IMG/VR virus record: IMGVR_UViG_3300042868_004924 | Coordinates: 1-25,745 of that record | Reading direction: 5' to 3' (one strand) | Source of the DNA: a virus | DNA: 25,745 nt | Part shown: positions 1-25,745 of the stretch, one piece after another | Layout: each line of letters opens with the position of its first letter | How positions within the stretch are numbered: the stretch's first letter is position 1 | Notes under the pieces: model-generated | The model's database searches: none | Told to the model about the DNA's origin: nothing | Seen by the model: only the letters and a program-made list of their open reading frames with translations | Made by a program: the position numbers and the translations under genes

Positions 1-22
1 GCTGTGCGCGAGAAATTGCCAT
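1..22 (-). CDS. N-terminus of a head gene, probably major capsid protein (partial)
   Basis: Only seven codons lie in the window, reading MAISRAQ leftward off the edge. The start is supported by an AGGAG Shine-Dalgarno (SD) sequence just after the stop of the preceding head gene, with a spacing of eight bases. From memory, a MAISRAQ-type N-terminus occurs on capsid proteins of related podovirus-like phages, and the position after scaffold and two head genes fits a capsid gene. Seven residues cannot prove this, so the product name is an inference from gene order. Confidence 0.45.
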
Positions 23-34
23 GATGAGGTCTCC

Positions 35-961
35 TTAGACGCCAGCGGCCAGCAGATACGAGTGGTAACCGAAGTTCCACCCAACGATGACTTCGGGGTA
101 GCCGATGAAGCTGACCGAGGCCCCAGACGACGCCGTGACGCTGGCGCTGACCGTGATGGTCGAGGTGGAGGTGACCACGCCCGTGACCGTCAGGTTGCTA
201 CCCGGCGAACCAGCGGTGGTACCGCTGATGCCCGCGATGACGCACTGCATACCCGGGACGATGCCCGTGGTGGACGAGACCGTGAAGGTCGTGGCAGCCG
301 AAGGCGACGAGGACAGAGCGGTCTGAACCGTGACCGCCGTCTCGGGGACCAACTGGATCACGCGCAGGCAAGGCGAAGTGCCCGCACCCGTGCCGACCGT
401 CTGGCGGATGTTGCCAGCCACCGACGAAGCCACCGTGGGGTTGCCACCCGAGACACCAGCCAGCGAGTTGCCGGTTGCCGTCGAGCCGCCGTTGCCAGCG
501 ATCAGGAAGGCGTTGGTGCCCAGGAACGACGGCGACATGTAGCCGACGGTCTGGCCGGTGTTCAGTTGCGTGTTGGCCGAACCTTGCGCCTGCGCCACCA
601 CAACGGCCTTGAACAGGGCGTTGGGATCGTCCAGAACGTAGGCCACGGCATCCGGGGCGTTGGTGCTCGCCGGGTAGTACTGCTGCCGCACCTTGCCGAA
701 GATCGGGCCAGACCCGGTGCTGTATTCGCAGCCCAGGAAGACGCCGACGATGTCACCCGCAGCGGCAGCGGACTGCGTGTCCGCGTTGTACGGGGTGATG
801 ATGGAATTGCCGTTGGACAGGCCGACGGCGTCACCGTTGAAGATGTTGGTGGCGTAGCCTTGGCCGATGGGGATCATCCGGGTGGAACCCGCGAACGGGA
901 TACCGCCCTTCAGATTGACCGGCTGAAGGCCGTATGGCTTGTCAATCGAGGGGTAGGACAT
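35..961 (-). CDS. Head structural protein, possibly capsid decoration
   Basis: 308 residues, rich in Gly, Ser, Thr and Ala, with no signal peptide or membrane segment. The N-terminus (YPSIDKPYGLQPVNLKGG, then FAGSTRMIPIGQGY) and the YVLDDPNALFKAVVV segment resemble head-associated proteins of environmental podovirus-like phages, recalled from memory. Residues about 210-290 form a beta-rich Ser/Thr segment (TFTVSSTTGIVPGM and TSTITVSASV) that looks inserted before the conserved-looking C-terminus GYPEVIVGWNFGYHSYLL. An SD (AAGGAG) precedes the ATG, and the gene follows the preceding one by 14 bases in the leftward late operon. It could be a decoration or a minor capsid protein; the enzymatic classes can be excluded. 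Confidence 0.7.
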   Translation of the reverse strand: MSYPSIDKPYGLQPVNLKGGIPFAGSTRMIPIGQGYATNIFNGDAVGLSNGNSIITPYNADTQSAAAAGDIVGVFLGCEYSTGSGPIFGKVRQQYYPASTNAPDAVAYVLDDPNALFKAVVVAQAQGSANTQLNTGQTVGYMSPSFLGTNAFLIAGNGGSTATGNSLAGVSGGNPTVASSVAGNIRQTVGTGAGTSPCLRVIQLVPETAVTVQTALSSSPSAATTFTVSSTTGIVPGMQCVIAGISGTTAGSPGSNLTVTGVVTSTSTITVSASVTASSGASVSFIGYPEVIVGWNFGYHSYLLAAGV

Positions 962-975
962 GAAAGACTCCTTGT

Positions 976-1425
976 TTACTGGCCGCGTCCGAACGAGACC
1001 TCAGAACGACGCTGTTTGAACAGAGGCATACGGGGATCGTTCTCGCGCATGAAGGTGTTGTCCACGGACTCCATCTGACCAGACGCCTGACCCTGGTAGA
1101 AAGCATTCCGTTGATCAACGAGTTCTTCGGGGGTTCGACAGAGGATGAGGCCACCGATCTCCAGGGAGCCCGGGATCCGCGCTTGCGGGTCGCACAGGTG
1201 CTGAAGCTCAGGATGGTCTGCAACCTTGGCAGGCTCCCAGCCTTCACGGAACTTGGAGGTGATGTTCCGGGGATCGGCGGTCCCCAGAGTGCTGACGCGA
1301 ACCCACCGATATACGTACCCGGGAACCGGGGTCACTTCCGGGAGCAGTTCAGCAGGCTTCCAGGTCATGGGGCGCTCTGCTTTGGCGCGAGTTTCAGCTT
1401 CGCGGGGGGTTCGTTGGTCAGCCAT
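976..1425 (-). CDS. Conserved phage head-region protein of unknown function
   Basis: 149 residues. The start ATG overlaps the end of the scaffold-like gene by eight bases. Recognisable segments are MTWKPAELLPEVTPVPGY, a Trp-rich VYRWVRVST stretch, REGWEP, LEIGGLILCRTPEELVDQRN and a C-terminus with MESVDNTFMRENDPRMPLF. I recall this pattern from uncharacterised genes lying between scaffold and capsid genes in environmental podovirus-like phages. The stop codon TAA lies inside a GTAAAC hexamer and is followed at once by the SD of the next gene, so the two are probably translated in series. A structural or assembly role is inferred from position only. Confidence 0.75.
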   Translation of the reverse strand: MADQRTPREAETRAKAERPMTWKPAELLPEVTPVPGYVYRWVRVSTLGTADPRNITSKFREGWEPAKVADHPELQHLCDPQARIPGSLEIGGLILCRTPEELVDQRNAFYQGQASGQMESVDNTFMRENDPRMPLFKQRRSEVSFGRGQ

Positions 1426-2341
1426 TTTGTTTCCTCATCTGTTCCGCAACAGCCCGAGCGTACTGCTCAGGCGTAAGTCCTAGCCGCTTGGCTAGCGTTA
1501 CCTGGGTCTGCGTCAGCACGATCTTTTTGGGCGCTGTGCTGCGCGTTGCCGGGGCAACTACGGATGACTTCTTCTTCTCCTGGGTAAACGCTACAGGAAA
1601 AGTAGATTTCATCTCAGAGTCGATACGATTGAAGTACTCGTCGCTTCCGACGGGCACCCCTTCTCGCTCAAGTTCTCTGTGAATCTCCATCGCCACAGCC
1701 GACATTCGGAGATTTGACCCAAACCACGGATTGGCTTCTTGCCACGCTCGCGTTTTTGAGTCAACTTGTGGCGTCGGCGGCGTTTGTACAACATTTTCCG
1801 GCGTTTGTACAGGGGTGGGTTCGGGCGGACGGAATGCCGCCAGTTTTTCCGCCTTCAGCTTGACTGAGAAAAGCTCTTCCTGGGCAGCAAGAACTGCCTT
1901 GGCATCGCCTTCTTCATAAGCCTTTTCATACTTCTTCCGGGCCGCGTCCAGTTCGCCTTCGACGGCTTTTTTGGCCTGTTCGATGGCTACTTGCCGGCTT
2001 TGTCCTGCCGACTTCTGGAGCTTTTGGTTCTCTTCCAGAAGCCTTTGGGTGAGACGCAGTGCCTCTTCCCGCTCTCGCAGCGCCGATTCTTTTGCCCGGC
2101 GCTCCTCGTGGTAACCCTTGGAGAAGTGTTGGATGCGCTGCTTGACCCCCTCGGAGTATTTCGCCAACTCGTCGTCAGTGACATCCGCAGGCGCCTCCTT
2201 CATTAGAGGCCGGTTCTTATCCTGCTCCGGGGTGTCGTCCACCACCTCGATCTCTGCGTCACCTTCGATCTCGAAATCAACCTTCTTGTCGTCAGCGACC
2301 ACCTGAACTTCGTCAGGGAACTTGAACTCTTCTTTGTCCAT
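1418..2341 (-). CDS. Scaffold-like head assembly protein
   Basis: 307 residues. The first 60 are very acidic. Residues about 75-175 are charged, Ala/Glu/Lys/Arg-rich and strongly helical, with coiled-coil character (EERRAKESALREREEALR, LLEENQKLQKS, ARKKYEKAYEEGDAK). A Pro/Thr linker (about 185-205) follows, then a conserved block KTRAWQEANPWFGSN and a basic C-terminus. An acidic start, a helical middle and a small basic C-terminal domain are the usual plan of scaffold proteins, and the place just before the capsid genes agrees. It lies two bases after the GroES-like gene. It could instead be a minor head protein; no protease motif is visible. Confidence 0.8.
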   Translation of the reverse strand: MDKEEFKFPDEVQVVADDKKVDFEIEGDAEIEVVDDTPEQDKNRPLMKEAPADVTDDELAKYSEGVKQRIQHFSKGYHEERRAKESALREREEALRLTQRLLEENQKLQKSAGQSRQVAIEQAKKAVEGELDAARKKYEKAYEEGDAKAVLAAQEELFSVKLKAEKLAAFRPPEPTPVQTPENVVQTPPTPQVDSKTRAWQEANPWFGSNLRMSAVAMEIHRELEREGVPVGSDEYFNRIDSEMKSTFPVAFTQEKKKSSVVAPATRSTAPKKIVLTQTQVTLAKRLGLTPEQYARAVAEQMRKQNG

Positions 2342-2343
2342 GG

Positions 2344-2742
2344 TTATGCCCTCTGAATGCCACGCGGGTCTTGAACGACGGCTTCAACGCTGTCGTCATT
2401 GATGATTCGGAACTCTTGTCCGTGGATCTTGATCCGAGTGCCGCTGTTCGGACGGACAAGAATGAAGTCGCCCACCTTGCAGGAGGGGCCGGAGGGGAAC
2501 CGAATGGGGTCTTTGTAGCAGTCCGGACCCATCTTCATGACGAACAGCACCGGGGACAGAACCTCCTCGAAGTGCATCGTCTGACCGGCCTTCAGAAGGC
2601 CACTTTCATAGGACTCTTCGGACTTTGGCAGGACGCAGAGGATGTGATACGTCCTTGGATCGGGCACCTGACGGGCCTTTTCCTCTGGTGTTTGGGGCAG
2701 AACGGTTTCGCACTGCCCGTCGGACAGGAGTAGTTCACTCAT
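2344..2742 (-). CDS. GroES-like (Cpn10-like) head-region protein
   Basis: 132 residues from the ATG chosen here; a TTG two codons upstream is also possible. The sequence HILCVLPKSEESYESGLLKAG resembles the start of a Cpn10 fold, and GPDCYKDPIRFPSG, CKVGDFILVRPNSGTRIKI and FRIINDDSVEAVVQDP follow the second half of GroES-like phage proteins. GroES caps the GroEL folding chamber, and phage versions such as T4 Gp31 help capsid folding. The mobile-loop region here lacks an obvious GroES tripeptide, so contact with host GroEL is not assured. The start overlaps the end of the upstream gene by eight bases. Confidence 0.72.
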   Translation of the reverse strand: MSELLLSDGQCETVLPQTPEEKARQVPDPRTYHILCVLPKSEESYESGLLKAGQTMHFEEVLSPVLFVMKMGPDCYKDPIRFPSGPSCKVGDFILVRPNSGTRIKIHGQEFRIINDDSVEAVVQDPRGIQRA

Positions 2743-2932
2743 CTTCAAGCCTTTTAAGTCGGTCTACGAGGTCAATGATGTAAACATGAGCCTGCGATAG
2801 ACCTCGGATCTCGCCGGTCATGGACTTGTACTCAGAAAAGTCCCGTGCGCCGCCGGAGATGAGGGCTTGGGCGATTTGCTCGCGCCTGTCTTCAATCTCT
2901 TTTAGCACCACGGAGAACGCAGTGGTTGCCAT
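2735..2932 (-). CDS. Small conserved protein between portal and GroES-like gene
   Basis: 65 residues, mostly helical and charged (LKEIEDRREQIAQALISGG, then a C-terminal IIDLVDRLKRLEDE), with coiled-coil potential and no cysteine or membrane segment. A strong SD (AAAGGAG) lies seven bases before the ATG. The gene sits 69 bases after the portal and overlaps the GroES-like gene by eight bases. Small helical proteins in this place are common in related phages. Its job is unknown; an adaptor or assembly factor for portal or head is the reasonable guess. Confidence 0.72.
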   Translation of the reverse strand: MATTAFSVVLKEIEDRREQIAQALISGGARDFSEYKSMTGEIRGLSQAHVYIIDLVDRLKRLEDE

Positions 2933-3001
2933 AAAGCTCCTTTCGGAGGTTTCAAAATGTCTGAAATGCCGTTTTTGGACGTTTCGGACTGATTTCAGTC
3001 A

Positions 3002-5431
3002 TTACTGGGTGGGTTTTGACTGTTGTTTCTGCTGAGACGGGCGAACCATGGTCTTGACAAGGTCCGTCCGCAGCTTTTTGTCCGTCTGGGCGGCTTGTGA
3101 CCGCAGTCTGGACTGTTCCTTGAGCATTTCAGCCTTGATTCGCCCTTGCTCAAGGGCGATTTTCTGTTGGGCAATTTGGAAATCTCGCTGACTATCGGCC
3201 TTCTTTCGCTGCAGTTCTTGTGTCCGAAGCTGAAGTTCTGCCTGTTGAAGCTGCAATTCAGGGTTTTGTGCCTGTTGTTGAGCTTGTTGTTGGGCAAACA
3301 TGGCTTGGTTCTGCACCATCGTCCTCTGTGCTGCCGCCGCGATAAGAGGAGCAAGTGCCTTTTCATCCTCCGGGGCGATGGGGGCGTTGTTTTCCTCGTC
3401 CAACTCTGGAAGGGTCACGCCCAACTGCATCTCTACCTGGGCCCGGTAGGCAAACGCCGCATGTTCTGCCATGTGAGCCATTAGCGAAGCCATCATTTGC
3501 TGAGACATGGGGTTCTGACCCAGGGTCGCAGCGATGTTCGGGTCTTGCATGAATGCCTGATGGGTAGCCATGTGGGCCTGATGATCCTGGTATGCAAACG
3601 CCTTGACGGGCTGCATACGAAGGACGGCCATGTTCTCCGACACCGGATCCCTTGGCTTTTGATCATCGGAGGTCGGAACCAGCTTTTCTGCATCCTTGAT
3701 CCCCAAAACCTCCAACATCTGCCTGTGGAGCTTTGGAAGGTCATAGATCTGAGGGGCACCTTGGGCCAGTTGGAGGGCCGCTTGGTACTGCATGATCCGC
3801 TGAGCCATGGTGGCCGCATTGGGATCACTGACCGGGATCACCTCCACCATGTCGTAGTCGGACTGTTTCAACGACCTGTTCCCACCCTCTGGGACATAGG
3901 AATACGCCGGAGACATGAAGTCCCTGATGATCTTCTTCAGGAGCTTGAACTCCATCCGAAGACTTGCGTGGACCCGGGCCTGGACGGCACTCATGGTTTT
4001 GAGTTGCCGCTCCAGGATAGCCAGGGTGGTCCCCACGGGCGCCTGAGCGGACATATCACTGACCTTCAGATCAGCGATGGCCGCGAGTCTTCGCCCGTCT
4101 TCCGTGATCCGATCCAAGAGAGACGCCAGAACTTGGCTGGGCTCCTTGTACGGAAGGGGCATGATGTTCTCTTTGACCGTACCAGAAGGAACATCAACAT
4201 CCCGGAACTCTCCAGGGGCAATCGGGGTGTCGTCTCCCTTGATTCTCAAACCCCGGGCCTTCAGGCCCCCAGGGAGGTTGCTCAAGGTTCCCGCATCTAC
4301 CAGTTGCCTAATAAGGGAAGTGCCTGCTCGCGCATATCCACCGATTAGATGGATATACCCTAGCCCATAGGCACCAAACCCGGGGATGTAGGTGTACTGG
4401 ACGAAGTGCTGACGCTTCTGATTTTTCTCGTCATCCTCTTCCCAGTTTCGCCGGATGGACAGAACGGTGTTGTTGCCCTTCTCAATGGTTACCACATATG
4501 GGAGGGCAACGTCCTCTTCATATCCCGGGAGATCCAGATCGGCATGGATCTCAAAGATCCGATACCGATCATCATCCTGGAGACTGAAACCTTGCTCCTC
4601 TGCTTTCTTCTTCTCGATGTCCGTGAAGAACTGCGCGGGCTCTCCCAACTCCACATCCCGGTAGAACCCGCTGACTTGTAGCTTACGGATCTCATTCTTC
4701 GTCTTACGCATCACATGAGTGACGCGCTCGGCCGTGTAAATGTTAGATGCGCCGTAGGGAATGATGAGATCTTCCGCCGGGACAAAGGGAGCGGCGGGGA
4801 GTTCCGTGTTGTCATCCGGGTAGATCTTCTTGAATGCCGCACCTGACAGGCCCAGGGAATACAGCATCCGCTCATGCTCGGACCTGTAGTCCACCATTTT
4901 CTCGGTCAGGGTGACGTTCATATCCTCCCGGACACGATCAGCCACCTCTTCCTTGACTCTGGTGATCTCCCCAATGATCTGAGTCTTAACCGGCCCTTGA
5001 GCAGGGAAGGTCTCCACAATCATTTCTGACTGGAACCTGACAGCAGCTTCTGTCAAAAGAGGAGAGAACACCCCACAAGCCCCAGACCACGGCTCCGTCC
5101 TCTCTTCATACTTCATCCCCAAGACCTCCAGACCCTTGATGTACATCTCGGTCCAGTCTTTGCGGGAGTTGATGTCCGCATCTACAAGCTCCACAAGTTC
5201 AGAGGCAAGAGAACTCAGTGCCCCCTCATCCATGAACTCCGCGAGGTTCGCCCCAAACTCTTCTGCGGCCTCCTCCGGCTCAAGGACAACCTCCAGACCA
5301 TCCATGCCAACGGTCACCCGATCCGGGTTCTCAATCTCAATTTCCATGACGGACTCAGAAACCACCGGGCGATCAGCAGGCACCATCGCCCGGTCAATGT
5401 TTGTTGCCATGTCTTGTCCTTGTAAACGCAT
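3002..5431 (-). CDS. Portal protein (large, podovirus-like)
   Basis: About 809 residues. The portal forms the ring at one head vertex through which DNA enters. After an acidic N-terminal 70 residues comes a body with KDWTEMYIKGLEVLGMKYEE, EPWSGACGVFSP and AFKKIYPDD, and a later block SQVLASLLDRITEDGRRLA, all typical of large portals from environmental phages. The last 110 residues are Gln/Ala-rich coiled coil (FAQQQAQQQAQNPELQLQQA), a barrel-like tail seen in large portals. The ATG at 5431 overlaps the terL stop as TGATG. A second start at 5410 (MATNIDRAM) has its own SD, AAGGA, and may be the true one. Position directly after terL supports the call. Confidence 0.88.
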   Translation of the reverse strand: MRLQGQDMATNIDRAMVPADRPVVSESVMEIEIENPDRVTVGMDGLEVVLEPEEAAEEFGANLAEFMDEGALSSLASELVELVDADINSRKDWTEMYIKGLEVLGMKYEERTEPWSGACGVFSPLLTEAAVRFQSEMIVETFPAQGPVKTQIIGEITRVKEEVADRVREDMNVTLTEKMVDYRSEHERMLYSLGLSGAAFKKIYPDDNTELPAAPFVPAEDLIIPYGASNIYTAERVTHVMRKTKNEIRKLQVSGFYRDVELGEPAQFFTDIEKKKAEEQGFSLQDDDRYRIFEIHADLDLPGYEEDVALPYVVTIEKGNNTVLSIRRNWEEDDEKNQKRQHFVQYTYIPGFGAYGLGYIHLIGGYARAGTSLIRQLVDAGTLSNLPGGLKARGLRIKGDDTPIAPGEFRDVDVPSGTVKENIMPLPYKEPSQVLASLLDRITEDGRRLAAIADLKVSDMSAQAPVGTTLAILERQLKTMSAVQARVHASLRMEFKLLKKIIRDFMSPAYSYVPEGGNRSLKQSDYDMVEVIPVSDPNAATMAQRIMQYQAALQLAQGAPQIYDLPKLHRQMLEVLGIKDAEKLVPTSDDQKPRDPVSENMAVLRMQPVKAFAYQDHQAHMATHQAFMQDPNIAATLGQNPMSQQMMASLMAHMAEHAAFAYRAQVEMQLGVTLPELDEENNAPIAPEDEKALAPLIAAAAQRTMVQNQAMFAQQQAQQQAQNPELQLQQAELQLRTQELQRKKADSQRDFQIAQQKIALEQGRIKAEMLKEQSRLRSQAAQTDKKLRTDLVKTMVRPSQQKQQSKPTQ

Positions 5432-6927
5432 CAATAATAACTGACTGGCCGTCTGTAAGCCATCTCATCAGGCTCATCCGAAGCGATGGAGATGAAGCCT
5501 CCCTTGCGGAACCTCATCAATGCCTGAGAGGCAGAGTCAGTCAAGTCATCATGCTCCCCATAAGGGAACTCTGCCATCTCTTCAGAAACCTCCTCCGCCC
5601 ACCTCCGGTCAGGTCTCCAAACCATCCCGGAGGCAAACAGATCCACCACGGCATTCACCCGGGAGATCTTGTCCTGCCCTTTGTAGGGGGTGTATTCAGA
5701 GACCGGAACCCCGGCTTTACGAAGCTCATACACCAAAGGAGCGCCAGCGGCCCTCTTTTCGATGATCGTCGTGTCAGGGCTCCATTCCCTGTAAAGCTCC
5801 ACAGCCTTCCTCTTCAGGTCCGGGAACTCCATTCGCTGTTTCAACGCATCCAGAAGGATGATGTTGGGAACCATGTTCCCATGCCTATCCTCCCGGTCAA
5901 ACACCCCCCAGGTGGTGCATGCCGAGTAGTCAGCCCTGTTGGATGTCTCAAAAGCGGTGTCCCAAGACTGGATGATGTACTGGCACGGCGGAGGGCTCTC
6001 CCCCTCCCATATCTTCCAGTACTCTCGTTTAACTATCGCCCCCTCTTCCGAGGTCGGGTTCTGCTGGTACTGAGCCTCCCACTTGGCTACAGGGATCTCA
6101 GCCTTGATCGACTCCAACTCCTCCTTCTTCCAGAACCCAGGCCACAAGGGAGTTCCAGAAGGAAGAATGGCCGGGAACTCGATGATCTCCCAGTCATCCG
6201 TGCCATCTTTTGAAGAGTTCTTCAAGAGCTGCCCGGCCAAGTCCTTCTTGGACCACCGGGTCATCACAACAATGATCGCACCCCCTGGCTGTAAACGCTG
6301 TCTCGGTCCAGAGGTGTACCACTCATACACAGCGTCATACACAGCAGGGTTCCCCTGCTTCGCCTCCTGCTCACTATGAGGATCGTCAATGATCAACAGA
6401 TCCGCACCCTTACCCGTCACCGCCCCACCCACACCAATAGCGAAGTAGTCTCCGCCCTTGTCTGTGTTCCATCTCCCAGCAGCCTTCGAGTCACTGGACA
6501 ACTGAGTCCCAAAGACCTTCTTGTAATCCTCCGACGAAACAAGGTTGCGAACCTTCCGGCCAAAGCCCACAGCCAACTCTGCGGTGTGTGCCGTCTGAAT
6601 GATCTTCTTCTCCGGGAACTTCCCAAGAAACCACGCCGGCAAAAGATACGAAGCAAACTCAGACTTCGTGTGCCTCGGAGGCATATTGATAATCAACCTC
6701 TTCAACTCCCCATTAGCCACCCTCTCAAAAGCATCAGCCATGATCTGATGATGCTTCCCAGAGATAAACACCGGCCACATCTGCTTGACAAAGAACAAGA
6801 AGCTCTCCCGGCACCTCTGTACCCTGTCCATCTCCAAAAGAGCCTTGATCTTCTTCCTGTCCCCCTCAGACACCCTGTCCACTATCTGCAGATAGCTGGT
6901 GATCTCCTGCCTTGACAACAATGTCAT
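5431..6927 (-). CDS. terL: Terminase large subunit
   Basis: 498 residues, the usual length. The ATPase domain has a terminase-style P-loop INMPPRHTKSEF (about 80-91), Walker B LLIIDDPHS (177-185) and a coupling motif VVMTRWSK (220-227). The RNase H-like nuclease domain shows SWDTAF (Asp about 323), TIIEKRAAG (Glu about 390) and HDDLTDS (Asp 460/461), the acidic residues that bind metal and cut DNA. It packages DNA through the portal encoded just downstream. An AGAGGG SD precedes the start. The first 62 bases overlap the upstream winged-helix gene, a longer overlap than the other joins in this operon. Confidence 0.95.
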   Translation of the reverse strand: MTLLSRQEITSYLQIVDRVSEGDRKKIKALLEMDRVQRCRESFLFFVKQMWPVFISGKHHQIMADAFERVANGELKRLIINMPPRHTKSEFASYLLPAWFLGKFPEKKIIQTAHTAELAVGFGRKVRNLVSSEDYKKVFGTQLSSDSKAAGRWNTDKGGDYFAIGVGGAVTGKGADLLIIDDPHSEQEAKQGNPAVYDAVYEWYTSGPRQRLQPGGAIIVVMTRWSKKDLAGQLLKNSSKDGTDDWEIIEFPAILPSGTPLWPGFWKKEELESIKAEIPVAKWEAQYQQNPTSEEGAIVKREYWKIWEGESPPPCQYIIQSWDTAFETSNRADYSACTTWGVFDREDRHGNMVPNIILLDALKQRMEFPDLKRKAVELYREWSPDTTIIEKRAAGAPLVYELRKAGVPVSEYTPYKGQDKISRVNAVVDLFASGMVWRPDRRWAEEVSEEMAEFPYGEHDDLTDSASQALMRFRKGGFISIASDEPDEMAYRRPVSYY

Positions 6928-7126
6928 ATCGCCCTCTGTCCTTTGATATATATCCCTTGTCCCTCAGCGCCCCCACTAACCTGTACGTGCCGCCACATGA
7001 CCTCACCTTGCACCCTATCGCTATCACCCTGTACGTCGGAACAACGCCCCACTTCCTCTTGTACGCCTCTATGAACTCCAAGACGAACCTCTGTCTCCTG
7101 GTCAACATGCATCCGGCTTTTTCCAT
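6866..7126 (-). CDS. LexA-type winged-helix DNA-binding protein
   Basis: 86 residues. The core LTRRQRFVLEFIEAYKRKWGVVPTYRVIA closely follows the start of the LexA DNA-binding domain (LTxRQ..VL.FI......G..PT..EIA), followed by a second helix pair and a short wing (LRDKGYISKDRGRYDIV). There is no peptidase or dimer domain, so it is not a full LexA repressor and should not self-cleave. It lies between the two terminase genes and overlaps terL by 62 bases. It may regulate the late operon or bind DNA during packaging; terminase small subunits also use helix-turn-helix folds, but a separate terS is present. A second start (MLTRRQ) six codons downstream is possible; SDs are weak for both. Confidence 0.72.
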   Translation of the reverse strand: MEKAGCMLTRRQRFVLEFIEAYKRKWGVVPTYRVIAIGCKVRSCGGTYRLVGALRDKGYISKDRGRYDIVVKAGDHQLSADSGQGV

Positions 7127-7362
7127 TTCTCAACATGAACGGGGGGTTTCTCTATATATATAGGGGGTGGGTGTTGGAGGATGGGAATGAAAGGGGGTGG
7201 GCCGTTTGAGGGGAAATGTTTGAGTGGAGTCGAGCGTAACGTGGCGGAGGGTGGTCATCGCTGCCACGGCCCCTCCCCCCGTGGGTGCCCTCCCGCCCTC
7301 GCCCTCCCGCTCACCCGCCCCCGTGTACACGCTCGCCGTGTACACGCGCCACGCGCTCACAG
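7127..7362. other. Non-coding spacer between terS and the winged-helix gene
   Basis: 236 bases with no credible gene; the open frames here are unbroken only because of biased G and C runs. It contains a TATATATATA tract at about 7153-7162, suitable as a -10 region for leftward transcription of the winged-helix gene though I find no matching -35, several G or C homopolymer runs, and a pair of GTGTACAC palindromes listed separately. It probably holds control signals for the winged-helix/terL part of the operon. Confidence 0.5.
7321..7347. repeat. Direct pair of CCGTGTACACGC sites, operator-like
   Basis: The 12-mer CCGTGTACACGC occurs at 7321-7332 and again at 7336-7347, a period of 15 bases. 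Each copy contains the perfect palindrome GTGTACAC, the form expected of a binding site for a dimeric repressor. The pair lies in the spacer directly upstream of the leftward winged-helix gene, which suggests autoregulation. That link is inference. Confidence 0.5.
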
Positions 7363-8016
7363 TCAGGCATCGGTCCCCGTCTTGCCTGCCACGAGGCGCA
7401 GGTGCTGCGCCAGATCCCGGCGCAGTGCGTCAGGCGACGCGGTGCGGTCCTTCTCGACTGGTGCTGATGTAAACGCTCCGGAGGCCTTGCCGAGTAGCTC
7501 CAGGGCTCGCAGCCGGGTGTTGTCAGCCGTGCCCTTACTCAACTCCACCAGACTCCTCACCACATACCTCCTTGCCGCTATGTGGTCCTCCACCAGCGCC
7601 TCTTGTGTCTGTTCCCAGGCTTGATCGATCAGCGCCCGGACTCTTGGATTGCGTCCTAGCCGGTACGCCTGGACGCTTGCTGACTCGTCTGATGCCTGCG
7701 ACCCGTAGGCATCTCTATACGCTTGACGGAGGCTGCTTCCCTCTATGACGCGCCTTGCAAATTCCTGTTGCTTGGCCGTCAGTGGGCGGAGACGGCGGTA
7801 GCTTGGTGCCCCCTTGAGTTGACCGTCTGCCCTCTTGTGCGGACCTGGAGAAGCCCCTGCCATCTGTTCCGCTTCGCTGCCTACCGGGCCGGGCTCTGTT
7901 TCGTGTAAACGATCAAGGTCAGCCTCAGCCTGCGCCAGTGCATCGAGCACGTCCCGCTGGCTCGCTCGACCCCGCTGAGTCCCAGGCTCGCCGTCCTTCC
8001 CTGTGGTTTTGTACAT
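7363..8016 (-). CDS. terS: Terminase small subunit
   Basis: 217 residues. It recognises the packaging site on phage DNA and loads the large subunit. The first 70 residues are hydrophilic and probably disordered. The core from about residue 75 (LTAKQQEFARRVIEGSSLRQAYRDAYG) is the typical helix-turn-helix of terminase small subunits, followed by RNPRVRALIDQA and a helical oligomerisation region HIAARRYVVRSLVELSKG. The C-terminal tail is charged, as expected for the part that touches terL. It is the first gene of the leftward operon, behind a promoter at 8045-8073. The start has no clear SD; because the disordered N-terminus is not conserved, an internal start is possible. Confidence 0.85.
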   Translation of the reverse strand: MYKTTGKDGEPGTQRGRASQRDVLDALAQAEADLDRLHETEPGPVGSEAEQMAGASPGPHKRADGQLKGAPSYRRLRPLTAKQQEFARRVIEGSSLRQAYRDAYGSQASDESASVQAYRLGRNPRVRALIDQAWEQTQEALVEDHIAARRYVVRSLVELSKGTADNTRLRALELLGKASGAFTSAPVEKDRTASPDALRRDLAQHLRLVAGKTGTDA

Positions 8017-8044
8017 AGTTGTGCATCTGTCCAGTGATGTTCAC

Positions 8045-8073
8045 ATTATCCACAGTTTGTTCAAACAAGGCAA
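8045..8073 (-). promoter_or_regulatory. Leftward sigma70-type promoter for the packaging/head operon
   Basis: On the minus strand TTGCCT (8073-8068) is followed after exactly 17 bases by GATAAT (8050-8045); transcription would start near 8038 and run into terS. The -10 element shares bases with the first DnaA box (8046-8054), and the second box (8075-8083) lies just upstream of the -35. DnaA binding would therefore compete with RNA polymerase at this promoter. Confidence 0.55.
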
Positions 8074-8159
8074 GTTGTCCACAGTCTGTGGATAAGCCTT
8101 AGATTTGCCTCATTTTTGAGCATTCACCTATGAAGCCTTGTGGATAACTTTGTGAACAA
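8046..8159. other. Cluster of DnaA boxes
   Basis: Perfect TTATCCACA at 8046-8054 on the plus strand. Perfect TTATCCACA on the minus strand at 8087-8095 and at 8139-8147 (read as TGTGGATAA). One-mismatch TTGTCCACA at 8075-8083. A weaker TGTGAACAA at 8151-8159. Three perfect 9-mers in about 100 bases are far above chance at this base composition. Host DnaA binds such boxes at oriC and at several plasmid and phage origins, and can also act as a transcription regulator. Confidence 0.75.
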
Positions 8160-8162
8160 CTC

Positions 8163-8268
8163 GCTAGAAGCTCCGATCTATTTTTCTGAAGGGCAAGGTA
8201 CCTTCCACCACCTTGCGTCGATCCTGGACCGTTCTAGTGCGTTCTAGCGGCCTGTACATTCATACAGG
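8163..8268. repeat. Operator-like repeats: CGTTCTAG tandem and CCTGTA inverted repeat
   Basis: CGTTCTAG occurs at 8230-8237 and 8240-8247, ten bases apart, so both copies face the same side of the helix. A related CTTCTAGC lies on the minus strand at 8163-8170. Right after the tandem pair is a perfect inverted repeat, CCTGTA (8251-8256) and TACAGG (8263-8268), with a six-base spacer. This arrangement upstream of the rightward operon looks like a repressor or initiator binding array; the binding protein is not identified. Confidence 0.5.
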
Positions 8269-8311
8269 TATAGCCCTTGGCTTTACTTGGTCATATGTCC
8301 CTGCTACTCAC

Positions 8312-8455
8312 GCGTGCGGACGCACGCATTCGTTGGTCAGAGCACCCGGCTCTGATCTGCTAGCCCTATCGACTCGCTCGGGTATTGCACGAGCACCCGT
8401 TTGCACACACAATCGGGGCTCCCCGGTCGGGGACGCGCAGCACGGTGCTGCGACG
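8312..8455. repeat. Row of short perfect hairpins before the SprT gene
   Basis: Perfect stems follow one another: GCGTGCG/CGCACGC around GA (8312-8327), TCAGAGC/GCTCTGA around five bases (8337-8355), GCTCG/CGAGC, TCCCC/GGGGA and GCAGCAC/GTGCTGC around one base (ending near 8455). None is followed by a T-run, so they are not terminators. They could structure the 5' leader of the rightward mRNA or serve as protein sites in a replication region. Confidence 0.45.
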
Positions 8456-8471
8456 GACAGGAGGTTTTGAG

Positions 8472-9053
8472 ATGACCCGCGAAGATTGGTTGATGACTCT
8501 GATCGAAGAGGTTCGCCCCCTCTTCCCGGCCCACACTGGGCAGACCCTCCCGCAGCGCATCCGCGTCGCCTGCGGCTTCCCCAGCAGCGCCCGCCGCTCG
8601 GGCGCCATCGGCGAGTGCTGGGCCGACGCCTCCAGCGCCGACGGGACGGTCGAGATCCTCATCTCGCCGGTCCTGGACGATGTCACCACGGTGGCCGCAA
8701 CCCTGGTGCATGAGCTTTGCCATGCCCTGCCGGGTTCGATGAACCATAGCAAGACCTTTGCGACCCACGCCGCCAACATGGGTCTGGCCCCCGGCGCCAA
8801 AGGCTGGAAGGGCACCGGCCCAGGCCCCGGCTTCGATTCCCGCTATGGCGAGATCCTCGCCAGCCTGGGCGCCTACCCTCACGCTCAGTTGATTATGTCT
8901 GCCAAGCCCACGCAGACCACCAGGATGCTGAAGGCGGTCTGCCCCGCTTGCGGCTACACCGTCAGGCTCACCAAGAAGTGGGCAGACCTTGGCCTGCCCT
9001 TGTGCCACCAGGACGGCGAGCAATTCGTCCTTCAGACGACAACAGAGGAGTGA
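8472..9053 (+). CDS. SprT-like zinc metalloprotease
   Basis: 193 residues from the ATG behind a strong SD (CAGGAGG). The catalytic motif is HELCH (80-84) with a likely third zinc ligand in GSMNHSKTF (His 92). The C-terminal part holds a zinc ribbon-like CPACGY (Cys 157, Cys 160) and a later LCHQDGEQF (Cys 178). HExxH followed by a C-terminal zinc ribbon is the SprT/Spartan plan; family members digest proteins crosslinked to DNA. An upstream in-frame start at 8385 lacks an SD and would begin with a non-conserved stretch. It is the first gene of the SprT/AAA+/VWA set and ends four bases before the ATPase gene. The substrate is unknown. Confidence 0.8.
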   Translation: MTREDWLMTLIEEVRPLFPAHTGQTLPQRIRVACGFPSSARRSGAIGECWADASSADGTVEILISPVLDDVTTVAATLVHELCHALPGSMNHSKTFATHAANMGLAPGAKGWKGTGPGPGFDSRYGEILASLGAYPHAQLIMSAKPTQTTRMLKAVCPACGYTVRLTKKWADLGLPLCHQDGEQFVLQTTTEE

Positions 9054-9057
9054 CCCA

Positions 9058-10569
9058 ATGAACACCAGAGTCCTTCAGACCCTTCTCGCCCTGCCCGGGG
9101 CACAACTCGCCCGGGCCGCGAACATCGTCTGCGGTCCCGCCGAGCGCACCAAGGTCGAGGCCGCGCAGGCCCTGGCGACCGAGGTTTCACGTGGAACAGT
9201 CACGGTGGACCAAGTGCGGCAGGCTGCATCGAGCACGCCCCTCCAGCCGCCCGCCGTGCCCGTCACCCTGGGCATGCCGCAGCCCGCCTTCCAGCCGCCC
9301 CCCCGCGTTGCCCCACCCTCTCCCCCGCCCCAGGCCGATCCCAGGATCGAGGCCACCGCTCAGGTCGCCGCCCGGACCGAGGCGGAGGTGCTCAGTCTTG
9401 CCACAGAGGTCCGGACGATCAAGGGGAATCTGGTCGGCGTCGCCCAGGCAGTGGCCCAGGCCAAGGTGCTGGCCGAGGCATCAGACCGCGCCTCGGCCAG
9501 CATCATGGCCGGGATCAAGACCGAGATCGAGGCACTGCGCGATGCTGGCCCCGCGATCAATGCGGAGATCGCCGCCCAGGTCAGGACGGCACTCGCCCCA
9601 CTGCTCGCCCAGGCCACGCCGGAGACGGCCCCGGCCATCGTCGCTGCCACTGCGGGCCCCATCGGTCGTAAGTCATGCCTAGACGCTTTCGGCATCGACC
9701 TGCGCGACGCCCAGGGTGGCCCGGTGATGGTTGACCTCTGGGATGACCCCGAGGCCGAGGCAGTGGACCCCGCCTACATCTGGACCGAGTCCCTCCTGCG
9801 GCGCCTGATCCTGGGCACTGAGTCCAATGTCTGGCTGGGTGGCCCCAAGGGGACGGGCAAGTCCGAGGCTTTGAGGCAGTTCGCCGCCCGCACCGGGCGC
9901 AAGTTCACCCGCATCAACTTCCGCAAGTATTCGACGCAGGAGGACTACATCGGGGCGACCGGCCTGGACGCAGGACAGACCAGCTTCCAGCCCGGCCCAT
10001 TCCTGCGGGCCTACACGCACCCTGGCTGCGTCATCCTGCTTGACGAGGTCAGCAACACCGACCCCGGCGAGCTTGCGCCGCTGAACGGCCTGCTGGAACC
10101 CCGCGCCGCCGTCACCATCGGCGGGTCAGTCTGGCGCCGCGCCCCAGGCGTGTGCATCGCTGCCGCCGACAACACGCTCGGCACGGGTGATCAGTCGGGC
10201 AGGTACGCGGGCACCCGGGGGATGAACTCCGCGCTCATGGATCGCTTCGGTCTGGTGAGCCGCATGGACTACCTGCCGCGCAGGCTGGAGACGGACGCGC
10301 TGGTGCGCCATACCGGGTGCACCCAGGCCCTCGCCGATCATGTGATGGACGCCATCCAGGTCTGCCGGTCGAAGGTTGACACTGGCGAGGTCATCGATGC
10401 GCCCAGCATCCGCAGCGCGGTGGCCTTTATCCGCGCCCTGCGCCTGATGCCAGTAGACGAAGCCTGGGCCGACACCATCGTGGCCCGCCAGCCGGTGGAA
10501 TCGCACCCGGCACTCGCAGCCGTTTACACGGCGACCATCAACACCGACACGATCAAGGGGGCAATGTGA
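9058..10569 (+). CDS. MoxR/CobS-type AAA+ ATPase
   Basis: 503 residues. The N-terminal 190 residues are a Pro-rich linker (about 60-95) and a long Ala-rich helical region of coiled-coil type. The ATPase module has a P-loop GPKGTGKS (262-269), Walker B CVILLDEVSN (Asp 329, Glu 330), LNGLLEPRAAVTIGG, a sensor-like AAADNT and an arginine-finger region MNSALMDRFG. These mark the MoxR/AAA_5 group, whose members work with VWA proteins to remodel other proteins. The next gene encodes such a partner and starts at a GTGA overlap with this stop. An AGAGGAG SD supports the start. CobS of cobaltochelatase is related, but no cobalamin genes are present, so that name would mislead. Confidence 0.88.
   Translation: MNTRVLQTLLALPGAQLARAANIVCGPAERTKVEAAQALATEVSRGTVTVDQVRQAASSTPLQPPAVPVTLGMPQPAFQPPPRVAPPSPPPQADPRIEATAQVAARTEAEVLSLATEVRTIKGNLVGVAQAVAQAKVLAEASDRASASIMAGIKTEIEALRDAGPAINAEIAAQVRTALAPLLAQATPETAPAIVAATAGPIGRKSCLDAFGIDLRDAQGGPVMVDLWDDPEAEAVDPAYIWTESLLRRLILGTESNVWLGGPKGTGKSEALRQFAARTGRKFTRINFRKYSTQEDYIGATGLDAGQTSFQPGPFLRAYTHPGCVILLDEVSNTDPGELAPLNGLLEPRAAVTIGGSVWRRAPGVCIAAADNTLGTGDQSGRYAGTRGMNSALMDRFGLVSRMDYLPRRLETDALVRHTGCTQALADHVMDAIQVCRSKVDTGEVIDAPSIRSAVAFIRALRLMPVDEAWADTIVARQPVESHPALAAVYTATINTDTIKGAM
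9183..9198. other. parS-like ParB binding site inside the ATPase gene
   Basis: The 16-mer GGTTTCACGTGGAACA matches the bacterial chromosomal parS consensus TGTTNCACGTGNAACA at every fixed position except the first (G for T). It encodes EVSRGT within the ATPase N-terminal region. Chromosomal parS sites usually lie inside genes near oriC. A match this close is not expected by chance in 25 kb. It may let host ParB bind the phage genome; no phage parA or parB lies in this window. Confidence 0.6.
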
Positions 10570-12110
10570 TCGACGCCATCAAGACCCTGCTCGGGCGCCC
10601 GAGCATCCTGGGCTATCAGGCTCGCCACGGCCTGGAGACGTTCGCCCACGTCGCCTGCTCGGCCCTGGGCCTGCCACCCGTCCGGGTGCAGTGGGAGGCC
10701 GGGACCATGACTGCGGCAATCAACCGGCACGGGGATCTGATCCTGAGCGACATCCCCGACGATGCCCAAGTAGCCCGGAGGCAGTTCGCCCGCTGGGTCG
10801 GGTTCGTGGTGCACGAACTCCTGCACCGGCGCTATACCGACTTCGGCGCCCATGACGGGCGGCAGTACGTGGACGCGCTGCATAACGCCATCGAGGACGC
10901 ATGGATCGAGTCCCAGGCTATCAAGTCCGGCCTGCTCGGCAACATCCGGGGAGTGCTGGCAGAACTTGTGGACGGGATGACCACTGATGCCCTAGGACAG
11001 GTGACCGACTGGTCCGACCCAAGACAGTACCCCTACAGCCTCGCAGTGTTTACACGGTCACATGCCAGCATCAAGGCCCCGGTGCCTGGGACCCTGCTCC
11101 CCATCTGGCAGGAAGCCGCTCGCCGGGTCACCCAGGCGCAGAGCAGCACCGATACCCTCGCCATTGCCCGCTGGGTGTTCGATCACCTGCGCCTCCCGCC
11201 GCACAAGCAACAGCAGCAGCAACAGCAGCAACAGCAGCAGAGGGGCGACGGGCAGGGCGACGGTCAAGGGGACGGGCAGGGGGACGGCCAGGAAGTCCCC
11301 CAGGCGCCCGATGCTGGGTCTGCCAAGGTGCCTACTCCTGGGCAGGACGCGGCTGACGTTGAACCCGGCATGGAGGGTGGAGGCGGCGCCTCATTCGGTC
11401 CCACTGGAGTGCTGCCCCGCGCCGGATTGAACAGCAGTGCCCGGTGGACCGACACGGCACCCGTACCCGGGTCGCTGCGGTTTCAGATGCGCCGCCTGTT
11501 GGAGGCCAGCGCGACGGACGACATGGAGTCGCACCGACTGTCGGGCAACCTGGACACTCGCCGCCTCGCCGCCTCGGCCTGGACCGGGCGAGTCTTTGCC
11601 CGCCGCAGTGAGGAGGCTGGTATTGACGCTGCGGTGATCGTCCTGGTCGATATGTCGGGGTCGATGGCAGGCCCGCGAGCCATGGTCGCGGTGCCTGCCG
11701 CAATGGCTCTGCTCGAAACTGTCGAGTCCGCCCAGGCGCAGAGCATGGGGGTGGCATTCGGGGACATGGTCGGACCCTTCAAGTCCTGGACCGAGACGGT
11801 GCGCCGCATCGCCCCCCAGGCGCCCCGCCTCGCCATCGACGGCGGGACGAACGATGCTTTCTCCATCCGTTGGTGCCACGATCAACTGCTGCGCCACCCG
11901 GCGCCCAGGAAGGTGCTGATCGTTTTGACTGACGGAGTGGGAGATATGCGCGAGGCCCGCGCCCAGATCAAGGCCGGCACCCGGCTCGGCATCCGGACCA
12001 TTGGCATCGGCATCCAGGCTGACGTTCAGCAGGTGTATGGGCAGGGGTCGCCCAATGTCATGGCCCTGCCCGACCTTGCCAAGGTGGCTTTCCGGAGCGT
12101 GACCCGATGA
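10566..12110 (+). CDS. Metallopeptidase-like/VWA partner protein (CobT/DUF2201-like)
   Basis: 514 residues from a GTG that overlaps the ATPase stop (GTGA). The N-terminal domain has HELLH (83-87) in FVVHELLHRRYTDFG, then LHNAIEDAWIE, like the metallopeptidase-like domain of DUF2201/CobT proteins. A low-complexity linker follows: eleven Gln, then four GDGQ units, then Pro/Gly-rich sequence. The C-terminal VWA domain carries the metal-binding MIDAS motif DMSGS (362-366), a DGGTND loop and VLTDGVGD. MoxR-type ATPases act through such VWA partners, and operon order and overlap fit a fixed complex. Whether HELLH is proteolytic here is unknown. Confidence 0.85.
   Translation: MIDAIKTLLGRPSILGYQARHGLETFAHVACSALGLPPVRVQWEAGTMTAAINRHGDLILSDIPDDAQVARRQFARWVGFVVHELLHRRYTDFGAHDGRQYVDALHNAIEDAWIESQAIKSGLLGNIRGVLAELVDGMTTDALGQVTDWSDPRQYPYSLAVFTRSHASIKAPVPGTLLPIWQEAARRVTQAQSSTDTLAIARWVFDHLRLPPHKQQQQQQQQQQQRGDGQGDGQGDGQGDGQEVPQAPDAGSAKVPTPGQDAADVEPGMEGGGGASFGPTGVLPRAGLNSSARWTDTAPVPGSLRFQMRRLLEASATDDMESHRLSGNLDTRRLAASAWTGRVFARRSEEAGIDAAVIVLVDMSGSMAGPRAMVAVPAAMALLETVESAQAQSMGVAFGDMVGPFKSWTETVRRIAPQAPRLAIDGGTNDAFSIRWCHDQLLRHPAPRKVLIVLTDGVGDMREARAQIKAGTRLGIRTIGIGIQADVQQVYGQGSPNVMALPDLAKVAFRSVTR
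11208..11291 (+). repeat. CAG/CAA tract and GDGQ-coding repeats in the VWA linker
   Basis: Eleven consecutive Gln codons (CAG and CAA mixed, 11208-11240) are followed by four 12-base units that code for GDGQ. Mixed Gln codons show the tract is not a pure slippage product. It encodes a flexible hydrophilic hinge between the HELLH domain and the VWA domain and is a likely site of length variation between relatives. Confidence 0.75.
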
Positions 12111-12178
12111 ACACTGACCGGGCCATGCTGGCCCTTTTCATCCTGGCCCTGCTGCTCGTGGCAGCAGGCATCATCTGA
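12107..12178 (+). CDS. 23-residue single-span membrane peptide
   Basis: The ATG overlaps the VWA stop as ATGA. The peptide begins MNTDRA and continues with a purely hydrophobic stretch (LALFILALLLVAAGII) up to its stop, long enough to cross the membrane once. A GGAG lies ten bases upstream, so translation by coupling is likely. Its position in the operon suggests that it could attach or signal the AAA+/VWA machine to the membrane, or act as a small membrane-active peptide. No family is recognised, and at 23 residues a chance frame cannot be excluded. Confidence 0.5.
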   Translation: MNTDRAMLALFILALLLVAAGII

Positions 12179-12195
12179 GACACGGAGGACTGAAG

Positions 12196-12540
12196 ATGTT
12201 CACGACCGACCTGTACGTGCGCCTGACGCACCACTTCGCCCCGGGATGGTCCGACCTGGACGACGACCGGCACGTAGGCGCGGCCCGCCTCACCCCGTGG
12301 CGGCTGGCCCGACCGCCTCAAGACTACGACGATGGTGGCGTTTACACGTCCACCGCTACCGTCCGCACCCAGGACCGCCGCGCCGCCCGCGCCATCGAGC
12401 AAGCCCTGGCCGATACCCTGGGGGGGTCGCGGTGCAGGCATGAGCATGACTGCTGCGGCTGCTCCTATCGCCGGGTGGAGGCGAGGAGGGTCGGCAAGCA
12501 TCGATACGCGGTGCGGATGAGTGTCACGTTCAATTACTGA
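12196..12540 (+). CDS. Hypothetical protein, Cys/His-containing
   Basis: 114 residues behind a good SD (GGAGG, nine bases before the ATG). It starts MFTTDLYVRLTHHFAPGW and carries a compact cluster CRHEHDCCGC at about residues 82-91 that could bind zinc, followed by a basic C-terminus. No family is recognised. It follows the membrane peptide by 17 bases in the same rightward operon. The codon GTT-TAC at 12340 is part of a TGTAAAC motif copy. Confidence 0.65.
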   Translation: MFTTDLYVRLTHHFAPGWSDLDDDRHVGAARLTPWRLARPPQDYDDGGVYTSTATVRTQDRRAARAIEQALADTLGGSRCRHEHDCCGCSYRRVEARRVGKHRYAVRMSVTFNY

Positions 12541-12561
12541 TCTTCAACAGGAGATGTAAAC

Positions 12562-13143
12562 ATGGAAACACGTTACGAGATCGCCAAGCAGCAGAGGGTT
12601 GCCGTCCGCGCCGCCATCCGGGCATTGAACCTGCCCGGGGTCACGGTGGAGGAGAGCGACTGCGGCTACATCCGAGTGGAGTCGCATGGGAAGTTGGCGC
12701 TGCTGCCTATGTCCTATGGGCATCAGGATGAGTTCACTCTCAGGGCTGACCACTACCGCGCCCGCCCCGGGCAGTACCCGCTGCGCGAAGGACAGTACAA
12801 CCTGCCGGGGATCCTGCGGACAGTCCGAACCCTTGTGGAGCAGGCCCACGGTCGCAATCAAGCCTCCGCTGCGAGCCTTCAGCGCGAGGAGGCGTATGAG
12901 CGCAACCTTGCCGCCTCCACCGCGTTGCTGTACGCGACTGCGTCGGCGTTGGGTTGGACCGTAAACACGTTCCTGGGCGAGCCTCAGGTCTACATCAAAG
13001 GGCTCAGGATCACTGGATCAAAAGCCTATGCAGACCGATTGCGTGTTTTCTGGTTGGGTGAAGTGATTGCCCATGCAAAGCCTGAGACCGTGCCCGCCTT
13101 CCTGGCAGCGCTGGATACCTTCCGCAAGATCAATGAGATGTAA
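12562..13143 (+). CDS. Hypothetical protein
   Basis: 193 residues. An AGGAG SD lies eight bases before the ATG, and the intervening bases contain TGTAAAC. The N-terminal half has TRYEIAKQQRVAVRAAIRAL and a GYIRVESHGKLALLPMSYGHQ segment; the C-terminal half is helical and Ala-rich (AASTALLYATASALGW). No catalytic motif, signal or membrane segment is seen. It ends three bases before the next start, so the pair is probably co-translated. Function unknown. Confidence 0.68.
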   Translation: METRYEIAKQQRVAVRAAIRALNLPGVTVEESDCGYIRVESHGKLALLPMSYGHQDEFTLRADHYRARPGQYPLREGQYNLPGILRTVRTLVEQAHGRNQASAASLQREEAYERNLAASTALLYATASALGWTVNTFLGEPQVYIKGLRITGSKAYADRLRVFWLGEVIAHAKPETVPAFLAALDTFRKINEM

Positions 13144-13145
13144 AC

Positions 13146-13499
13146 ATGAAGATCAAGACAGACAACCTCACCGACCACGCCCTGGACTGGGCGGTGGCGA
13201 AGTGCGAAGGATTCACCGACGAGGTGGAGAGGTCTGGTTGGGCGTGGCACCCGTCCTTGTACAACCCGTCTACCTCCTGGCAGGAGGGCGGGCCGATCAT
13301 CGAGCGCGAGGAGATTGGCATCCGGCGCAACGCGCCCTGCTCTACCGGCAGGGAGTGGGAGGCATCCGGCAGCATCACTGCCAAGGGCGCGGGTTATCGA
13401 TGGGGCTACGGTCCCACGCCGCTGATAGCAGCGATGCGCTGCTACGTCGCAAGCAAACTAGGGGAAGAGGTTGAGATCCCCGACGAACTCATTGTGTAA
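13146..13499 (+). CDS. DUF2591 (NinX-like) phage protein
   Basis: 117 residues. The opening MKIKTDNLTDHALDWAVAKCEG and the middle YNPSTSWQEGGPIIEREEIGI are the signature of DUF2591, a small family found in many phages (annotated NinX in some) with no known activity; the C-terminus YGPTPLIAAMRCYVASKLGEEVEIP also fits. Length is normal. Its ATG follows the preceding stop by two bases, and its own stop TAA is part of a GTAAAC hexamer just before the SD of the next gene. Confidence 0.85.
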   Translation: MKIKTDNLTDHALDWAVAKCEGFTDEVERSGWAWHPSLYNPSTSWQEGGPIIEREEIGIRRNAPCSTGREWEASGSITAKGAGYRWGYGPTPLIAAMRCYVASKLGEEVEIPDELIV

Positions 13500-13511
13500 A
13501 CAGGAGAGAGA

Positions 13512-13892
13512 ATGAACACGCACAAGCTCGCCATTGGGATCATCCGCGAGGTTGCACTCGGGAAACGGGAGGCATGGGACGTCCTCTGCCTTGTCGCAGA
13601 GCATGAGCCCGACTCACTGTGCCGTGCCATAGGGGTTTCGATCCCCTCTGGATTTGCCCGTGCTGGGTCTGGCACCCATGCCAAGTGGGTGGACGATGTA
13701 ATCGCGGCCATGCTATTGAACAGGGTCGAAGCAATCAAGATCATCCGCACCAACCGAGGTCTCGGCTTGAAGGAAGCCAAGGATGTCTTTGACAAGGCGA
13801 TGGAGCAGCAAAGGATGGGGATGGATGCTTCCCTGATCAGGGAAACGATTGCCGCCTGGAATGCCCCGAATCCCAATGACATTCCCTTCTGA
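13512..13892 (+). CDS. L7/L12 C-terminal-like protein with SSB-type tail
   Basis: 126 residues, SD AGGAG. Residues about 75-95 (EAIKIIRTNRGLGLKEAKDVFDKAME) match the core of the ribosomal bL12 C-terminal domain (K.IRE.TGLGLKEAKDLV), the part that contacts translation factors. The N-terminal bL12 dimer domain is absent, so this is not a replacement ribosomal protein. The final residues NDIPF match the last four residues of the SSB C-terminal tip, DIPF, which docks many repair proteins. Both features in one small protein are unusual. It overlaps the next gene by one base (TGATG). Confidence 0.72.
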   Translation: MNTHKLAIGIIREVALGKREAWDVLCLVAEHEPDSLCRAIGVSIPSGFARAGSGTHAKWVDDVIAAMLLNRVEAIKIIRTNRGLGLKEAKDVFDKAMEQQRMGMDASLIRETIAAWNAPNPNDIPF

Positions 13893-14128
13893 TGATCAAG
13901 ACCATCACCCACCATGCCCCGCAGTTCCTAAAGGACACGTGGAGGCACCATGAAGTTTCCCTGGCTCTTGTGCCGACGATTGACCATGTGCTGGCCGGCG
14001 AGCTATTCATACAGTGGCAGGGCAAAGCCTACGGGCTATATAGGCTGACCCAAGACCGGGCGCCTCGGTTCATCGGCCTATACAGGGACATCATGGGAGC
14101 CCTGTTTAAAGCAGAGCAGCTGGACTGA
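13892..14128 (+). CDS. Hypothetical protein
   Basis: 78 residues, last gene of the rightward SprT-ATPase-VWA operon. Its ATG shares one base with the preceding stop. The sequence has ALVPTIDHVLAGELFIQWQGKAYGLY and a C-terminal RDIMGALFKAEQLD, suggesting a small mixed alpha/beta fold. No family, signal or membrane segment is recognised. A strong symmetric terminator follows 24 bases later. Confidence 0.65.
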   Translation: MIKTITHHAPQFLKDTWRHHEVSLALVPTIDHVLAGELFIQWQGKAYGLYRLTQDRAPRFIGLYRDIMGALFKAEQLD

Positions 14129-14152
14129 AATCCAGCATTTCAATCCGAGAAA

Positions 14153-14180
14153 AACGGGGCCTAGGCCCCGTTGTCTTTTG
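14153..14180. terminator. Bidirectional rho-independent terminator between convergent operons
   Basis: Perfect inverted repeat AACGGGGC/GCCCCGTT around CTAG (14153-14172), with a T-rich tract to the right (TTGTCTTTTG) and an A-rich tract (GAGAAAA) to the left. The hairpin can therefore stop transcription from both sides. It sits exactly between the stop of the rightward operon (14128) and the stop of the leftward primase-helicase gene (14181). Confidence 0.88.
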
Positions 14181-15872
14181 TCAGAACGCGTCTAGGTTCT
14201 CGGTGTACGTCCCTGCTGTACGGTTGAAGAGGAGGGTCGTTTCCCCCTGCGTCCCGACCCACCGATACCGGCATTTCCAAACTGCGATCTCGACGTACCT
14301 ATCCTGCCGGTGGACCGTCAAGCCGCAGTCTGCCTTGGCCCACCATGCCATTGACCCGCTGATGCTCATGCCATCCGGTCTTGGTTGATCTGTCCCTGAC
14401 CGCTGCATCTTTGAGGGATGGGCCACGAACCATGTGTGAACGTCCTGAGCCTTGCAGAACCTCTGGACCCTGGTCAGCATCTGACTGATGGCATCCGTCT
14501 CTGTGGTGTCCTTACGGTCTAGATCGATGTAGTTATACGGGTCGATAACCATTCCCCGGACGCCCATGCGCTTGACGGCTGCTCTTGCCCTGGTCAGGAT
14601 GCTATCCAAAGTGTTCGACTCTTCCCCCGCTGAGTCGATGAAGAGGAAGTGTTCCTTGACCCATGTAAACGCATCCTCCTTCTCCTTCTCAGTCATCCGA
14701 TCCCGGCCCTCAAAAAATCTCTTTCTCGTGTAAATCTCCATCAAGCGACTGATATGGATCTCCGGACTGTTCTCAAACGACGCAACAGCAAACTTCCAAT
14801 CACTGTCCCTTGCGAGGTTGACCATCAACTGATCAACGAAATTGGACTTGCCGGAGGATGGATAGCCGGTGACCACGGTCAACTGCCCCGGCGCCACCGT
14901 GTAAATGCTGTCTAGTGCCGGATAGCCGGTGCTGAACCCCGAGCCCTGCCCCTTGGAGTAAAGGTCGTTTACACGTTCCTCGAAGGTGCTGGCGTCCGAC
15001 AAACCTGCGATGGGGTACGGTTCAGCCGCCTCCGCGATGGCCCGCACATCCTCCTTGCCATTCCGAGAGGGGTCATTGAGGATCTCGTTGAAATCCTTGG
15101 CATCGAACTTTGCCAATCGGCACTTGTCCTTGCCAATCCTTCGGGCAAGCTCTTCGGCCAATGCCTGCCCCGGCGGATCCTGATCTGTTGCAAGAACGAC
15201 GTAAGGAACAGCATCAAGAAGTTCCCGTGCGTTCCATACAAATGCGAACTTCTTGTCCTCAGATGGAAGAACCTTCCCATCTGCCACCTTCAACGGCGCA
15301 CCACCGGGCACGGAAACGACGTTATCGATGCCCGCCTCTCGTGCTGAGAGGACATCGATCTCTCCTTCGACTATGACCAGAGGCTTGGTCTTGTCTGCCC
15401 ACTGCATCCCGAAGAAGTCATGCGCCCCTCCGGCATCCTGTGTAAATGCCTTCTCAGGTACAGCCCTGTACTTGGCTGCGACCATCGCTCCGTCCCGGAA
15501 GTACGGGAACCCAATGGCGTCCTCCTCCCGGTCTAGCTTGTTGAAGTACTTCCTCGTTGAGAAGAGCTTCGCATCGTCTGCCGTCAGCCTTGAGATGCCT
15601 CTGCCCTCAAGCCAAACGTAATGCTCTTCAGATAGCCTTGCGTCCTGTATCTTAGGAACAGCCTGCACGTATCTCTCCTTCCTGTGTTCTCTGTTATCCC
15701 TTGAAGGGATGATCCCGTTTACACCGCAGTGATGGCAAAAGTACAGCACTGACCCGCCTTCTTTCCGGGTCAGGGTCATGTCTTTGCTTCTTGTTTTTCG
15801 CCTGTCTCCCGAGCACTCGGGGCAGGTCACGCGGGCGTGGTCTTGGAACTGAATGCCTTCTAGGGCTATCAC
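14181..15872 (-). CDS. Bifunctional primase-helicase (T7 Gp4/Twinkle-like)
   Basis: 563 residues. An N-terminal zinc finger (Cys 17, Cys 20, Cys 46, Cys 49; CPEC and CHHC) is followed by a TOPRIM primase core (VIVEGEIDVLSAREAG near 165-180 and VVLATDQDPPG near 225) and a RecA-fold helicase (P-loop GYPSSGKSNF near 333-342, Walker B-like MVIDPYNYIDL, and WFVAHPSK). The enzyme unwinds the fork and lays lagging-strand primers. The GTG start overlaps the stop of the HNH-like gene (GTGA). The zinc finger is compact and near-complete, so priming is probably active. Several TGTAAAC/T motif copies lie inside this gene. Confidence 0.93.
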   Translation of the reverse strand: MIALEGIQFQDHARVTCPECSGDRRKTRSKDMTLTRKEGGSVLYFCHHCGVNGIIPSRDNREHRKERYVQAVPKIQDARLSEEHYVWLEGRGISRLTADDAKLFSTRKYFNKLDREEDAIGFPYFRDGAMVAAKYRAVPEKAFTQDAGGAHDFFGMQWADKTKPLVIVEGEIDVLSAREAGIDNVVSVPGGAPLKVADGKVLPSEDKKFAFVWNARELLDAVPYVVLATDQDPPGQALAEELARRIGKDKCRLAKFDAKDFNEILNDPSRNGKEDVRAIAEAAEPYPIAGLSDASTFEERVNDLYSKGQGSGFSTGYPALDSIYTVAPGQLTVVTGYPSSGKSNFVDQLMVNLARDSDWKFAVASFENSPEIHISRLMEIYTRKRFFEGRDRMTEKEKEDAFTWVKEHFLFIDSAGEESNTLDSILTRARAAVKRMGVRGMVIDPYNYIDLDRKDTTETDAISQMLTRVQRFCKAQDVHTWFVAHPSKMQRSGTDQPRPDGMSISGSMAWWAKADCGLTVHRQDRYVEIAVWKCRYRWVGTQGETTLLFNRTAGTYTENLDAF

Positions 15873-16105
15873 TTCATTGACCCGTCCTTCCTCCTTTGGA
15901 AGCTACGGTTCTTGGACGGAGTCTGCAGCTTGTACCCGTCCTTGTTTGAACCGCCCTTGGACAGCGCAACGGTGTGCGCTACGTCTTTCCCTTGCCTGTC
16001 CACTCCCTTCGCGTCCAAAGCCCTTCTAGCCCTTTGGCGCTCCATCCGAGAGGGGTGTTCATCCCTTGCCTTCTGCGTCCTGTATTCCTGCTTGTAGTCT
16101 CTCAT
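15869..16105 (-). CDS. Small basic HNH-like protein, possibly degenerate
   Basis: 78 residues, very basic. The block GKDVAHTVALSKGGSNKDGYKL followed by SKNRSFQRRKDGS is the pattern of a short HNH-like family in phages, in which I recall a DH pair where this protein has AH. One His and the Asn of the motif remain; the second half of a full HNH site is not evident. HNH proteins cut or nick DNA, but here activity is doubtful. It is joined by ATGA and GTGA overlaps to its two neighbours in the replication operon. Confidence 0.65.
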   Translation of the reverse strand: MRDYKQEYRTQKARDEHPSRMERQRARRALDAKGVDRQGKDVAHTVALSKGGSNKDGYKLQTPSKNRSFQRRKDGSMK

Positions 16106-16353
16106 TGCATCGTCTCCGGCCTTTGGAGGGAGCCTTCCTCAATCAACTTGACAGCCTGAATCATGGTCAGGAGAACCCCGTAAGTGTCGAGGTTAAAGGT
16201 ACACATATTGATCTTGTAGCTGTCCTCAAGCTCATCTACGGTGATCAAAATGGCAGGCTTGTCCGACCCGCCGCGCAAAGCCTCTGCAGTGGCACTCATC
16301 TCATCGATGCCCATGACGATGGGATGCTTTTCCTTGCTCAGTTCCTTGTTCAC
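16102..16353 (-). CDS. Hypothetical protein
   Basis: 83 residues from the GTG at 16353, chosen because it forms a GTGA overlap with the upstream stop and has GGAG six to seven bases before it; a TTG at 16365 has no SD. The sequence is acidic at the start (NKELSKEKHPIVMGIDEMSA) and contains KPAILITVDELEDSYKINM. It looks like a small alpha/beta protein. No family is recognised. It lies in the leftward replication operon before the HNH-like gene. Confidence 0.65.
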   Translation of the reverse strand: MNKELSKEKHPIVMGIDEMSATAEALRGGSDKPAILITVDELEDSYKINMCTFNLDTYGVLLTMIQAVKLIEEGSLQRPETMQ

Positions 16354-16661
16354 TTCGATCTCCAAACGGGCTGTGCCCGTGCATGGCTTTTCAACGCACG
16401 GCTACTCCTGTACTCGCCAGTCTTCTCGATGAGCTTTCGCTTGGACAGGTGTAAACAAACCGCGCCCCAGGCGTTCGGGGAGGGAGGACCGGGAAAGCCA
16501 TTTCGCTCTGCCCGGAGCCTCAACTCCTCAAACAGAGCGCCTTTGTAACCGATGTCCTTCAGGTATGCAAGCACTATCTTCTCTGCTGTGCTATGCCAAT
16601 CTTCACCGGCATTGAACAGAGCTTGCTGAGCGCCTGCATCTCTCAGAGATTGACCATCCAT
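16350..16661 (-). CDS. Putative winged-helix-like phage protein
   Basis: 103 residues, first gene of the leftward replication operon. The middle (FEELRLRAERNGFPGPPSPNAWGAVCLHLSKRKLIEKTGEYRSS) has the look of a winged helix: helix, turn with Pro, recognition-like helix around NAWGAVCLHL, then a basic wing. The C-terminus KSHARAQPVW matches a tail I recall in small phage replication-region proteins. The fold prediction is by eye. It could help load the helicase or regulate the operon. Confidence 0.62.
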   Translation of the reverse strand: MDGQSLRDAGAQQALFNAGEDWHSTAEKIVLAYLKDIGYKGALFEELRLRAERNGFPGPPSPNAWGAVCLHLSKRKLIEKTGEYRSSRALKSHARAQPVWRSK

Positions 16662-16670
16662 TCCTGCACC

Positions 16671-16698
16671 TGTTTATGTTTAGACATGAGGCTGCCAA
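16671..16698 (-). promoter_or_regulatory. Possible leftward promoter for the replication operon
   Basis: On the minus strand TTGGCA (16698-16693) and TAAACA (16676-16671) are 16 bases apart and sit directly before the first gene of the leftward operon, whose start is at 16661. The leader would be extremely short, around ten bases or fewer. The -10 match is poor, so confidence is low. Confidence 0.3.
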
Positions 16699-16760
16699 AG
16701 CCAGGGGTTGGGTGATCCCCCTGTCTTGCACTGCCCTTCCCTGAGAGAGTCAGAGAAGAA

Positions 16761-16795
16761 CCTGTCATCCTCCGTAATGCCTGTCATCCTCTGTA
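16761..16795. repeat. 16-base direct repeat, CCTGTCATCCTCYGTA
   Basis: Copies at 16761-16776 and 16780-16795 differ at one base and are offset by 19 bases, close to two helical turns. They lie about 100 bases upstream of the leftward replication operon. They may be a tandem operator or a trace of local duplication. Confidence 0.45.
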
Positions 16796-17135
16796 TCGGA
16801 TGCTGACCGATTGAGAAGGTGGGTAAGTCCTTCCGGCTGGTCCCTGCCGCCCCGCACATCACCCTGTACGCATCATTTGCTCCCTGTGCTGGAGGACACA
16901 AGGAACCCGGCCCCCTGGATCGCCGGCGTTGACAGGCCCGCTCACATGCTCTGAGCGGTAAGGTGTTTCCCGGGTGCGGTCCATGCAGACCCATTTGCTA
17001 ACGCGCCCTGACGACCATCTGCACTGAAAACCCCCGGCACCTGGGGTCAGAGGCTCAGTCTGATTGCCCAAGGGTGAGAGCCCCGGGGGTCATCAGTGAA
17101 GACGGCAGGAACATCCTAAGACAAGTTCAAAGGCT

Positions 17136-17163
17136 TTGCAAGGGCCAACCTCTGTGCTATCCT
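17136..17163 (+). promoter_or_regulatory. Rightward promoter for the candidate small RNA
   Basis: TTGCAA (17136-17141) and TATCCT (17158-17163) with a 16-base spacer, and an extended -10 TG (17155-17156). The same TGC-TAT arrangement is seen in the promoter at 17610-17638. Initiation is expected near 17170. Confidence 0.5.
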
Positions 17164-17657
17164 TGTCTCCGCTCTGTTGCTGGAGCGATCTCCCTCCTGT
17201 GGCGCTTCGGCGCCTTGGCCCCGGTTGACCTCCGTCCCGGGGCCTTTTTTTGTCCCGGCATCTCCCGGACGGTGATGACACATCGAGGGCACTCCTTGTC
17301 TTGATGCCAGTAGATGTGCTTCTCCTTGACCTGTCTGTCGTTTACATAGAGCCTTCCCTGGAGCAGATCCAAGATGAGGCTCTCGTCCAAGTCTGGTCGT
17401 CGGGAGGCGTACCAGATATGGATCTCCGCAGAGACATCCTTGTCCGTGGGGTTCTCCGCCGGGGCGCATTGCTGTTGAAACATCTCTGAGTAGGTCAGGG
17501 CCTTCTGGCTCTTGATCAGCCGAGACATCCCGCCGAACCGGACGACCCTCCTGCTGTTGGCCTTGCTTGCAGGCTCCCCAAAAATTTCTCTGGTTTCGCA
17601 GAAAAGTGCTTGCACTTGTTCTGCGCTAGTGCTATGCTCTGTCTCATCGTTCAACAC
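17157..17657 (-). CDS. rusA: RusA-family Holliday junction resolvase
   Basis: 166 residues from a GTG with an AGGAG SD; a second GTG 19 codons in (VQALFCETREIFG) is possible. The conserved part is GEPASKANSRRVVRFGG, RLIKSQKAL, ASRRPDLDESLILDLLQGRLYVNDRQV, carrying the acidic residues (DLDE, then ND) used by RusA to bind magnesium and cut four-way junctions. The RusA domain ends near ITVREMPG; the remaining 32 residues are basic, low-complexity and are encoded opposite a terminator and a structured RNA, so they are probably an add-on tail. The resolvase fits the exonuclease and annealing genes that diverge from it. Confidence 0.85.
   Translation of the reverse strand: MLNDETEHSTSAEQVQALFCETREIFGEPASKANSRRVVRFGGMSRLIKSQKALTYSEMFQQQCAPAENPTDKDVSAEIHIWYASRRPDLDESLILDLLQGRLYVNDRQVKEKHIYWHQDKECPRCVITVREMPGQKKAPGRRSTGAKAPKRHRREIAPATERRQG
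17170..17251 (+). ncRNA. Candidate structured small RNA antisense to the rusA 3' end
   Basis: About 82 bases bounded by a promoter and a strong terminator, with three adjacent perfect stems: CGCTC/GAGCG (17170-17187), GGCGC-TTCG-GCGCC (17201-17214, a stable UUCG tetraloop) and the terminator stem. No protein-coding gene upstream on this strand needs the terminator, because everything from 14181 to 17657 reads leftward. The RNA would be antisense to the last 32 codons of rusA, which look like non-conserved tail. No known RNA family is recognised; a single-stranded gap at 17188-17200 (ATCTCCCTCCTGT) is CU-rich and could pair with SD sequences. Confidence 0.5.
17217..17251 (+). terminator. Strong rightward rho-independent terminator inside rusA
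   Basis: Stem GGCCCCGG (17217-17224) pairs with CCGGGGCC (17237-17244) around a 12-base loop and is followed by seven T (17245-17251). There is no matching T-run for leftward transcription, so it works rightward only. Confidence 0.8.
17610..17638 (+). promoter_or_regulatory. Rightward promoter for the recombination operon
   Basis: TTGCAC (17610-17615) and TATGCT (17633-17638) are separated by exactly 17 bases, with an extended -10 TG. Initiation near 17645 gives a 24-base leader to the TTG start of the nuclease gene. The promoter lies inside the rusA coding region, so the two divergent transcripts overlap or collide at their 5' ends. Confidence 0.65.
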
Positions 17658-17669
17658 AGGAGATCTCCT
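17658..17669. promoter_or_regulatory. Palindromic ribosome-binding site shared by two divergent genes
   Basis: AGGAGATCTCCT is a perfect 12-base palindrome. Read rightward, AGGAG stands six bases before the TTG start of the nuclease gene; read leftward, the same sequence puts AGGAG seven bases before the GTG start of rusA. The starts are only 11 bases apart. One symmetric element thus decides both starts, and both are weak start codons. Confidence 0.75.
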
Positions 17670-18544
17670 TGATCATCACAAACAACCATGGCGCTCCGGC
17701 TACGTTGGTCGCCTTGGCCCGGAAAAACTACTACTCAAAGGGGGACTCGGACTACTCCGTCACGGAGCTTCTGTCTCCACCCAGGGTTCGACGGCTTCAA
17801 GAGCGGCACGATGCCGTCTTGACAAAGGATGTCTCTGACATGCTCTGGGCCCTGCTTGGATCGGCACTCCACGTTGTAGCTGAACGGGCCTCTGCCGAGG
17901 ATCATGTCACAGAAGAGAGGATCGTCGCGGACATCGACGGTGTCAAGGTCTCTGGTGGCATTGATCTTCAGGAGATGACTCCCTCGGGCGTGATCATCAC
18001 CGACTACAAGTTCACTTCTGCCTACTCCGTGATGAACGAGAAGAAGGAGTGGGAAGAGCAGTTGAACCTGTACAAGTGGCTGGTAGAGTCCGTCAAGCGG
18101 ATTCCGGTCAAGGGCCTTCGGATCTGCGCCCTGATCCGGGATTTCTCTCGCCATGATAGGCGCGAGAATTACCCGGACGCTCCGATCCATATGGTGGACA
18201 TCCCCATGTGGGACTCTGTGACCGCAGAGGCGTTTGTACGCTCCCGTTTACAGCTTCACACCGAAGCAAAGTTTGCAGATGCGATGGAGGAGCCCCTTCC
18301 ACCATGCTCTGCGGAAGAGCGTTGGTTTTCCGAGACAACCTACGCCGTGAAGAAGGAAGGCAGGAAGACTGCCGTCCGCGTGTTCAAGACCATCGAAGAG
18401 GCCCAAGAGTTGGCCGCAAAGGAGAAGGGATATGTCGAAACCCGAGCAGGAGAGCCCCGCCGCTGCACCGGAAACTTCTGTGGAGTCGCAGAGTTCTGCG
18501 AGCAGTACCAGTCAGAAGTCAATCTACGACTTGCTGAAACTTGA
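17669..18544 (+). CDS. Cas4/RecB-like PD-(D/E)XK exonuclease
   Basis: 291 residues from TTG with a good SD. The nuclease core is VSGGIDLQ (Asp near 98), IITDYKFTS (Asp near 112, Lys near 114) and the helix EEQLNLYKWLVES, the usual motif order of RecB-type nucleases. Cysteines 213 (PPCSAEERW), 266, 271 and 277 (CTGNFCGVAEFC) can hold a Fe-S cluster as in Cas4 and AddB. Such nucleases resect ends for phage recombination. The last 113 bases overlap the annealing-protein gene in another frame, across the cysteine motif. N-terminal 45 residues (VTELLSPPRVRRLQERH) fit the DNA-entry region. It could act in replication instead of recombination. Confidence 0.87.
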   Translation: MIITNNHGAPATLVALARKNYYSKGDSDYSVTELLSPPRVRRLQERHDAVLTKDVSDMLWALLGSALHVVAERASAEDHVTEERIVADIDGVKVSGGIDLQEMTPSGVIITDYKFTSAYSVMNEKKEWEEQLNLYKWLVESVKRIPVKGLRICALIRDFSRHDRRENYPDAPIHMVDIPMWDSVTAEAFVRSRLQLHTEAKFADAMEEPLPPCSAEERWFSETTYAVKKEGRKTAVRVFKTIEEAQELAAKEKGYVETRAGEPRRCTGNFCGVAEFCEQYQSEVNLRLAET

Positions 18545-19208
18545 TGTCAGCAAGTTCATCGAGAAGAAGCAAGGGCTCAGCTACGTCTCCTGGGCTCATG
18601 CCTGGGCGATTGCCCTGAACGCAGACCCATACGCGAACTTCCGTGTTCATACGTTCGGGCCCAACGGTGACGAGTGCTACATGCGTGTAAATGGCACGGC
18701 GATGGTGTGGGTCGATGTCACCCTCTTCTCCAAGTCCATCACTTGCTGGCTTCCGGTCATGGACCACCGCAACAAGCCCATCGCTGACCCGGATTCTTTC
18801 CAGGTCAATACGGCACTCATGCGTTGCTTGACGAAGGCACTTGGATTCCACGGCCTGGGGCTGAACGTCTACGCGGGAGAAGATCTGCCTCTGTCCGTCC
18901 CTGGAGAGGAAGAAGACAAGCCCGCCAAAGTGCCTGCAAAGGCTCAGAAGGACTCTCCCAAGGAGCCTGTGAAGGAGCCTGTGAAGGAGGAGGCGAAGAG
19001 CCCTGATGAAGATCCCCAACTGTCTGCAGAACTGTTTACAGATGGGTTTGTGGAATACATGATCGTTGTGCAAAGCACAGACGGCCTGAACAGCTACTGG
19101 AAGTCCAACCAGACCAAGCTGGACAAGCTCAAGGCGAAGTACCCCGATCTGTATGAGCGATGCCTGTCCGTTGCCAAGGACAGGAAGCAGCAACTGAGCA
19201 AGGAGTGA
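18432..19208 (+). CDS. DUF1071/Sak3-type single-strand annealing protein
   Basis: 258 residues. Core from about residue 30: SIYDLLKLDVSKFIEKKQGLSY, VSWAHAWAIALNADPYA, ITCWLPVMDHRNKPI and TALMRCLTKALGFHGLGLNVYAGEDLP, the DUF1071 signature. These proteins anneal complementary single strands and pair with an exonuclease, here the gene upstream. The C-terminal third is a Lys/Pro/Glu-rich linker (KEPVKEPVKEEAKSPDED) and a small helical end. The start lies 113 bases inside the nuclease gene; SIYDLL is conserved and no later start keeps it, and AAGGAG precedes the ATG, so the overlap is real. The extra N-terminal 29 residues are Ser/Ala/Glu-rich. Confidence 0.88.
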   Translation: MSKPEQESPAAAPETSVESQSSASSTSQKSIYDLLKLDVSKFIEKKQGLSYVSWAHAWAIALNADPYANFRVHTFGPNGDECYMRVNGTAMVWVDVTLFSKSITCWLPVMDHRNKPIADPDSFQVNTALMRCLTKALGFHGLGLNVYAGEDLPLSVPGEEEDKPAKVPAKAQKDSPKEPVKEPVKEEAKSPDEDPQLSAELFTDGFVEYMIVVQSTDGLNSYWKSNQTKLDKLKAKYPDLYERCLSVAKDRKQQLSKE

Positions 19209-19210
19209 TC

Positions 19211-19486
19211 ATGGCATTTGAACAACGTCCCGATTCCGGGCGGCTGATGGCCGCTCAGAGCAAGCGCAGCGAGAAAGCCCCGGACTACTGGGGAGAACTT
19301 GCGATCAACATCAAAGACCTGACCAACGCTCAGGTCGAAAAGGGTTTTGTGACTTTCAAGCTGTCAGGCTGGAAGAAGCAAAGCAAGACCGGAGTCACTT
19401 ACCTGAGCTTGGCAATCGACCGCCGAGTTCCCAAGGAGGAGACCCGCAAGCCCAGTCGTCAAGACGATGACGACATTCCTTTCTGA
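19211..19486 (+). CDS. Small protein with SSB-like C-terminal tip
   Basis: 91 residues from the ATG behind AGGAG. The body (APDYWGELAINIKDLTNAQVEKGFVTFKLSGWKKQ, then VTYLSLAIDRRVP) has alternating beta-strand character like a short OB-type fold. It ends RQDDDDIPF, almost identical to the DFDDDIPF tip of bacterial SSB that recruits repair and replication proteins. The body is too short and different for standard SSB. Placed directly after the annealing gene, it is either a minimal phage SSB or an adaptor that competes with host SSB for partners. Confidence 0.75.
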   Translation: MAFEQRPDSGRLMAAQSKRSEKAPDYWGELAINIKDLTNAQVEKGFVTFKLSGWKKQSKTGVTYLSLAIDRRVPKEETRKPSRQDDDDIPF

Positions 19487-19494
19487 GAGGTTCC

Positions 19495-19851
19495 ATGAGC
19501 AAGACGAAGCAGGCCGAGGAGATGTTCCAGGCAAACAAGGATGTGGCTGTGAAGGATGTCGCAGCCCAATGCGGGATCACGGTGGCACATGCCTACGCTG
19601 TGCGTAGCCGGGTTCTTGGCAAGCCCAAGCGGGCCTACCGCAAGCGCCAGACAACCTCAAAAAAGGTTGTGATCTCGTTGATCAAGAACGAGGCCAAGGC
19701 GTCAAACGAAAATGATGAGACCATCAAGTCTTTGAACAATTCGGTCATCCTTTTGGAGGCTCAACTGAGCGAGGCACTCCGAAGGGTGGATGAGTACCGG
19801 GTGGTCATCCGCTACCTTGAGCGGAAGATCGAAGATGCCGATGCAGTTTGA
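19495..19851 (+). CDS. Helix-turn-helix plus coiled-coil hypothetical protein
   Basis: 118 residues, SD GAGG. The N-terminal 45 residues (AEEMFQANKDVAVKDVAAQCGITVAHAYAVRSRVLG) look like a homeodomain-type HTH in which DVAAQCGIT and HAYAVRSRV form the paired helices. A basic stretch (KPKRAYRKRQTTSKK) links to a C-terminal heptad-rich helix (IKSLNNSVILLEAQLSEALRRVDEY). This is the form of a dimeric DNA-binding regulator or nucleoid-type protein. No named family is recognised. It overlaps the next gene by 17 bases. Confidence 0.7.
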   Translation: MSKTKQAEEMFQANKDVAVKDVAAQCGITVAHAYAVRSRVLGKPKRAYRKRQTTSKKVVISLIKNEAKASNENDETIKSLNNSVILLEAQLSEALRRVDEYRVVIRYLERKIEDADAV

Positions 19852-20212
19852 GGCGCGAAAGGTCGCCCTCAAGCAGGACCGCACGGGGTTTGTACTGACC
19901 CTGTCCGTCCACCCCGACGAGTTCCCATCAGAGCTTCTGAGGGACTTCGTCGGGGCAAGGTATGCCTGCGCGATGGTGCGGATCAACGAAGACGAAACGC
20001 CCGTCACCTACAAGAACCGGGTCCAGCAAGCAGCCATGCTTTGCAAGAACCCGTCGTTTCAACAGTTCCTTGGCACCGATGGAGAAGATGCCACTGCGAA
20101 AGCCCTGTGCTCTCGTCTGGGAATTGACTCCCGGACAGAACTCAATGGCAACTCTTTGGCTCAATCCCTCTTCGATGACCTTGTGGCGGAGTTTGAAAAT
20201 GAAGCCTTCTAA
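19835..20212 (+). CDS. Conserved phage protein of unknown function
   Basis: 125 residues from MPMQFEARK; MQFEARK two codons later is equally good. The N-terminal half QFEARKVALKQDRTGFVLTLSVHPDEFPSELLRDFVGARYACAMVRI is a compact beta-rich pattern that I recall in recombination regions of other phages without known activity. The C-terminal half is helical (QAAMLCKNPSFQQFL, LGIDSRTEL). It overlaps the preceding gene by 17 bases and the next by 14, so all three are translated from one mRNA. Association with the exonuclease and annealing genes suggests a DNA-processing helper. Confidence 0.72.
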   Translation: MPMQFEARKVALKQDRTGFVLTLSVHPDEFPSELLRDFVGARYACAMVRINEDETPVTYKNRVQQAAMLCKNPSFQQFLGTDGEDATAKALCSRLGIDSRTELNGNSLAQSLFDDLVAEFENEAF

Positions 20213-20576
20213 GCTACGTCCCTTCTTCGCCTATCTTACCGACGAGCAGTATGCATCGTTGAAACAGTTCAGCGTAGAGACTGGGGTCTCCATGACCCAA
20301 CTCATCAGGGAAAGTGTCGATGCGCGGCTGTCCAAAGGCGATCAGTATGTCGCCGGGTACAACCAAGCTATCAAGGATGCGATCCAGACAATCAACGGTA
20401 ACAACCTGTCGAAGATGGCATTCCCTTCAGGGAAGACCTTTGGGGAAGTGATCATCGAGGATATCTCTGCACACATGAGGCACAACGATGGAACTGGAAC
20501 AAGCGGAGCCGATGCGCAAGATCGTCAAGTTCGTGAAGAGCAAGGGCTCTCTCCCAACCCCGGAGCAGCAACGTGA
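20199..20576 (+). CDS. Ribbon-helix-helix DNA-binding protein
   Basis: 125 residues from the ATG at 20199. Residues 5-45 (LRPFFAYLTDEQYASLKQFSVETGVSMTQLIRESVDARLSKG) match an Arc/CopG ribbon-helix-helix: a beta strand, helix A, a Gly turn and helix B. The rest is helical and ends in a hydrophilic tail. Such proteins are dimeric repressors, so it may regulate this operon. The gene overlaps the previous one by 14 bases and its stop overlaps the GTG of a later gene (GTGA). Confidence 0.72.
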   Translation: MKPSKLRPFFAYLTDEQYASLKQFSVETGVSMTQLIRESVDARLSKGDQYVAGYNQAIKDAIQTINGNNLSKMAFPSGKTFGEVIIEDISAHMRHNDGTGTSGADAQDRQVREEQGLSPNPGAAT

Positions 20577-20667
20577 AGCGCAGCGACTCAAGGATGCGGC
20601 GATCCGAGCCTGGGCATCTGACCGAAAGGTCGGAACTCAACCCCCAACGTTCCCGGAACGTCGCTAA
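20488..20667 (+). CDS. Small hypothetical protein in an overlapping frame
   Basis: 59 residues, MELEQAEPMRKIVKFVKSKG at the start and EQQREAQRLKDAAIRAWASD in the middle, ending PPTFPERR. A GAGG lies seven bases before the ATG. The composition is that of a normal soluble helical protein, unlike a random shadow frame. It lies in the +1 frame relative to the ribbon-helix-helix gene and overlaps its last 89 bases, and overlaps the following gene by 95 bases. A later ATG (MRKIVKF) is possible. No family is recognised. Confidence 0.5.
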   Translation: MELEQAEPMRKIVKFVKSKGSLPTPEQQREAQRLKDAAIRAWASDRKVGTQPPTFPERR

Positions 20668-20770
20668 TTGGCCCTTCCCAATCTCCATCATCGATGGAGA
20701 GGTGGTGAGAAACGTTTACAGGTTCGACCGCAAGACATTCCTTGCGGCTCAGCAGGAGGCTCTTCTATGA
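20573..20770 (+). CDS. Small hypothetical protein
   Basis: 65 residues from a GTG that overlaps the previous stop (GTGA). The first half is Arg/Ser-rich, lies within an overlap with another frame and is probably not well conserved; the second half (WPFPISIIDGEVVRNVYRFDRKTFLAAQQEALL) looks like real protein. The stop overlaps the next ATG as ATGA, which supports translation in this frame at least through that end. A start at the internal ATG (20594) is possible. Function unknown. Confidence 0.55.
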   Translation: MKRSDSRMRRSEPGHLTERSELNPQRSRNVANWPFPISIIDGEVVRNVYRFDRKTFLAAQQEALL

Positions 20771-20982
20771 ATCCCATGCATCTCAACAAGCCGGAGGAGA
20801 GATATCTTCAGCACGCCTACGTAATTGGCAAGATCATCTGTCTGCCCCATTACGTGGAGAAGGGGAAATTTGTCTGGCCGGGGCACACCAAGGATGCCCC
20901 CCGGCTTGTCTCAATGACGGAATTGATCAACCGGGGAGCCAAGAAGATTGACCTATTTCTTTGGAAGAGGCCCTACGCATGA
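20767..20982 (+). CDS. Hypothetical protein
   Basis: 71 residues, ATG overlapping the previous stop (ATGA). The sequence has EERYLQHAYVIGKIICLPHYVEKGKFVWPGH and ends LINRGAKKIDLFLWKRPYA, consistent with a small alpha/beta fold. There is no signal or membrane segment. It is coupled by ATGA to the MazG-like gene that follows. No family is recognised. Confidence 0.65.
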   Translation: MNPMHLNKPEERYLQHAYVIGKIICLPHYVEKGKFVWPGHTKDAPRLVSMTELINRGAKKIDLFLWKRPYA

Positions 20983-21284
20983 TGACCTACCCCATCGTGG
21001 AACTGGAGGTGATCCGCTGGGCTGAGGCCCGGGGCATCATTCCAAACGCCACCCCAAAGTCTCAGCTTCTCAAAGCCATGTCTGAGTTCGGTGAGCTTGC
21101 CGACGCGGAAGGCAAGGGAGATCTTGACGGGATTAAGGACGCAGTAGGTGACATCATGGTATGCCTCATCAACTACTGCGCTCTCCACGACATCAACCTT
21201 GTTGATTGTCTTAACGGTGCGTTTGAACAGATCAAACACCGCAAGGGCCGAATGATGCCTGATGGCACGTTCGTCAAGGAGTGA
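20979..21284 (+). CDS. MazG-like nucleotide pyrophosphohydrolase
   Basis: 101 residues from the ATG at 20979 that overlaps the previous stop; a TTG at 20961 is less likely. The conserved metal-binding pattern is LLKAMSEFGELADAEGKGDLDGIKDAVGDIMVCLINYC, the ExxE...D/ExxD plan of the MazG superfamily, which removes pyrophosphate from nucleoside triphosphates. Phage MazG proteins may adjust nucleotide or alarmone pools in the infected cell. Length fits a single-domain MazG-like protein. The stop overlaps the next start (GTGA). Confidence 0.82.
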   Translation: MMTYPIVELEVIRWAEARGIIPNATPKSQLLKAMSEFGELADAEGKGDLDGIKDAVGDIMVCLINYCALHDINLVDCLNGAFEQIKHRKGRMMPDGTFVKE

Positions 21285-21715
21285 CTGTGAACAGGCTGGA
21301 AAACTACGAAACCCTGTATCAAAAAGTTGGCCGCAAATACAAAGCCGTTTGCACGGTGCGTGACCTTCACTTCAAGTATGAGAACCTTCTACATGCAGGT
21401 CAATGGCGGATGGAATACTGTCCCAAAGACGGTTGTGGTCGGTACTGGTACGACGTAACCCCAGATATAGCATCTTGGTCTGCAGCGGCCATGATGGCTG
21501 AAAACGCGATGATCGAGTCCATTAACTCGGCAAGGTTTGCTGTGCCAAATTTTGGAGAAGGAGTACCTTTGACCAAAGCACAACAAAAAGCCGTGAAGCA
21601 AGCCAATAAGCTGATGAAGGATGTCGGTCTCCTTGATCCTCTGTGGTGGTCTCAACCCAGTGCCTTTGACATTGCAAAGGCCGGCATTGATGCCGTTAAG
21701 GAGTTTGGGAAATGA
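21281..21715 (+). CDS. Hypothetical protein
   Basis: 144 residues from a GTG overlapping the MazG-like stop; a second GTG two codons later is possible. The middle has an aromatic- and Cys-containing block (WRMEYCPKDGCGRYWYDVT) with a CxxxxC that could bind a metal, then an Ala/Met-rich helix (ASWSAAAMMAENAMIESIN). The C-terminus is LLDPLWWSQPSAFDIAKAG. No family is recognised. The stop overlaps a tiny frame at 21712. Confidence 0.65.
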   Translation: MTVNRLENYETLYQKVGRKYKAVCTVRDLHFKYENLLHAGQWRMEYCPKDGCGRYWYDVTPDIASWSAAAMMAENAMIESINSARFAVPNFGEGVPLTKAQQKAVKQANKLMKDVGLLDPLWWSQPSAFDIAKAGIDAVKEFGK

Positions 21716-21756
21716 TTCACACTCCCGGACCCTATGTGGAAAGGAGGGCGCCATGA
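21712..21756 (+). CDS. 14-codon mini-ORF with an HTPGPY start, possibly a gene remnant
   Basis: ATG overlaps the stop of the gene before it (ATGA) and its own stop overlaps the ATG of the gene after it (ATGA), so it fits the gap exactly. It reads MIHTPGPYVERRAP. From memory, HTPGPW/Y is a common N-terminal signature of small phage proteins about 60-100 residues long, so this could be the cut-down head of such a gene. The SD of the next gene (AAGGAGG) lies inside it. It may be translated only to couple its neighbours. Confidence 0.35.
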   Translation: MIHTPGPYVERRAP

Positions 21757-22022
21757 GCGGCGGCTTCTTTGGTTACGCTCAGTACAAGATCGATCAGATC
21801 GCGGATCAGATCTCTGATGTGATCCAAAGAAACGATCAAACACCATTCCCCTATTCCCCCGCCACTATTCAGCAACTGACAGAAGCTGTCAGGGCTTTAG
21901 AGATTGCCTTCGTTTACGCGAATAGAACTGACTGTCTCCTCAGCGGAGATGACTCAGAAGAATACTTTGAGAAGCGTCTTCAGCAAGACTTGATTGCCGT
22001 GGATGAAGATCTTAAGGACTGA
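21753..22022 (+). CDS. Hypothetical protein
   Basis: 89 residues with a strong SD (AAGGAGG). It begins MSGGFFGYAQYKIDQIADQISDVIQRND, a pattern I recall in small proteins of phage replication regions, and continues with helical, acidic sequence (LTEAVRALEIAFVYANRTDCLLSGDDSEEYFEKRL). No enzymatic motif is visible. It ends one base before the next start. Confidence 0.68.
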   Translation: MSGGFFGYAQYKIDQIADQISDVIQRNDQTPFPYSPATIQQLTEAVRALEIAFVYANRTDCLLSGDDSEEYFEKRLQQDLIAVDEDLKD

Positions 22023-22023
22023 C

Positions 22024-22239
22024 ATGGACAAGTTCTACGTCATTTCGTTTGATTCCGTTGGAAACGTCATTGACACCAAACGGGTCGCTGTAAACGCCAA
22101 GTCCCCAGACCGGGCATTGGATGCGTTCTGGTGCTGGGCGCGGCTTCAACCCTGGTATATGCACACCTGGGATTTGAAGATCCATTTGGAAGAGATCCGC
22201 CAGATCGACCCCCCAATGGGGCCAGTCAAACTGAACTAA
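22024..22239 (+). CDS. Hypothetical protein, last of the recombination operon
   Basis: 71 residues. MDKFYVISFDSVGNVIDTKRVAVNAKSPDRALDAFWCW looks like a small alpha/beta fold; the C-terminus is acidic with Pro. It starts one base after the previous stop. It carries the last TGTAAACG copy seen in the window (22089-22096). After it the gene chain is interrupted for about 96 bases. Confidence 0.62.
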   Translation: MDKFYVISFDSVGNVIDTKRVAVNAKSPDRALDAFWCWARLQPWYMHTWDLKIHLEEIRQIDPPMGPVKLN

Positions 22240-22335
22240 GGGTTAGTACTAGTAGACAGATCTATCTGATCTGCGATGCTATCGCTAGCTGTGATGACAG
22301 CAACGTCACCATCAAGATAAACCAGGAGAAAGCAG
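22240..22335. promoter_or_regulatory. Spacer with three adjacent inverted repeats
   Basis: Perfect repeats follow each other: CAGAT/ATCTG (22257-22268), GCGAT/ATCGC around GCT (22273-22285) and GTGA/TCAC (about 22291-22309). None has a T-run. It is the only real break in the rightward gene chain after 17669 and marks the border between the recombination operon and the small-gene array. An AGGAG SD closes it. It may be a processing site, an operator or a recombination border. Confidence 0.4.
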
Positions 22336-22491
22336 ATGAAAACCAAGATGCTGACAATGTCCCGCCGCCTGTGGAACACGGGCAACCCTCGACTTGACCG
22401 GCGCAACCAACTGGAATGGGTGCAGGCTGTGCGCCGTCTGGGCGACAAGTGGCTGCTGGCAGTGCCGGTGGCACGGAAGGAGCAAGCATGA
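22336..22491 (+). CDS. Small basic hypothetical protein
   Basis: 51 residues, SD AGGAG ten bases upstream. MKTKMLTMSRRLWNTGNPRL is followed by a helical basic stretch (WVQAVRRLGDKWLLAVPVARKEQA). The stop overlaps the next ATG (ATGA). No family is recognised; small size and basic charge would suit an RNA- or DNA-binding or inhibitor peptide, but nothing shows this. Confidence 0.55.
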   Translation: MKTKMLTMSRRLWNTGNPRLDRRNQLEWVQAVRRLGDKWLLAVPVARKEQA

Positions 22492-22739
22492 CCACCGAAG
22501 ACGAAATCCGCCGCGTGCTGCACCCCGAGGCGCACGAACCCATGCAGTACAACCCGCGCATCCCGCTGGGTTGCGACCAACAGGGCCGCTACCCGCAGGC
22601 CGCTGAACCCTGCACTGACCTCGACGAACTGGGCGTCAAGCTGCCGCCGCAGGAGCCGTGGTGGCCGTACATCCTGGGTGCTGTGGTGGGCCTGTTGGCG
22701 CTGGTGCTGGTGTTTGCGCCGCTGGGGGTGATCAAGTGA
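22488..22739 (+). CDS. Small C-terminally anchored membrane protein
   Basis: 83 residues, ATG overlapping the previous stop. The first 55 residues are polar (MTTEDEIRRVLHPEAHEP, then LGCDQQGRYPQAAEPC); residues about 58-83 (PWWPYILGAVVGLLALVLVF) form one membrane helix close to the C-terminus. With the bulk on the N-terminal side it would be a tail-anchored protein facing the cytoplasm. A holin is possible but the length and single span are not decisive, and no endolysin lies nearby. The stop overlaps the next GTG (GTGA). Confidence 0.62.
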   Translation: MTTEDEIRRVLHPEAHEPMQYNPRIPLGCDQQGRYPQAAEPCTDLDELGVKLPPQEPWWPYILGAVVGLLALVLVFAPLGVIK

Positions 22740-23407
22740 CGCCCCTTATCACTGAGTTTGTAAAAGTCACTAATGATGCTGAACGGTGGACTTGGTTTGA
22801 TGTAGGAAACATTCCAGAACTTGTGGAGGCAAGGCTTGATGATGAATTATTTGCTATGCCATATCCGCGCACCGCGTTTTGCGGCGTTGATGTGGACGGA
22901 AGTAAGTTTTGCGTGGCGCTGATTACTGGTGACAACCATGTAAGCGTAGCCGGCAGGTATGACACCGGCAAATTTCCCGCAATCATTAAGCCGTTCTCTT
23001 ACATAAACACCGACGAAGGGATACGCATCTACGGAGGAGAAGGCATGGAGCCTCCTTCTCGGGCGCATTACCTGCCAGTCATCGCGCTCGTCAGTCGTTT
23101 TGTACAAAGCCTAAACGCTGTGACGCAGACGGCATATTTTCCGACGCCCAAAAAGTCCCTTCTGAATGCCGCTCGGGCCGCCAAGGGAAAGCCATTGGCG
23201 TTGTTTGATTGGCACACCGTTGAGATTGCGCCCAAAAAACCCAAGGGCGAGCCGCAAGGCGGCACCCACGCATCACCAAGATTGCACGACAGGCGCGGTC
23301 ATTGGCGCATCTGTAAAGGCGGCAAAAAGGCTTGGGTCAAAGCCTGCAAAGTTGGTAATGCCAGCAAGGGCGTTGTGTTCAAGGACTACGAGGTGAAAGA
23401 TGGCTGA
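22736..23407 (+). CDS. Hypothetical protein with a HASPRLHDRRGHWR C-terminal module
   Basis: 223 residues from a GTG overlapping the previous stop. The N-terminal two thirds have no recognised fold. The C-terminus THASPRLHDRRGHWRICKGG followed by KKAWVKACKVG and VFKDYEV matches a short basic module that I recall at the end of many unrelated phage proteins (HxSPRxHxRRGHWR...VWV..C.VG). That module is probably a nucleic-acid binding or targeting tail; its function is not established. The gene has lower GC than its neighbours at its start, suggesting separate origin. It overlaps the next gene by eight bases. Confidence 0.68.
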   Translation: MTPLITEFVKVTNDAERWTWFDVGNIPELVEARLDDELFAMPYPRTAFCGVDVDGSKFCVALITGDNHVSVAGRYDTGKFPAIIKPFSYINTDEGIRIYGGEGMEPPSRAHYLPVIALVSRFVQSLNAVTQTAYFPTPKKSLLNAARAAKGKPLALFDWHTVEIAPKKPKGEPQGGTHASPRLHDRRGHWRICKGGKKAWVKACKVGNASKGVVFKDYEVKDG

Positions 23408-23927
23408 CCTGAGACAAGCCGCCCAGCAGGCGCTGAAGGCGTTGGAGAAGACACACACGCAGCCGGGGTGCGAACAGTGGCAAGCCGAACGTAAAGCGTC
23501 AGTAGCCCTACGCGCCGCGCTGGCGCATCAGGATGAGCCCGACCTCTCTCGTTGCCCCCAATGCAACGGCCCCGCCGACAACGGCTTCGACCGCAGCATT
23601 CCGCCGAGTCCATACCTTTGCACGAAATGCATGGCCGAGCCGGTGGAGCCCATTGCCTGGATGGTCCACACCGTGGACGGCCAGAGTGCCTACGTCACCG
23701 ACAACCCGACAGAACTCAAGGAGGGGCAGAGCGCCTATGCGCTGTACCCGGGGCCGTTTGAGCAGGTTTTGCTGACGGATGAGGAGATTCTCAAGGCCAT
23801 TGGCTGGGAGCGTGCTGAGATGTACATGAAGCTGGCTCCGAACTTCCCGGTGGATGAAGCGAAACAAGAAACGCTGAAAAACGCCCGCGCTGTCGAGCGG
23901 GCTGTATGGGAGAAGAATCATGGCTGA
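23400..23927 (+). CDS. Modular array protein A, with zinc-ribbon insert
   Basis: 175 residues. N-terminal helix module MADLRQAAQQALKALEK, variable insert, second helix VALRAALAHQDEP, then a zinc-ribbon-like insert with CPQC (Cys 52, 55) and CTKC (Cys 74, 77), then the IAWM module (EPVEPIAWMVHTVDG), an ALYPGPFEQ segment and a helical C-terminus LLTDEEILKAIGWE. It is the first of several related genes. The 33 bases from the start are identical to those of the gene at 23920. Function unknown. Confidence 0.7.
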   Translation: MADLRQAAQQALKALEKTHTQPGCEQWQAERKASVALRAALAHQDEPDLSRCPQCNGPADNGFDRSIPPSPYLCTKCMAEPVEPIAWMVHTVDGQSAYVTDNPTELKEGQSAYALYPGPFEQVLLTDEEILKAIGWERAEMYMKLAPNFPVDEAKQETLKNARAVERAVWEKNHG

Positions 23928-24246
23928 CCTGAGACAAGCCGCCCAGCAGGCGTTGGAGGCGTTGAGGAAAAGTGTGGGGGCAATGCGTGGTCTGTATGGT
24001 GGTTGGCGTTGCGAAGCACCTTTAAGAGCAGCAGACGCAGCCATCCACGCCTTGGAAGCCGCGCTGGAGCAGCCGGATCAGAGCAAGGGTTTCACTGTGA
24101 ACCGAGACGACATCACCCGCATGGCGCGGGAGGCTGGGTTCTCCGATAAGCAATCTGAAGTCTACTTTGACCGCATGCTTCAGCGTTTCGCCGCCCTCGT
24201 CGCCGCTGCCGAGAACGCCAACGCTGCGCCATCGAGGCCGTTTTAA
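23920..24246 (+). CDS. Modular array protein B
   Basis: 108 residues. Shares the MADLRQAAQQALEAL helix with its neighbour, then a different insert (SVGAMRGLYGGWRCEAPLRA), the second helix AIHALEAALEQPDQ and a C-terminal domain VNRDDITRMAREAGFSDKQSEVYFDRMLQRFAALVAAAE, which is a helical module I recall at the end of many Burkholderiales phage proteins. It lacks the IAWM module. It overlaps the previous gene by eight bases. Confidence 0.7.
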   Translation: MADLRQAAQQALEALRKSVGAMRGLYGGWRCEAPLRAADAAIHALEAALEQPDQSKGFTVNRDDITRMAREAGFSDKQSEVYFDRMLQRFAALVAAAENANAAPSRPF

Positions 24247-24257
24247 GGAGAAGAACA

Positions 24258-24593
24258 ATGAGTAAATCTACCGCCCTGCGGCTGGCTGATGAAGTTGCAG
24301 CTATGCAACCCGCGTACTTCACGCGTGAAGTCGCCACCGAACTGCGTCGGCTGGTTGCCGATAACGAGCGGCTGCATCAGATCAACCAGTCCCACGAGAT
24401 GAAGCTGTCGGTGCGTGGGTACGAGATACAGATCGAAGACCTGAGGTTGGCACACGCTGAACTTCGGGATAGGAACGCCGAACTGCTGGAGGCGTTGCGC
24501 AAATTGCTGTTTGCCGACGATCAAGAGCGGGACGACGCAGTTGTTGGTGCCCGCGCCATCGAGACCAAGCTGAAGGAGAAGAACCATGACTGA
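24258..24593 (+). CDS. Modular array protein, coiled coil
   Basis: 111 residues, SD AAGGAG. STALRLADEVAAM is followed by TREVATELRRLVADNERLHQINQ and a long heptad-rich helix to LRDRNAELLEALRKLL. It is related to the gene at 25192, which has the same ALxLAD, AAELRRL and ELLEAL segments in a shorter form. The C-terminal AIETKLKEKNHD is the repeated end of this family and encodes the SD of the next gene. A structural or scaffolding coiled coil is the safest description. Confidence 0.68.
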   Translation: MSKSTALRLADEVAAMQPAYFTREVATELRRLVADNERLHQINQSHEMKLSVRGYEIQIEDLRLAHAELRDRNAELLEALRKLLFADDQERDDAVVGARAIETKLKEKNHD

Positions 24594-25071
24594 TCTGAAG
24601 AAAGCCGCCCAGCAGGCGCTGGAGGCGTTGGAAATGAATTACAAACTTATTAATGGAGAAGGAAGTTACTTTGGTTTAGAGGGGGCTATGGATGGGTATT
24701 ACAGCGGGTGTTTTGATATAGACGGAACAAACAAACTAACAAATAAAACTATGACCGCCCTCCGCGCCGCGCTGGCGCAGGAGGAGCAGGAGCCGGTGGC
24801 GTGGCGCACATTTGACGGTGAGGGAGGATATGACTACCGCACCTACGACGACAACGAAAACTACCGTGATGAGTGGGATAGGCGAAATCCAAACCATAAA
24901 GGATGGGTCGAACCACTCTACACCCACCCACCCCGCCGCGAGTGGCAGTCGTTGAGTGAGGAGGAGATCAACGAAACACTCGATAACAACTTGGAAGGCG
25001 GCACTTCTTTGTTTGACATTTGCCGCGCCATCGAGCAGGCGCTGAAGGAGAAGAATCATGATGTACTTTGA
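24586..25071 (+). CDS. Modular array protein C, with AT-rich insert
   Basis: 161 residues. N-terminal helix MTDLKKAAQQALEALE and second helix ALRAALAQ frame a 40-residue insert (NYKLINGEGSYFGLEG to NKLTNKTMT) whose DNA is markedly AT-rich in a GC-rich gene. Next come the EPVAWR module, a Tyr/Asp-rich block with DYRTYDDNENYRDEWD, GWVEPLYTHPPRREWQSLSEEEI and the C-terminal helix CRAIEQALKEKNHD. The PLYTHPP and SLSEEEI segments are known to me from other phage cassette proteins. It overlaps neighbours at both ends. Confidence 0.7.
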   Translation: MTDLKKAAQQALEALEMNYKLINGEGSYFGLEGAMDGYYSGCFDIDGTNKLTNKTMTALRAALAQEEQEPVAWRTFDGEGGYDYRTYDDNENYRDEWDRRNPNHKGWVEPLYTHPPRREWQSLSEEEINETLDNNLEGGTSLFDICRAIEQALKEKNHDVL

Positions 25072-25195
25072 GAGAAACCAACCACACTGCTTTGTGTGGC
25101 CCGCCCTTGGGTTTGGTAGAGACGACCTGCATGGTTTTTGGATTGGCATCGGTTGGCTAAACATGGAAGTTGGTTGGAAGGAGAAGAACCAATGA
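25058..25195 (+). CDS. Small aromatic-rich hypothetical protein
   Basis: 45 residues beginning MMYFERNQPHCFVWPALGFG and ending GWLNMEVGWKEKNQ. The ATG overlaps the previous gene by 14 bases, and the previous gene provides an AAGGAG SD. The last codons (KEKNQ) contain the SD of the following gene, and the stop overlaps its ATG. Rich in Trp, Phe and Gly, with a beta-like pattern. No family recognised. Confidence 0.55.
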   Translation: MMYFERNQPHCFVWPALGFGRDDLHGFWIGIGWLNMEVGWKEKNQ

Positions 25196-25416
25196 GCCAA
25201 CCCAAAGCCCTATTTCTTGCTGATGTCATTAAGGCAGACCCCGCAAGCAAAACACATCACGACGAGGCCGCAGCCGAACTGCGCCGGTTGCACGCGGAGA
25301 ACGGGGAACTGCTGGAGGCGTTGAAGTTGGCGCAGTCAATCATTGGGCATCCAGAAGACGCGCACAGCAAGCTCATTGCCGCCGCCATCGCCAAAGCAGA
25401 AGGAGAGAAGACATGA
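25192..25416 (+). CDS. Modular array protein, short coiled coil
   Basis: 74 residues. PKALFLADVIKADP, then HHDEAAAELRRLHAENGELLEALKLAQSI and a C-terminal helix IAAAIAKAEGEKT. It is a shorter relative of the gene at 24258. ATGA joins link it to both neighbours. Function unknown; the leucine heptads suggest an oligomer. Confidence 0.68.
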   Translation: MSQPKALFLADVIKADPASKTHHDEAAAELRRLHAENGELLEALKLAQSIIGHPEDAHSKLIAAAIAKAEGEKT

Positions 25417-25622
25417 AACTCACCCCGTGGTTCCCCGCCAACGTCAAGCCTGTCAGGGCGGGGGTGTATCAGGTTAGAGAAACTGACACTTTGCCTTGGT
25501 ATAGACGTTGGGATGGGGCGCACTGGCATATCGGGGCAAAAAGTGTTCGCATTGCCGCAGCTACATCAATGCCGATTGATAGTCAACTTCCCTGGCGCGG
25601 CATCGCGGAGGAACCGAAATGA
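25413..25622 (+). CDS. Small WYRRWDG-type hypothetical protein
   Basis: 69 residues. TPWFPANVKPVRAGVYQV, TLPWYRRWDGAHWHIGA and a C-terminus QLPWRGIAEEP are Trp-rich and match a short phage family I recall (KPVR.GVY......YRRWDG..W). Function is not established. It is linked by ATGA overlaps to the genes on both sides. Confidence 0.65.
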   Translation: MKLTPWFPANVKPVRAGVYQVRETDTLPWYRRWDGAHWHIGAKSVRIAAATSMPIDSQLPWRGIAEEPK

Positions 25623-25745
25623 CCACATGGCACAAAGGCCCGCCGCCTAGCATCGGCTGGTGGCCGGCGAGTCGCAGACGAAACCCAGACCTACTGCGGT
25701 GGTGGAATGGTAGGGAATGGAGTGGTTCAGCGCACATCACTTGGA
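25619..25745 (+). CDS. Start of another Trp-rich small protein (partial)
   Basis: ATG overlaps the previous stop. The 42 residues visible, MTTWHKGPPPSIGWWPAS and then LRWWNGREWSGSAH, contain the Trp-Trp-Asn-Gly pattern similar to the YRRWDG block of its neighbour, so the two may be paralogs. The gene runs off the right edge. Confidence 0.55.
   Translation, partial: MTTWHKGPPPSIGWWPASRRRNPDLLRWWNGREWSGSAHITW

Follow-up and report, generated by a model that had tools for sequence, protein, structure and literature searches.

The virus contig analyzed here, a 25.7-kb IMG/VR record that we took in full as the window (25,745 nucleotides), carries the heptamer TGTAAAC 20 times, and a comparison with some 190 related contigs identifies TGTAAAC as one form of a family-wide word. 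The form of the word varies between viruses in step with that of RusA, a junction-cutting recombination enzyme, and this suggests that a protein encoded by the virus itself lands on or cuts its genome at these many sites. We tentatively favor, at somewhat below even chances and from sequence comparison, dispersed recognition sites for a dimeric DNA-processing protein of the phage, most likely sites at which its RusA-family resolvase would resolve Holliday junctions.

An earlier sequence-only reading of the window had listed about 20 copies of TGTAAAC; all 20 lie at the positions that it gave (Table 1), 11 on the plus strand and 9 on the minus strand, and its counts of 13 TGTAAACG, four CGTGTAAACG and five TGTAAAT were correct. 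The remaining 7 copies are TGTAAACA. The excess is larger than it had estimated: order-1/2 Markov models and dinucleotide shuffles predict 0.9 to 1.0 copies rather than about two, and none of 100 dinucleotide shuffles yielded 20. In the k-mer test that it had proposed, TGTAAAC ranks first among the 7-mers of the window, and its single-base variants are near background except for TGTAAAT and TGTACAC. When the genes were shuffled with their proteins and codon sets preserved, 5.0 copies were obtained (maximum of 9 in 200 shuffles). The sites occupy all reading frames (GTT-TAC-A, CGT-TTA-CA, TTT-ACA, and GTA-AAC), as had been noticed; two of them, not three, overlap stop codons, and two are intergenic. 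As to the lack of sites after position 22096, it is no more than marginal (20 uniform sites: P = 0.047), and longer relatives carry the word along their entire contigs.

Table 1. Word sites and genes of interest in the window
Feature	Position	Strand	Remarks
TGTAAAC site	2779..2785	+	GTT-TAC-ATC, Val-Tyr-Ile, in gene 2735-2932 (-)
TGTAAACG site	5421..5427	+	intergenic, portal/terminase genes on either side; kept in L003
TGTAAACG site	6290..6296	+	within terminase large subunit gene
TGTAAACG site	7468..7474	+	within terminase small subunit gene
CGTGTAAACG site	7902..7911	+	half-sites swapped to GTTTACAC in L002, L003, L006, L007
CGTGTAAACG site	10521..10530	-	within CobS-like gene
TGTAAACA site	11048..11054	-	within CobT-like gene
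CGTGTAAACG site	12339..12348	-	
TGTAAACA site	12555..12561	+	intergenic; ATG at 12562 follows directly
TGTAAACA site	13139..13145	+	overlaps TAA stop of gene 12562-13143
TGTAAACA site	13495..13501	+	overlaps TAA stop of gene 13146-13499
TGTAAACG site	14664..14670	+	within primase-helicase gene
CGTGTAAACG site	14966..14975	-	within primase-helicase gene
TGTAAACG site	15717..15723	-	within primase-helicase gene
TGTAAACA site	16450..16456	+	
TGTAAACG site	17340..17346	-	within RusA gene
TGTAAACG site	18246..18252	-	within PD-(D/E)XK exonuclease gene
TGTAAACA site	19034..19040	-	within Sak annealing-protein gene
TGTAAACG site	20714..20720	-	
TGTAAACG site	22089..22095	+	
Variant site GTGTAAAT	4734..4741	+	further ones at 14728, 14899, 15440, 18685; G precedes all five TGTAAAT
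CobS/MoxR-like AAA ATPase	9058..10569	+	absent in word-less lineage
CobT-like VWA protein	10566..12110	+	absent in word-less lineage
Toprim primase-DnaB-type helicase	14181..15872	-	family marker for finding relatives
RusA-family Holliday junction resolvase	17157..17657	-	Pfam RusA E 6e-7; PHROG RusA-like resolvase 2e-7
PD-(D/E)XK exonuclease	17669..18544	+	recombination module
Sak single-strand annealing protein	18432..19208	+	recombination module; PHROG
Small protein, SSB-like acidic C terminus (DDDDIPF)	19211..19486	+	conserved in motif-bearing phages
Conserved 123-aa protein without known function	19841..20212	+	
Ribbon-helix-helix (RHH, Arc/CopG-like) DNA-binding protein	20199..20573	+	Pfam RHH_3 E 3e-6; homologs PHROG Arc-like repressor

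The comparison set consisted of the some 190 related IMG/VR contigs, from uncultured bacterial viruses. In most relatives the word takes the form of the palindrome YGTTTAAACR, in the window's clade it is the pseudo-palindromic RTGTAAACR, and in others GTTAAACR or ATTTAAAY; the strict half-site AAACR recurs among the forms. Six motif-rich relatives (contigs of 55 to 64 kb) have 24 to 49 copies of GTTTAAAC each, where about 0.3 to 1.5 are expected in those for which this was computed, with the highest count in a 63.5-kb contig (49 versus 1.5). Among 577 word sites, 482 fall within predicted genes, but the density is higher between genes (2.5 versus 0.89 per kb). Sites are single and spaced nearly at random, with few pairs closer than 50 bp and no apparent regular spacing or cooperative arrays. 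Tandem intergenic gaps hold 17 sense and 18 antisense sites, and thus no orientation bias, and divergent (promoter) gaps are not enriched.

The sequence-only reading had proposed selection on DNA and a comparison with related phages; our results support selection on DNA rather than on protein. Of 17 aligned window sites, 13 are kept in L008 and 13 in L009, compared with 31% and 37% of control 7-mers. At the site at 7904, GTGTAAAC is replaced by GTTTACAC in relatives; the half-sites are swapped, which indicates symmetric, dimeric recognition. Together with the codon-preserving null and the use of all frames, these observations argue that the DNA word itself is selected.

To see which protein tracks the form of the word, we related distances between word spectra to distances between proteins across 71 phages, as partial correlations corrected for phylogeny and GC. 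RusA gave a partial r of 0.42 to 0.44; the remaining proteins tested lay between -0.06 and 0.31, and shuffled words gave about 0. These Mantel-type tests guard only partly against shared ancestry, and the candidate was picked after several genes had been examined. The RusA value stays at 0.27 to 0.58 when one clade at a time is left out, and RusA ranks first in 154 of 200 clade bootstraps. A weaker association is also seen at the adjacent PDDEXK and Sak genes. Neither gene-tree parsimony nor residue-level phylogenetic regression (GLS) singled out RusA.

One lineage lacks the word despite having the same primase and capsid genes. Among contigs spanning the RusA position, RusA is missing only in four (L032, L185, L190, and L191), all from this lineage. 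Another protein, confined to the lineage and with PD-(D/E)XK-like features by eye, stands in its place, with a leader (KPDDSTIAEDVQAL) resembling that of RusA (EPDDSTSLEDLQAL). Thus, the word is present with RusA and absent where RusA is replaced. This counts as only one independent loss: the lineage forms a single clade, and with CobS, CobT, and SprT absent as well, one event comprises several gene changes. CobS/CobT were rejected as readers, since the window and G002 have the same TG word and their CobS/CobT are merely 38 to 43% identical. The 123-aa protein is probably not the reader either, because it was not found in motif-bearing L202.

With an exonuclease, Sak, an SSB-like protein that probably acts as an SSB, and RusA, the phage probably replicates through recombination. 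Branched replication intermediates would need to be cut ahead of packaging. Resolvases are dimeric and cut symmetrically only with a preferred sequence at the crossover; E. coli RusA prefers CC, RuvC prefers A/TTT-G/C and T-rich sites, and MOC1 prefers C-C. A sequence-selective resolvase would act only once branch migration places its sequence at the crossover, and a genome with a site every 0.6 to 2.3 kb would be resolved fast. Fast resolution would favor the word at any position, whatever its frame or orientation, and a change in resolvase preference would change the word. We infer that RusA may read the word, that cutting may be its function, and that resolution speed may be the selected trait. 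It is possible, if somewhat doubtful, that a RusA with an unusually long preference shaped its own genome in this way, with the word drifting or disappearing when the preference drifted or the enzyme was replaced. The length of the word speaks against RusA as the reader: it spans 7 to 10 nucleotides, compared with 2 to 4 preferred by the resolvases studied, including E. coli RusA, which cuts 5' of CC, and the relaxed SPP1 G44P and r1t RusA (PMC3485210, PMC7078210). Our literature search turned up no description of resolvase-site enrichment in any genome; if RusA reads the word, this would be the first case known to us of a branch-point nuclease writing its cutting preference genome-wide.

As the main alternative, the RHH protein could bind the word as a genome-wide operator, coating or silencing the genome or halting transcription in the manner of a stoperator repressor or nucleoid protein; we consider this rather unlikely. 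As dimers, proteins of this class recognize short palindromes, and the closest solved relative by profile, a weak match, is the viral regulator SvtR. The protein is found in all 160 contigs spanning its position, motif-bearing and motif-less, and the higher word density between genes would suit an operator. In L167, an aberrant RHH beta-strand (PLLVRVTY) coincides with a different word, GTTAAACR. By nearest neighbors, RusA predicts the word only slightly better than RHH, and the palindromic form is predicted about equally by both. However, an RHH ortholog persists in the word-less lineage, the DNA-binding domain shows a partial r of about 0 with the word and the beta-strand a negative one (-0.15 to -0.19), and the unenriched divergent gaps and the 17-to-18 orientation do not fit; a promoter operator was rejected because of these gaps. 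RHH had been our initial favorite and was demoted following the association scan. AlphaFold models of RHH (pLDDT, 66) and RusA (pLDDT, 42) were of too low quality for fold searches. The stoperators of cluster A mycobacteriophages (L5 type) are likewise phage-specific sites with at least 20 copies dispersed genome-wide, but they are asymmetric 13-mers, oriented with transcription, in short intergenic spaces or promoters (PMC9283540). The word is short, symmetric in most relatives, mostly genic and unoriented, and we rejected a stoperator role. If RHH is the reader, the sites would form a phage genome-wide silencing or packing network.

With either reader, the word form would mark a protein specificity predictable from DNA sequence alone. 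To our knowledge, over-represented words of the HIP1 type have been without an identified reader for thirty years; here, many related phages with differing versions and one natural loss make the reader mappable by comparative genetics, and it could be tested in vitro with two or three small proteins.

It is improbable that the word lacks a selected function and has built up through biased repair or conversion where a phage nuclease or a methylation-linked repair system acts. Such a ratchet has been proposed for HIPs (PMC4390886), whose statistics in all frames resemble those here, and tracking by RusA would also be expected if RusA nicking drove conversion. Conservation above control words and a half-site swap that leaves the site intact argue against it. 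The proposed methyltransferase look-up was negative: we found no DNA methylase (top families; 40 early-region proteins of motif-rich G016) and a C5 methylase only in G002, so a methylation site was rejected as well. Cyanobacterial HIP1 (GCGATCGC) is also a short, mostly palindromic word in tens-fold excess, mostly genic and in any frame, and related genomes may switch to another word (PMC4390886); likewise, GTTTAAAC is a greatly over-represented short palindrome in the six motif-rich relatives. HIP1 differs in belonging to bacterial chromosomes rather than a phage family; here there are one strict and one relaxed half-site, the form follows a phage recombination gene, and a conserved methylase is lacking within the scope given above.

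A slim chance, which we place next, is that the word has a host function, as a Chi-like, uptake or nucleoid site that the phage mirrors. Chi is likewise an over-represented word tied to recombination, but it is asymmetric, lies on the host chromosome, and is read directionally by a helicase-nuclease; the word is phage-borne, pseudo-palindromic or, in most relatives, palindromic. Bacterial genomes do contain Chi and uptake words in excess (PMC4390886). However, even after phylogeny and GC are accounted for, the form of our word follows a phage gene, and the word is missing from one lineage whose capsid and primase genes are related. The host search yielded nothing beyond portal-bearing fragments, located in MAGs from unrelated phyla, and a second protein had no matches.

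Among the roles offered by the sequence-only reading, a protein binding site and a recombination signal fit best. Its priming site for the encoded Toprim primase is highly improbable: the 0.6- to 2.3-kb spacing is within the range of Okazaki fragments, but most relatives have a palindrome, both orientations are present, primase distance has a partial r of about 0, and the word-less lineage keeps a primase that shares 66 to 70% identity with its motif-bearing counterparts. The word is also unlikely to be a packaging signal, since its form is only poorly predicted by the divergence of terminase and portal.

The 20 copies of TGTAAAC listed by a sequence-only reading were all recovered at their positions in the 25,745-bp window, 11 on the plus strand and 9 on the minus strand. 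About one copy is expected under first- or second-order Markov models or from dinucleotide shuffles, no shuffle reached 20, and TGTAAAC ranks first among the 7-mers of the window; the proposed over-representation thus stands. It also withstood shuffling that left the proteins and the codon set of every gene intact (mean, 5.0; maximum, 9 in 200 shuffles), a conservative null because the rare codons of the word stay in. The next base is A or G in every copy, and one-base variants occur at about background, with the exceptions of GTGTAAAT (n = 5) and GTGTACAC (two sites). The sites encode Val-Tyr, Arg-Leu, Phe-Thr, or Val-Asn. Intergenic DNA holds two copies, and two, not three as first counted, fall on stop codons. 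No copy follows position 22096, as had been noted, but this absence is only marginal (P = 0.047).

The window is itself an IMG/VR contig (25.7 kb). Relatives were found with its primase-helicase, and the best 80 of 217 stretches were retained; later scans brought the set to 216 loci of ≥6 kb, some of which overlap or repeat one contig. Counted over this set, overlaps and repeats included, the word is present in 193 of 216 loci. TGTAAAC is carried by relatives with >90% primase identity and by one further locus, L076, while GTTTAAAC is the form in most others (24 to 49 copies each in six 55- to 64-kb contigs). Both forms occur together in some relatives, and the L031-L033 lineage lacks both. 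Flank alignment yielded a single underlying site, YGTKTAMACR, which is the palindrome YGTTTAAACR in most phages and RTGTAAACR in the window's (TG) clade. Loci L181 and L211 have ATTTAAAY, L167 has GTTAAACR, and L169 has GTTAAACR beside TGTAAACR. The half-site AAACR is kept in nearly all forms, and the other half varies. No close isolate was found; the nearest named phages (∼30 to 49% protein identity) are Pag-Yong1/MinM2/Pra-JY27 and phages of Pelagibacter, Caulobacter, and Roseobacter.

Conservation in relatives, one of the checks suggested for the word, was observed: aligned window sites are identical at 13/17 in L008, 13/17 in L009, and 12/15 in L003, above composition-matched control 7-mers (31%, 37%, and 55%, respectively). 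At site 7904, GTGTAAAC in the window corresponds to GTTTACAC in L002, L003, L006, and L007; the two changes exchange half-sites and the site remains, as would be expected if the reader were a symmetric dimer. In ten whole contigs (55 to 66 kb), sites run along the entire length, more densely in the replication/early region and more sparsely in structural genes. Their density is 2.5 per kb in intergenic and 0.89 per kb in genic DNA, and 3.4, 2.5, and 1.5 per kb in convergent, tandem, and divergent gaps, respectively, gap values being approximate because genes were predicted with a simple custom caller. There is no orientation bias relative to transcription (17 against 18), and neither regular spacing nor clustering was found.

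Other words are enriched as well: ACCGGCAC in TG-clade contigs G002 and G004 (L082-L089; 22 and 20 copies, respectively), with ∼3 expected; GTTGAAAC in G002 (20 versus 2.8 expected); and CCCTCGCC (12 versus 0.4) and CACCCTG (29 versus 4.4) in L181 and L176. The bins that hold portal-bearing contigs of related phages (L118-L133), several in each, are MAGs from phyla unrelated to one another, among them Armatimonadetes, Bacteroidetes, Chloroflexi, and Saccharibacteria; mis-binning is likely.

Features of the window and of Planktothrix phage Pag-Yong1 (OL906435)
Record	Feature	Position	Description
Window	HNH-like protein	15869-16105	78 aa; HNH-like by eye; adjoins primase; in all full contigs, motif-less one included
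Window	RusA	17157-17657	Pfam RusA; PHROG RusA-like resolvase
Window	RHH protein	20199-20573	Pfam RHH_3; homologs PHROG Arc-like
Window	Small genes	23400-25071	Similar starts MADLRQAAQQALKALEK, MADLRQAAQQALEALRK, MTDLKKAAQQALEALEM; probable tandem paralogs
Pag-Yong1	Dispersed palindrome GGTTCAGSCTGAACCGGAT	8817-44624	15-18 close copies in 50 kb
Pag-Yong1	Small protein	15607-15786	RHH-like by eye
Pag-Yong1	RusA homolog	18904-19230	48.6% identity; w/o annotation

Gene content, an association scan, and a recombination-module setting point to the Holliday-junction resolvase RusA as the likeliest reader of the word. Only four contigs that span its spot lack RusA (L032, L185, L190, and L191), and all belong to the motif-less lineage, which retains the ribbon-helix-helix (RHH) protein, the SSB-like protein, and the exonuclease; a 123-aa protein has no match in one motif-bearing phage. 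CobS, CobT, and SprT are missing from this lineage too (their like in L032 and L185), and the RusA loss is therefore a single event and no proof. L032 keeps portal, terminase, and primase, and both L032 and L185 have ArdC-like and Rap1a-like genes and a 47-aa protein that appears RHH-like by eye. The RusA position is occupied by a 124- to 126-aa protein whose start, KPDDSTIAEDVQAL, resembles the RusA leader EPDDSTSLEDLQAL of L181/L211 and diverges thereafter. It matched no family in Pfam, PHROG, or NCBIfam; by eye, it shows a possible PD-(D/E)XK-like pattern (FGCIDLLCIG...AVQVTS).

With phylogeny and GC removed, word-spectrum distance is associated with RusA distance (partial r, 0.42 to 0.44; P ≤ 0.005), ahead of PDDEXK (0.22 to 0.24), the annealing protein Sak (0.12 to 0.31), and other proteins (≤0.19). 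The RusA value ranges from 0.27 to 0.58 when any one clade is left out, RusA is top in 154 of 200 clade bootstraps, and 20 shuffled-word sets gave an association of ∼0. RusA lies in a recombination module with the exonuclease and Sak.

The main rival reader is the RHH protein. Proteins of this type usually bind short palindromes, and L167 combines an aberrant RHH strand with a different word. However, the motif-less lineage retains RHH, its DNA-binding domain shows no covariation with the word, and the sites lack promoter bias and orientation. Nearest-neighbor prediction puts RusA ahead of RHH by a slim margin only, and neither residue-level phylogenetic regression nor gene-tree parsimony separated the candidate readers.

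Enzymes of the RusA family act as dimers on four-way junctions, which they cleave at preferred sequences; Escherichia coli RusA cuts 5′ of CC, and phage enzymes are often relaxed (PMC3485210; for other resolvases, see PMC7078210). From the reading of the word by RusA onward, we infer each step. Branched concatemers would arise from recombination-dependent replication; if the window's RusA subfamily prefers a longer sequence, a branch would have to migrate to it before cutting, and many such sequences in a genome would speed resolution.

The word shares its statistics with HIP1 of cyanobacteria, but HIP1 is linked to methylases (PMC4390886). One motif-rich contig yielded no methylase in 40 proteins of its early region; another contig encodes a C5 methylase. 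Mycobacteriophage stoperators are similarly dispersed but asymmetric and oriented (PMC9283540). A search of a literature collection returned no account of resolvase sites enriched genome-wide or of this word in phages.

In Pag-Yong1 (L272; 68% GC over 50 kb), GGTTCAGSCTGAACCGGAT often lies ∼20 to 30 bp 5′ of genes. OL906435, OQ594354, and PP438419 are each 65,014 bp with identical match scores, and their named hosts differ (Planktothrix, Synechococcus, and Planktothricoides); possibly one phage was named three times, or the hosts are wrong.

Follow-up and report, generated by a model that had tools for sequence, protein, structure and literature searches.

The window analyzed here, a stretch of 25,745 nucleotides, is a 25.7-kb virus contig for which no near relative was found among isolated phages. 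It carries a leftward gene for a RusA-like Holliday junction resolvase, followed by rightward genes for an exonuclease and an annealing protein (Table 1). The initial annotation had proposed that a small RNA is encoded opposite the end of rusA, and a sequence check found every claimed part at its position (17135 to 17251, plus strand). These include a promoter with an extended −10 element, a hairpin, an open CU-rich stretch resembling an anti-Shine-Dalgarno (anti-SD) sequence, a UUCG hairpin, and a rightward terminator with a good stem and seven T residues; an open reading frame check confirmed that no rightward gene ends at this terminator. On the opposite strand, the RNA overlaps the final ~27 codons of rusA. 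Its start at position 17170 (±2) is a prediction based on spacing from the −10 element, and its 3' end was placed in the T run. Elsewhere in the window, a MoxR-type AAA ATPase gene is followed by a gene for a CobT-like von Willebrand factor A protein (8989 to 12110, plus strand), and the PHROGs entries for this pair describe cobaltochelatase-like host-takeover genes.

Table 1. Coordinates of features discussed in the text (window positions unless a relative is named)
Feature	Position	Strand	Details
Promoter	17136-17163	+	-35 TTGCAA, 17136-17141; spacer 16 nt; extended -10 TGC-TATCCT, 17155-17163
Small RNA, ~82 nt, predicted	17170-17251	+	Fold z score, covariation, covariance model R1
5' hairpin	17170-17187	+	CGCUCU-GUUGCU-GGAGCG; begins at predicted transcript start
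Open anti-SD segment, proposed seed	17188-17200	+	AUCUCCCUCCUGU; CU-rich, invariant, unpaired
Second hairpin	17201-17214	+	UUCG tetraloop; pairing kept through base changes
Intrinsic terminator	17217-17251	+	8-bp stem 17217-17224/17237-17244; T7 at 17245-17251
rusA-like Holliday junction resolvase gene	17157-17657	-	Pfam RusA, E = 6e-7
PD-(D/E)XK exonuclease gene	17669-18544	+	
Sak-type annealing protein (annealase) gene	18432-19208	+	
Candidate target, primase-helicase internal start	15655-15695	-	SD CACAGGAAGGAGAGAUAC and GTG; putative function
Exonuclease promoter and Shine-Dalgarno	17608-17670	+	CACAGGAG; SD complementary to seed
RF02932 matches in relatives	L015:3900-4017, L026:3915-4032, L028:3679-3795, L239:2637-2759	+	

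Folding of the window RNA gave −39.9 kcal/mol with a z score of −4.2, better than 200 of 200 shuffled sequences, and assigned the seed an unpaired probability of 0.86 to 1.0. The promoter scored 8 of 12, under the threshold of a generic single-sequence scan, and terminator-like sites were close to chance in the window (10 found, 6.2 expected). By itself, the window sequence makes a suggestive case for a small RNA; the significance of the element is comparative.

Conservation beside rusA in related phages

A total of 53 related loci were collected via RusA, and the element was present as a near copy along its whole length in eight contigs beyond the window, with five distinct sequences among the close relatives. 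In every one of these five sequences, the three helices retained all of their 20 pairs (100% of pair cells), and four pairs had changed on both sides, with at least one such pair per helix. U-G became A-U in the 5' hairpin of L006, L007, and L008, G-C became A-U and U-A became C-G in the second hairpin, and G-C became A-U in the terminator. Control structures shifted by 1 to 3 columns had no both-side changes, and 2 of 500 shuffles matched the covariation score. Because only five sequences were available, the covariation alone is modest, though all helices agree. The 13 unpaired seed bases were identical throughout the close relatives, and the promoter element TTTGCAAG was retained in every one, with TATCCT or TACACT as the −10 element.

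The rusA tail was poorly conserved, as the initial annotation had stated. Variable columns at codon positions 1, 2, and 3 numbered 23, 11, and 52 in the rusA core but 7, 8, and 7 in the RNA overlap, and in L008 the tail is frame-shifted across the RNA. The conserved entity is therefore the RNA rather than the protein tail, and a coding explanation for the conserved block was ruled out by the same two observations. The check proposed in the initial annotation, covariation in relatives set against conservation of the tail as protein, thus came out in favor of the RNA. A different explanation, that the conserved block is the Shine-Dalgarno sequence of an overlapping minus-strand gene, was rejected on reading by eye, since no consistent start codon follows.

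A covariance model extended the family to distant relatives, with weaker matches at the same spot in L012 (E = 1e-6), L034 (E = 2e-5), and L011 (E = 3e-5), values that are rough due to short calibration. Direct inspection found a compact version of the element at nearly every rusA relative of the group. A terminator on the antisense strand at the rusA 3' end was present at 28 of 31 distinct loci, compared to 0 of 31 at each of three control positions, and a GCAGTTG/CAGTTGC/TGTTGCT motif was likewise found at 28 of 31, with none at control positions or on the other strand. In a wider set outside the window clade, the terminator lay at the same place in 68 of 69 distinct loci. Within this set, CUCC occurred no more than 50 bases before the terminator in 61 of 68 loci (random windows, 10; composition shuffles, 21), a TATAAT/TACACT/TAAACT-type −10 element immediately before the RNA in 56 (shuffles, 7), and exact GCAGTTG in 33 (random windows, 0.9). 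These counts are not independent, because the loci are related, but much of the flanking sequence has diverged.

Among the 58 RNAs with a recognizable −10 element, predicted length was 51 to 105 nt (median, 70). The 5' hairpin usually began ~7 nt past the −10 element, which is where transcription should begin. CUCC bases had a mean unpaired probability of 0.80, compared to 0.52 for other bases, and were the more open in 52 of 54 RNAs. The comparisons show that the predicted promoter, 5' hairpin, exposed CU-rich segment, and terminator are kept in dozens of uncultivated environmental phages. GCAGTTG was all-or-none, either exact or absent, and the tested single-base variants did not occur. As the most invariant motif in half of the family, GCAGUUG is unaccounted for by anti-SD pairing, and the search for sites complementary to it found no conserved one except the locus itself.

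The element was absent from the more distant rusA loci L111, L118, L122, and L126 and from rusA relatives in bacterial genome bins. The rusA relatives in INPHARED were few and distant, and two of them, Planktothrix phage Pag-Yong1 and podovirus MW202484, were without it. A search for multiple copies per phage found none that was convincing.

Other probable structured elements also occur beside rusA. In the window, ~390 noncoding bases (16740 to 17135, minus strand) separate rusA from its leftward neighbor, with 76 to 89% invariant columns over most of the stretch, compared to 73% in rusA. The minus-strand consensus fold contains 122 pairs; 94.9% of its cells are paired, and 13 of the pairs are changed on both sides, compared to 1 to 3 in slid controls. 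This stretch has no Rfam match and shares 52 bases with podovirus MW202484. It probably represents another structured element, of RNA or DNA, that is larger than the first. In several relatives, rusA is followed on its own strand by a Betaproteobacteria-1 RNA (RF02932, 90 to 95 bits), and in L032 and L243 a tRNA match falls in the same stretch. Structured RNAs seem to accumulate in the neighborhood of rusA. Upstream of the small RNA, the palindrome GTTTAAAC is repeated in the intergenic region (L013, L023, and L040 among relatives); it overlaps the −10 element of the RNA in L040, L048, and L050 and is a possible operator.

Candidate targets and known anti-SD RNAs

In target prediction with the seed, as suggested in the initial annotation, the best predicted phage target was the internal start of the primase-helicase gene (14181 to 15872), with a duplex of −20.3 kcal/mol (CACAGGA-A-GG-A-GAGAU, 14 pairs with two bulged A's) in the top 0.2% of genome windows. 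In most relatives this gene conserves a strong internal SD with GTG or TTG just past the zinc-binding region. Internal initiation probably gives a short helicase form, by analogy with T7 gene 4, in which an internal start yields such a product. Further predicted partners among phage ribosome-binding sites were those of a SprT-like gene at 8472 (−19.2 kcal/mol) and a gene at 13512 (−17.6 kcal/mol). However, predicted phage targets were only moderately above background. From clade to clade, none showed convincing covariation with the seed, and the RNA may therefore act mainly on host mRNAs. The exonuclease SD has 8 bases complementary to the seed and ranked only in the top 3%; it was rejected as a unique target, as its complementarity is not exceptional and does not covary with the seed. 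The exonuclease promoter (17600 to 17645, plus strand; CTTGCAC..TAGTGCTATGCT) and that of the small RNA (17135 to 17163, plus strand; TTTGCAAG..TGTGCTATCC) are alike in layout, and AGTGCT/AGCACT repeats, perhaps sites of a common regulator, recur upstream of the exonuclease gene in relatives.

The window had no Rfam match at gathering thresholds. Weak full-length matches of the window RNA included the anti-SD sRNA families RF02278, sX13, ar14, and CcsR1, with 16.6 bits against RF02278 (gathering score, 50), 17.5 bits against sX13 (RF02232; cutoff, 50) in an alignment lying partly upstream of the promoter, and 15.2 bits against ar14 (RF02344; gathering threshold, 58.8). Several phage copies scored 25 to 39 bits against RF02278, the best being L185 (38.7 bits, E = 3e-4), and none of those tested reached 50. 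The L209 RNA scored 36.2 bits against RF00519 (suhB/mmgR; E = 9e-4), also below the cutoff. Mimicry of the whole 16S rRNA 3' tail was rejected, since it did no better than some shuffled queries.

In build, the window RNA has the exposed CUCC, short hairpin, and intrinsic terminator of RF02278 and the unpaired, conserved CU-rich seed of anti-SD sRNAs in general. RF02278 RNAs (bdhR1; related to Bordetella S17) are ~60 to 70 nt long, with CUCC in the 5' region and loop, a small hairpin, and a GCCCG-type terminator, whereas the window RNA is phage encoded, adjoins rusA, has an extra hairpin in its clade, and belongs to a family with the GCAGUUG motif. S17 and bdhR1 repress by pairing with ribosome-binding sites (PMC11722255). 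The sX13 RNA of Xanthomonas, in which stable hairpins expose C-rich segments, represses mRNAs whose start codons lie close to G-rich sites (PMC3771888); the layout is shared, and homology to the window RNA is unsupported. Rhizobial NfeR1 (alpha-r14, RF02344) silences mRNAs at the start site through anti-SD motifs (CCUCCUCCC) in unpaired regions (PMC10746234), although it differs from the window RNA in having three hairpins with a motif in each. By these likenesses the window RNA appears to work like an anti-SD sRNA; membership in any named family is unsupported.

Betaproteobacterial genomes with a rusA relative hold RF02278 copies, with several each in two of the three genomes, and these are built like the phage RNA, with CUCC, a small hairpin, and a GCCCG terminator. 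Metagenome-assembled bins with rusA relatives, together with RF02932 in relatives, point weakly to Betaproteobacteria as hosts. OOP, sar, c4, and prophage RNAs are covered in a 2025 review of sRNAs derived from phages, in which rusA is not mentioned (PMC12197685). A search of freely available papers for rusA with small RNAs found no such element.

Antisense position, alternatives, and proposed action in trans

The RNA lies opposite rusA in the window, as the initial annotation described, and in most relatives, but not in all of them. In three contigs from two lineages (L072, L073, and L076), the element instead shares its strand with rusA and sits immediately 3' of the rusA stop codon, where it carries a TAGAAT −10 element ~7 nt before a C-rich hairpin, then GCAGTTGTCATCC and a terminator. 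Over 46 nt, the copy in L073 shares 87% identity with its antisense counterparts in L040 and L042 (E = 4e-9), and it also resembles those in L015 and L026. Because homologous copies occur in both orientations, the family is kept whether antisense to rusA or not. As far as such comparisons go, this inversion makes it unlikely that OOP-like control of rusA is what has been conserved, and it favors action in trans; the position over the rusA tail appears incidental, a matter of packing and not mechanism. A similar layout is known from lambda OOP, a phage sRNA that has a promoter and terminator of its own and runs opposite the 3' end of cII, sharing 52 bases with the part encoding the C terminus (PMC5869508); the window RNA matches it in size as well. 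A cis-antisense RNA controlling rusA would also account for the recurrence of this arrangement in nearly all relatives. In contrast to OOP, orientation relative to the gene varies here, an anti-SD segment is exposed, and unpaired sequence is conserved; perfect cis complementarity would require neither that segment nor GCAGUUG, and in several phages the CUCC part falls past the rusA stop. Cis control of rusA is accordingly an improbable explanation.

Somewhat less probable again is that the RNA simply mimics host CUCC-type sRNAs such as S17/bdhR1, or competes for a chaperone such as Hfq, with no regulon of its own. The similarly built RF02278 copies in betaproteobacterial genomes and the intermediate scores of several phage copies fit this explanation, but every tested phage locus fell short of the RF02278 gathering score and an anti-SD sequence is easily reached by convergence. 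We consider it very unlikely that the element is an attenuated early leader, whose terminator a phage antiterminator overrides so that transcription continues into the exonuclease operon. Lambdoid phages have short leaders consisting of a promoter and a terminator, and the next rightward genes, encoding the exonuclease and annealase, begin ~420 nt downstream; however, read-through would cross all of rusA antisense, the exonuclease has a similar promoter-like region of its own, and the inverted elements are directed away from it. Generic scans of the single sequence were unexceptional, as expected if a promoter-like site and a terminator were arranged by chance in GC-rich DNA, yet family-wide conservation compared to empty controls, covariation, and the invariant seed contradict this, leaving chance with next to no credibility.

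The best reading is that these elements are a new phage family of trans-acting anti-SD sRNAs that would work in the manner of S17/bdhR1 of betaproteobacteria, sX13 of Xanthomonas, and NfeR1 of rhizobia but falls below every Rfam cutoff. We put at about two in three the probability that the window encodes a real, independently transcribed phage sRNA of ~82 nt that acts in trans via its anti-SD segment, a mode of action on SD-containing mRNAs that the initial annotation had raised as possible and that the exposed stretch would permit. Transcribed from its own promoter, the RNA would use its unpaired CUCC-containing segment to pair with the SD regions of selected mRNAs, blocking 30S binding and reducing translation of host genes, phage genes, or both, probably early in infection. 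It is possible, though doubtful, that the phage RNA imitates host CUCC-type sRNAs while GCAGUUG recruits a host factor or target; it would then be an RNA-only takeover tool, redirecting host translation early in infection.

To our knowledge, few phage-encoded trans-acting sRNAs are known, mostly from enterobacterial prophages. The family described here is tied to one gene position and combines a seed like that of bacterial anti-SD regulators with a second invariant motif, and its natural inversion separates cis-antisense from trans action. Since the RNA displays a segment able to pair with ribosome-binding sites, these phages probably tune translation of messages in the infected cell. The family offers a concrete test of whether phages can control translation by RNA alone.

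Follow-up and report, generated by a model that had tools for sequence, protein, structure and literature searches.

The palindrome AGGAGATCTCCT (17658..17669, both strands) packs two interlocked Shine-Dalgarno sequences (SDs) into 12 nt, and we consider it most probable that compaction maintains them as a bidirectional ribosome-binding region, possibly with a small RNA (sRNA) regulator beside it. The window, i.e., the whole stretch analyzed here, spans 25,745 nt (positions 1–25,745 of the viral record IMGVR_UViG_3300042868_004924), and since it also includes terminase, portal, and primase-helicase genes, it represents a phage fragment. To the left of the junction, rusA (17157..17657, minus strand) encodes a Holliday-junction resolvase of 166 aa (PF05866, 6.1e-07, 30.5 bits vs a gathering score of 22.8; phrog_140). 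To the right, a PD-(D/E)XK exonuclease of 291 aa (17669..18544, plus strand; PDDEXK_1 PF12705, 2.2e-06, 28.3 bits vs a gathering score of 22; phrog_2139, 1.1e-51) is the first gene of a rightward recombination run, with a Sak-type single-strand annealing protein downstream (18432..19208, plus strand; PF06378, 1.5e-34). Both profile matches agree with the gene names, rusA and nuclease, given in an earlier note on this DNA. Among named phages, a single DNA match extended over 8% of the query and protein relatives of the nuclease fell below 60% identity (289 records), and a search of genome contigs for relatives that might inform on the host found none. A stretch of ~470 nt (16662–17130) separating rusA from the leftward replication genes carries no profile-supported gene, and its right part is conserved in relatives.

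The two start codons are separated by 11 nt, so that both SDs are written into the same few bases. On the minus strand, rusA begins as CAAGGAGATCTCCT-GTG, with its SD CAAGGAG at 17665..17671 and 7 nt between AGGAG and the GTG (17655..17657), and this SD uses bases common to the TTG codon of the nuclease. On the plus strand, the nuclease begins as CACAGGAGATCTCC-TTG, with its SD AGGAG (17658..17662) located 6 nt before the TTG (17669..17671), the codon from which homologues align and whose first T is the last base of the palindrome. The palindrome and the correctly spaced SDs that the earlier note had assigned to rusA (GTG) and the nuclease (TTG) can thus be read directly. Calculated pairing with the 16S tail reached −8.5 kcal/mol for the rusA SD, in the window as in its clade, while the nuclease SD reached −7.4 kcal/mol in the window vs −11.0 kcal/mol in clade relatives, i.e., the A at the palindrome center of the window costs ~3.6 kcal/mol of calculated pairing. 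A consensus SD and its complement interlock, so that strong SDs are possible even at an 11-nt start gap, and two consensus SDs at this spacing (AGGAGNNCTCCT) are automatically mirror images of each other save for two middle bases. Because the starts lie 11 nt apart, near-mirror symmetry follows, and the exact mirror symmetry of the window looks like a by-product of fitting two SDs into so few letters. TTG, a rare start codon, would also fit this packing, since its two T complement the first AA of AAGGAG in the rusA SD. By itself, a perfect 12-nt palindrome is unremarkable in this window (8 observed vs ~6.3 expected by arithmetic), and no exact copy of AGGAGATCTCCT exists elsewhere in the window or in the whole record.

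We then considered the close clade, defined as the window and five further distinct junctions (six distinct sequences). Both start codons are invariant across all six sequences, and the five other junctions are all CACAGGAGGTCTCCTTG, reading AGGAGGTCTCCT where the window has AGGAGATCTCCT. The sole variable junction column is the palindrome center, with A in the window and G in the other five. When columns are treated as independent, variable columns are far rarer in the junction (1/17) than just upstream (12/16; Fisher p 6e-5), and no variation is seen in CAC and TCTCC, the eight junction columns that the rightward ribosome-binding site (RBS) does not need (p 0.0013). Overall, the paired SDs are conserved beyond chance, and from the sequence and its conservation we infer that both are used. 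Conservation of the palindrome, which the earlier note had proposed as a check, splits accordingly: the paired SDs and both starts are kept in the relatives, which nevertheless read AGGAGGTCTCCT, so that none of the five is a perfect palindrome. The perfect palindrome of the window is a single G/A difference from its relatives, and one that weakens the nuclease SD. Searching for the junction 17-mer elsewhere returned 14 stretches, eight of them in the clade (L071, L072, and L074–L079) and six outside (L080–L085); no gene pair sharing an SD was demonstrated among these six.

Relatives recovered from viral contigs included 69 nuclease loci and 53 RusA loci. The nuclease is divergent from rusA in 52 of the 53, and the remaining contig ends inside rusA. 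Across 44 distinct junctions tabulated (a table without L182, where the script picked up no RusA motif), 42 displayed an in-frame rusA start at a distance of 12–26 nt from that of the nuclease. In 37 of the 44, a rusA start near the nuclease was accompanied by an SD-like match (−3 kcal/mol or better). As judged by eye, the SDs usually abut in this family, with CAT..CCTT directly followed by GGAG..ATG. The interlocked form AGGAG..CTCC is found in the window clade alone, and SDs both reaching −7 kcal/mol or better are likewise restricted to this clade, with the exception of L196. Tight packing is not obligatory, since L014 and L059 start rusA further inside (−44 and −53, respectively). The widespread feature is therefore the tight head-to-head placement of the starts, the interlocked near-palindrome is a local refinement, and the perfect palindrome belongs to the window alone. 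Under the compaction reading, the head-to-head placement of rusA and the PD-(D/E)XK exonuclease would be fixed, with 11 nt separating the start codons. In the clade, each SD adjoins the start codon of the other gene, which allows both SDs to be strong.

A generic pattern search detected a similar arrangement in an unrelated phage gene pair: a methyltransferase (phrog_799) and its partner, a conserved small basic protein, have CATCAGGAGTCCTCCTCGTG in common in eight loci (L087, L093, L095, L101, L115, L117, L120, and L122). In L117, the partner gene differs and the CATCAGGAGTCCTCCTCGTG SD is retained. The middle bases of CATCAGGAGTCCTCCTCGTG are not self-complementary, so that the element consists of two SDs and not of a palindrome. 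The generic survey of viral sequence with CAYNAGGAGNNCTCCTNRTG returned 37 stretches, against 18 for the control pattern CAYNTCCTCNNGAGGANRTG, and both open reading frames (ORFs) had a length of 60 aa or more in 10/37 vs 0/18 (Fisher p 0.02). However, one family accounts for seven of these 10, and when it is counted once (4 with vs 27 without, control 0/18) the enrichment is not significant (p 0.28); we use the survey to show that the arrangement recurs. Candidates L086, L092, and L102 are not claimed as shared-SD gene pairs, one or both of their ORFs being without a profile match.

Next, we evaluated promoter-like sequences on both strands of the window and its relatives against shuffles, using sigma70 weight matrices built from approximate frequencies. 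The rightward promoter that the earlier note had placed inside rusA was located at 17610..17638 on the plus strand, within rusA codons, as TTGCAC-17-TATGCT (boxes at 17610–17615 and 17633–17638) with a TG-extended −10, and the mRNA is predicted to start near 17645. Promoter-like score at this site is enriched across the family (mean z 2.48, n = 42 distinct regions, with 81% of them at p ≤ 0.05). A standard promoter scan misses both this promoter and the sRNA promoter described below, which fall below its threshold. No comparable leftward sigma70-type signal emerged when the 5′ region of the nuclease gene was scored on the minus strand (mean z 0.06, n = 45, and −0.3, n = 44; plus-strand control, 0.11), and no extra synonymous-site constraint was found at the nuclease 5′ end. 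One leftward candidate, TTGACA-17-GATCCT, ~250 nt into the nuclease gene, was rejected as it is coding sequence kept in part of the clade only. The rightward operon would thus begin at a sigma70-type promoter inside rusA, and rusA would be read by leftward transcription starting inside or beyond the nuclease gene at a promoter not recognizable here; this may be a phage-specific promoter of another type. Separately, GTGC/GCAC half-site repeats surround the rightward promoter in the window (17603–17638), are loosely kept in relatives, and could be repressor sites. In several of the loci L010–L016, the non-coding stretch left of rusA contains a repeated GTTTAAAC, which may represent an origin element or a promoter of the phage.

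These promoter results bear on the central proposal of the earlier note, namely that the two mRNAs would be complementary over their 5′ ends and silence each other. In its full form, this would be a mutual antisense switch in which the divergent 5′ ends pair over the SDs, the first-made RNA silences the other, and the palindrome kisses or dimerises, which we regard as unlikely. The geometry does fit, as the predicted rightward start (~17645) precedes the rusA SD (17665–17671), so that any leftward mRNA carrying this SD must pair with the 5′ end of the nuclease mRNA, and the head-to-head arrangement is conserved. If both strands were transcribed at once, the leaders would pair over both SDs and might repress each other or feed RNase III. 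However, the absence of a leftward sigma70-type promoter signal and of synonymous constraint in the nuclease gene leaves the proposed silencing lacking its second RNA, and the palindromy is not conserved. The suggestion that the palindrome could hide the SD is not supported either: the hairpin of the isolated 12-mer is weak (−2.2 kcal/mol), equal in relatives, and outside the predicted minimum-energy fold of either leader. By calculation, RNA dimerisation would be stronger in the window than in relatives (−20.6 vs −16.4). Nothing in these sequences shows that leader pairing is a selected trait.

Known systems provide partial parallels to such a switch. The divergent operons argE/argCBH and bioA/bioB of E. 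coli have overlapping leaders and, as with an excludon, resemble this junction in a possible mutual exclusion through antisense overlap; unlike in those systems, the certain overlap here is confined to the ribosome-binding region and does not extend to a long antisense leader. When the junction was evaluated for an excludon-like overlap, the rightward promoter was found and the leftward one was not. In S. aureus, divergent genes (tagG/tagH and pdf1/SA0943) have overlapping 5′ untranslated regions (UTRs) that are processed by RNase III (PMC3386247), which lends the switch some plausibility: in both cases two coding genes diverge, with leaders that are complementary there and would be here. Yet the S. 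aureus pairs have long 5′ UTRs and both RNAs were observed, whereas here the starts lie 11 nt apart, the SDs overlap, and a leftward RNA would have to be postulated (PMC3386247).

Two further explanations do not rest on a shared SD. The palindrome could instead be a protein operator, bound by a repressor or an activator in the interval from the −10 box to the start, with its likeness to SDs secondary. Its location immediately after the predicted rightward start and the perfect 12-nt symmetry in the window would suit such a role, which we nonetheless judge highly improbable: the symmetry is broken in all five other distinct clade junctions, there is no second exact copy in the window, and both halves stand at SD spacing from the starts of conserved genes. 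Also quite improbable is that rusA starts at codon 15, an inner NTG lying over the −35 box, which would make the CTCCT half coincidental with nothing shared. Codons 1–14 of rusA lack a codon-position signature, so that translation from the GTG at 17657 rests on SD and GTG conservation rather than on a coding signature; sequence conservation also rises at about codon 15, and the distant L014 and L059 begin there. Against this, the inner codon has no SD (present in five clade rows, with values of +0.1 to +0.4 kcal/mol) and is ACG in L007, while CAC and TCTCC are invariant in the clade and a start with an SD-like match lies near the nuclease start in 37 of the 44 junctions. This inner codon is the alternative rusA start that the earlier note had offered as the case against overlap. 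A literature search on shared, palindromic, or bidirectional SDs or RBSs, in a coverage that excludes most subscription journals, returned nothing on point.

Returning to the bidirectional ribosome-binding region, its putative regulator lies at the other end of rusA. The clade alignment upstream of the junction revealed an invariant stretch in the rusA 3′ end (17136–17251, plus strand) with, in order, a promoter-like TTGCAA-16-TATCCT (17136..17163, plus strand), two hairpins with GATCTCCCTCCTGTG between them, and a strong terminator with T7. The sRNA-like element itself (17164..17251, plus strand), antisense to the rusA 3′ end, comprises a hairpin (17170–17187), a pyrimidine tract, a hairpin (17201–17214), and a terminator (17217–17251), and folds 4.1 s.d. 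better than shuffles (z −4.13). The putative promoter score is weakly enriched (mean z 0.71 over 43), and −10-like hexamers were seen by eye upstream in relatives. Over five distinct rows, one of which is off by a column in the alignment, 96.7% of pair cells in the stems are kept and two of 18 pairs changed on both sides, i.e., covariation is thin. Codons 141–168 of rusA display no codon-position pattern, with no protein constraint there. Comparable elements of hairpin, pyrimidine tract, and terminator occur at the rusA end in a total of 38 loci, the window among them; 35 lie on the plus strand and three on the minus strand (L009, L010, and L013), a change of orientation that would fit a trans-acting RNA more easily than a cis terminator. 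No comparable element was detected in L169, L182, or L059, and L157 and L199 offered too little sequence for detection. The pyrimidine tract is fully unpaired in 18 of the 38 predicted folds, and aligning the element across the family gave a consensus for the terminator only. Altogether, the element is sRNA-like, conserved, and encoded opposite the 3′ end of rusA, and is probably a small RNA gene that would be expressed and act as an RNA.

Rfam searches of this element returned sub-threshold matches only. The best, RF02278 (Betaproteobacteria toxic sRNA), scored 31.3 bits in L171 and 16.6 in the window; the likeness consists of a short RNA with a similar GC-rich terminator end, and every locus searched falls below the gathering score of 50. 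RF02344 (alpha-r14) scored 15.2 bits in the window vs a cut-off of 58.8. In three related phages, RF02932 (Betaproteobacteria-1 RNA) matches at 90–95 bits (cut-off 49.4) lie a few hundred bases from the sRNA-like element (L163:2900-3017, L174:2915-3032, and L177:2556-2673), which suggests betaproteobacterial hosts. Two other related phages carry tRNA genes beside the rusA end (L180:2890-2961 and L186:2629-2700).

The pyrimidine tract includes an anti-SD segment, CCTCCTGTG (17193..17201, plus strand), invariant in five distinct clade sRNA rows and complementary to CACAGGAG(G) of the nuclease RBS. Clade sRNAs thereby match the nuclease RBS CACAGGAGG through CCUCCUGUG, over 9 bp in relatives and 8 bp in the window, and in four clade contigs CACAGGAGG is found only at the RBS and opposite the sRNA, apart from one further site in one contig. 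Since permutation of individual sequences (0/20000) is inflated by relatedness, we relied on group-level comparisons: across 13 groups, the tract matches its own nuclease RBS better than exchanged pairs do (p 0.006 by length and 0.013 by energy), although group assignment was done by eye and the tract of the window clade and of L159/L160 was placed by hand, both of which may favor a match. Without the window clade, the corresponding values are p 0.05 and 0.09, and several groups, e.g., L009, L187, L161, and L175, display poor complementarity or none. These comparisons are consistent with a modest own-pair match across the family.

By covering the nuclease RBS, the tract of the sRNA-like gene could provide a more specific control. 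A tentative extension, rather unlikely in our view, is that the family sRNA mimics the 16S tail, its tract covering the nuclease half and timing translation of the exonuclease–Sak operon; interlocked SDs would then let one short target couple both divergent genes. As CCUCCUGUG is identical to the rusA start region, the sRNA would also compete with rusA mRNA for the nuclease leader. In the rhizobial sRNAs alpha-r14/NfeR1, hairpins expose an unpaired anti-SD motif CCUCCUCCC that pairs with the translation initiation region (PMC10746234). The element described here would similarly oppose an unpaired anti-SD segment to a translation initiation region; unlike those RNAs, it has one pyrimidine tract, is phage-borne, and is antisense to rusA (PMC10746234).

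Taken together, the junction indicates that translation signals are highly compactable, with strong SDs for divergent genes fitting into 11 nt between starts, and a similar compaction solution appears in an unrelated phage pair. Caution is also warranted before palindromes near start codons are read as operators. The sRNA-like gene, conserved in a wide phage family and below all Rfam cut-offs tried, would be a simple and testable case of translational timing in phages.
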